This document shows positions 1 to 38,797 of a stretch of DNA of 38,797 bases, piece after piece. The stretch is from the NCBI GenBank assembly GCA_017445015.1, contig JAFSVL010000020.1, positions 1-38,797 of the forward strand, given 5' to 3'. Positions within the stretch are counted from its first letter, which is position 1; the number at the start of each line of letters is the position of its first letter. Under the pieces are notes generated by a model. That model was not told the origin of the DNA and did no database searches. It was given only the letters and a program-made list of their open reading frames with translations. The position numbers and the translations under genes are program-made. Source of the DNA: Bacteroidales bacterium. GTDB taxonomy: Bacteria; Bacteroidota; Bacteroidia; Bacteroidales; UBA932.

Positions 1-1
1 C

Positions 2-3000
2 AGTGCCCGGGAGGGCAGCGGCTGCACCGTCCCCGACATCCAGGATGCGATGGCTGCATTGGGCGACAGCCTTTCCGCCCGCGGCGACTGGGAACTCCAA
101 ATCTGTACCGACGATGCCGCCGGCGCGGAGTTGCAGCGTTTCATCGCCGCAAATGCACCCTACTTTCTTCGCGAGGAAGATTATCGCCGGGCGGATTCTT
201 TGCTTGCCTTGCCCGGATATGTCCCTCAGCGTCTTTCCGAGGTGCGGGAGGCCTTGTATTCCCCGTTCAGCGCCCCGATGCGCGATGCATACCGGGGCGA
301 TCCGCTGGGGCTTTTTACCCCCGTCTGGCAGCGGCTTTCCGTTTTCAACCCGGCCGGAAGCGGGGCGTCACTTCGCGACGGCTTCCTTTTCACCGCGGAC
401 GGCAGTACGGGTGTCGCTTTCCTGCGTTCCCCGTTCGGAGGCAGCGAGAGCGGGGCCAATGCCGCCCTGGTCGCCGGCGTCAAATCGGCGGTTTCGGCCG
501 TGGAGGCGCAATTCCCCGGCATCGTCATCACCTCTACCGGAGCCCCGGAGGTTGCGGTGGAAAATGCCGGACGCATCCGAAAGGACAGTTTTCTGGCGCT
601 GGGGATAGCCCTCGTGCTTATCTCCCTGATGCTGTTCCTGTCCTTCAGACGCTTTGCCGACGTGCTGTGGATCCTGGTCTCCATCCTCTGCGGGACACTT
701 TTCTCGCTGGGACTGATCGCGCTGTTCAGGCCTTCCGTATCCATTATCATCTTGGGTATCGGCTCGATGATTATCGGCATTGCCGTGAATTATCCCCTGC
801 ATTACGTCGATCATCTGAAGTACCGTCCGGACAAGCGCCAGGCGCTTTCCGACCAGATAGAGCCGCTGCTGGTGGGCAATGTCACCACGGTCGGCGCATT
901 CCTGTCGCTGATGCTGCTGAGTGCCGGTGCGCTGCGCGATTTCGGCTTTATCGGTGCGGCGATGCTCGTCGGCACCATCCTGTTCGTCCTCTTTTTCCTG
1001 CCGGTGTTCGTGCCGCTCTCCCAAAAGGAGCGCAGGACGCTCCGGCTGGACTTCGACCGTCATATCCGTCTTTCCCGCCGCGCTTCTGCGGGGCTGTTCC
1101 TGCTGTTTTGCGGGCTGACAGCTTTTTTCTATACGCGCAGCGGCAGGGTGGTTTTCGATGCGGATGCGCACCATATCAATTACATGACCGCGGAGCAGGC
1201 GGAAGGATTTGCGCGCCTCGAAGCGCTCGCCCCTCAGGGGCAGCCGCTTTATGCCGTCTCCGTTTCCTCCGATGTACAGCAGGCGCTGGAGGGGAGTGAA
1301 ACGCTTGCGGAGTACATCATGGCCCGACAGCCCCGGTACGCCGGGATTTCCGATTTCATCCCTTCACGGCGTGCGCAGGAGCAGCGTCTGGAGCGCTGGA
1401 ACACTTTCCGCGCGTCGCATCCCGGCTTGCCGTCCGCTTTGAGCGCCGAGGCTTCCGCCTCAGGATTTTCCAAAAATGCCTTTTTGCCCTTCCAAATCCT
1501 TTGGGAGCAGGATTTCGACGTGCAGGAGGCGGACTTTTTTGCGCCTTTTACGGCTACGGCAGGCGCTTCCCGCTTTCTGGAAGGGGAAGACGGGGTTTAT
1601 GTCGTGAATACGCCTGAGGCGGAGCCCCGGCTCAAGGATGAACTGCGCGCAGCCCTGCCGGAGGGAGGATTCTGTTTTGAGCCATCGGACCTTTCCAACC
1701 GGCTGGTGGGGATGCTTTCAGCGGATTTTGACAAGATCGGCTGGCTTTGCGGCTGGATTGTATTTTTGTTCCTGACGCTCTCGCTGGGCAGGCTGGAACT
1801 CAGTGTCCTCTCGTTCCTCCCGCTGGCGGCGGCCTGGATCTGGATTCTGGGCATCATGCAGCTCGGCGGCCTGTACTTCAATATCGTCAATATCATCCTG
1901 GCGACCTTCATCTTCGGACAGGGCGACGACTATACCATTTTCATCACCGAAGGCCTGATGTACGAGTATGCCACAGGACGTAAGATCCTTCATTCCTACA
2001 AAAACTGCGTGGTGCTGTCGGCGCTCATGATGTTCATCGGCATCGGCGCATTGATTTTTGCAAGGCATCCGGCCATGCGCTCGCTGGCGCTGGTGACGAT
2101 GATCGGGATGGTCACGGTGGTGGCGATGGCCTATTACCTCCCGCCCCTGCTTTTCCGTTTCCTGACGCAAAAGGGCGGTGGACTCCGTGAGGTCCCCCTG
2201 ACTTTCCGGCGTATCGGCGCTACGGCGCTGATGATGCTGAATTTCCTGCTGTCGCTGATTGTAATCGCGCTGGTCAGTTTCGTCTGGGTGATTTTCCCGC
2301 ACACGGAAAAGTGGAATCTGCGCTATCATCGTTTTGTCCAGGCCTGTGCCCGGCTTGCCTTCCACATGATTCCGGATACGCGGCTTTCCGTGCTGAATCC
2401 CTCCGGCGAGGATTTTTCGCGTCCTGCCGTGCTGGTCTGCAATCATCAGTCGCACTTCGACGTGCTTTCCGTCCTGGCGCTCACACCGCGGATCGTGGTG
2501 ATAACCAATGACTGGGTGCGCCGCAACCCGTTGTATGCGCCGGTTATCCGCCGCGGCGGCTTCCTGCCCGCCTCTGATGGACTGGAAATGACGATAGGGC
2601 GCCTGCGTCCGCTGGTCGCCCGGGGGTATAGCGTACTTGTTTTCCCGGAGGGTACCCGCAGTGCGGACGCTTCCATCCAGCGCTTTCACCGGGGATTTTC
2701 CGCCCTTGCGAGGGCCCTTGATATCGATGTCCTGCCGCTTTGTATCCACGGGTTCCACGATTTGCTGCCCAAGAAAGCGACGGTGCTGCGGAAAGCGCCG
2801 CTGACGCTTGAGGTCGGCGCGCGTATCCATCCCGACGCCTTCCCGCAGGGCGACAAGGCTTTTGCTTCTGCGCTGCGCAAGGAGTATATTCTCCGCTACG
2901 AGCGGTTGCGCGATATACGGGAGACGCCGGAGTTTGCCTTGCCCTTCGTCAAGTACCGCTATTTGTACAAAGGCTCGGAGGCGATGGCGGAATGTCGGCG

Positions 3001-3262
3001 GACGCTTCGGACGGCGCTCAGCCGTTGCTCGTCCGCTGAATTTGAAGGCTTGTCGTCCGTGCGGGTGATGAACGGCGGATATGGCGCCTTCGCCCTGTTG
3101 CTGGCCCTGTCCCACCGGCATCTGAAGGTACGTTGCTATGAGCGGGATGAGGAAAAATTCCTGACGGCGAGCCGCCTGGCCGCGCTTCCGCCCAATTTGG
3201 AATATATCTGGCTGCAAGAAGGCGTACCGCCGGATGAAGCCGATAAAGAAATTATATTGTGA
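2..3262 (+). CDS. MMPL-type exporter fused to acyltransferase and methyltransferase-like tail (5' partial)
   Basis: The frame is open from base 2, so the start lies outside the window; the first internal ATG is at 50. The N-terminal two thirds is an RND/MMPL exporter of the 'predicted exporter' type: two periplasmic domains and two bundles of membrane helices (about 590-1020 and 1730-2170). Next comes a PlsC-like lipid acyltransferase with NHQSHFD at 2441-2461 and FPEGTRS at 2642-2662. The last ~110 residues contain NGGYGAFALLLAL, a Rossmann-like glycine motif followed by an acidic CYERDEEK strand, resembling a methyltransferase fold. Such fusions occur in Bacteroidetes aryl-polyene, flexirubin and lipid gene clusters, where they are thought to move or acylate the lipid-like product at the inner membrane. 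The next gene overlaps by 4 bases. The substrate is inferred, not seen. Confidence 0.88.
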   Translation, partial: SAREGSGCTVPDIQDAMAALGDSLSARGDWELQICTDDAAGAELQRFIAANAPYFLREEDYRRADSLLALPGYVPQRLSEVREALYSPFSAPMRDAYRGDPLGLFTPVWQRLSVFNPAGSGASLRDGFLFTADGSTGVAFLRSPFGGSESGANAALVAGVKSAVSAVEAQFPGIVITSTGAPEVAVENAGRIRKDSFLALGIALVLISLMLFLSFRRFADVLWILVSILCGTLFSLGLIALFRPSVSIIILGIGSMIIGIAVNYPLHYVDHLKYRPDKRQALSDQIEPLLVGNVTTVGAFLSLMLLSAGALRDFGFIGAAMLVGTILFVLFFLPVFVPLSQKERRTLRLDFDRHIRLSRRASAGLFLLFCGLTAFFYTRSGRVVFDADAHHINYMTAEQAEGFARLEALAPQGQPLYAVSVSSDVQQALEGSETLAEYIMARQPRYAGISDFIPSRRAQEQRLERWNTFRASHPGLPSALSAEASASGFSKNAFLPFQILWEQDFDVQEADFFAPFTATAGASRFLEGEDGVYVVNTPEAEPRLKDELRAALPEGGFCFEPSDLSNRLVGMLSADFDKIGWLCGWIVFLFLTLSLGRLELSVLSFLPLAAAWIWILGIMQLGGLYFNIVNIILATFIFGQGDDYTIFITEGLMYEYATGRKILHSYKNCVVLSALMMFIGIGALIFARHPAMRSLALVTMIGMVTVVAMAYYLPPLLFRFLTQKGGGLREVPLTFRRIGATALMMLNFLLSLIVIALVSFVWVIFPHTEKWNLRYHRFVQACARLAFHMIPDTRLSVLNPSGEDFSRPAVLVCNHQSHFDVLSVLALTPRIVVITNDWVRRNPLYAPVIRRGGFLPASDGLEMTIGRLRPLVARGYSVLVFPEGTRSADASIQRFHRGFSALARALDIDVLPLCIHGFHDLLPKKATVLRKAPLTLEVGARIHPDAFPQGDKAFASALRKEYILRYERLRDIRETPEFALPFVKYRYLYKGSEAMAECRRTLRTALSRCSSAEFEGLSSVRVMNGGYGAFALLLALSHRHLKVRCYERDEEKFLTASRLAALPPNLEYIWLQEGVPPDEADKEIIL

Positions 3263-4080
3263 GAAGACTGATTCTTTGCATCCTGGCGGCATGCGTGCTG
3301 CCTTTTGCCCTTCTTTCGAAGGGAACGCCCCTTCCGGGAAGCGGCGGAAAGGCGACGCTTGAAGCGTTCCTTCCGGAGGGCGCGGACAGCGGAACGGCCG
3401 TCATCGTCTGTCCCGGCGGCAGTTATTTTTGGCTGGATGACAGGACGGAAGGCGTGGACGTGGCGCAGTGGCTTGCCCGGAACGGGATTTTCGCCTATCT
3501 GCTCCGTTACCGGGTATCGGGATGGTTTGCCTTCGTGCATCATTTCCCCTATCAGACCTTTCCGGGGAGTCTGAGGGACTTGCAGTCTGCCATCCGGAAA
3601 GTGCGTGCGTTGCATCCCGGCCTTTTGCGGCTGGGTCTCATGGGATTTTCCGCGGGTGGCCATCTGGTCATGTCCGCTGCGGAATTTTATGGCGAGGAAA
3701 GCGACTTGAGGCCGGATTTCGTCGCTCCGGTCTATCCCGTGGTTACTTTTGCGGATGAACGCTATGTGCACAAGCGTTCCCGCCGGGCCCTGCTGGGGGA
3801 TAAGGGAGCACGCGACAGGACACGCTGCGATGCACTCTCGCTGGAACGGCATGTCCGCGCGGACGGGCCCCCGGTTTTCCTCTTGAATTGCGAGGACGAC
3901 CCCGTCGTCGACTGGCACAATTCGGCGCTGCTGGATTCTGCGCTGAGCGCTTCCCGCATTCCGCATCTCTATACCCGTTACAGGACCGGAGGGCACGGTT
4001 TCGGTGCCGCCGCCGCCAAGCAGAATGCCCAGACCCGTGGCTGGCAGAATTTATTTATGGACTGGCTGAATACATTATGA
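3259..4080 (+). CDS. secreted alpha/beta-hydrolase (BD-FAE/acetyl-esterase-like)
   Basis: A 273-aa protein starting at a GTG that overlaps the previous stop (GTGA). A signal peptide covers about residues 1-21, so it probably acts in the periplasm. The alpha/beta-hydrolase fold shows an oxyanion motif (CPGGSY, residues 51-56), the nucleophile elbow GFSAGG with Ser131, an acidic residue in CEDDPVV (Asp213/214) and His246 in GGHGFG. This is the layout of the BD-FAE/acetyl xylan esterase-like family, which removes ester-linked groups from glycans or lipids. Sitting between an exporter-acyltransferase and an acyl ligase, it may trim an acyl group from the cluster's product, but this is inference. 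The next gene overlaps its stop (ATGA). Confidence 0.82.
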   Translation: MRRLILCILAACVLPFALLSKGTPLPGSGGKATLEAFLPEGADSGTAVIVCPGGSYFWLDDRTEGVDVAQWLARNGIFAYLLRYRVSGWFAFVHHFPYQTFPGSLRDLQSAIRKVRALHPGLLRLGLMGFSAGGHLVMSAAEFYGEESDLRPDFVAPVYPVVTFADERYVHKRSRRALLGDKGARDRTRCDALSLERHVRADGPPVFLLNCEDDPVVDWHNSALLDSALSASRIPHLYTRYRTGGHGFGAAAAKQNAQTRGWQNLFMDWLNTL

Positions 4081-5387
4081 TACAAGACATTGAATTTTCT
4101 TCTCCGGCTTCCATCAAGGCTTTCCAGGAGGAAAGGCTCCGGGAACAGATCAATTATCTTGCCCTGCATTCCCCGTATTACCGCGGCGTTTTTGCCGATA
4201 ACGGCATCGATCCGCAGTCTATCCGTACCCTGGAGGACCTGCAGCGGATTCCCTTTACGGACAAAGATGACCTGCACGGGCGCAACATGGATTTTCTCTG
4301 CGTTCCGCGTGATGAGGTGATCGATTATGTGACGACTTCCGGAACGACCGGCGACCCCGTCACGTTCTGCCTGACGGAAAAGGACCTTCAGCGGCTTGCC
4401 CTCAACGAGAAAAAAAGTTTTGCCTGTGCAGGGGTGAAACCCGGGGATGTCGTACAGCTGATGACGACGCTGGACAAGCGATTTATGGCGGGTCTGGCCT
4501 ATTTCCTCGGGCTCCGGGAACTCGGGGCCGGTGTCGTACGGGTGGGGAACGGCATCCCCGAACTCCAGTGGGATACGATTCGGCGCCTCAGGCCGGATAC
4601 CATCATGTGTGTCCCGTCCTTTATCCTGCGCCTGATCCAGTATGCCGATGAGCATGGCATCGATTACCGCGCCTCCAGCATCCGCCGCATCATTGGTATC
4701 GGCGAGGGGCTCCGCGACCAGGATTTCAACTTGAATCTGCTCGGGCGGAAAATCAGCGGGCAGTGGCCTGAAGTGCAACTTTTCGCCACGTATTCATCGA
4801 CGGAAATGTCTGCCACCTTCTCCGAATGCCCTTGCGGCTGCGGGGGGCACCTGCATCCCGAACTGCTGATTTTGGAAATCATCGGCGAGGACGGCCTTCC
4901 CGTTCCCGACGGACAGGCGGGAGAAGTGGTGGTGACGACGCTCGGTGTGGAAGGGATGCCGCTTCTGCGCTTCCGTACCGGCGATATCGCCGCCCGTATC
5001 AGCGGACAATGCCGTTGCGGCCGCTGGTCTCCCCGCATTACGCCGCTGCTTGGCCGGAAGAACAACATGATCAAGTTCAAGGGGACGTCCCTGTATCCGC
5101 CGGCCATCAACGATGTGCTGGACAATACCGATTATGTGGAGAATTACGTGGTGGTCGTGCGGGACAGCGAGGCCGGGACGGACGATGTGCTGGTGCGCTG
5201 CGGCTTGAAATTCGAACCGCCCTTCGACCCGGTAAAGGACCTCAAGGACCGTTTCCGCGCCCGTATCCGCGTCGCCCCCCAGGTGGAAATCCGGCCGGCG
5301 GCCGAAATCGCCGCCGTCAACTTCCCCCCGAAATCCCGCAAACCCGTCAAATTCATCGACGAACGAAATGTCCGACAGCCGTTTTGA
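4077..5387 (+). CDS. PaaK-like AMP-forming ligase (phenylacetate-CoA ligase family)
   Basis: An adenylate-forming enzyme of 436 aa, the usual length for the phenylacetate-CoA ligase family. The open frame extends upstream, but the ATG at 4077 overlaps the esterase stop (ATGA) and gives a normal N-terminus. The nucleotide loop TSGTTGDP is at residues 87-94, followed by the YSSTEM adenine/acid motif, FRTGDIA, and the C-terminal hinge GRKNNMIKFKG. Two cysteine-rich spots (CPCGCGG and CRCGRW) match the metal-binding loop in PaaK relatives. It should activate an aromatic or fatty carboxylic acid as acyl-AMP and pass it to CoA or a carrier protein. In this operon the likely role is starter-unit or acyl-chain activation. 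The acid used cannot be read from the sequence. Confidence 0.85.
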   Translation: MIQDIEFSSPASIKAFQEERLREQINYLALHSPYYRGVFADNGIDPQSIRTLEDLQRIPFTDKDDLHGRNMDFLCVPRDEVIDYVTTSGTTGDPVTFCLTEKDLQRLALNEKKSFACAGVKPGDVVQLMTTLDKRFMAGLAYFLGLRELGAGVVRVGNGIPELQWDTIRRLRPDTIMCVPSFILRLIQYADEHGIDYRASSIRRIIGIGEGLRDQDFNLNLLGRKISGQWPEVQLFATYSSTEMSATFSECPCGCGGHLHPELLILEIIGEDGLPVPDGQAGEVVVTTLGVEGMPLLRFRTGDIAARISGQCRCGRWSPRITPLLGRKNNMIKFKGTSLYPPAINDVLDNTDYVENYVVVVRDSEAGTDDVLVRCGLKFEPPFDPVKDLKDRFRARIRVAPQVEIRPAAEIAAVNFPPKSRKPVKFIDERNVRQPF

Positions 5388-6543
5388 CGACATAAGACCC
5401 TTTAACGGGGCGGAGTTCCCGGAAGCGATGCGGCGCATCACCTCCCACGAACTCTTTCCCGCTATCGCCGCCTGGCTCTTTCCGGGAAGGAATCTGGAGG
5501 AGTTGCGCTCGTTGATGTGCTCGCTGCGGGACGCCGATGAGTTCCAGGCCCGCGTGATGCGCGACGTGGTGCAGTCCATTCTGGACAAAACCAGCACGGG
5601 CTTAAGCTGGAGCGGACTTGAGGGGCTTTCTCGCCAGGAAAGGTATCTGTTCGTCTCCAACCACCGCGATATCATGCTGGATGCAGCCATCCAGCAGTAT
5701 CTCTTTGTGAATGAGGGATTTCACACGGCCGAAATTTCCTTTGGCGCGAACCTGATGTCGCCGGGCTTGGTGACGGATATCGGCCGTGCGAACAAGATGT
5801 ACCGTACCGAGCGCCCCGGGGTGGGCGGGGCTTCTCCCCGGGAACTCTGGAAAGCCCTCCGGCATCTCTCCGACTATATCCGCTATACGGTTTGCGAAAA
5901 ACGGCAGTCCGTGTGGATTGCCCAGCGCGGCGGCCGTACCAAGGACGGGCGCGACGCCACGGACCCCGGCGTACTGAAAATGTTCCTCCTCAGCGCGGAG
6001 GGCGACCTTGTCGATGCCATGCTTTCCTTGCATCTTGCACCTGTAGCCGTTTCTTATGAGTGGGAGCCCTGTGACACGCTGAAGGTGCTGGAGCTATATC
6101 GATCTTCCCGTTCCGTCTATGTCAAACAGCCGGGGGAGGATTTACACAGTATCCTGACCGGTATCACCCAGCCCAAAGGCAGGATTCATATGGCTTTCTG
6201 TCCGCCGGTGACGCACGCGGATCTGGCCCCGTATCGCGGCCTGCCGGTCAATGCTTTCTGCAGGGAAGTGGCGGCGCTCCTTGACCGCCGCATCCGGGGC
6301 GCGTACAAATTGTTTCCGAACCATTATATTGCCGCCGACCTGCTCTCCGGCAGTTCCGCTTACGCTGCGTACTATACGGATACAGAGCGTCAGGCATTCC
6401 TGGACAGCATGGTGCGCCTGGATGCGCTGTGCGCGCCGGGACCGGAGTGCGCTGAATCCCTTCCCTCCGGGGCCCTCCCGGAACTGCGGGAACGCTACCT
6501 GCGCCTCTACGCCAATCCAGTCTTCTTAATACACCAGCCGTAA
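5368..6543 (+). CDS. glycerolipid-type acyltransferase (PlsB/PlsC superfamily)
   Basis: 391 aa, overlapping the ligase by 20 bases and closing the plus-strand operon. The acyltransferase signature is NHRDIMLD at residues 98-105, the Bacteroidetes form of the NHx4D box, followed by a second block WIAQRGGRTKDG in place of the usual FPEGTRS. No membrane helices are obvious. The family transfers acyl groups to glycerol phosphates or other hydroxyl acceptors. With a second acyltransferase domain in the first gene of the window, the operon has two transfer steps, which suits a lipid or polyene conjugate. Its last 18 bases overlap the end of the oppositely oriented PCMD lipoprotein gene. Confidence 0.82.
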   Translation: MSDSRFDDIRPFNGAEFPEAMRRITSHELFPAIAAWLFPGRNLEELRSLMCSLRDADEFQARVMRDVVQSILDKTSTGLSWSGLEGLSRQERYLFVSNHRDIMLDAAIQQYLFVNEGFHTAEISFGANLMSPGLVTDIGRANKMYRTERPGVGGASPRELWKALRHLSDYIRYTVCEKRQSVWIAQRGGRTKDGRDATDPGVLKMFLLSAEGDLVDAMLSLHLAPVAVSYEWEPCDTLKVLELYRSSRSVYVKQPGEDLHSILTGITQPKGRIHMAFCPPVTHADLAPYRGLPVNAFCREVAALLDRRIRGAYKLFPNHYIAADLLSGSSAYAAYYTDTERQAFLDSMVRLDALCAPGPECAESLPSGALPELRERYLRLYANPVFLIHQP

Positions 6544-8259
6544 ATCGTCCAGCCACATGCGGCTTTCGGATGAGCCGGTGAACCAGTCGCCCAGACGGCT
6601 CGATGCCGCGGATATGATGATATGGGTGGGCAGCCGGAAGTTGTCGCGGTAGGCCAGCGGGAATTCCACTTCTTCCCAGCCGACCGTCGAACGGTCCAGC
6701 AGGCAGGAGCCATAGGCGATGACGGCGGGGGCATCGGGATTGAAGAACGTACTCTTGTCCGAGGTGTTCACGCAGACGGGGCTTTCCGCAATGCCGCCGT
6801 AAACGCGGTAATCCCAGTCTCCCAGCGCCACGAAAATCTGTCCGTTGTCCGGCGTTCCCGGACGGATGGGGTCGCCCTCCGGCGCTCCGCCGAAGCAATC
6901 CACATTCCCGCACTGATACTTGATCCAGACGCGGACGGCACGCGGTCGGTCGGTAAACGGCCGGCCGAAATTGACCGTGGCGCCGGTCGTGCCCTGCAAC
7001 TGTCCGAAACTGCCGCTGAAGATATTGCCCGCCGCAAATTTTACGATGACGTAGCGGGACACGAGTTTGGCGCTCGCCTTGCCTTCCTTGAAATCCTCGG
7101 TATCCGGCAGGCTGATGACATTCGCGGCACCGGCCATCGTAGATCCGATATTGCCGCTGTCCCACCATTTGGACGCTCCGGCGCCGTACCAGGAAATATA
7201 ATTCTGCGATTCCGCATTAGAATATTCTTCGAAGCCCGCATTGGGCAGCTGCGTCTCGGCACCGGTCGTGAATTCCTGAATGCCGGTTTCCTCCTCTTCG
7301 CTGTAGGCGAGACATTCATAGCGGCTCATCGGCTCCAGGCCCTCGATGCAGGCGACAAAACTGCCGCCGATACTTTCGATATTCTCCGCTTCCATCCACG
7401 TTTCCTCCCCGACGGCGCGATAGCGGAAGCCGTTATTGCGCTCCGCGGGTGCATCTGCGCGAAGGTAGCAGTTTCGGGCACGCGGGCTGACGGCGCTCAG
7501 TTCCACCGACATGTCGGACTGTTCCGCATAGACGGTCCATTCCTCGCGCACATCGCGCCAACTGACGACGATGGGTACGGCGTCGGTGAAATCCAGTATG
7601 GTGGACGGGGCGAGCGAATGCACCGAAATGTCGTGCGGCCCCAGTTTGAGCGATTTCACCGTGACGCGGTTCATCGGCGTCGATTTGGAAACTTTCAGAA
7701 AAATCCGGTGCGTCGCCGGGTCGATGACGGTTTCGCCGATCTGTCCCTGTACCGTAAACCAGCGTTCGATGCTTTGGACGGCCTGGATCTTCCAATGGTA
7801 GTCCTGATAGGTCGTCAATGTGAACGACAGGGGAGTGCGGAGGTCAAAACTGCCCTCCAGCGCTATGGACGGGCGGGTATTGGGGTAATTATAGGAAACC
7901 GAGCGGATCTTGACGGCGGACAGGTCGCAGACCTCGTCCATATCCAGCGTCACGGTGCACGCCTGCTCGTCGATGGAGACGCCTACCGCCCCGTCCGCCT
8001 GTACGGCGGTAATCGCCGCCCGCTGATAGGGCAGGGGAATGTCGTTCTTGATGCAGCCGGACAAAGGCAACATCAGCAGCATTGCAAAGACAATGGGAAT
8101 CAGGCAGTGTCCGGCTTTGATTGGATGAAAATTTACTGTGTCAGCTTGAAGACCGTCGGCACCCTCGCGACGTAAGAGGGAGGGGCCCATCGCCTGCGAT
8201 GGGAGGGATAGCCCCGAAGGGGCGTAGTCTGAAAGCTGATTCAGGAAATTTTCAATCAT
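6526..8259 (-). CDS. PCMD-domain surface lipoprotein (start uncertain)
   Basis: The last gene of the minus-strand surface operon. The C-terminal half (from about LPNAGFEEY to WLDDLRLVY) is a PCMD domain (putative carbohydrate metabolism domain), a jelly-roll-like module of Bacteroidetes surface proteins. The N-terminal half holds Ig-like beta segments. It resembles the gene at 9731-11530 closely (both have VKFAAGN, VNFGRPFT and RVW.KY), so the two are paralogues in one operon. The lipoprotein signal (IPIVFAMLLMLPLSGC) lies about 50-65 residues inside the frame because a structured element at 8126-8254 supplies both possible ATG starts (8259 and 8190). No ordinary start gives a normal signal peptide. 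The gene may have lost its own start or use a rare one. Ligand unknown. Confidence 0.75.
   Translation of the reverse strand: MIENFLNQLSDYAPSGLSLPSQAMGPSLLRREGADGLQADTVNFHPIKAGHCLIPIVFAMLLMLPLSGCIKNDIPLPYQRAAITAVQADGAVGVSIDEQACTVTLDMDEVCDLSAVKIRSVSYNYPNTRPSIALEGSFDLRTPLSFTLTTYQDYHWKIQAVQSIERWFTVQGQIGETVIDPATHRIFLKVSKSTPMNRVTVKSLKLGPHDISVHSLAPSTILDFTDAVPIVVSWRDVREEWTVYAEQSDMSVELSAVSPRARNCYLRADAPAERNNGFRYRAVGEETWMEAENIESIGGSFVACIEGLEPMSRYECLAYSEEEETGIQEFTTGAETQLPNAGFEEYSNAESQNYISWYGAGASKWWDSGNIGSTMAGAANVISLPDTEDFKEGKASAKLVSRYVIVKFAAGNIFSGSFGQLQGTTGATVNFGRPFTDRPRAVRVWIKYQCGNVDCFGGAPEGDPIRPGTPDNGQIFVALGDWDYRVYGGIAESPVCVNTSDKSTFFNPDAPAVIAYGSCLLDRSTVGWEEVEFPLAYRDNFRLPTHIIISAASSRLGDWFTGSSESRMWLDDLRLVY
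8126..8254 (+). repeat. cloverleaf-like structured element, copy A
   Basis: 129 bases. Outer arms 8126-8153 and 8227-8254 pair at 23 of 28 positions. Inside are the conserved ACCCTCG (8161-8167), the G-rich linker GAGGGAGGGG (8176-8185), hairpin CCCATCGC-CT-GCGATGGG (8186-8203), GGGAGGG, and hairpin GCCCC-GAA-GGGGC (8211-8223). Copies B and C have the same order, spacing and conserved bases but different paired stems. The right arm contains the ATG that opens the reading frame of the downstream PCMD lipoprotein. Arms are less perfect than in B and C, so this may be the oldest copy. Confidence 0.8.
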
Positions 8260-8266
8260 AGACGGA

Positions 8267-8974
8267 CTACAGATAATAGGTCAAACCAAAGTTAATGTCG
8301 GTCAGCGACGGTTTTATATTGGCCTTGAAGGTATCGCTCTTGCCGCTCAGGACCCCATTCTCGTAATTCCGTGCAAAATTATAGCCGATTTTGGCCAGCC
8401 CGAGTTCGAGATGCAGCGACAGCCGGTTCATGACGAAAACCTCGAATCCGGGACTGAATACCAGCGCGATGCTGCGCAGGTCATTGTTGTTCGGGGCCGC
8501 GGCGATGCGTGCGTTGGAGTAGGAAAGGGCGACATCGCCGTAAATGGCGCAGATGCCCTTGCGGTCGATACCGAAGTAACTGCGGTGGAAAAGTGCGCCG
8601 CCGAAATGGTTCAGGACGCCGCCCGCATCGCTGATGCTCAGATCGAGCCCCTCCATGGGAATGGAGACGGACGCCTGCTGCAAGTGCATTTCGGCCCAGG
8701 TATAGGAAAAGCGGATGCCCAGCATCTGATTGCGGTGATAGCACCAGCTGAATACGGGCGCGATGCGCATGAAACTGACTTTCCCGCTGATGCCGGTCAG
8801 CAGCTGGAACACCTGGCTGTCCGAAGAACTCATATTAAAGTAGGTGCCCTGGATGCCCAGTCCGAGACTGTTCTTCTCCATAAACGGCTTGCGGGTACGA
8901 GTGCTGTCCGTGTCGGCTGCGCGAAGCCCTGCGCAGCAGAGCAGCAGGAGGGTAAGTGTGAACAACTTTTTCAT
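8267..8974 (-). CDS. small outer-membrane beta-barrel protein
   Basis: 235 aa with a signal peptide (MKKLFTLTLLLLCCAGLRA). The rest alternates hydrophobic and polar residues in repeated short strands, with many aromatic residues at strand ends and a final LTYYL, as expected for an outer-membrane beta-barrel of roughly 8-12 strands. The start overlaps the stop of the preceding barrel gene (ATGA). It appears distantly related to that neighbour, in a similar order of strands (GI, IAPVFSW, GIRFSY, YGDVALSY, HLELGLAKIGY). Probably an accessory barrel for assembly, export or anchoring of the surface lipoproteins encoded around it. The function is not known. Confidence 0.75.
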   Translation of the reverse strand: MKKLFTLTLLLLCCAGLRAADTDSTRTRKPFMEKNSLGLGIQGTYFNMSSSDSQVFQLLTGISGKVSFMRIAPVFSWCYHRNQMLGIRFSYTWAEMHLQQASVSIPMEGLDLSISDAGGVLNHFGGALFHRSYFGIDRKGICAIYGDVALSYSNARIAAAPNNNDLRSIALVFSPGFEVFVMNRLSLHLELGLAKIGYNFARNYENGVLSGKSDTFKANIKPSLTDINFGLTYYL

Positions 8975-9738
8975 CGCCGGCCGTTGTTGATGTAATACGA
9001 AAGGCCCACCGAAAGTTGCAGCAGGTCCACCATGAAATTGGCGGCCATTCCGCTGCTCCCGCCGCCCTGGACCTGGTTGTGTACCTGGTCGGAACGGGTG
9101 TAGCCGAATTCCAGCAGCCCGACGCGCAGATCCAGGGCCAGATGCTTCGTGATGTAGGCCATCACGCCGGTATTCACGCCGATGGTGGCGCTGAAGCCGG
9201 TGTCGAAACTTCCGCGCACATCTTCGCTGCGGGCATCCTGCACCTTGGTCTGGCTGCCGCCGACGGCTACTTCCGCATCGGCGAAGGCGGCGAAGCGTCC
9301 GCTGCGTCCCAGAGGCCGGTAATAGCGGAAGAATGCGGCGCCCAGATACTTCTGGCGGAGATAGGTGTAATTCTTCACGTCCAGCGAAATCTCACCGAAT
9401 CCGGCGGATGCGCTGTCCAGGCCCAGGTAGCCGCGCGAATACTTTGCGCGGAGGCCGATGCCCAGATTGTCCGCGAACATCCAGCAGACCTGCGGGCTGA
9501 CGTTGACGGCATGGGAGCGGGAGGTAATCCCGGAAACCACCATGAACTTGTAATTGTCCTGGGCGGAGGAAGTTACACCGAAGTTTCCGCCGATCATCCA
9601 ACTGCCCTTGGGGGCGATGATGGCCATCGGTCGGCTCTCGTCATACCCCCGGTCATACACCGGCCGCTGCGCCGCCGCCTTGCCTCCCAACACCAGGAAT
9701 AGTGCGATTATCAGCAGGGGAAGGCGGGACCTATTCAT
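8971..9738 (-). CDS. outer-membrane beta-barrel protein
   Basis: 255 aa. The frame extends upstream, but the ATG at 9738 is followed at once by a clear signal peptide (MNRSRLPLLIIALFLVLGGKAAAQ) and overlaps the previous stop by 8 bases, so this start is chosen. The mature part shows short amphipathic strands (GNFGV, WMFADNLGIGLRAKYSRG, LGAAFFRYY, FAAFADAEVAVG, LALDLRVGLLEFGYT) and ends in LSVGLSYYI, typical of an outer-membrane barrel. It forms a pair with the next gene. The pair lies between two PCMD lipoprotein genes in the same operon, which suggests that barrels and lipoproteins act together at the cell surface. Confidence 0.77.
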   Translation of the reverse strand: MNRSRLPLLIIALFLVLGGKAAAQRPVYDRGYDESRPMAIIAPKGSWMIGGNFGVTSSAQDNYKFMVVSGITSRSHAVNVSPQVCWMFADNLGIGLRAKYSRGYLGLDSASAGFGEISLDVKNYTYLRQKYLGAAFFRYYRPLGRSGRFAAFADAEVAVGGSQTKVQDARSEDVRGSFDTGFSATIGVNTGVMAYITKHLALDLRVGLLEFGYTRSDQVHNQVQGGGSSGMAANFMVDLLQLSVGLSYYINNGRR

Positions 9739-11530
9739 AGACGAACTCCATTTTGTCAATCCAGAGCTTCGCGCTGTCGCACCCCGTAAAGTAGTCACCG
9801 TACATCGACGAAGCGCAGGAAATGATAATGAACTGCGGTTTGGTGATGACGTCCTTCCAGTCGATGGGAATCGTGTACTGCTTCCAGCTGTTGTGCGAAT
9901 TGCTTGCATTGCCCGTCAGCACCAGTTCACCATAGGCGAGCGTGGACGGGTCCGTATTGTAATTGACAAAAGTGGAGGTATTGGTCGTATTGACCTGGAC
10001 GGGGGAGTCCTTGGTGCCGCCGTAGTTCTTCGGCGTCCAGACCCCGAGTGCGATCTGCACGCGGGCGCGGTCATAGTCATTGGTGGTCAGATGCTCTCCG
10101 GCGGGCTGCGTGTCTATGCGGTTGATTTTTCCGGTGGAATACTTGAGCCAGACGCGCAGGGCGGTAGGACGGGCGGTAAAAGGCCGTCCGAAATTGACGA
10201 TACCGCCCTTGGTTCCGACAAGTCCGCCGAAGGAGCCCGTAAAGAGGTTGCCGGCGGCAAACTTCACCACGGCCCAGGTGGACTGGAGCCGGGCGGACTG
10301 GTTGCCGTCGATCTTTTCGGAGGTATCCACGGCGGTAATGACATAGCCCATGTCTGCGGAACCGTCCACGCCGGTGGCACCGTTGCCGGATCCCCACCAG
10401 GGAGTGTGGCAGAGCGGATCGGACGCATTGGGATTATAGAACTCGGAGTACTTGCCGCTGGCCGATGTGGAGGTGTATTCAAAACTTCCGTTGGGGACCT
10501 CGGGCGCATCCTCGGTGGTAAACTCCATCGGGTCACCCTGCACCTCGCCGCCGGCCACGAGCCGGTAACTGTAATGCGTAGAGGGGGCAAGCCCCGTGAG
10601 GACCGCATCATAGGTCCCTTCGGACACCCGGTTGGCCGCTTTGCTCTGCCATGTGGTCCCGTCGGTACTGTACTCGAAGAAGATGGTGGAAGGATCATTG
10701 AACTCGCCCTCATCTACATCCGCGTGTACGGTGGCGTGGGCAGCCCAGATTTCATAATCGGCCGATGCGACGAGTCCCGTCGATACCGGCTCGAAGATAA
10801 TGATATCGTCGATGGGCTTGAGTTCCGTATCTACATAGATATTGAAGTCCACGTCGCCTTCGCGCACGGTGTACTTGATGGTCAGTTCATAGGCTTTTCC
10901 GGGCTCGATGCCGGAGATGACGCCTTCCTTGACTACGGGAGCGCCGGTCTTGGCCTTTTCGCCCTCGAAACGCCAGGTGAAGGACGGTTCGTCCAGGTCG
11001 CTGACGATGAAATAGCCCGGCGTCCCTTCATTCTCCGCGGTATAGGTCAGCGTATGGTCCGCATCGGGTCCGATGCTGAGCGAATAGCCTGCCTTGAGGT
11101 TGGCGGGAACGTTGTTTTTGAAAATGACCTTCGTTACGGCGCAGTTCACACCCGCTTCGACGACGACATGCGTATCCTTGCCGCCGCTGATTTCAAAGGT
11201 CTGCGAGCCCTTGTAACTGATTTGCTCGAAATTGGCCCGGCGCGGTGCATCGAGCGCCGCTTCACCGGCGAGGACATCCACACGGTAGCTGTTGGCGGGA
11301 AGGAAGATCTTCTCGGGCATGGCGCCATAGCGGTATTCCTTCACCAGGCCGGAATAATCGGCGTAGTAGATACGTACCAGCGCCGACGAAAGCAGTTCCG
11401 TATCGCTCATCGCCGCCTTGGAGCCGCCTTCGAATTGCACGCCGACATACAGGAAACCCGGTTCCTGCTCTACGGTTTTGCAGCCGGCAGCGAGCAATGC
11501 TGCAAAGAGTATGATGGCAAATCTTTTCAT
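9731..11530 (-). CDS. DUF4493 + PCMD surface lipoprotein
   Basis: 599 aa with lipoprotein signal MKRFAIILFAALLAAGC (lipid-bearing Cys17). Domains in order: DUF4493 beta-sandwich (about 25-250, with the IFLPANSYRVDVLAGE motif), a fibronectin III-like segment (about 255-355, ending GLAPSTHYSYRLVAGG), and a C-terminal PCMD domain (about 360-599, starting VPNGSFEYT and ending KLWIDKMEFVYE). It starts one base inside the stop of the upstream gene (TAATG). PCMD modules are expected to bind or process glycans at the cell surface, but no activity is proven. It is the closest relative of the last gene in this operon, at 6526-8259. Confidence 0.85.
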   Translation of the reverse strand: MKRFAIILFAALLAAGCKTVEQEPGFLYVGVQFEGGSKAAMSDTELLSSALVRIYYADYSGLVKEYRYGAMPEKIFLPANSYRVDVLAGEAALDAPRRANFEQISYKGSQTFEISGGKDTHVVVEAGVNCAVTKVIFKNNVPANLKAGYSLSIGPDADHTLTYTAENEGTPGYFIVSDLDEPSFTWRFEGEKAKTGAPVVKEGVISGIEPGKAYELTIKYTVREGDVDFNIYVDTELKPIDDIIIFEPVSTGLVASADYEIWAAHATVHADVDEGEFNDPSTIFFEYSTDGTTWQSKAANRVSEGTYDAVLTGLAPSTHYSYRLVAGGEVQGDPMEFTTEDAPEVPNGSFEYTSTSASGKYSEFYNPNASDPLCHTPWWGSGNGATGVDGSADMGYVITAVDTSEKIDGNQSARLQSTWAVVKFAAGNLFTGSFGGLVGTKGGIVNFGRPFTARPTALRVWLKYSTGKINRIDTQPAGEHLTTNDYDRARVQIALGVWTPKNYGGTKDSPVQVNTTNTSTFVNYNTDPSTLAYGELVLTGNASNSHNSWKQYTIPIDWKDVITKPQFIIISCASSMYGDYFTGCDSAKLWIDKMEFVYE

Positions 11531-12783
11531 TATTGTACAATCATTGTGACAGCCACCTCATTGCGGCAGTTGTTGTTATCCGTAACTTTCATGGTAAAGG
11601 TATGTGAGCCGGTAAAGCCGAGGATCGGGCTTTGTGCGGCACTCAGGTCCAGATGTACTTCCGTCGCGCCCAGCAGATCCGCCCCGTGCGGGAAGGGAAC
11701 GACCTGGAAGATGATTTCGGAATCGGGAGAGGGGTTCACGAGGTCCAGTTCCGGACCGCCGGCCGCCTCGACGGCGCCCAGGAACGAGGAGTTCGTGGAC
11801 TGGATGACCACGCCGAGTTTCTTGATGCCGCCCGGCGCCATGATGATGAGGCGCAGGTCCATGGCCCCCTGAGAGAGGGGCGGAACGACGATATTCGAAA
11901 AATCGCTGTACATCGTGCAGTCCGGCTCGAAGAGGAGGCGGATGTCGCCGTCGCCCTTGGGCGCGTCGGGATCTTCTCCGATGATATCCAGCTGGGGAGC
12001 CGCGATGTAGGCCTGCAGGTCTGCGTCTTCGATGTATCCGTTGACACTGATGTCGATGGTGGCGTCACCCTCGGCGTTCACCTTCTTGATGAACCGGATC
12101 TGCCGCAGTTCGCCGGCCTTGATGCCGCTGATGACCTTGGTCATCTTCTGGGTGCTGCCGTTGACTTTTCCGCTGAAGGAAACCACCATCGTCGTGGCAC
12201 CGCTCTGCAAGGAGAAGTAGCCGATGCGTTCCTCGCGGGCGATGTTTCCGCCATTGTAACTGAGGTTGTAGGTCAGGGGATAGCCGGAGGCAACCTCGAC
12301 GGTGGCTTTTCCGTCTCCGGTCATGATTTCCTTGAGGGCGTCGTCGTAATCGACGGTCGCCGCGCACTGGAGAATCTTGCAGGTGATTTCTCCCAGGTCG
12401 GTCTTTCCGCCCGCGACGATGCCGAATTCGTCCGTGGCCCCGTAAACGGGAGATTCGAATGCGGCGACTTGCAGGGTTCCGGAAATCACCTCCAGCGAGT
12501 AATTGCCCGCCGGGAGTTCGATGCCGTAACCGGATTCTTTCACTTCGGCATAGGTGACGCTTCTTACCACGTCGCCGTCGGCATTGTAAATGTTGATCCG
12601 GTAGTCCCCGGAAGCCTCGGTCACGCTTTTGGCGACGACTTCCACGTCCAGGGCGCTGCGGATGCTAAAGTGTTCGAAGGAAAGGATTCCGGTGGTGACG
12701 TTTTCGTGGCGCCGGAAATCTTCGTTGCAGGAAACGGCCATGCACAGGGCCGCGGCTGCGAGTATCATGCGTGTCGTTTTCAT
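11530..12783 (-). CDS. DUF4493 surface lipoprotein
   Basis: 417 aa; signal MKTTRMILAAAALCMAVSC with Cys19 as lipidation site. The DUF4493 part covers about residues 30-270 and has the family pattern of a strand, ELPAGNYSLEVISG, then AAFESPVYG and a charged turn. The C-terminal ~150 residues (from PQLDIIGEDPDAPKG) form another beta-rich module ending in TFTMKVTDNNNCRNEVAVTMIVQ, a PKD/Ig-like ending. It is coupled to both neighbours by one-base overlaps. Likely a surface-exposed structural or adhesive protein; ligand unknown. Confidence 0.82.
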   Translation of the reverse strand: MKTTRMILAAAALCMAVSCNEDFRRHENVTTGILSFEHFSIRSALDVEVVAKSVTEASGDYRINIYNADGDVVRSVTYAEVKESGYGIELPAGNYSLEVISGTLQVAAFESPVYGATDEFGIVAGGKTDLGEITCKILQCAATVDYDDALKEIMTGDGKATVEVASGYPLTYNLSYNGGNIAREERIGYFSLQSGATTMVVSFSGKVNGSTQKMTKVISGIKAGELRQIRFIKKVNAEGDATIDISVNGYIEDADLQAYIAAPQLDIIGEDPDAPKGDGDIRLLFEPDCTMYSDFSNIVVPPLSQGAMDLRLIIMAPGGIKKLGVVIQSTNSSFLGAVEAAGGPELDLVNPSPDSEIIFQVVPFPHGADLLGATEVHLDLSAAQSPILGFTGSHTFTMKVTDNNNCRNEVAVTMIVQ

Positions 12784-13493
12784 CAGTTCAGTTCCTCTTC
12801 CAGTGTGACGGTTTCGGTCTCGTTATTGAATTCGATGGTAAAGGCGGTGCCTTCCACGTTGCTCACTTCGAGTTTCACGGTATAAAGCGTGGCGGGGTTC
12901 AGCCCCGTGAATTCCTTGCTGAAAAGCACATTCTTCCCGCCGGTGGTGGTAAAGTTGCCTTCGAGCGTGAATTTGAAAGCGTCGATAAAGAGGCCTTCCC
13001 CCTCGGTCAGGGCGAATTTGCCCCCAAGACCCGTGGTGACGCTGAAACTGCTCCCGGAGAACACCTCTTTGAAGTAATCGCCCGTCTCCACCTTGACGAT
13101 GCAGTTGTTGAGCCGGGGTTCCACGCTCACATTCACGCTTTCGAACGCAATCACCACGAACTCCTTCAGCCCTTCGAAAACGGGTTTTGCAGGCCCTTCC
13201 TCTTCGGCGTTGCCGTAGGAGGCCTTGATTTCATATTCTCCGGCGGAGAACTTGGCGGCAGGGTCCCAGTCGGCGAATTTTCCGCTCCAGGCCACCGCGC
13301 CCGCATAATTGGTAAGCGTGAGGTCGAAGTCCGCGGCGGCGGGAAGGACGGTATAATCCGCCACATTTCCCTTCGACACGTCGGCGACGATGTCCTGGGG
13401 ACGGAGATTCAGCGCGATGCTGCCTTCTCCCGCGGGGATGCGCTGGCATCCGGCCGCGATCAGGACCGTAAGTGCGATCAGTGTTTTTTTCAT
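12783..13493 (-). CDS. short DUF4493 lipoprotein
   Basis: 236 aa; signal MKKTLIALTVLIAAGC with Cys16. Essentially a single DUF4493 domain: FDLTLTNYAGAVAWSGKF, FSAGEYEIKASYG and PVFEGLKEFVV are the expected strand and turn blocks. It overlaps the previous gene by four bases (ATGA) and the next by one. It is the smallest of three consecutive DUF4493-type lipoproteins, which may form an ordered fibre or layer as fimbrial subunits do in Bacteroidales. That role is inferred from gene order only. Confidence 0.82.
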   Translation of the reverse strand: MKKTLIALTVLIAAGCQRIPAGEGSIALNLRPQDIVADVSKGNVADYTVLPAAADFDLTLTNYAGAVAWSGKFADWDPAAKFSAGEYEIKASYGNAEEEGPAKPVFEGLKEFVVIAFESVNVSVEPRLNNCIVKVETGDYFKEVFSGSSFSVTTGLGGKFALTEGEGLFIDAFKFTLEGNFTTTGGKNVLFSKEFTGLNPATLYTVKLEVSNVEGTAFTIEFNNETETVTLEEELN

Positions 13494-15313
13494 GGTTCTA
13501 TCGTTACTTTAATATTGTCGAGATACAGCCAGCAGGTGGTGTTGGTGGTGCCGGCCTGGTGTTCTATTTCCGTCCGCCAGGAAATCCGGATCAGGGAGCC
13601 TGCGGGAACGTTGGAAAGGGTGTAATCCGTGTCGTTGGGCGTATTGTCCCAGCTTCCGGTATATTCCTTGGCGTAGAACGTGTTGTTCGTGCGGTCATAA
13701 ACGCCGTCCGTGTCCCCGCTCTTGTAGCCTTTGGTGCTGGTGACATAGCCGATGTAACAGTTCTGGCCGACGTTCCCGTCCAGGATGATGGGAATGCCTC
13801 CGAAGCGGTTGTTGGAACCATAACTGAATTCCACCTTGAGATTGCAGCTCTTCTTGATGGTTCCGGTCAGCGGGGCGGACTCCACGCGGGCGGGGTAGTC
13901 CGCGGAAGTCTCCCTGCGGCAGGCGATGCGGATGCACTTGCCCGCCGATGCGCCGATACGTCCTCCGGTCCAGCCGCCCAGGAAACTGTAGGCATCCTTG
14001 CTGCCGGCCGCCGAGGTCTTGTATTCATCATTCGAGGAGAAACTGCCTACGGTTGAGAAATCCTCGTCCAGCAGCGGCGGTACGTCCAGGTTGAGCGTGG
14101 TGGAATATTTGCCGCTCAGGTTCGGGATGTTTACCGTCTGTGCGGTCTGGACGTGCTCGGAGTCGAAGGTGATGCTGATGCTCTTGCCGCTCAGGGTGCG
14201 GAAGTTGCTTTCTTCTTCGTATTCCAGTTCCAGCACGGAGCCTGCGGGGATGTCCTTTCCCGAGTACCAGGTATAGACATTTCCTAAGTTGTCTCCCCAT
14301 TTGCAGCCGGAGGGAGCGGTGAGCGTGATGCTCTTCAGCTCTTCTCCCAACGGGTTGGAAGCCAGGTTGACATAGACTTTGCATCGGTTGACCAGGGCGT
14401 CCGGGGTAATCTGTACTGCGGTGGTATGGCCGGCCTGCATGTCGCGCCCGCCCAGCGGAATGTTCTTCAGGACGGCGATTTTGGTCTCCGTGTAGAGTTT
14501 TCCGCTGATTTCGTCCAGCTTGCTCCACTTGCGCGGGAAAATCGTGGCCATCGCATAACGGCGCCCGCCGGTGCCGGTCTTGGCAAGGGGGGAGGCGAGA
14601 TCCATCGTCAGGTAGTAACTGCCGTCCTGCAGCGTTCCTGCCTCATCCGGTAAGCTGAGGTCTTTCTCAAAGGTCCCGGTGACCGTCTGGGGGAAGAAGA
14701 GTTTGATGCGCTGCACGGTCTCTCCGTCCAGGAGGTCGGAGGGATCATGGATCCAGAATTTCAGCAGATGGAGCTGCTGCTCAAGGCGCAGCTTGACAAG
14801 GCCGTTTTCCGGACTTTCGTCAATGCTGCGGAGTGCGATTCCTTCTACCGGGGCGGCAATCATGATGCCTTGTCCCGTTCCATCCTGGATTTCGGGAAGG
14901 GTAAAGGAGGCCGAGGGCCACCGGCTGATTGCCGGCAGGGGAGAGGCCGCGGTGTAACTGTAGTAGGGGGCGTGCATCGGCTCGTCCAGTTCTGCTGTGA
15001 AGAGGGCGCGGTTGCCGCTCACGCCGTAAATCCGGAAGGGGACGGCGTCCAGTTCCAGTTCGTTCAGCGGGTTGACGGCCCAGAGGGCCAGCAGGTCGTC
15101 GTCGGACCACCAGACGCTTTTGCCGTCGCCGCCGATGAGGGTTTTGCTTTCCGCAATAGAAACATCATCCCCCGCGCCGGTGGCACAGAGGATGACATTG
15201 CGTTTGCCGTTGATGGCGGCGTTATTGTTGTTTTCGCCGGGCAATCCCGCGGGCTCCGTCCTTGTGCAGGACAGGGCCAGGATACCTGCCAGAATGACCG
15301 GAAGCACCTTCAC
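13490..15313 (-). CDS. fimbrillin-like lipoprotein with C-terminal jelly-roll module
   Basis: About 607 aa from the GTG at 15313, which gives a textbook lipoprotein signal (MKVLPVILAGILALSC, Cys16). The frame stays open upstream to an ATG at 15409, but those 32 codons are structured element B and would bury the signal, so the GTG is preferred. The N-terminal ~300 residues look fimbrillin-like (VWWSDDDLLALWA, YYSYTAASPLP, LHLLKFWIHDP). The middle is Ig-like and the C-terminal ~190 residues (LLDEDFSTVGSF to YLDNIKVTIEP) resemble a carbohydrate-binding jelly roll. The start codon and first codons lie inside a perfect 28-base helix arm of element B, so translation may be restrained by RNA structure. 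Confidence 0.78.
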   Translation of the reverse strand: MKVLPVILAGILALSCTRTEPAGLPGENNNNAAINGKRNVILCATGAGDDVSIAESKTLIGGDGKSVWWSDDDLLALWAVNPLNELELDAVPFRIYGVSGNRALFTAELDEPMHAPYYSYTAASPLPAISRWPSASFTLPEIQDGTGQGIMIAAPVEGIALRSIDESPENGLVKLRLEQQLHLLKFWIHDPSDLLDGETVQRIKLFFPQTVTGTFEKDLSLPDEAGTLQDGSYYLTMDLASPLAKTGTGGRRYAMATIFPRKWSKLDEISGKLYTETKIAVLKNIPLGGRDMQAGHTTAVQITPDALVNRCKVYVNLASNPLGEELKSITLTAPSGCKWGDNLGNVYTWYSGKDIPAGSVLELEYEEESNFRTLSGKSISITFDSEHVQTAQTVNIPNLSGKYSTTLNLDVPPLLDEDFSTVGSFSSNDEYKTSAAGSKDAYSFLGGWTGGRIGASAGKCIRIACRRETSADYPARVESAPLTGTIKKSCNLKVEFSYGSNNRFGGIPIILDGNVGQNCYIGYVTSTKGYKSGDTDGVYDRTNNTFYAKEYTGSWDNTPNDTDYTLSNVPAGSLIRISWRTEIEHQAGTTNTTCWLYLDNIKVTIEP

Positions 15314-15413
15314 CGCCCATGCCACCCTCGGCAATGTAAGCGGGAGGGGCCCAAAGCGGGCTTTGGGAGGGGTCGCGCATGCGACGGCGGTGAAGGTGCT
15401 TCCGGTCATTCTG
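15290..15413 (+). repeat. cloverleaf-like structured element, copy B (perfect 28-bp arms)
   Basis: 124 bases. Arms 15290-15317 and 15386-15413 are perfect inverted copies of 28 bases. Inside are ACCCTCG (15324-15330), linker CGGGAGGGG (15341-15349), hairpin CCCAAAGC-GG-GCTTTGGG (15350-15367), AGGG, and hairpin GTCGC-GCAT-GCGAC (15372-15385). The arms have the same length and related sequence to those of copy C, with changes on both sides that keep pairing. The left arm is also the first codons of the lipoprotein gene starting at 15313, so the right arm is an inverted copy of that gene start. Confidence 0.88.
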
Positions 15414-15467
15414 TTGTTGGAGTGGCGGGGTGTTTCAGAAATAGGGGTAAGTTAATTTCCTAATATG

Positions 15468-17363
15468 CTAATTGTAAACCGCATTTATATTGTAAATAGT
15501 AGCGTTTGGACCTGTTGCTCCTGCATAGGCTTTTATTTGTATTTTGTCACCGTTATTGATTGTCCCGGTCTTAGAAGTTGATTTATATACTGTTTTAGCC
15601 TTAATTAAGGAGGCTTCGCTATCTTGTCTAGCGCAAGTAATTGAACCTAAACTTACCGTGATTTGTATTTGTGCAAGCGAGGATTTAGCATATAATCTCA
15701 TATCAGCAGAGATCTTTCCTCCAATTCCTTCCGGACAATAAAAGCCTGTTTTTGTAGTTGCGAATGCGTTCAGCCCGGTAGATCTCATGTAAACCCCGTC
15801 ATTGTCAAATCTCACTTCACCGGTACCATTATCCTTAGTATCCCACATCGTGCTGGTTGGTACGGGGCAATAGAAAGGCAACCCGGTGACGTGCAGGTCG
15901 CGGCTGGCGTTGTTGATCACACCGTCGAAGGTGCAGCTGGCGCTGAGCGTGTGCTTGGCCCAGCTCTGGCCGGACTTGTTGGCAATGGAAGCGGAGTTGC
16001 CGGAAACGGAGACCGCGGCTCCGCCGTCGTAGCTGTATGAATACGACTTGCTGTATTTGCTGTCGTTCATCAGGTCCGCCGCGATGGTGACGCTGGTGCC
16101 CAGGCCGTAGATGCTGCTTCCGTCCAGCCCGTTGGCCGTAGATACATTCTTCGTGTATCCGTCGGCGCCCACGCCGTAATTATAAGAGGTATAGCCGCTG
16201 ACGCTTACGGAGAAGGCCGGGTTGACATTGTGGTTGACGGTGACGGGGGCGAGCGTCTTGCTGCGGCCGTCCTTCGTGGTGTAGGTCGCGCTCAGCGTGT
16301 AGTTCCCCTTCGGGAGGTACACATAACCGCCCGCGACGGAGCCCGTCCCGCTGTTGGAAGTGTAGTTGCGTACGGTCACATTGTCGCTGTTCTTCAAGGT
16401 GGCTGTCCAGCTGTCAATCATCCCCGCGAGTTCATCCGCGACGGGAATGCTCAGCGTGGCGGTGGAGCCGGTAAGGGTGCCGGAAGAGTAGGTGTGCGCA
16501 ATCGTTACGGTAGGGGTGACGTCCAGTTTCAGCCCCAGGGTGCCGATGTGATAGATCGCGCCCTGTGCGCCGGGGACAGTCTTGCTGCTGCTGGCGCTGT
16601 AGGTGGCGCCGCCCGCTGCGGTGACGGTAAAGGTGAATCCGCCGGCGTATTCCTTGGGCGCAATGACCGCGAAGTATTTCGCTCCTGCGGCAAGGGGCCC
16701 GTTCAGCGTGACGGAGGAACTACCGCTGACGGAATTGAGGCTGCCGTCCGCCGCGTTGAAAGAGATGCTGCCCGCGAGGTCGGTGCCGCTGTTGGCGGTG
16801 ATGGTAACGCTCTGGGCGCCCTCCACGTAGGAGGGCATGTTGAAGGAAATCAGCGTGCAGAGATTCTCGAATTCGAGTCCGTCGGCGCTTTCCTGCCCGG
16901 GGGTGCGGGTTCCTTTGGCAAGGCTGATGGCGGTCTTGTCCGCGAAACTGCCGGCAACCGCGCTCTGGCTGGCGCTTAGGGTGGTGCTGAGCACGCCGCC
17001 GCTCAGGGATGCTCCGCTATTGTAGGGATAGAGGGCCCAGTAAGCCGTGGCTTTGTCGTTTACCTCCCCAGTGAGGGAAATCCTGGTGGCGTCGGAAAGG
17101 ACGCTGCCGGTAAAGAGATGTCCGGCCGCGCCGGCGTTGTCGAAGACGGCCGCGTTGTCGCCCGCCGTCCAGTTCACGGCGGAACCGCTGAGGTCGGCAA
17201 GGGCGGTCTTGGAGCCTTCGTCTTCCGGCGTTGCGACGGGGAAAGCCGCGTCATTTATAGTAAAGGGAACGAGACCTTCGTGGCTCCCGATGGTTTCAAT
17301 CTGGGTCTGATTGCAGGCGGCTACGAGAAGAATTGCAGCCGGAATAAACATTGACTTTTTCAT
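15468..17363 (-). CDS. fimbrillin-like lipoprotein, first large gene of the operon
   Basis: 631 aa from the ATG at 17363; signal MKKSMFIPAAILLVAAC with Cys17. An earlier in-frame ATG at 17390 would overlap the small ORF and spoil the signal. The N-terminal ~280 residues are fimbrillin-like (VNWTAGDNAAVFDNAG, AYWALYPYN, LCTLISFNMPSY, YFAVIAPKEY). Repeated DUF4493/Ig-like segments follow (YLPKGNYTLSATY). The last ~130 residues (after VTGLPFYCPVP) form a separate module, and the DNA that codes for it is markedly AT-rich (about 37% GC in a 60-base count at 15481, against about 62% at 16201), so this end may be a recent domain replacement. The ATG is only 4 bases after the stop of the upstream small ORF, which implies translational coupling. 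Confidence 0.82.
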   Translation of the reverse strand: MKKSMFIPAAILLVAACNQTQIETIGSHEGLVPFTINDAAFPVATPEDEGSKTALADLSGSAVNWTAGDNAAVFDNAGAAGHLFTGSVLSDATRISLTGEVNDKATAYWALYPYNSGASLSGGVLSTTLSASQSAVAGSFADKTAISLAKGTRTPGQESADGLEFENLCTLISFNMPSYVEGAQSVTITANSGTDLAGSISFNAADGSLNSVSGSSSVTLNGPLAAGAKYFAVIAPKEYAGGFTFTVTAAGGATYSASSSKTVPGAQGAIYHIGTLGLKLDVTPTVTIAHTYSSGTLTGSTATLSIPVADELAGMIDSWTATLKNSDNVTVRNYTSNSGTGSVAGGYVYLPKGNYTLSATYTTKDGRSKTLAPVTVNHNVNPAFSVSVSGYTSYNYGVGADGYTKNVSTANGLDGSSIYGLGTSVTIAADLMNDSKYSKSYSYSYDGGAAVSVSGNSASIANKSGQSWAKHTLSASCTFDGVINNASRDLHVTGLPFYCPVPTSTMWDTKDNGTGEVRFDNDGVYMRSTGLNAFATTKTGFYCPEGIGGKISADMRLYAKSSLAQIQITVSLGSITCARQDSEASLIKAKTVYKSTSKTGTINNGDKIQIKAYAGATGPNATIYNINAVYN

Positions 17364-17367
17364 AAGG

Positions 17368-17514
17368 CTAGTACAATTCATCGTATTCATCCTCGTAATA
17401 ATCGTAACCGGTGGACTGGAACCCGTTCTGGGAGAACGGGCTGGCGCAGAAAATGGGGACCTGCTTCAGGATGTGCAGATCGCTCTCTGGTGCTGTGTAG
17501 TAATTTTTTTTCAT
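17368..17514 (-). CDS. 48-aa leader-like small ORF 1
   Basis: A short frame beginning MKKNYYTAPESDLHILKQ and ending in an acidic, tyrosine-rich tail (YDYYEDEYDELY). It is the first frame after the promoter at 17547-17576 and stops four bases before the next lipoprotein ATG. It aligns without gaps to small ORF 2 (25699-25854) over 23 residues, sharing N, Y, P, L and an ASP tripeptide, so it is a real coding unit. It has no signal peptide. An 8-bp perfect hairpin (17422-17429 with 17433-17440, loop GGG) lies in the codons right after ASP. Possible roles are a regulatory leader peptide, a co-translational partner or a modified peptide. The function is unknown. Confidence 0.75.
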   Translation of the reverse strand: MKKNYYTAPESDLHILKQVPIFCASPFSQNGFQSTGYDYYEDEYDELY

Positions 17515-17517
17515 AAT

Positions 17518-17547
17518 GCTGCCGTTTCTCGGCTTTAAAACGGCAGC
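17518..17547 (-). promoter_or_regulatory. inverted repeat at the transcription start of the surface operon
   Basis: Perfect 10-base arms (GCTGCCGTTT and AAACGGCAGC, 17518-17527 and 17538-17547) around a 10-base spacer. It begins at the edge of the -7 box and ends four bases before the small ORF 1 ATG, so it spans the expected transcription start. It could be a repressor operator or a 5'-end mRNA hairpin. Confidence 0.65.
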
Positions 17548-17576
17548 AAAGATAAACCTATATGTTTTATAGACAA
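17547..17576 (-). promoter_or_regulatory. Bacteroidetes-type promoter of the surface-protein operon
   Basis: Read on the minus strand: a TTG (-33) at 17576-17574, a 19-base AT-rich spacer, then TATCTTTG at 17554-17547, an exact match to the TAnnTTTG -7 consensus. It lies in the 146-base gap between the threonine aldolase stop and small ORF 1, which otherwise shows no gene. It should drive small ORF 1 and the following ~11 kb. Confidence 0.7.
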
Positions 17577-17660
17577 GGGGGCTGGTGGAGATATGAGACG
17601 ATTAGCTTTCTGTTGTTTCTTTTCTCGGCTTCAACGGGCTTGTGTATATCCACAAACTGG

Positions 17661-18686
17661 CTATAACAGGGATTCCAGTTCCCGTATCTGCTCCGGCGTG
17701 GTGGCCCAGCTTGTTGCAAAACGGGTGACGGCGCGGCCGTCGGGAAGGGATTCCCAGACTTCGAAAAGGACTTTTCCTTCAAGTGCCTTCATTTGTGTTT
17801 CCGTCAGGATGGGAAACTGCTGGTTGGTGGGGGAGTCCGTATAGAAGGGATAGCCTTTGTCGGCAAACGCTTTCTTGAGGCGAAGGGCCATTTCAATGGC
17901 GTGCCGGCTGATTTCCATGTAGAGGTCCCCGGTGAAGAGCGTGTCGAACTGGATGCCGGTAAGGCGGCCTTTGGCCATCAGTGCGCCGTGCTGCTTGACG
18001 ATGGTGAAAAAGTGTTCCGGGGCGTTTCCCCGGGGAAACACGACCGCCTCTCCGCACAGGGCGCCCACCTTTGTCCCGCCGATGTAGAAGACATCGCAAA
18101 GCCGTGCAAGTTCCGGGAGCGTCACATCCGCAGCCGGGCTGGCCAGTCCGTAGCCCAGTCGCGCTCCGTCTATGAAAAGGGGCATCCCATACCGTTCACA
18201 GATACTTTTCAGGGCCTTGAGTTCTTCCCCGGCGTATAGCGTTCCGTACTCGGTGGGGAAGGAAATATACACCATGCGGGGAAGGGCCATGTGGGGCCAG
18301 GAAGGGGCGGCGTAGAACTTTTCCAGATAGGCCTTGAGTTCTTCGGGCGCCATTTTCCCCCTGTGGGAGGGCAGGGTGACGACCTTGTGGCCGCTGAACT
18401 CTATGGCCCCGGACTCGTGTACGGCGATATGGCCGGTCTGCGCCGCAATCACGGCGCCGTAGTGGGGGAGAAGGGCGTCGATGACGGTGGCGTTGGTCTG
18501 TGTCCCGCCGCACAGGAGCATCACGCCGGCCTTGGGGCAGCCCGTCGCCTCGCGAATTTTTGCGGTTGCGCTCCGGGTAAAGCGGTCGTCCCCATAGCCG
18601 GGCTCCTGCTGCAGGTTGGTCTCCTGCAGGCGCTTCAGGATAAGGGGATGTGCACCCTCGCTATAGTCGCAGGTAAATGAGATCAA
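17661..18686 (-). CDS. low-specificity L-threonine aldolase / beta-eliminating lyase family
   Basis: 341 aa, a PLP fold-type I enzyme. The cofactor lysine is Lys206 in GGTKVGA. Asp173 in FIDGARLG should hold the pyridine nitrogen and His90 in HIAVHESGA stacks on the ring. The GGTQTNATVI block at 60-69 matches the phosphate-binding turn. The family cleaves L-threonine or allo-threonine to glycine and acetaldehyde in the cytoplasm. It lies 9 bases after argG, so it is probably cotranscribed with arginine biosynthesis, an uncommon pairing whose reason is not visible. Small family members with other amino-acid substrates exist, so the exact substrate is not certain. Confidence 0.85.
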   Translation of the reverse strand: MISFTCDYSEGAHPLILKRLQETNLQQEPGYGDDRFTRSATAKIREATGCPKAGVMLLCGGTQTNATVIDALLPHYGAVIAAQTGHIAVHESGAIEFSGHKVVTLPSHRGKMAPEELKAYLEKFYAAPSWPHMALPRMVYISFPTEYGTLYAGEELKALKSICERYGMPLFIDGARLGYGLASPAADVTLPELARLCDVFYIGGTKVGALCGEAVVFPRGNAPEHFFTIVKQHGALMAKGRLTGIQFDTLFTGDLYMEISRHAIEMALRLKKAFADKGYPFYTDSPTNQQFPILTETQMKALEGKVLFEVWESLPDGRAVTRFATSWATTPEQIRELESLL

Positions 18687-18695
18687 GGCTGGAAG

Positions 18696-19901
18696 CTACA
18701 GGTCGAGTTCTTCCGGATGGTGGCCGTAATAGACGCGCAGCGCGGTGGAACTGACTTTGATGAAGCCTTTTGCATCATCTGCGGTCCAGCCTTTCTGCGT
18801 CTCGCCATATTCGCCGAGTTTGCTCTTGACGAGGTCGGCGGGGGAGTCCACGCCCACGGTCTCGAAGCCGTAACGGCGGAGCTTGAGCGTGACCGTGCCG
18901 CTGACATTGCGCTGGCTGCTTTCGAGCATCGCTTCGATGTCGCGCATCACCGGCTCCAGGTACTGGCTTTCGTGCAGGAACATCCCGTACCAGGTACCCA
19001 CCTGGTCTTTCCAGTACTGCTGCCATTTGGAGAGCGTGAATTTCTCCAGGAACTTGTGTGCTCCGATAATCAGCATGGGAGCGGCGGCTTCGAAGCCTAC
19101 GCGCCCCTTGATGCCGATGATGGTATCGCCGACATGCATGTCACGGCCGATGCCGTATGCGCTGCCGATCCGCTCGATTTCGCGGATTGCTTCCACTTTA
19201 TCGGCATAGGTCTTGCCGTTGACGCTGGCGATTTCGCCTTTCTCGAAGCCCAGGCTCAGCGTCTGCTCGCCGTCTTTGACCGCCTGCTTCAGGTAGGCGC
19301 TTTCCGGCAGCCCCTGCGTCGAGTCCAGTATCTCTCCGCCGCAGATGGAAGTCCCCCAGAGCCCGACGTTATAGGAATATTTGAGTTTGGTGAAATCCGC
19401 CTTGAACCCGTGCGCGTTGAGGTAATCCACCTCTTCCTTGCGGGACAGGTTGCCGTCGCGCGTGAGGGTGATGATTTCCATGCCGGGGCACATCACGAGG
19501 AAGGTCATGTCGAAGCGGACCTGGTCGTTGCCCGCGCCGGTGGAGCCGTGGGCGATGGCGTCCGCACCGATCTCGTTGGCGTAGCGGGCAATCGCCATTC
19601 CCTGGAAGATGCGCTCGGACGAAACGGAGATGGGATAGGTGCCGTTCCTGAGCACATTGCCGAAGACCATGTACCTCAGGCTCTTGTCGTAGTATTCCCG
19701 GGTGACGTCAAGGGTGACATATTTCGTCGCGCCCAGTTTGTAGGCGTTCTCCTCGTTGGTGCGGAGCTGCTCCTCGCTGAATCCGCCGGTATTGGCGCAG
19801 GCCGCGTGTACCTCGTATCCTCTTTCCCTTGCGAGGTACATCACGGTGTAAGAGGTGTCCAGTCCGCCGCTGAACGCGACCACAACTTTCTTTTTTGCCA
19901 T
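18696..19901 (-). CDS. argG: argininosuccinate synthase
   Basis: 401 aa from the ATG at 19901 (MAKKKVVVAFSGGLDTS), the normal length for Bacteroidetes ArgG. An upstream in-frame extension is ignored because the ATP pyrophosphatase loop SGGLDTS must sit near the N-terminus (residues 11-17). Other family blocks are GSTGAGNDQVRFD, SYNVGLWGTSICGGEI and GRVGFEAAAP. It joins citrulline and aspartate using ATP in arginine synthesis. It follows the GNAT gene by 7 bases and is followed by threonine aldolase. No argC or argD is next to it, so the remaining arginine genes must be elsewhere. Confidence 0.95.
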   Translation of the reverse strand: MAKKKVVVAFSGGLDTSYTVMYLARERGYEVHAACANTGGFSEEQLRTNEENAYKLGATKYVTLDVTREYYDKSLRYMVFGNVLRNGTYPISVSSERIFQGMAIARYANEIGADAIAHGSTGAGNDQVRFDMTFLVMCPGMEIITLTRDGNLSRKEEVDYLNAHGFKADFTKLKYSYNVGLWGTSICGGEILDSTQGLPESAYLKQAVKDGEQTLSLGFEKGEIASVNGKTYADKVEAIREIERIGSAYGIGRDMHVGDTIIGIKGRVGFEAAAPMLIIGAHKFLEKFTLSKWQQYWKDQVGTWYGMFLHESQYLEPVMRDIEAMLESSQRNVSGTVTLKLRRYGFETVGVDSPADLVKSKLGEYGETQKGWTADDAKGFIKVSSTALRVYYGHHPEELDL

Positions 19902-19908
19902 ATCTTTT

Positions 19909-20475
19909 TCAGTTTTGTTCGGAGGGACTCTTGATTTCCAGATGCTCTTTGGGGTCATAGAGCAGGCCGGTGCAGATGCACATCTTGTAGTCATGGCTCT
20001 TGAGGATGTCGAAATGCCTGCATCCTTCGCACCCCTTCCAGAATTCCGGATCGTCGGTGAGTTCGGTGTAGGGAACCGGACGGAAGCCGAATTCGTAATT
20101 CATCTTCATTACCGCGGCTCCGGTAGTGATCGAAAAAATCTTGGCTTCGGGAAACAGGCGCCGGGACAGCAGGAAGGTCTGCTCCTTGATTTTCTTTGCG
20201 ATGCCCATCCCGCGGAATTTATGCGCCACAATGAGGCCGGAGTTGGCTACAAAGGTCTTGTGTCCCCAAGATTCGATATAGGAAAACCCGGCAAATTCCC
20301 CTTCGTCAGTCAGGGCGATGACGGCTTTTCCCGCGTCGATTTTCTCGATGATATACTCCGGCGTGCGCTTGGCGATGCCGGTCTTGCGCTCCAGCGAGGA
20401 GATGTAAATCTCTTCACAAATCTGTTCAGCGTATTTCCCGTGTTCGGGACGGGCTACGTAAACTTTGATTTCCAT
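19909..20475 (-). CDS. GNAT acyltransferase of the arginine operon
   Basis: 188 aa. A GNAT fold with the acyl-CoA pyrophosphate loop HKFRGMGIAKK at about residues 109-119 and the paired strands AGFSYIESWG and ANSGLIVAHKF. A cysteine pair in GCEGCRHFD near the C-terminus is typical of this subgroup. In Bacteroides a similar GNAT gene precedes argG, and these bacteria use N-succinylated intermediates for arginine synthesis. This protein is therefore a candidate for the first acylation of glutamate. That is inference from gene order, and a different amine substrate is possible. Confidence 0.78.
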   Translation of the reverse strand: MEIKVYVARPEHGKYAEQICEEIYISSLERKTGIAKRTPEYIIEKIDAGKAVIALTDEGEFAGFSYIESWGHKTFVANSGLIVAHKFRGMGIAKKIKEQTFLLSRRLFPEAKIFSITTGAAVMKMNYEFGFRPVPYTELTDDPEFWKGCEGCRHFDILKSHDYKMCICTGLLYDPKEHLEIKSPSEQN

Positions 20476-20503
20476 GACAGACTTCCAACTAACAAAAATC
20501 TGC

Positions 20504-20534
20504 GCAATTTACATCTTTTTGCCAAATAATACAA
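20504..20534 (-). promoter_or_regulatory. putative promoter of the GNAT-argG operon
   Basis: On the minus strand, TTG at 20534-20532, a 20-base spacer, and TAAATTGC at 20511-20504, which matches TAnnTTTG imperfectly. It is 29 bases upstream of the GNAT ATG. Spacing is right but the -7 box is imperfect. Confidence 0.45.
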
Positions 20535-20584
20535 TTTTGATGCACAAAGGCCGAGGGGTACCGCTCTGCATCAGATTTCAGGCT

Positions 20585-20656
20585 TTTTGTACGAAGTCAG
20601 GGCCCCCGGGGCCCTGTCGCCGAACAAATTTGACGATTTTGTACGAAGTCAGGGCC
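20585..20656 (-). repeat. direct-inverted-direct 20-base repeat cluster upstream of the arginine operon
   Basis: The 20-base unit starting TTTTGTACGAAGTC and ending AGGGCC occurs exactly at 20585-20604 and 20637-20656. Between them lies a degenerate inverted copy (CCCTGTCGCCGAACAAA), and the first unit ends in a near-perfect palindrome around CAGGGCCCCCGGGGCCCTG (20599-20617). The cluster is about 50-120 bases upstream of the putative promoter and next to element C. An operator for a dimeric regulator, or the remains of repeated hairpin insertion, both fit. Confidence 0.7.
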
Positions 20657-20670
20657 TTTTTAGCAATAAT

Positions 20671-20800
20671 AAAAAATTACCTGCTGCACTTTTATCGCCT
20701 GTGCCACCCTCGGTGGCTATGAGAGGGAGGGGCCCAAAACTTGTTTTGGGAGGGGTCGCCCACAGGGCGACGGCAGGAAAAGTGCAGCAGGTAATTTTTT
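20671..20800 (+). repeat. cloverleaf-like structured element, copy C
   Basis: 130 bases in the 333-base gap between the nuclease stop and the GNAT gene. Perfect 23-base arms lie at 20671-20693 and 20778-20800. Inside are hairpin GCCACC-CTC-GGTGGC (20703-20717), linker GAGGGAGGGG (20723-20732), hairpin CCCAAAAC-TT-GTTTTGGG (20733-20750), AGGG, and hairpin GTCGCCC-ACA-GGGCGAC (20755-20771). Here the arms end in runs of A and T, so the element may also end transcription of the nuclease operon. Confidence 0.88.
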
Positions 20801-20808
20801 AAATTATA

Positions 20809-21867
20809 CTAAAATATCGAGCTTGTACTTTTTTCAGCCGGGGTCTGCAGATGTTCTGGCACGTTGGGGAAGAGGTCGAATCCGCAGCGTTCTTCAATGG
20901 CGTCGATGCTGGTGATGAACGAGGAATAACTGCTTCCCGTGTGCTTCTCGTTGGTAAAGAGGTATGCGCATCCTTTTGCGGCTGTCATTTCTCCCGAGGT
21001 GTTAAAACTGCACTTCATCAGGCACTTGTAGAAGTGGCTGGGCACGCTGACTCCGGAAACCGTGTGCTCGTCTTCGAACAACAGGCCCACGACGACATAA
21101 AGCGTGTCGCGTCCGGAAGGTGCCGCTCCCTTTACCGCCTGCTCCAGCTGGTTCCATACGCCGTCGTTGAATCCGTTCTGGAACTGCGGCGCCTGGTTGC
21201 TGTAGTAGAAAGTCTGCTTGTTCTGGTTGGTCGTGGTCTGGCGGTAGTTCGAGGCGCAGAGATGTCCCTTGCTGTAGCCGCTGATGCCGTTCTGCTGCCA
21301 TTCGGAAGGGAAGGCCGGATCATTGGTCCATCCTTCCTTGCGGCCTACGCCATTGTCGGCCCAGGCTTCGGAATGCATGGCGAAGGCGCACCAGAGGGGG
21401 CATTTTTTACTGCCGTCCATCATCACGGTGTAGTTGCGCATCGCCTTGCTTCCCGAGGTCCAGGTGTGCGTTGCAACCGCCTGGTTGGCATCGGTGCAGT
21501 TGTAGCGGTACCATTTGCGGCCGCTGTCATAGGTCTCGGACCCGCTGGTGTGGGTGCCGGAAAGGAACACGGCCGGAACTTCGTAATTGGCAAGGTAGCC
21601 CGGACCTTCCGGAGCCTGGGATTCGGCGTTGGTCTTGAAGGTCTGGATGGCCCCCGTCAGCGTTACATAGGTGGAAGCGGAGGGGTCCCAAACATCCAGT
21701 TCCGCCCTATAATAATAGGTAGTGGAGGGTGTGAGCCCGCTGACCGCCGCGCTGAAGTTCCCGGAGGTGCCGCTGATGAGGTCCTGGCTGTATGCCGTGA
21801 GGTTCATCGCGCTGGCCTTCGTCCCGTACACGAAGCGGGCGTTCTGCGGGGCGTATTCACTCTTCAT
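20809..21867 (-). CDS. DNA/RNA non-specific endonuclease domain, apparently cut off from the upstream lipoprotein by an in-frame stop
   Basis: From the first ATG the frame codes 352 aa: a fibronectin III-like half-domain, then an extracellular NUC1-type endonuclease with GYSKGHLCAS (catalytic His202, in place of the usual DRGH) and YYSNQAPQ (Asn224). No signal peptide is present. The frame is open a further 39 codons upstream, directly to the TGA that ends the 1233-aa lipoprotein. Those codons read as a Gly/Ser linker and the missing first strand of the fibronectin domain (GATLSASYSG). Related Bacteroidales nucleases are secreted and carry such domains on the same chain. I read this as the C-terminal part of one ~1600-aa secreted nuclease now split by a stop. 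Without readthrough it would lack export. Confidence 0.72.
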   Translation of the reverse strand: MKSEYAPQNARFVYGTKASAMNLTAYSQDLISGTSGNFSAAVSGLTPSTTYYYRAELDVWDPSASTYVTLTGAIQTFKTNAESQAPEGPGYLANYEVPAVFLSGTHTSGSETYDSGRKWYRYNCTDANQAVATHTWTSGSKAMRNYTVMMDGSKKCPLWCAFAMHSEAWADNGVGRKEGWTNDPAFPSEWQQNGISGYSKGHLCASNYRQTTTNQNKQTFYYSNQAPQFQNGFNDGVWNQLEQAVKGAAPSGRDTLYVVVGLLFEDEHTVSGVSVPSHFYKCLMKCSFNTSGEMTAAKGCAYLFTNEKHTGSSYSSFITSIDAIEERCGFDLFPNVPEHLQTPAEKSTSSIF

Positions 21868-21958
21868 CCCACTGTAAGAGGCGGACAGGGTTGCCCCTGT
21901 CGCGCCTTTTTCAGTGGGTTCCGCCGCGGTAGAAACCGTTGCTGTGAGGTCTCCCTCC

Positions 21959-21977
21959 CCGGAGGTTCCCCCTCCGG
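21959..21977 (-). other. stem-loop just after the interrupting TGA
   Basis: A perfect 7-bp stem (CCGGAGG with CCTCCGG, 5-base loop) that starts 7 bases after the TGA at 21987-21985 on the minus strand. It could slow ribosomes and favour readthrough or reinitiation, or it may be incidental in GC-rich linker DNA. Confidence 0.5.
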
Positions 21978-21984
21978 ACGGCAG

Positions 21985-24900
21985 TCAATCCTCGTAAGTG
22001 ACTTTGACGGACTTGAGTCTCCAGTGGCCGCTGCCGGAAGGACGCGTCAATACAATGCTGTTCGCCGAGCCTGTCCAGGCTTTCGTTTCCGTAGAATAAC
22101 CGCTAGGGTTGGCCACGTCCGCGCCAGGCGCATATGAACCATCCCAGGTAAATTCAATTTTTGCGATCGTATATTCGGAAGCTATGGTTATGGTTCCGCC
22201 ACCGTAGGTGCGGATGCCTGTTCCGGCGTCATAATATTTTCCGTCGTTGCCTCCGCCGCCGAAGGTGATGGTGAAATTGCCTCCGTCAAACGGAGTGGAA
22301 TATTGCGTGCCATTCACCAAGCCGAGATTCGCGAAAGTAATTGTTTCCGGATCAGGGACACTGATTCCTCCGTTGCTCTTGTTCTGCGTCAGGGCAATCT
22401 CCTTGTAAATGGGACTATAGGATGCTCCCGCGGGAGTGAGGGCTACGGTGATGATGCCTTCATACGCGAATTGATCGGTGTTCTCGCCCTTCGGCCTGAC
22501 TTTCAGACCCGTGTTGGTACGCTCGATCGTGACCCAGGCAAGGGTCTTGGGCTCGTAATCCCAGCTGCCGTTGGCGGCCGTCACGGTAAATTCGGCGGGA
22601 GTCGTATCATTGTATGCCCAGGTCTTGGACAGCGGGGTCACCTCGAGGGAAGGCGCCGTTGCATCTTCTTCGATGCTGGTGAAGAAGAAGTTGAAGTTGC
22701 TGTTATTCGCACTCCAGCCATACACCAGACCGCTCACCGAGACGCCTTTTCCGTCCGTGGCGGCATTGGCCTTATGCAGGTAGAGTTCGTAACCGTTGGT
22801 CAGTTTGACTTTCCGTCCGGATTGCGTTCCGGAAGCCGAGATATAGGTAATGTCAAAGTCTCCCGCGGCCCAGGCCTGCATCATTTCGGCGGTCGGACTG
22901 ACAGGGTCTCCGAAATCAACGGACGGAGCGCTTCCGGTTTTCGCAATGGTCGGCTGCTCGAACTCAGCGACGCCGTTATAGCGCTTCGTGGTACCGCTGA
23001 TGTCGATGACATCGCCCACTGCAAGGCCGTGGCTACTCTTATAGACCAACATGAAGCCGGTCCCGTCGCCGATGAGTGCGTTGCTTGTCGAGGCGACCCC
23101 GACAACGGTAACGCCGGTCAGCGCATAGTTCTGAGCCGGACATGCGGCAATCGCATCGGCAATCGTGGCTCCTCCGCCCTGGGTGGTGCTGATATAGATG
23201 GAGACTTCCATGGAACGGCCGTATCCATCGACCTCACAGGCGTAAACGCTGACGATATATTCGGTGTTCGCTTCGAGCTTTTCGAAGGTTACACTGTTCT
23301 CAAGTTCATCTTGCTCCGCAAGTTTCTCTCCGTCGGCATTGTGCAGGGCGGCGACATAGCCGCCCGTCGCGCGCTCGTCGGCCGTCCAGGTCACCTGTAC
23401 GGAACTTTCCGTGCAGATGCCGGCGCTCAGTTCCGGTGCAGGAAGGACAGGAGTGCCGAATTTTGCGTTCTCCAGCACCGCGGGAGCGGAAACGCCATAG
23501 TCGGATCCGTCTGCGGGCACGGCTACGACGCTGACGTTGTAGTAACCGGGCTCTCCTTCAAAGGTATAACTGGTTTCCTCGACGCTGGCTACCGTCGTGC
23601 CGATGGTTACGTTATAACTTTCGGCATCCGTAACAGCGTTCCAGCTGAGGGTCATGTCCTCGACGCTGAGACCGGTGGGCGTCGCGAGCGGTTCGCGGTT
23701 GTCCTCGAGTTTGTAGAGGGCGACGGGCTGCTGGCCGCTCTTGTAGTAACGGAACCGCAGATTGTCCGAGGCCTTATTGTATCTCAGCGTCATGGTGGAG
23801 CCGGAGAAAACGGCGGCAATCACCGCGTTCCCGCTTTCGTCGATGCTGAAATTGTGTGTATAAGTAGAGGCCTCGTCCGTCTGCTTGAGCCCGTTGGAAT
23901 TGGAAGAGACGCCGATATAATGCCCGCTTGCGGAGCAAAGCGTTCCCGTCGTGGTATTGATGGTAAACTCGCTGGCGGACGTTTCCGCCGTCCGGATGAT
24001 GCCATTGTCGGAAATCTCCACTTCGATGGTGTTGCGGGCCGCATCCAGGGTTTCCAGACTTCCGTCGAATGCGACCGGGTTCTGGCCCCCTTCATAGACA
24101 ATCAGGTACTGTCCGTCGGTTACGGGACCTTCGGTGACTTTCACATAGTACGCCGTGGTGCTCGGATCCACGTAGCTGCATTCCAGTTCGAATACATCAC
24201 TGTCCGCGTAGCTGCTGTCCGGAGCAAGGGCGATGGCCTTCACGGTGACGTCTTCGGTAATGGCAAACGGTTCCTCATAGAGCGTGGACTGCGCATCGGG
24301 TTCGCTGCCGTCCAGGGTGTACCGGATTTCCGCTTCGGCGGGACTGGCGGTCAGCGTTACCACGTTGTTCCTGCACGTTCCGCTGAGTTGTACGGGAGCC
24401 GCGGCGCCTACATAGGGAATTAGGTAAACCGGCTGCTGATTGGATTTATAGAAGGTGAAGAAGTTGCCGGTATTGTACTGAAGGGTATAGAAGTCCGTGT
24501 CGTTCAGATAGTCGCCGATGGTCCAGGTGCCGTCCGCGTTGATGCGGAAGACATCGTAGGCCTTTTTGTCTTCAGGGGAGACTTCCTTGCCCTTATTGCT
24601 GGCGCTTCCGATAAACTGCACATAATTTCCGCTTGCGGCATTGCGCAGCACATAGCCGCCCACCTCAAGTTCTTCTACCTCAAAGCGATAGTCGATGTTG
24701 GAGAACTGGGCGAAGTCAATGCTGGAATCAAAGAGATTCACGCTCTGGTCGTAGGCGATGCCGCTTTCCGTGTAAGCCCAGCGTCCGTTGGCGTCCACCG
24801 CTGCCCTCATGGCGACCCATTCGCCCTTCGTGGCCGCCTTGGAAACGATGATATAACTGCCGGCGAGGGACGTTTCGGGGAGGGTAATCACCGGCGTGAC

Positions 24901-25686
24901 GAACAAGTCGCCGCGTTTGAGGACCGTCGTGGCATTCTTTGCGCGGGAAGTGCCGTCGATGGCGTCCATATTGGCATCCAGCAGGGAAATGCTGAAGGAA
25001 GCATATTCGCCCACGGGAACGGGGATGTAGAAGTCGAGCGTCTGGTTGGGGAAGGAGACGGGCTCTTTCAGTTCCAGATAAGTGGTCTTGCCGCCCTTTT
25101 GCGGGATGCCGAGTTCCACGCCTTCCAGTTGGCTGAGGTCTTCCCACGTACCGTTGATGTTCTTGTCCGTCGTGAAGCTCAGGTATGCAGTTCCGAGGGG
25201 AACGTTCGCATAACTCACCTTGACGAGGGCCGCCGCGTGGCGGAAGGCGAAACGGTAGGCACCGTTCTCCTCGCCGGCGGGCGTTCCGATCATCACGGCA
25301 TTGGTGGTGCCGGGTACATATTCTTCATAGAGGTCGGGCAGGGTGAGGGTGTTGACTGCGGTCAGCGCGGCTGCGGGCGATACGGCAAAACTCAGGCCCT
25401 TCCCCTGGGTTTTCTGGCCGATGAAGGTGCCGGTAGCGGCATCTTTCAGCACAAAATCGGACGGGGCTTCCCCGTCTTCTTCCACAACGGCGATCTTCTC
25501 GGATGCCTGCCAGCTGTAAATGGCGGATCCGCCGTCCGTCGCTACGGTCGTGCGGCTGTCGGACAGGTCGGCGATAATCGTGGCAAGTTCCTTGCCTTCT
25601 TCAACGACAAAGGGGAGTTCTTCCTCTTTGGTACATGCGGCGGCCAGTGCAATGGCTGCGCCCAACAGAATCAATGATTTTTTCAT
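21985..25686 (-). CDS. large multidomain surface lipoprotein (fimbrillin-like, chitobiase-type, Fn3, OB-fold, BACON)
   Basis: 1233 aa; signal MKKSLILLGAAIALAAAC with Cys18. Approximate domains: fimbrillin-like 25-270; an unassigned beta module 275-435; a chitobiase/hexosaminidase C-terminal-type domain 440-510 (IRYTLDGSEP); a second copy of the unassigned module 515-670 (both have YYKSGQQPV or FYKSNQQPV); fibronectin III 675-860; DUF5689-like OB fold 865-1010; BACON-like 1015-1095; and a final beta-sandwich ending LKSVKVTYED. This OB-fold plus sandwich arrangement is common in secreted Bacteroidales nucleases, and an endonuclease frame follows directly after the TGA. It is probably surface-anchored and binds glycan or DNA. 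It starts 12 bases after small ORF 2. Confidence 0.85.
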   Translation of the reverse strand: MKKSLILLGAAIALAAACTKEEELPFVVEEGKELATIIADLSDSRTTVATDGGSAIYSWQASEKIAVVEEDGEAPSDFVLKDAATGTFIGQKTQGKGLSFAVSPAAALTAVNTLTLPDLYEEYVPGTTNAVMIGTPAGEENGAYRFAFRHAAALVKVSYANVPLGTAYLSFTTDKNINGTWEDLSQLEGVELGIPQKGGKTTYLELKEPVSFPNQTLDFYIPVPVGEYASFSISLLDANMDAIDGTSRAKNATTVLKRGDLFVTPVITLPETSLAGSYIIVSKAATKGEWVAMRAAVDANGRWAYTESGIAYDQSVNLFDSSIDFAQFSNIDYRFEVEELEVGGYVLRNAASGNYVQFIGSASNKGKEVSPEDKKAYDVFRINADGTWTIGDYLNDTDFYTLQYNTGNFFTFYKSNQQPVYLIPYVGAAAPVQLSGTCRNNVVTLTASPAEAEIRYTLDGSEPDAQSTLYEEPFAITEDVTVKAIALAPDSSYADSDVFELECSYVDPSTTAYYVKVTEGPVTDGQYLIVYEGGQNPVAFDGSLETLDAARNTIEVEISDNGIIRTAETSASEFTINTTTGTLCSASGHYIGVSSNSNGLKQTDEASTYTHNFSIDESGNAVIAAVFSGSTMTLRYNKASDNLRFRYYKSGQQPVALYKLEDNREPLATPTGLSVEDMTLSWNAVTDAESYNVTIGTTVASVEETSYTFEGEPGYYNVSVVAVPADGSDYGVSAPAVLENAKFGTPVLPAPELSAGICTESSVQVTWTADERATGGYVAALHNADGEKLAEQDELENSVTFEKLEANTEYIVSVYACEVDGYGRSMEVSIYISTTQGGGATIADAIAACPAQNYALTGVTVVGVASTSNALIGDGTGFMLVYKSSHGLAVGDVIDISGTTKRYNGVAEFEQPTIAKTGSAPSVDFGDPVSPTAEMMQAWAAGDFDITYISASGTQSGRKVKLTNGYELYLHKANAATDGKGVSVSGLVYGWSANNSNFNFFFTSIEEDATAPSLEVTPLSKTWAYNDTTPAEFTVTAANGSWDYEPKTLAWVTIERTNTGLKVRPKGENTDQFAYEGIITVALTPAGASYSPIYKEIALTQNKSNGGISVPDPETITFANLGLVNGTQYSTPFDGGNFTITFGGGGNDGKYYDAGTGIRTYGGGTITIASEYTIAKIEFTWDGSYAPGADVANPSGYSTETKAWTGSANSIVLTRPSGSGHWRLKSVKVTYED

Positions 25687-25698
25687 GGCCTGAGGAGA

Positions 25699-25854
25699 TT
25701 AATTGTTGTCCCATTCGTCCCATCCGCTCTCCACGGTCGAGCCGATTTCCATACCATTGTCACTCATGTCGCCAGGACTGGCGAGAAGCAGCCCGTCGGG
25801 CTGAATCTCAATGAGTTCCGCATCCGGAACAAAGTAAATGTTTGTTTGTATCAT
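25699..25854 (-). CDS. 51-aa leader-like small ORF 2
   Basis: Starts MIQTNIYFVPDAELIEIQ and ends in an acidic, tryptophan-containing tail (SGWDEWDNN). It precedes the 1233-aa lipoprotein by 12 bases. It is homologous to small ORF 1 (17368-17514): the block NIYFVPDAELIEI...LLLASP aligns without gaps to NYYTAPESDLHIL...IFCASP. No signal peptide or known domain. A longer frame from a TTG at 25890 is rejected because the shared block begins at the ATG. Position, homology and acidic-aromatic tail point to one family placed in front of surface lipoprotein operons, with unknown function. Confidence 0.72.
   Translation of the reverse strand: MIQTNIYFVPDAELIEIQPDGLLLASPGDMSDNGMEIGSTVESGWDEWDNN
25769..25830 (-). 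promoter_or_regulatory. three tandem hairpins within small ORF 2
   Basis: Three perfect 6-bp stems in 62 bases: GTTCCG-CATC-CGGAAC (25815-25830), CAGCCC-GTC-GGGCTG (25789-25803) and TCGCCA-GGAC-TGGCGA (25769-25784). The last covers the ASP codons, the same place where small ORF 1 has its 8-bp hairpin. The set looks like an attenuation or ribosome-pausing leader, although coding constraint and GC content could contribute. Confidence 0.5.
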
Positions 25855-25965
25855 AGGCTTATAAATATATGCAACCGACAATCGCTGCAATTTAGTAAAA
25901 ATTTATAACATATTTTATTTTCATATCTTTTTTTACGTTTTATCGCTTCATCTTCGCGCAAAAAT
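25855..25965. promoter_or_regulatory. AT-rich divergent promoter region
   Basis: 111 bases, strongly AT-rich, between small ORF 2 (minus) and the DUF4493/OB-fold lipoprotein (plus). For the minus side, a TTG about 18 bases before TATATTTA fits a Bacteroidetes promoter lying very close to the small ORF ATG. For the plus side, TATTTTAT and TATCTTTT are candidate -7 boxes but none is exact. Confidence 0.45.
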
Positions 25966-25968
25966 GTG

Positions 25969-27036
25969 ATGAAGATGAAACACGTAATGACTTTAACCGC
26001 TGCGGTGGCGGCAGTCGCCCTCGCCACGTCGTCCTGCGAAGACTTTTTTGACACCCCGAAGGCCGTTCCCGGCCTTGAAATCCACTTTGCCGACGACTGG
26101 TCCTCTCCTGCGCGCGCGTCCGCGTCCCTCCCGGACACCAATGATTTCATACTGACGGTACGGGACGCTTCCGGCGCCCTGGTTTTCGAGGGCAGTTACG
26201 GCAGCGCGCCGGCTACGCTGACCGTCGCGCCCGGCAACTATACCGTCAGCGCGGTTTCCATGCGGTTTTCCGAGCCGCGTTTTGAGGCGCCTTGTTATGG
26301 GGATACCCAGGTGGCGGTGGTCGTAAAGGGACAGACGTCCCGGGTGGAACTCTATTGCACGCAGGTTAACAGCGGGTTGCGGCTCCGTGTCGCTCCCTCC
26401 TTCCGGGAAGCCTATCCCGGTGCGCAGTTGCAGTTGCGCTGCAGCGAGGGGCGTCTGGCCTATGCCTATGGGGAAACCCGCACGGCCTATTTCCTGCCCG
26501 GGCCCGTGTCGCTGCTGATGATGCGGGGCGGTGATGAGCAGTTGCTGCTTACGCGCACGCTCGAAGCCCGCCAGGTCCTTTCGCTGGGGCTCGGTGCATC
26601 TGCCCGGGAGGGGGTCAGCGGCATTGACATCCAGTTGGATACGGCGCGCAGGTGGCTTTCTGAGGATGTGCTTGTCGGCGGTGCGGGAGAGGACAAGGAT
26701 GCCGCCTACAGTGTGGGTGAGGTTGCGGCGCATGCGGGGGAAGGCGGCGTCTGGGTATATGGCTACATCGTCGGGGGAGACCTTACCAGTTCCAAATGCT
26801 CGTTCGAGCCTCCCTTTACCAGCCGGACCAACCTTGTCCTGGCGGCAAAATCATCCGTGACGGACCGGAGCGCCTGCATCTCCGTGCAACTTTCCAAAGG
26901 CGATATCCGCGATGCCCTCAACCTTGTGGACCATCCGGAAAACCTGGGAAAGCAACTCTGGCTCAAAGGGGATATCGTCCCGGTTTACTACGGACTTCCC
27001 GGCCTTCAGGCCCTTTCAGACTTCGAATGGAAGTGA
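25969..27036 (+). CDS. DUF4493 + OB-fold (DUF6359-like) lipoprotein
   Basis: About 355 aa; signal MKMKHVMTLTAAVAAVALATSSC, with a GTG at 25966 and a second ATG at 25975 as alternative starts. Residues ~40-225 are a DUF4493 domain (FILTVRDASGALVFEG, LTVAPGNYTVSAVS, FEAPCYGDTQVAV). The C-terminal ~120 residues (AYSVGEVAAHAGEGGVWVYG to LPGLQALSDFEW) are an OB-fold module of the DUF6359 kind. A single gene transcribed away from the lipoprotein-nuclease operon, probably a surface protein of the same network. Its last 31 bases overlap the end of nhaA on the other strand. Confidence 0.82.
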   Translation: MKMKHVMTLTAAVAAVALATSSCEDFFDTPKAVPGLEIHFADDWSSPARASASLPDTNDFILTVRDASGALVFEGSYGSAPATLTVAPGNYTVSAVSMRFSEPRFEAPCYGDTQVAVVVKGQTSRVELYCTQVNSGLRLRVAPSFREAYPGAQLQLRCSEGRLAYAYGETRTAYFLPGPVSLLMMRGGDEQLLLTRTLEARQVLSLGLGASAREGVSGIDIQLDTARRWLSEDVLVGGAGEDKDAAYSVGEVAAHAGEGGVWVYGYIVGGDLTSSKCSFEPPFTSRTNLVLAAKSSVTDRSACISVQLSKGDIRDALNLVDHPENLGKQLWLKGDIVPVYYGLPGLQALSDFEWK

Positions 27037-28424
27037 TGCACGAGACCCACCAGCAGGGAGCCCAGGATGCCGGAGCAGAGGGAACCCATGAGGACGGCGA
27101 TTTTTCCGGCATCGCGCAGATGTGCAACCGTATCCGGGGCCAGGTCGGAGAAGGAAAGCGTATCCACGAAAATGGACATCGTGAAGCCGATGCCGCCGAG
27201 GCAGGCTACGGCAAAAAACATCCCCCAGGAGGCCCCGGCCGGCATTTCACCCACTTTGAGTTTGATCGAGAGCCAGCTGAGCAGGGTGATGCCCACCGGC
27301 TTTCCGAGCAGCAGCCCGAAGAAAACGCCCATTCCTACGCTCCCCAGCGCCGCATCCCGGACAAAGACATTGAAATAGGACAGGTCCGTGACTTCCACGC
27401 CGGCATTCGCCAGGGCGAAAATCGGCATGATGAGGAAATTCACCCAGGGGGAAAGCGCGTGCTCCACGCGGTAACTCATATCCATCGACTCCTGTGCGAT
27501 GTGGTGCAATTGCCGCAGGCAGTGCTTCTGGGGGCCGTTGGGGAAGGACTCGCTGTCATCGAGCGTGTCGAACTGGTCCACGAGCCGGATGTAGTGATTG
27601 CGTTTGTGGAAGTATTGCGCCTTGTTGAAACGTGCTTTTGCGGGGATGAGGAAGGCCATCACTACGCCGGACATGGTTGCATGGATGCCCGAGTAGTAGA
27701 ACAGCGCCCAGACCACCACTGCGCAGATCAGGTAGGGGGCGATACTCTTTTCGCCGAGACGCCGCAGCAGCAGGGTAAAGGCGATGACGCCCAGCGCCAG
27801 CGCCAGCAGGGGGAGCCGGATGCTTCCGCCGTAGAACAGCGCCACGACGAGGATGGCGATCAGATCGTCGGCAATGGCAAGGGCCGTCAGGAACACTTTC
27901 AGCGAAGCGGGTACCTTGGGCCCGAGCATCGACAGGATGCAGACGGCGAAGGCGATGTCCGTAGCTGTGGGGATACCCCAGCCGCTCGCCGCCGCGGTCC
28001 CGTGGTTGACGGCGGTATAGATCAGCGCTGGAAATACCACGCCGCCGAAGGCCGCGATGACGGGCAGCAATGCCTTGCGCAGGCTTGAAAGTTCTCCGCT
28101 GGCCACCTCGCGCCGGATTTCCAGCCCGACGGTGAAAAAGAAAATCACCATCAGGATATCATTGATGAACTTTTCCACCGTCATGTCGCGGGGGAAGGCG
28201 AAATCCAGCACGCCGTTGGGGCTGTGCATTTCCAGGGTGAATGTGGTATGCAGGAAGTCGTGGTAGGCTTCCTTCGTGAAGGGCAGGTTGGCGAGCAGCA
28301 TGGCCGCGGCCACGCAGAGCATCAGCAGTGCCCCCTGGAACCAGGGACGCTTGCTGAGTCGTCCGCTGCGCTTGTTGAAATTTACGAGGCTTTTATTCCA
28401 GGTATATATCGGTATCAGTTTCAT
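27006..28424 (-). CDS. nhaA: Na+/H+ antiporter NhaA
   Basis: 472 aa, longer than E. coli NhaA (about 390) mainly through a hydrophilic insert of ~50 residues (KARFNKAQYFHKRNHYIRL onward) seen in Bacteroidetes homologues. Key features are FTVGLEIRREV (residues 97-107), PTATD (152-156) for the crossed-helix region, and the ion-binding pair Asp186-Asp187 in ALAIADDL. It exchanges one sodium for two protons across the inner membrane for pH and salt homeostasis. It is the last gene of the dnaN-exonuclease run, separated from the previous gene by hairpin D, and may be transcribed partly on its own. Confidence 0.93.
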   Translation of the reverse strand: MKLIPIYTWNKSLVNFNKRSGRLSKRPWFQGALLMLCVAAAMLLANLPFTKEAYHDFLHTTFTLEMHSPNGVLDFAFPRDMTVEKFINDILMVIFFFTVGLEIRREVASGELSSLRKALLPVIAAFGGVVFPALIYTAVNHGTAAASGWGIPTATDIAFAVCILSMLGPKVPASLKVFLTALAIADDLIAILVVALFYGGSIRLPLLALALGVIAFTLLLRRLGEKSIAPYLICAVVVWALFYYSGIHATMSGVVMAFLIPAKARFNKAQYFHKRNHYIRLVDQFDTLDDSESFPNGPQKHCLRQLHHIAQESMDMSYRVEHALSPWVNFLIMPIFALANAGVEVTDLSYFNVFVRDAALGSVGMGVFFGLLLGKPVGITLLSWLSIKLKVGEMPAGASWGMFFAVACLGGIGFTMSIFVDTLSFSDLAPDTVAHLRDAGKIAVLMGSLCSGILGSLLVGLVHHFHSKSERA

Positions 28425-28438
28425 ATCATATGCTGATC

Positions 28439-28514
28439 ATCCGGGCTGCCGCAACGGGCACATTTACCCGGACAGGGTTGCGAAGCAACAAGTGCCCGCT
28501 GCGGCAGCCCGGAT
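28439..28514. repeat. long hairpin with nested stems (element D)
   Basis: Arms 28439-28461 and 28492-28514 pair at 22 of 23 positions. The 30-base interior holds GTTGC-GAA-GCAAC (28477-28489) and an alternative CCC/GGG stem. It fills the gap between the 125-aa gene and nhaA. It resembles elements A-C in plan (long closing stem around small hairpins) but lacks their GGGAGGGG and ACCCTCG signatures. It could act as a terminator or attenuator before nhaA; there is T-rich sequence beyond one arm. Confidence 0.75.
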
Positions 28515-28516
28515 AT

Positions 28517-28894
28517 CTAAATTTTTACTACGGCGCTGACGACATTCATGTCGCACCAGAAAGCCTCGAAGCGGACTTTCCCGCTGCGGGATTTCCTCAG
28601 GGCTTTTTTCTGCGCGAGCAGTACCATAAGCAGGCCTTCTCCGGCGGGTTGTGCCGCATCCATCATGTTCCGGAGCGCCGCATCGTCCAGGAATGTCATT
28701 CCAAAGACCTTCCGTCCCTGTTTTTTCAGGATGAAACGGTTGCCGCCTCCGAGCGTGACCGGACTGTGAAGCACCGCGGGATGATATGCCTTTGCCAGGA
28801 TATCCCCGTCATATAGCGCAAGCCCGAATCCGATTCCGTCGATACTGCCGCCGGCGTCTTTGCGGAGAAAGGCTGCAGGAGCGTATGCGTACAT
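28517..28894 (-). CDS. hypothetical protein, 125 aa
   Basis: I do not recognise this family. It has no signal peptide or membrane helix. The sequence shows a glycine-containing turn (GFGLALYDGDILAKAYHP), a basic segment GNRFILKKQGRKVFGMTFLDD and a basic stretch QKKALRKSRSGKVRFEAFW. It starts two bases after the exonuclease stop and lies between the exonuclease and nhaA, so it is cotranscribed with dnaN. A small cytoplasmic protein, perhaps linked to DNA metabolism by its place in the operon, but nothing in the sequence proves this. Confidence 0.6.
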   Translation of the reverse strand: MYAYAPAAFLRKDAGGSIDGIGFGLALYDGDILAKAYHPAVLHSPVTLGGGNRFILKKQGRKVFGMTFLDDAALRNMMDAAQPAGEGLLMVLLAQKKALRKSRSGKVRFEAFWCDMNVVSAVVKI

Positions 28895-28896
28895 GA

Positions 28897-29787
28897 TCAG
28901 AAAAGTTTTCCGGTATTGAACCTGGCGGCCAGCGCTTCTCCCGCCTCGCGGGTCTGTTCGTCGCTCAGGGGACGGCTTTTCTCCGCCTTGAACTGCTCCG
29001 CCAGCTTCTTGAACTGCTGTTTGGTATCCAGCGTGAAATTGCTGTTCTGCACCCAGGCGAAGTAGGAAGGTTCCCGGTCGAAGATCTCCCGCGCCTTGTG
29101 TCCCTTATGTTTGCCGAAGGCGATGACCGCGTCTCCGTCCGCATCGAGCACCAGATTCCCGGAGAAATCCACGGTCTTCCTGCCGGTGTAGGCGGCGAGT
29201 GCCTCGACGTCGTTCTTGAGTGTATCGGGATAGCGGTCCAACTGCCCTTTGAGCACTTCGTAGGTGGCGATCGTGTCGGCCTCGGCGGTATGTGCGTTCT
29301 CAAAGTCCGCACCCCCGCAGTAGAAGCGGTAGGCCGCCCGCAGGTTGCGCGGCTCCATCGTATGGAAAATGGCCTGTACATCCACCATCAGGGCTTCGTG
29401 CAGATCGACGCGGATGGCCTTGTGCGCGTAAAGACGCGCGCGTTCCAGTTCTTCGGCAAGCATCGGCAGGTCGAATTTGGCGGAATTGAAGCCGGCGAGG
29501 TCGGCGCCGTCGAGCCAGTCCTGCACTTCGTCGCAGACTTCCAGGAAACGCGGGCATCCGGTGAGCATATCGTCGGTTACGCCGTTGACGGCCGATGCGC
29601 CCGGGTCGATGGGCCGCTGGCCCTGGCGCTCGTAATACCAGGGCGTGTTGCGCCAGGTTTTGACACGCTGCTCCCCGCCGGGAAAGACTTTGACGAAACT
29701 CAATTCAATAATGCTGTCCGCGGGAATATTCAGCCCCGTGCTCTCGATATCGAAAAAAAGCAGGGGCCGTTTCAGTTCGAGCTCCAT
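28897..29787 (-). CDS. DEDDh 3'-5' exonuclease (DnaQ/ExoX-like)
   Basis: 296 aa. The first acidic pair is Asp13 and Glu15 in FFDIESTGL. The second motif is AGFNSAKFDLPML, and the third is AHTAEADT, giving the His and Asp of a DEDDh exonuclease. The C-terminal ~60 residues (AFGKHKGHKAREIFDREPSYFAWV) match the small zinc-less domain found after ExoX-type and Bacteroidetes exonucleases. It removes nucleotides from 3' ends in repair or proofreading. The gene is 12 bases downstream of dnaN, consistent with a role at the sliding clamp. Confidence 0.88.
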   Translation of the reverse strand: MELELKRPLLFFDIESTGLNIPADSIIELSFVKVFPGGEQRVKTWRNTPWYYERQGQRPIDPGASAVNGVTDDMLTGCPRFLEVCDEVQDWLDGADLAGFNSAKFDLPMLAEELERARLYAHKAIRVDLHEALMVDVQAIFHTMEPRNLRAAYRFYCGGADFENAHTAEADTIATYEVLKGQLDRYPDTLKNDVEALAAYTGRKTVDFSGNLVLDADGDAVIAFGKHKGHKAREIFDREPSYFAWVQNSNFTLDTKQQFKKLAEQFKAEKSRPLSDEQTREAGEALAARFNTGKLF

Positions 29788-29799
29788 TGCCGCGTCCCT

Positions 29800-30918
29800 T
29801 TAGGAAACCATGATAGGCATCAGGATGCCGCAGATCTTTTCCGTGGCCGCTTCTTCTTCGGAGGGAAGGATCAGGACGGAATGCTTTGCGTCGGAGAATT
29901 TGAGCACGAGCGACTCGCAGTCCATGTTCGAAAGGATTTCGATAAGGAAGGCGGACTTGAAGCCGATGCTCAGGTCTGCGCCGTTGTAGTCGCACTCCAG
30001 TTTTTCGTAGGCCGCCAGTGCGAATCCGAGGTCCTGCGCCGTCACTTCCAGCTGTCCCTGACGCAGGTCCAGTTTGATGTGGTTGGAGGACTTGTTGGCG
30101 CACACCGACACGCGGCGCACCGTATTGAGCAGCTGCTGGCGGTCAATTTTGAGGATGTTCGGATTGTTCTGCGGAATGACGCTGCGGTACTGCGGGTACT
30201 TGCCCACGATCAGGCGGCAGATCATCATCGTGTCGCCGAAGTTGAACTGCACCGTCTTGGCGTCGAAGCGGATGGCGACCTCGCTGTCTTTGTCAAGGAT
30301 GGACTTCAGCACGCCCGCGGGCTTTTTGTGCAGGATGAAGGAGGCCTTTTCCGCCACTTTCGCTTCGGTCGTAGTGTAGCAGATAAGTTTGTGCGCGTCG
30401 CTGGCCACGAGCGTGGTGGACTCCGGCTCCATGTCGAAATAGATGCCGTTCATGGCAGGCCGCATCTCGTCGTCCGCCGTGGCGTAAATCGTTCCTCCGA
30501 TGCCGTCGATGAGTTCCGCCGCGGGAAAACGTACTTCCGTGGCGTCATCGTCCGCTCCCTTGATGGCGGGATAATCCGCCGCGGGGAAATAGGGGAGCGA
30601 TGAATTACCGTTGTTCCAGATGCATTCAAAGGTGTTGTCGCCGCCTGTCCTGATGGTCAGCGGCTGGTCGGGCAGGGCCTTGAGCAGTTCCGTCAGCTGA
30701 CGTGCGGGAACGGCGATGCTCCCTTCCTTGACGGCGGAGTCCACCGGGACGGCCGTGCGGAGCGTCAGTTCCTGGTCGGAGGCGGTAAGGGTGAGTTTGT
30801 CCTCCTTGAGGTCGAAAAGGAAATTTTCCAGGATGGGGAGGGTGGTCTTCGCGGGAATGGCCTTGGAAACATCCATGATGCCCTTCAGCAGTGTAGCACT
30901 CGAAACAATGAATTCCAT
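29800..30918 (-). CDS. dnaN: DNA polymerase III sliding clamp (beta subunit)
   Basis: 372 aa, the usual length. The N-terminus MEFIVSSATLLKGIMDVSKAIP, the block TLPILENFLFDL, and the C-terminal LMPIMVS (hydrophobic end that forms part of the partner-binding pocket) are standard beta-clamp features. Two clamp protomers form the ring that holds polymerase on DNA. It is not next to dnaA here, which is common in Bacteroidetes. It heads the operon dnaN-exonuclease-125-aa protein(-nhaA). Confidence 0.96.
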   Translation of the reverse strand: MEFIVSSATLLKGIMDVSKAIPAKTTLPILENFLFDLKEDKLTLTASDQELTLRTAVPVDSAVKEGSIAVPARQLTELLKALPDQPLTIRTGGDNTFECIWNNGNSSLPYFPAADYPAIKGADDDATEVRFPAAELIDGIGGTIYATADDEMRPAMNGIYFDMEPESTTLVASDAHKLICYTTTEAKVAEKASFILHKKPAGVLKSILDKDSEVAIRFDAKTVQFNFGDTMMICRLIVGKYPQYRSVIPQNNPNILKIDRQQLLNTVRRVSVCANKSSNHIKLDLRQGQLEVTAQDLGFALAAYEKLECDYNGADLSIGFKSAFLIEILSNMDCESLVLKFSDAKHSVLILPSEEEAATEKICGILMPIMVS

Positions 30919-31000
30919 ATAGTTTATTTTTTATTTCCGGAACTGCAAAAATAATAAACTTTCCGGAAATCCTCATTCAAAATTTCGTATATTCGCATTT
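30919..31000. promoter_or_regulatory. divergent dnaN / maturase promoter region with two TTCCGGAA palindromes
   Basis: 82 AT-rich bases. On the minus strand TATTTTTG (30953-30946) is a good -7 box for dnaN. Two identical palindromes TTCCGGAA (30935-30942 and 30961-30968), 26 bases apart, flank it, which is the placement of a paired operator. No clear promoter for the plus-strand gene is seen. Confidence 0.5.
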
Positions 31001-32080
31001 GTGCAGAAAAGATATTTTCATTTGATGATCAAGCCCCTTGGGGCAGCCTGTAATCTGGATTGCGAGTATTGTTATTACGCGGACAAGAGTATCCGTTACT
31101 CCGGGAGAATGTCGGAAACTCTGCTGGAAAAGTGTCTGAGGGACTATCTGGCATCGACGGACGTTCCGGAGCCTTCCGTCTGCTGGCATGGAGGGGAACC
31201 GCTGCTTGCAGGTATAGGATTTTACAGGAATGCCCTGGACATTGAAAGAAAATATGCCGGGGGACGAAAGGTCTTGAATACCATTCAGACGAACGGAACC
31301 CTCATGACAGCGGAATGGGCCGGTTTCCTTGCCGACAATCATTTCCTCACAGGCCTCTCACTGGACGGGCCGCGGGATCTACATGATGCCCTCAGGCGGA
31401 ATCGCAGCGGTGGAGGCAGTTTTGATGCGGTGATGCGGGCGGCGGACCATCTCCGGGCGGCTGGCGCCGATTTCAATACCCTGAGTGTCGTTCATTGCGG
31501 AAGCGAAGGGTGCGGAGCGCAAATCTACCGTTTCCTGCGCGATGAGGTGCGCAGCCGTCATATCCAATTCCTCCCCGTCGAGGGACGGCAACTAAGTGCC
31601 GCTGCGTATGGACGCTTCTTATGCGATGTATTCGATGTGTGGTCCAAAGGCGATATCGGCAAGGTTTTCGTGCAAATCTTTGATGCCACGCTCGCCCGCT
31701 GGTGCGGTGCCGTTCCGGGGCTCTGTACCATGGGTGAATCTTGCGGGGAAAACTTGTTGGTCGAATGCAACGGAGATGTCTATGCCTGCGACCGTTTTAC
31801 CGCTCCGGAGCAGCGGCTCGGCAATCTTGCTGACACTCGACTCCCGGACTTGTATGACGATGCCTTCTGCTTGCATTTCCGGCAGGCGAAAACCCGGATG
31901 CTTCCGCCCCGGTGCAGGGCTTGCGAGTGGTTGCGTATCTGTAATGGCGGCTGTCCGGCACAGCGGTTTCCTGATGGGGAGACCCGGCTTTGCGAAGGTC
32001 TGAAGATCTATTTCAGGCATGTCGCTCCGGCGATGGAAAGAATGCGTCTGGCACTGTTAGGGAATGAACCGCCGGTGTAG
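31001..32080 (+). CDS. anaerobic sulfatase-maturating enzyme (radical SAM, SPASM)
   Basis: 359 aa with GTG at 31001 as start; ATG at codon 9 would remove only a short lead. The radical SAM cluster motif is Cys17, Cys21, Cys24 (CNLDCEYC). The C-terminal SPASM region has CNGDVYACD and CRACEWLRICNGGC for two auxiliary Fe-S clusters. The family converts the serine or cysteine of a sulfatase into formylglycine in the cytoplasm before export. The adjacent, oppositely oriented sulfatase is of the serine type, which needs this class of enzyme, so the pair matches. The 3' ends overlap by 24 bases. Confidence 0.9.
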   Translation: MQKRYFHLMIKPLGAACNLDCEYCYYADKSIRYSGRMSETLLEKCLRDYLASTDVPEPSVCWHGGEPLLAGIGFYRNALDIERKYAGGRKVLNTIQTNGTLMTAEWAGFLADNHFLTGLSLDGPRDLHDALRRNRSGGGSFDAVMRAADHLRAAGADFNTLSVVHCGSEGCGAQIYRFLRDEVRSRHIQFLPVEGRQLSAAAYGRFLCDVFDVWSKGDIGKVFVQIFDATLARWCGAVPGLCTMGESCGENLLVECNGDVYACDRFTAPEQRLGNLADTRLPDLYDDAFCLHFRQAKTRMLPPRCRACEWLRICNGGCPAQRFPDGETRLCEGLKIYFRHVAPAMERMRLALLGNEPPV

Positions 32081-33400
32081 CCAGCGCTCCGGCCCGGGGT
32101 GATCTTCAAGCCATTGGCGCAATGTTTCCCGGTGCCTTTTGACGATGCCTTCGTAGCGGCTTTCCATAGCCAGGTTTCGCATTTCTCCGCGGTCTTCCAG
32201 CATGTCGTACAATTGCTCCCGGTAAAGCCCCTTGTCGTAAAGGACATATTTATAGCGGGCTGTACGGACCATCCAGCCGTAACTTCCGGCCGTCTGTTTG
32301 AAGTTGGTCTCGGTGACTATGAAATCCTGGGAAGCCGCGCCTTTTTCAAGTACGTTCCGGATACTTTTCCCGGATCTTCCGGAAGGCATTTTCGCCCCGG
32401 TCCAGTCGCACACGGACGGCATCAGGTCCACTCCGTTGTTGAAGAGGGCCTTGGTGCTCGTCCCCGCGTGCTTCCCTCCAGGCAGGCAGATGACGGCGGG
32501 GACACAGGCGGACTCTTCATAGAGTACGGTCTTCTGGTTCCAGTGATGCGCGGCCATACCGTCTCCGTGGTCGGAGGTGAAGATGATGACGGAGTTCTTC
32601 CAGAAATCCTGCCTGTCTAGTTCGTCCACAATGATCCCGATTTGGGCGTCCACTGCTTCCACGAGCCGGTAATAGGCATAAAGATACTGTCTCCAGTCGT
32701 CAGGACTGTAAGCTGCCGTCGGATAAAGAGAATAATTCCGGCTCTTCTCGAACTGAAGGACGGCAGCATCATAGGGTGCTACGGCAAAGTTGGCGGGCAG
32801 GTTTGGGCAGGCTTCAAGCGGCGGACGGGGGTCGATGTCCGCCATCGGCGGTTTCTGCCCCCGCGCAAATTCGCAGATATTGTGCGGATTTGTATAGGAC
32901 ACGACGAGGAAAAATGGTTTGTCGTGTTTCTCCCGCAGATAGGCGACTGCGGCTTCTGAAAGTCCCTCATCCCCGTTTCCCTTGAGATTCCGGAAGCCGA
33001 AAGCCTGATCGGCGGGAAGGCTGATCGTGTTGACATGCCACTTTCCGGCATAAGCGCAATCGTAGCCTGCCGCCGATACCAACTGCCCCAGTGTCGAATC
33101 GCGCAGTGCAGGCGGAATGGGCATTTCGTTGATGTCCACGCCGCTTTCTCCGGCAAACAGTCCGGTAAACATGGCGGCCCGTGAAGGCCCGCTGAGCGGG
33201 AAGGAACAGTATGCGTTTTCGAAACGGATTCCGTGTGCCGCGATACGGTCCATCGCCGGGGTCTTCAAGTCCGTGTTACCTGCATAGCTGACCGCTTTTG
33301 CGGCCTGCTGGTCGGTCATGATCAGAATGACATTGGGGCGGCGGGCCTGAAGGGTCAGCGTCGCGCAGAATACGGAAATGATGGTCCAAAATCGTTTCAT
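32057..33400 (-). CDS. S-type sulfatase (glycosaminoglycan type)
   Basis: 447 aa with a signal peptide (MKRFWTIISVFCATLTLQA). The active-site motif is SGPSR at residues 70-74, so Ser70 is the formylglycine precursor. The metal site begins MTDQQ (29-33), followed later by GKWH (near residue 118) and TSDHGDGM (near 280). It belongs to the formylglycine-dependent sulfatases, which remove sulfate from sulfated glycans in the periplasm. It follows the PL12 lyase with a 4-base overlap, so heparan- or heparin-derived sugars are the likely substrate. The exact sulfate position (2-O, 6-O or N) is not decided by sequence here. Confidence 0.9.
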   Translation of the reverse strand: MKRFWTIISVFCATLTLQARRPNVILIMTDQQAAKAVSYAGNTDLKTPAMDRIAAHGIRFENAYCSFPLSGPSRAAMFTGLFAGESGVDINEMPIPPALRDSTLGQLVSAAGYDCAYAGKWHVNTISLPADQAFGFRNLKGNGDEGLSEAAVAYLREKHDKPFFLVVSYTNPHNICEFARGQKPPMADIDPRPPLEACPNLPANFAVAPYDAAVLQFEKSRNYSLYPTAAYSPDDWRQYLYAYYRLVEAVDAQIGIIVDELDRQDFWKNSVIIFTSDHGDGMAAHHWNQKTVLYEESACVPAVICLPGGKHAGTSTKALFNNGVDLMPSVCDWTGAKMPSGRSGKSIRNVLEKGAASQDFIVTETNFKQTAGSYGWMVRTARYKYVLYDKGLYREQLYDMLEDRGEMRNLAMESRYEGIVKRHRETLRQWLEDHPGPERWLHRRFIP

Positions 33401-35220
33401 GGAAGAGGTTCAATGATGGTTTTAAATACTACAGGAGCGTTTGTTTTCTTTTCGGATTCCCAAGTGAGATGGGGACGAGGTGTTTTTTCCCGGTAGGAGG
33501 TGGACATCCATCCCTCTTCCCTTCTGGCCTTCATGCCGATGGGACCCGAGACTTTTATCAGCATTTTCTCCTCCATCCCAGGTCCCGGGTGCAGGTGCAT
33601 GGCAATTGTCCCGGTGGCGTTGCCATAGAGTTTGTCGATAATTATAAAGCGCTTTCCGGCGATGAATTTGATGGTCCTGCGGTGAGTCAGTCCGGGATAG
33701 GAAGGGTTTTCCGTCACGAGCTTCTGTACCCGGCCTCTTCCCCTCCAGGCCCGTGTGCGCGATTGTCTTGCTTCGAGGTCTTCCCCGTTCAGTGTGACGG
33801 TATTATGAAAGGCCGTGCTGCGGAATAGATTTCTCCATCGCATCACTTCATCGTCGCCGGCATAAACATAAGAGCCTGAATCCGGAAACAGGCGCACCCC
33901 CTTGTGCCAGAGTTCGAAAGTTCCGTTATCCGGCTGGGCGTGCCATTCTCCTGCGGGACCGGCCTTGATGATCATTTGAGTGGCGTTACTGTCGCGGCCG
34001 TTGCGGAAGATGAAGAATCCGGAATCCTTGAATGCAACGCTCAAGTGCTCCGGCAGTGTTCCTTCCCGTCCCTCGGTGGCCATGTAGCGGATGAATGCGT
34101 TGTCAGGGAACAGGCAGCTCCAGTGTTTCCAGTCTTCGATGACGGTTTCCCTTCCCTTGATGCGTGCATCACTGAAACAGGGATTCGTATAGTCGGGATA
34201 GCAGATTTCACCGTAGAATTCAATCATTTTTTCCAGAGTATGGCGGAATGTCTGCGGAAAGGAATCTGCGAACCCGCCCAAATCTGCCATGCGAAGGGCC
34301 TTGCAGAAGATATTGATGCAGGCCAGATGGTAATGGGGATCCAGTTCCCAGTGCCCCCCGTCGGGATAAACCTGCCCTTGGATTTCCCGGCACAGGATGT
34401 CCACGCCTTCTTCCCTCCATGATCCGGCATCCCGGAATTCCGGGAAAAAGGCTCCGGCATAAATCATCCGCTGCGCTTCAAAGAGCAGGTGATTACCTTT
34501 GGTCGAATAATGGTGTCTGAGGTATTCGGCATGGCGGTGGTAGTTCTCGAGAAAGGACAGCAGGAAGCCCGGCGTAAAAGCCCCGGCATCCACGAACAAT
34601 TGGAACTGGAACACCTGGTCTTGAATGCGATGGCTTACTTCCAGCGGGCGCCAGGCGAAGCGCATATTCTCTTGGGCGGCGCTGAGGCTGGTCTTGCTGC
34701 CGGTCATCTCGAATTCATCGGCATCAAGGCTCACCAGTGGATTCTTGACGATCCAGTCCAGATACTGCCTGACCCATTCGCGGGCATACCGCTCATCTCC
34801 GGATGTGCGGAAGGCATAGCCCATCGGGCTAAACCACTTGTGCCGGTGAAGTTGCCAGCGGAGCTCATTGTCCTTGACCGGCCAATATTTCCAGTCGATA
34901 TCGTCGCCATAGAAATAGGAAGGCTGATAGCCGTCCATTACGAAGAAACGATGCTCCAGTGCCTCATCCGCCTGACGTTGCCATACGGAGTCTATGCGTA
35001 CCGTCGAGGCATCCGGAATTTCCGGAGTCGAACCATTCGCCCGGCTCCTGAAATAATCCAGCAGTGCAGCGGCGGCCCCGGCATCGTCCCCCTGCCTGTG
35101 GAGGGCCTGTACCTTTTCAAGTCCCGGACGCTGCAACTCCAGTAAATCCCAGACATCTCCGGCGTAGGAAGCTGTGCAAAACAGAAGGAGCGCCGTCAGG
35201 CTTGATGCCGACTTTACCAT
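33397..35220 (-). CDS. heparinase III-type polysaccharide lyase (PL12)
   Basis: 607 aa with a signal peptide ending near residue 20. An alpha-helical N-terminal toroid (about 25-380, with GYQPSYFYGDDIDWKYWPV) is followed by the heparinase II/III beta-sandwich (about 390-600). Catalytic candidates are Asn243 (KGNHLLFE), Tyr297 (ELDPHYH) and His427 (EWHAQPDNGTF). Their spacing (54 and 130) equals that of the Asn-Tyr-His set I recall for Bacteroides heparinase III, a strong sign of an active enzyme. It should cut heparan sulfate or heparin chains by beta-elimination in the periplasm. It overlaps its neighbours by 4 and 7 bases. Confidence 0.92.
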   Translation of the reverse strand: MVKSASSLTALLLFCTASYAGDVWDLLELQRPGLEKVQALHRQGDDAGAAAALLDYFRSRANGSTPEIPDASTVRIDSVWQRQADEALEHRFFVMDGYQPSYFYGDDIDWKYWPVKDNELRWQLHRHKWFSPMGYAFRTSGDERYAREWVRQYLDWIVKNPLVSLDADEFEMTGSKTSLSAAQENMRFAWRPLEVSHRIQDQVFQFQLFVDAGAFTPGFLLSFLENYHRHAEYLRHHYSTKGNHLLFEAQRMIYAGAFFPEFRDAGSWREEGVDILCREIQGQVYPDGGHWELDPHYHLACINIFCKALRMADLGGFADSFPQTFRHTLEKMIEFYGEICYPDYTNPCFSDARIKGRETVIEDWKHWSCLFPDNAFIRYMATEGREGTLPEHLSVAFKDSGFFIFRNGRDSNATQMIIKAGPAGEWHAQPDNGTFELWHKGVRLFPDSGSYVYAGDDEVMRWRNLFRSTAFHNTVTLNGEDLEARQSRTRAWRGRGRVQKLVTENPSYPGLTHRRTIKFIAGKRFIIIDKLYGNATGTIAMHLHPGPGMEEKMLIKVSGPIGMKARREEGWMSTSYREKTPRPHLTWESEKKTNAPVVFKTIIEPLP

Positions 35221-38200
35221 GATGCCGAAAGATTGAATTGTTTCCCGTTAACGCTTACGCTGACCGCTTCCCCCCCGGCGCTGAACGCGCCGGCAAACGA
35301 TGCGCTGATACTTGTGCCGTCGGCACTCGTGCAGGGGACGATGACCGTGATGAAACGGGGCGTTGCCGCTTCAGATGCTTTCTTTACATTGATGCGGTAG
35401 TATTTGCGCAGGTAGCGTTCCCCGATATGTTCGGAACAATAAGAAGTTCCCTCAAGGGCATCAAATCCCGTCACCGTATTGGAGAATGTCTTCATTACGA
35501 TGTTGTTGCCGTCACTGAAGGCCGTATGCGCGCCGCAGGCCACATTGGGGATGTCACGGTCAATGGTCACGTAGTCTTTGCATAGATGCCAACTCAGGTT
35601 GAGCGTCTTGCCGGAGCAGGAGCCGAATGCAGCGTCGGCGATGACGAAGAACTCCCGGTTTACCATCCATATGGTCCGGCGGTGCGTAAGGTCGGAGTAG
35701 GAGGCATTCTGGGCGGAGACCCAGTCTATGCCGTTTTGCGAGCCTGATCCCAGCCATGTCCCCCGGCTTCTCCCGGCGGCAATGTCGGCAAGTTCCCGGG
35801 TCAGGGTGTTGTGGTTGCGGGCCGCCTGATGCTCCGCACGTATGGCGTCCAGGCTTCCTCCGGTTTCATCCCCGTAGGTGTAAGGCCCCGGGGCAGGGAG
35901 GAAATGCCTGCCGTTAACATACAGTCCTATAGTTCCGTTGTCACGGTGGGCATGCCACATATTCTGAGGATTATCATTGTTTTTGTAAATGAGCATCCTG
36001 TCGCTTGCCTTCCATCCGGAACGGAACATATAATATCCGGACGTGCGGTACTCCGTCAGACTTTCCGCGGGCTGTGTGCCCCGGGTTCCGGCGGATCCCA
36101 TCCAGAGGAACTTGTTTTCGCCGGGATACAGGGTAGCATAGCTGCTCATCCATCTGCGGATTACCGACGATGACTGGGCACGGGTGTCGTTGAACCATTC
36201 CCAGGTGGCGTCAGGATAGCAGTAATCGGCTACAAAGGTACAGGAAGGAAGCAGTTTGTCAAGATAGTCGCTGCCGAATGCCTGCGCTTTTCCGTTGAGT
36301 TGTGCGGCATTGTAGATACGGATAAACTGGTCCACCTCCCCGGTGTGGTAGCTGGCGTCCAGCTCCACGAGGCATCCGTCGTCAAGGAATGCCGTGGGGA
36401 AATAATTGCTGATGGCCGAGGCCGATTCGGACAGCCAGGTCGCCGCGTCCTTGAATTCGGGGAACAACAGTCCGGAGAGGCAGTGTCCTTTGTACTGGGC
36501 GAAGCGGTGGTTGCTATACTCTACGGGATAAGGTACGGTACGGCTGTATTCCACCGTCTCGTGGAAGGCCTTTAGGAAAGTAGTAAGCCACTTGAAATCA
36601 AAGCCTTGTGCGCTGATAAAGTATTCAAAGAGCTGTGTCTGATATTCCAGACGCGTAGCCATGGACAACTGGCTCCAGGAACGATAACCGTAAGAGCGGT
36701 TGTAATTGTACTGCCCGGTGGAGGGGCAGGGATAGTGTGCGAGCCAGTCGGCATACTGGGTTTTCCAGGCGTTGAAATACTTTTCATCACCCGTAAACCG
36801 GTACATCTGCGCAAGGGGCAGGAACCAATAGTGCCAGTGCTTCTGGTAGAATTCATTGCCGGCGTTCGGGGCTTCGAACTCCCAGTTGATGCCGCCGGCC
36901 CCGTCATCGAAACTATAGTAGGTATAGATGCCGCCGCTGTAACTCTCGTAAAACTGTCCGCTGTGTACGGCAAAGCGGTAGGCGTTTTCCGGAAGGGCGT
37001 CGTTCGCCATTCTTTGCATGCCGGAGGCAAGGGAACTGACGGGAAGCGTTACTTCCGGATTGACTATCCCCGGACGGTTCTTGAAATAGGCGAGCAGCGC
37101 ATCGGAGGCCATTTTGTAGCGTCCTTCTTCATAAAGTTCACGTACGCCGGACAGTGGTACATAGTCGAGGTCGAGCAGTTCAAAAAGCGTCCGGTCCACC
37201 GCCAGGTCTTCCGCCGTAGGTGTGTAGGTATCATCTTCCGTGAAGAGAGTAATGGCAGAGATGAGGTGCAGTTGCGCTTCGGCGCTCACGGTCAACCCCG
37301 AAAGGGAGGCCTTCCCGGCAGGCAGGGCGATATCGAGAGCTCCTCCCTTGTAGGCCATTGTTTCCGATACCGTATTGCCGGAGAGGTTGAAATAATACTT
37401 GTCTGTCCCGTCCACCGTCAGAGCTATGTCCAATCCGGTACGGGAACGGGAGGCGGGGTGGGTGAAAATGCGCGCTCCGGTAATGTTTTTCCCTTCGATG
37501 GCGGGGAAGTTAAAAGAAGTCCCGTTGAGCAGCAGAGCACCCTGGATACCGCTTCCTCCGTCGTCGGAAGAACGGTATTCACGCGTGGTGGTCGTCACCC
37601 ATTCCAGGGAACTTCCATCGCTGGCCGTCAGGTTTTTCGTCCCGCCCAGGGCGTATTGGGTAAAATCCTGGGTCAGAGAGGCGCAGGAAATGTGTCCCGG
37701 ACCGGTGGCATTGAATGAAATCAGGTTCAGATGTCCGGTAGAAAGCGTTTTGACATCAGGCAGGGTCACTGTCCTGCTGTAGGTCCTGTCCTGCGTGGAA
37801 AGGCTGACGGTCAGTTCGCTTCCCGCTGTCAGGGTGATGGGATTGACCATCAGCCATACCGGCCATTTCTCGTCAATCGCTTCGAGGCCGCTTCCGTATT
37901 CTGCGGAAACAGCGTTCCCCATCGAGTTCTGGTCCACGTTGGTTATGCCCGTTGTCTCATACTCAGGATTCAGTTGTGCATAATACAGGCCGGTAAGGGA
38001 TGCGTATTTGGATGGGGCCTGGGACAGACTGAATGTAAGGGTGTATATCCTGGATCCTTCGGGCAGACCGCTGACGGAAAGGCAGAGCGGCGCGAACAGC
38101 CGCTTGAAGGCCCTGATTTCCGCGGTTTTGTTTCCACTTTCACCCTCGACGATAAAGGGTTTGGCGGCCAGATAGTCGCATAGCGGGTCGAAGCTGTTCT

Positions 38201-38630
38201 GCCCGGGAAACTGCACCGGACCGAGCCGCAGGGAAACAGAGCTCCCCTGGCTGTTCAGATTGACGAGATTTTTGGAATAGGGCATTACGCCGTACCAGCT
38301 TTCGGCATGTGCAGCGGTGGCAGGCATACTGAAAGTATATACGCCGGCCTGTGTCGAGGGAGACGCCTTGATGTCGTCTTTATAGAGCCGGTCCGTTTTG
38401 TAAAACAGGGTCAGCATCTCGTTTCCTGTCAGGCGGACTCCTGTGCCGGGGATATAGGCGCTGCGGCTTTCCACCACGCCTTCGTCCCAGGGGCCGTCGT
38501 CGACAAGGAGTGTGACTTCTTCCGTTGCCGGGTGTTCCGGCTCTGCCGGTCCGGTCAGGTTGCAGGCCCACACGGCGGACTGCAGGAGCAGCCCGCCGAT
38601 GAACCATCTGAATGTGCGCTTATTTACCAA
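35214..38630 (-). CDS. fimbrillin-like domain fused to a PL12-like heparinase, lipoprotein
   Basis: 1138 aa from a TTG start that overlaps the upstream stop (TTGGTAA); no ATG precedes the signal MVNKRTFRWFIGGLLLQSAVWAC (Cys23). Residues ~40-320 look fimbrillin-like (YYGVMPY-type core, LFAPLCLSVSGL). About 325-460 is a beta module of unknown kind, ~465-800 the heparinase helical toroid and ~810-1138 the heparinase II/III beta domain. Asn in EYSNHRF, Tyr in ELDASYH and His in MWHAHRDNGT align with the catalytic set of the neighbouring PL12 enzyme. It is probably a surface-anchored lyase acting before import, with the 607-aa enzyme working in the periplasm. That division is inference. Confidence 0.83.
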   Translation of the reverse strand: MVNKRTFRWFIGGLLLQSAVWACNLTGPAEPEHPATEEVTLLVDDGPWDEGVVESRSAYIPGTGVRLTGNEMLTLFYKTDRLYKDDIKASPSTQAGVYTFSMPATAAHAESWYGVMPYSKNLVNLNSQGSSVSLRLGPVQFPGQNSFDPLCDYLAAKPFIVEGESGNKTAEIRAFKRLFAPLCLSVSGLPEGSRIYTLTFSLSQAPSKYASLTGLYYAQLNPEYETTGITNVDQNSMGNAVSAEYGSGLEAIDEKWPVWLMVNPITLTAGSELTVSLSTQDRTYSRTVTLPDVKTLSTGHLNLISFNATGPGHISCASLTQDFTQYALGGTKNLTASDGSSLEWVTTTTREYRSSDDGGSGIQGALLLNGTSFNFPAIEGKNITGARIFTHPASRSRTGLDIALTVDGTDKYYFNLSGNTVSETMAYKGGALDIALPAGKASLSGLTVSAEAQLHLISAITLFTEDDTYTPTAEDLAVDRTLFELLDLDYVPLSGVRELYEEGRYKMASDALLAYFKNRPGIVNPEVTLPVSSLASGMQRMANDALPENAYRFAVHSGQFYESYSGGIYTYYSFDDGAGGINWEFEAPNAGNEFYQKHWHYWFLPLAQMYRFTGDEKYFNAWKTQYADWLAHYPCPSTGQYNYNRSYGYRSWSQLSMATRLEYQTQLFEYFISAQGFDFKWLTTFLKAFHETVEYSRTVPYPVEYSNHRFAQYKGHCLSGLLFPEFKDAATWLSESASAISNYFPTAFLDDGCLVELDASYHTGEVDQFIRIYNAAQLNGKAQAFGSDYLDKLLPSCTFVADYCYPDATWEWFNDTRAQSSSVIRRWMSSYATLYPGENKFLWMGSAGTRGTQPAESLTEYRTSGYYMFRSGWKASDRMLIYKNNDNPQNMWHAHRDNGTIGLYVNGRHFLPAPGPYTYGDETGGSLDAIRAEHQAARNHNTLTRELADIAAGRSRGTWLGSGSQNGIDWVSAQNASYSDLTHRRTIWMVNREFFVIADAAFGSCSGKTLNLSWHLCKDYVTIDRDIPNVACGAHTAFSDGNNIVMKTFSNTVTGFDALEGTSYCSEHIGERYLRKYYRINVKKASEAATPRFITVIVPCTSADGTSISASFAGAFSAGGEAVSVSVNGKQFNLSASW

Positions 38631-38797
38631 GATCTCCAGTATTTAGAGGTATAGTCCGCACCGGCTCCGTTGGTCACGACGGAGGTGTTGACCGGGAAGT
38701 ATCCGTTGGACGTATCCGTGTCGCTGAACGGGGAAACATTGCCTTCGGGGAAGGTGTTCGCTCCGGCGGTCACTCCGGAATTGCTGAGCGCAGAGTA
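38624..38797 (-). CDS. C-terminal fragment of a surface protein, perhaps SusD-like
   Basis: 57 codons reach the right edge and end in SKYWRSW, with the stop overlapping the TTG of the next gene by 7 bases. The text NGYFPVNTSVVTNGAGADY resembles the end of some SusD/RagB glycan-binding lipoproteins, and position just upstream of the lyases suits a SusC/SusD pair. The fragment is too short to be sure. Confidence 0.45.
   Translation of the reverse strand, partial: YSALSNSGVTAGANTFPEGNVSPFSDTDTSNGYFPVNTSVVTNGAGADYTSKYWRSW

Follow-up and report, generated by a model that had tools for sequence, protein, structure and literature searches.

The window, which is the whole stretch of 38,797 nucleotides analysed here, contains three hairpin copies (A, B and C), all found with the positions, lengths, order and hairpins that the earlier note had described. 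The unit is a hairpin, typically ~130 bp long, in which ~25-bp arms, usually locus-specific, enclose a conserved core made up, in order, of an H-type pseudoknot (P1/P2), AGGGG, hairpin 2, AGGG and hairpin 3. In the pseudoknot, the loop of the first hairpin pairs with a downstream GAGGG. The features, with the evidence for each in brackets, are:

8126..8254, plus strand: copy A, whole hairpin, subfamily 3 (R1 match 8142-8239, E 1.7e-28)
8126-8153 and 8227-8254, plus strand: copy A, arms (sequence)
8162..8180, plus strand: copy A, pseudoknot stem P2, CCCTC 8162-8166 with GAGGG 8176-8180 (sequence, P1/P2 covariation)
8159-8160 with 8167-8168 and 8155-8157 with 8169-8171, plus strand: copy A, P1 pairs, which flank and cross P2
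8186..8203, plus strand: copy A, hairpin 2, CCCATCGC/GCGATGGG (sequence, covariation)
8210..8223, plus strand: copy A, hairpin 3 (sequence, covariation)
15290..15413, plus strand: copy B, whole hairpin (R1 match 15305-15398, E 5.1e-25)
15290-15317 and 15386-15413, plus strand: copy B, arms, perfect over 28 bp (sequence, folding)
15320..15344, plus strand: copy B, pseudoknot (sequence, covariation)
15320-15323 with 15330-15333, plus strand: copy B, P1, TGCC with GGCA (sequence, covariation)
15325-15329 with 15340-15344, plus strand: copy B, P2, CCCTC with GCGGG, one mismatch (sequence, covariation)
15350..15367, plus strand: copy B, hairpin 2, CCCAAAGC/GCTTTGGG (sequence, covariation)
15373..15384, plus strand: copy B, hairpin 3 (sequence, covariation)
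20670..20801, plus strand: copy C, whole hairpin, subfamily 1 (R1 match 20687-20784, E 8.7e-32)
20670-20693 and 20778-20801, plus strand: copy C, arms, common to nine host-genome copies, C included
20702..20727, plus strand: copy C, pseudoknot (sequence, covariation)
20702-20705 with 20712-20715, plus strand: copy C, P1, two G-U pairs (alternative GCCACC/GGTGGC)
20707-20711 with 20723-20727, plus strand: copy C, P2, CCCTC with GAGGG (sequence, covariation)
20733..20750, plus strand: copy C, hairpin 2, CCCAAAAC/GTTTTGGG (sequence, covariation)
20756..20770, plus strand: copy C, hairpin 3 (sequence, covariation)

Measured against shuffles, the RNA folding z-scores (minus strand/plus strand) were -6.1/-6.1 for A, -10.3/-8.9 for B and -9.7/-7.1 for C, and none of 200 shuffles matched the fold of any copy on either strand. 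A core-pattern search of the window (up to three mismatches) found B and C, with 0 expected from 100 shuffles; because the pattern carried one surplus N, B and C each had three mismatches to it, and A, with four, exceeded the limit and was missed. On the minus strand, the left arm of copy B also encodes M-K-V-L-P-V-I-L-A-G-I-L-A-L-S-C, which by eye resembles the beginning of a signal peptide of a lipoprotein.

Pairing is kept despite sequence change, as the earlier note had proposed from the three copies. Across 18 host-genome copies, 93.9% of cells were paired compared to 79.4% in shuffles and only 38-54% when the partner was slid out of register, and 10 of 23 pairs had changed on both sides; covariation was far above shuffles rather than at the level of chance. 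P1, which is absent from the search model, was paired in 96.3% of 320 cells compared to 59.2% shuffled and 15-42% slid, while two of its five measures (both-sided-change pairs and further pair types) were no higher than in shuffles, being near saturation since P1 has only four pairs. The earlier description of ACCCTCG and GGGAGGGG as a plain single-stranded motif and linker was mistaken: CCCTC forms the loop of a short hairpin, whose stem in B is TGCC/GGCA, and this loop pairs with GAGGG (or GCGGG) at the beginning of the GGGAGGGG "linker", giving the pseudoknot. The hairpins of the proposed cloverleaf-like element stand, but a cloverleaf alone does not describe a core that is pseudoknotted through P1/P2 pairing, and the pseudoknot is a signal of constraint separate from arm covariation. 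The covarying pseudoknot and hairpins favour a structured RNA, either a cis-regulatory element or a small RNA, under selection for its fold, with genomic spread secondary. So does an excess of G.T over A.C mismatches on the GGGAGGGG strand (98 vs 42 in the arms, 47 vs 18 in the core), which is expected if that strand folds as RNA.

A genome search with the covariance model returned further copies, with 28 matches in the host genome. The family was found in 22 of 25 sampled genomes of the host genus (host included), which has more than 200 species (200 sampled from a larger group), and the model places the element in 38 of 119 genomes of the host's taxonomic family. Two closely related species, G023 and G063, carry 36 and 46 copies, and G016 (98% complete) carries 35; all genomes are draft MAGs, and the ORF caller was simple. 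Among 147 copies that we sized, decayed ones included, the arms averaged 24 bp and the inner part was mostly 60-100 bases. Arm positions 11-24 held 0.02-0.17 bits (94 arms), so terminal repeats are not common to the copies; the exceptions are two subfamilies with common arms, one of the nine host copies and another of ~10 copies in G023 and G063. Some subfamilies have CGTC or CGTAG near hairpins 1 and 3. No Rfam family reached its gathering score in the window, and the best sub-threshold matches in element-sized scans of copies A and C were far below the family cut-off. A pistol-like ribozyme, considered from its topology, had no such match in Rfam. We found no described matching repeat in Rfam or, among the matches listed, in open-access text on Bacteroidetes/Bacteroidales palindromic or intergenic repeats, Cryptobacteroides hairpins and the sequence motifs.

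In the comparison of G023 with G063, eight sites (L213:10020, L207, L209, L212, L192, L216, L225 and L217:18779) had the whole hairpin with both arms in only one of the two species. Ten copies were fully queried, of which seven were empty in the other species, L228 had arms only, L186 was filled in both and L201:6493 was without a partner. When seven candidate indels were aligned, L213:10020 was the sole clean whole-unit absence, the others being internal losses, partial or degenerate copies, or not clear-cut (L215:2863 and L218:997). The eight empty sites revealed no consistent target-site duplication, with a possible AATC repeat at L207 alone. At 8 of 21 aligned sites common to both species, the core was inverted between its arms; since the arms also differ greatly at some of these, reinsertion is possible there. 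Sequence comparison also revealed that internal parts of the element had been deleted or exchanged in some copies. Either insertion or precise loss may account for the seven intergenic empty sites, while for in-gene copies protein families polarise the change as a gain: domain matches are longer than their profiles for PP-loop (222 aa vs 182 positions), Radical_SAM_N (338 aa vs 300) and CTP_transf_like (180 vs 131), and the RNA methyltransferase domain match is split into two stretches.

The common orientation antisense to neighbouring genes, as seen in the window, did not hold as a family rule, since 45 copies between tandem ORFs comprised 18 sense and 27 antisense. Copies lie both between genes and in frame within housekeeping genes, and those within ORFs occur in both orientations. 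Copies inside an ORF made up 56 of 134, a count that includes spurious ORFs of a GC-rich genome, takes orthologous copies separately and omits 13 of the 147 copies, which had no flank or neighbours. A cis-acting RNA would need a fixed orientation, so the many in-ORF copies facing both ways, the mixed intergenic copies and the cores inverted between close species all oppose a structured RNA, as does the absence of an Rfam match, and we consider this explanation unlikely. We also considered that these are immobile hairpins, either bidirectional terminators of transcription or of another kind, that arose in place by mutation. Among 79 neighbouring gene 3' ends measured, 53 fell -15 to +40 bases from a hairpin, and the arms of subfamily 1 end in A/T runs, as terminators might. 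However, the in-gene copies, the common-arm subfamilies and the empty sites lacking both arms largely refute this explanation already, leaving it a very slim chance. Core orientation was not tied to the replication strand (Fisher p 0.82), a weak test since local skew is near zero.

To examine the in-gene copies, we compared 17 in-ORF sites with an ortholog, a set that excludes 8 of the 35 in-ORF copies of G023 and G063, which had no usable ortholog in the stretches compared. At 14 sites, a single ORF is open from end to end in each of the two species even where inversions and indels have occurred, with ORF lengths differing by 0 to 53 residues and some cores inverted; alignments revealed inserts of 38 and 36 residues. 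In an RNA methyltransferase, the core sits in opposite orientations at identical residues in the two species, which gives sense and antisense translations. The other three sites were not clean: the ORF at L197:16462 runs off the stretch, and L214:4719 and L221, where the other species has no conserved long ORF, look like spurious ORFs. A Pfam domain was found in 16 of 20 tested ORFs carrying a copy and no Pfam match in the other 4. Among 15 copies, about five of the six combinations of orientation and phase occur (phases counted roughly), and a recurrent peptide such as GPSRSRSHGRLR appears only within one subfamily and frame. A gene-adapted subfamily with more open frames was unsupported (2.84 vs 2.49 open frames of six). 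Judging from these open frames, in-gene copies would add translated segments to their proteins, and the fused proteins would be expected to keep their enzyme activity. Alternatively, the element could be removed or skipped at the transcript level, as with an intron or translational bypass, leaving the protein unextended; the long, often perfect closing stem and the core enzymes among the hosts are consistent with this. Removal from RNA needs neither open frames nor lengths in threes, and so the fact that 14 of 17 sites keep one frame open in both species, those with inverted cores and indels included, argues against it and makes it highly improbable.

The arms point to a second process. Of the 443 arm base pairs compared across 18 orthologous pairs, 38 had changed on both sides and were still paired, whereas ~3-4 are expected from independent mutation; three of 21 pairs with arms too different were dropped from this sum, and the count favours paired sites because arms are delimited by their own complementarity. 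Such paired changes also occur inside ORFs that keep their frame. For the long arms, with these double changes and inverting cores, the earlier interpretation of covariation as selection on structure need not be the whole account. Together, the paired arm changes, including those in in-frame ORFs, and the core inversions suggest that template switching is also involved and probably helps keep the arms paired. Hairpin covariation is usually read as selection on RNA, yet it can accumulate together with inversion and, probably, template switching. We rejected the possibility that arms are copied from the target at insertion, because none of the eight empty sites contains a complete arm; at L192, L216 and L217, the similarity to the empty site is limited to a few bases at the outer end of the arm. 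Copying from elsewhere in the genome was likewise unsupported: among 49 arms, 10 perfect matches were the arms' own loci or, for L223, its ortholog, and the best match of the remaining arms was at most 0.86, compared to 0.82 for reversed controls, in the roughly one fifth of each genome searched. In most copies the arms are particular to that copy and no donor for them is recognisable, and direct copy-and-insert is therefore visible only in the two common-arm subfamilies.

Judged by sequence, the element is multi-copy, is present or absent as one unit, lies both between genes and in frame within them, carries its core either way round, and has lost or exchanged inner parts. We consider it probable that the family is a non-autonomous mobile palindromic element of ~130 bp with mostly locus-specific arms around a pseudoknotted core. 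The many copies, the empty neighbour sites and the lack of a coding gene inside agree with the leading candidate of the earlier note, a non-autonomous mobile element of the hairpin type that depends on an enzyme elsewhere for its movement. Movement probably takes place in the form of a folded strand, through a putative enzyme that would recognise the pseudoknot together with the conserved GGGAGGGG and GGGAGGG tracts and insert the folded hairpin. During replication, template switching inside the hairpin could then flip the core, delete or exchange inner hairpins and copy changes from arm to arm, and we propose that this is why arms drift fast yet stay complementary. As with Rickettsia palindromic elements, in-gene copies would survive only where their length and frame leave a protein that can still be read.

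No mobility enzyme was found among our candidates, and RAYT, DUF559 and reverse transcriptase were each unsupported. A REP-type element moved by RAYT (a Y1 tyrosine transposase of the IS200 kind) would be inserted as folded single-stranded DNA. Two features are reminiscent of the Y1/RAYT mechanism, namely insertion with no clear duplication and a folded structure for recognition, and 31 of the 61 genus genomes have Y1_Tnp genes. However, when we looked for the linkage that the earlier note had suggested, none of 30 Y1 loci had an element at E<0.01 within ~1.5 kb (one weak match, E 0.03), and neither the host genome nor G016, with its 35 copies, had a Y1 match at E up to 1e-5. As PMC3733652 describes them, REPs (GTAG and CGTC superfamilies) are interspersed palindromes of 20-40 bp, mostly downstream of genes and also inside them, and CGTC repeats are reported in Bacteroidetes among other phyla, apparently without a dedicated transposase; the element described here differs in its ~130 bp, three hairpins, pseudoknot, long arms and lack of Y1 linkage. 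We therefore regard movement by RAYT as rather improbable. A DUF559-linked unit was suggested by alphaproteobacterial loci, while a DUF559 gene is present in just 1 of 61 genus genomes. RVT_1 reverse transcriptase was found in 7 of 22 genomes, some of them high-copy, but in none of the host genome, G016, G023 and G063.

Rickettsia, in which genetics is hard, provides the best-known cases of in-frame palindromic insertion, and no mobility enzyme is known for the Rickettsia palindromic elements. Our best reading is that the Bacteroidales element works like these, but with an invertible pseudoknotted core and no family-wide peptide. According to PMC10969869, Rickettsia palindromic elements are ~150-bp palindromic repeats, many in frame in unrelated metabolic genes, and are described as encoding a conserved peptide. 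The ~130-bp Bacteroidales element is likewise palindromic, multi-copy and in frame in unrelated genes, whereas it uses both orientations and several phases, with a peptide only within a subfamily. Compared by description, it also belongs to a different phylum and has a conserved pseudoknot as its core, in both orientations at one site. It is apparently an independent case of in-frame palindromic insertion, in a Bacteroidales group known mostly from metagenomes. Since this group offers more than 200 species, close species pairs and sites varying in presence, orientation and content, it opens to testing what mobilises these elements, for how long perfect hairpins last and whether proteins acquire useful segments from them. 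More tentatively, the element may represent a new class in which the mobility signal is a pseudoknotted, G-tract-bearing fold and not a terminal sequence, with a putative enzyme acting on the fold, each copy having its own arms and the core reversible in place. If true, one site, even in a housekeeping gene, could carry the sense version at one time and the antisense version at another, and with them two unrelated peptide inserts in turn.

Terminal repeats of MITEs are common to their copies, whereas the arms of the Bacteroidales element are usually unique to each locus; we found neither a parental insertion sequence nor a consistent duplication for it. MITE-type repeats (ERIC/RU, Correia, Porphyromonas BrickBuilt and Caulobacter CIR) are small, non-autonomous, inverted-repeat and mostly intergenic (PMC10969869; see also PMC2759123 and PMC4596501), properties shared by the Bacteroidales element. 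An alphaproteobacterial repeat, CCCTCTCCC-n-GGGAGAGGGAGGGGCCC-hairpin-GGGAGGGTGAGGG, has the same GAGGGAGGGGCCC-hairpin-GGGAGGG centre and R1 scores of up to 42 bits, a likeness that is biased upwards because the loci were chosen by the common motif and that may be convergent. The first hairpin of the alphaproteobacterial repeat is a plain stem without a pseudoknot, and the loci read had no long locus-specific arms.

The three hairpins of the window belong to a real, structured, and apparently mobile element family of about 130 bp, in which mostly locus-specific arms enclose a conserved core. Direct reading of the sequence placed the copies where the earlier note had put them, and their folding gave z-scores of -6 to -10.

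Copy A, 8126-8254: immediately upstream of a minus-strand gene with a PCMD domain, or at its beginning
Copy B, 15290-15413: likewise at a minus-strand gene, with no Pfam match; the left arm seems, by eye, to encode the opening residues of a lipoprotein signal peptide
Copy C, 20670-20801: intergenic, flanked by a DNA/RNA endonuclease gene and by an ORF that matches GNAT weakly

Rfam returned zero families at gathering for the whole window, and copies C and A, scanned at relaxed thresholds, gave only scores far below the cut-off. When up to 2 mismatches were allowed, the core pattern occurred at 32 places in the host genome, including shifted duplicates or chance matches, compared to 5 for the reversed pattern. 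The earlier note had proposed a covariance-model search for further copies, and these were found: R1, a model derived from an 18-copy alignment (A3) and restricted to helix P2, hairpin 2, and hairpin 3, gave 28 matches in the host genome (E <= 0.01) and others in its relatives. Within the genus, which we take to be Candidatus Cryptobacteroides (GTDB family UBA932), 22 of 25 genomes, host counted, were positive with 1 to 39 copies apiece (41 genomes searched); G002, G010, and G018 had no R1 match, nor did any of 16 genomes from the order's other families. Positives amounted to 38/119 genomes and 9/25 genera at the family level, and to at least 6 of 295 genomes at the order level, a lower bound with few candidates scored per genome; four of these lay outside the family, one of them via a single weak match. 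Among the matches listed for the motif GAGGGAGGGGCCC-n-GGGAGGG in a named collection were Alphaproteobacteria and Bacteroidales MAGs, with Candidatus Coprenecus among the latter.

Side-by-side reading of the copies revealed a pseudoknotted anatomy that a nested model hides. The loop of P1, a short stem (TGCC/GGCA, CTGCG/CGCAG, GTGGCC/GGCCAC, or AAGC/GCTT), contains CCCNN, which pairs with a downstream NNGGG as P2 (CCCTC/GAGGG, CCCAC/GTGGG, CCCGT/ACGGG, or CCCGC/GCGGG) to form an H-type pseudoknot; 3' of it, within the arms, follow AGGGG, hairpin 2 (CCC...GGG), AGGG(A/G), and hairpin 3. Across the four helices in A3, 93.9% of cells were paired, with covariation of 0.357 versus 0.102 in shuffled and at most 0.066 in slid alignments. 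P1 is absent from R1, the model that collected the 90 additional matches from G023, G063, and G097 that make up alignment A5, where 96.3% of 320 P1 cells were paired and covariation was 0.675 (0.134 shuffled, at most 0.171 slid); two cruder measures, both saturated, were no higher for P1 than shuffles. The R1 helices in A5 were 89.2% paired with covariation of 0.298, hairpin 3 being the weakest (69.9% paired). Relatedness of copies was controlled in these tests by sliding alone. The tracts GGGAGGGG and GGGAGGG, both conserved, might also fold into a quadruplex, which would preclude P2 and pairing at the base of hairpin 2.

We compared orthologous sites in G023 and G063, a close species pair (94% identical over 2.1 kb at one site, 85-95% in most aligned stretches). 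The entire hairpin was missing from one species at eight sites, and these absences, together with subfamilies of copies sharing arms, fit the earlier suggestion of a non-autonomous, mobile hairpin-type element. The core was reversed with flanks kept at 8 of 21 shared sites aligned (L188, L195, L196:5359, L198:6514, L198:9850, L199, L202, and L204:10075), and coordinates suggest that one of two additional shared sites on L200 is reversed as well. At L199, the reversed core alone differs, arms and flanks being near-identical; at L198:6514 and L196:5359, the arms are almost wholly different between species, and these two sites may instead reflect reinsertion at the identical place. Hairpin 2 was swapped at some shared sites, 57 bases of L223 are missing from L185, and the L228 site holds a hairpin in G063 and arms only in G023. 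The arms could be aligned in 18 of the 21 pairs, giving 443 arm base pairs: 354 without change, 44 with a change in one partner, 38 with both partners changed and pairing present in each species, and 7 of other kinds; those counts predict roughly 3 to 4 both-side paired changes if independent, and delimiting arms by complementarity favors paired sites. Such changes are a documented product of template switching (PMC8794818).

Core-less hairpins, either remnants or a second hairpin family, lie in ORFs at L195 (~4275) and L189 (~3065, with different arms), where the neighboring species has the element (L240:4377 and L215:16607, respectively). Longer versions at L210:9714 and L218:9323 share similar extra ~50 bases inside the pseudoknot region, and the host frame at L210 is open despite them. 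Degenerate tandem repeats (~75-85% alike) occupy L186:1100-3350; an element copy lies a few kb away.

Arms averaged 24 bp (147 copies, decayed included) and were unique in most copies, with almost no information past the tenth base; groups in G016 or G023 combine near-identical cores with arms without recognizable kinship. Arms are nevertheless common to nine host copies (C's subfamily, or subfamily 1, C counted) and to about 10 G023/G063 copies, some orthologous. Such subfamilies look like recent bursts and show that the element carries its arms along when it spreads. In C's subfamily, the short outer motifs TTAGAAACAATG and TTAAATACTTGTG do not keep to one fixed side of the core, a first sign of core inversion. 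The arm-sharing G023/G063 subfamily with CGTAAGCACCCTCGCTTGTAGAGGG (L193, L197:4673, L203:15719, L205, L214:4719, L219, L220, and L226) includes copies close to contig ends and others as two adjacent copies. Subfamily 1 arms (e.g., the L034:1501 region), read from outside, resemble MKK-type signal-peptide starts by eye, and one copy carries a 45-codon ORF spanning the entire hairpin.

A simple ORF caller placed 134 copies: 56 in ORFs, 45 between tandem, 17 between convergent, and 16 between divergent ORFs. Pfam domains were found in 16 of 20 scanned element-bearing ORFs, several matches being split or overlong by about the element length: shikimate dehydrogenase plus kinase, RNA methyltransferase (presumably RsmE-type), EamA transporter, PP-loop ATPase (presumably TilS-type), Methyltrans_SAM, PrmC N-terminal, SpoU methylase, UvrD helicase, Methyltransf_4 (two proteins), riboflavin kinase/FAD synthetase, Radical SAM (host genome, L050), rRNA adenine dimethylase, THUMP-like, helix-hairpin-helix, and histidine phosphatase. 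The second species served as the open-frame test, since ORFs were selected as open in the first. For 27 of 35 in-ORF copies in G023/G063 stretches, an other-species ORF matched both insert sides (17 sites), and at 14 of these 17 a single ORF ran without interruption in each species, the two versions differing by 0 to 53 residues or in core orientation; one more was open but cut at the stretch end, and two without a conserved long ORF look like spurious ORFs. In the alignments, one methyltransferase contained an insert of 38 residues and part of a second. A PrmC-like protein was 36 residues longer at a point where its counterpart in the other species carries a short hairpin of its own, and in an RNA methyltransferase the two species had the insert in opposite orientations, one sense and one antisense. 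Fifteen in-gene copies used both orientations and several phases; peptides such as GPSRSRSHGRLR recurred within subfamily and frame, and none was family-wide among the 15. In its behavior the family resembles Rickettsia palindromic elements, but we do not class it with them because the 15 copies showed no counterpart of their conserved peptide. Novel here are the phylum, the pseudoknotted core, and the occurrence of that core in two orientations at a single site.

On the GGGAGGGG strand, G.T mismatches exceeded A.C mismatches by 98 to 42 in arms and 47 to 18 in the core (nominal p = 2e-6 and 4e-4, inflated by relatedness), hinting that this strand folds, as RNA or single-stranded DNA. The common orientation antisense to neighbors that the earlier note described does not hold generally. 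Orientation towards genes is mixed across the family, which makes it unlikely that the element serves mainly as a cis-acting RNA.

As for a mobilizing enzyme, Y1_Tnp occurred in 31 of 61 genomes (none in the host genome G000 or in G016), and a check for transposases near copies, also proposed earlier, found no element at E < 0.01 beside the 30 Y1_Tnp loci listed, with one weak match at E 0.03. RVT_1 was present in 7 of 22 genomes, with none in G000, G016, G023, or G063, and DUF559, considered as a linked gene, in 1 of 61; neither was supported. The same GAGGGAGGGGCCC-hairpin-GGGAGGG center is found in an alphaproteobacterial repeat that occurs as inverted pairs. At L319:2937-3362 (Sphingopyxis) and L326:3831-4259 (Sphingomonas), such a pair flanks an ORF resembling DUF559 by eye, which at L319 runs into the repeat.
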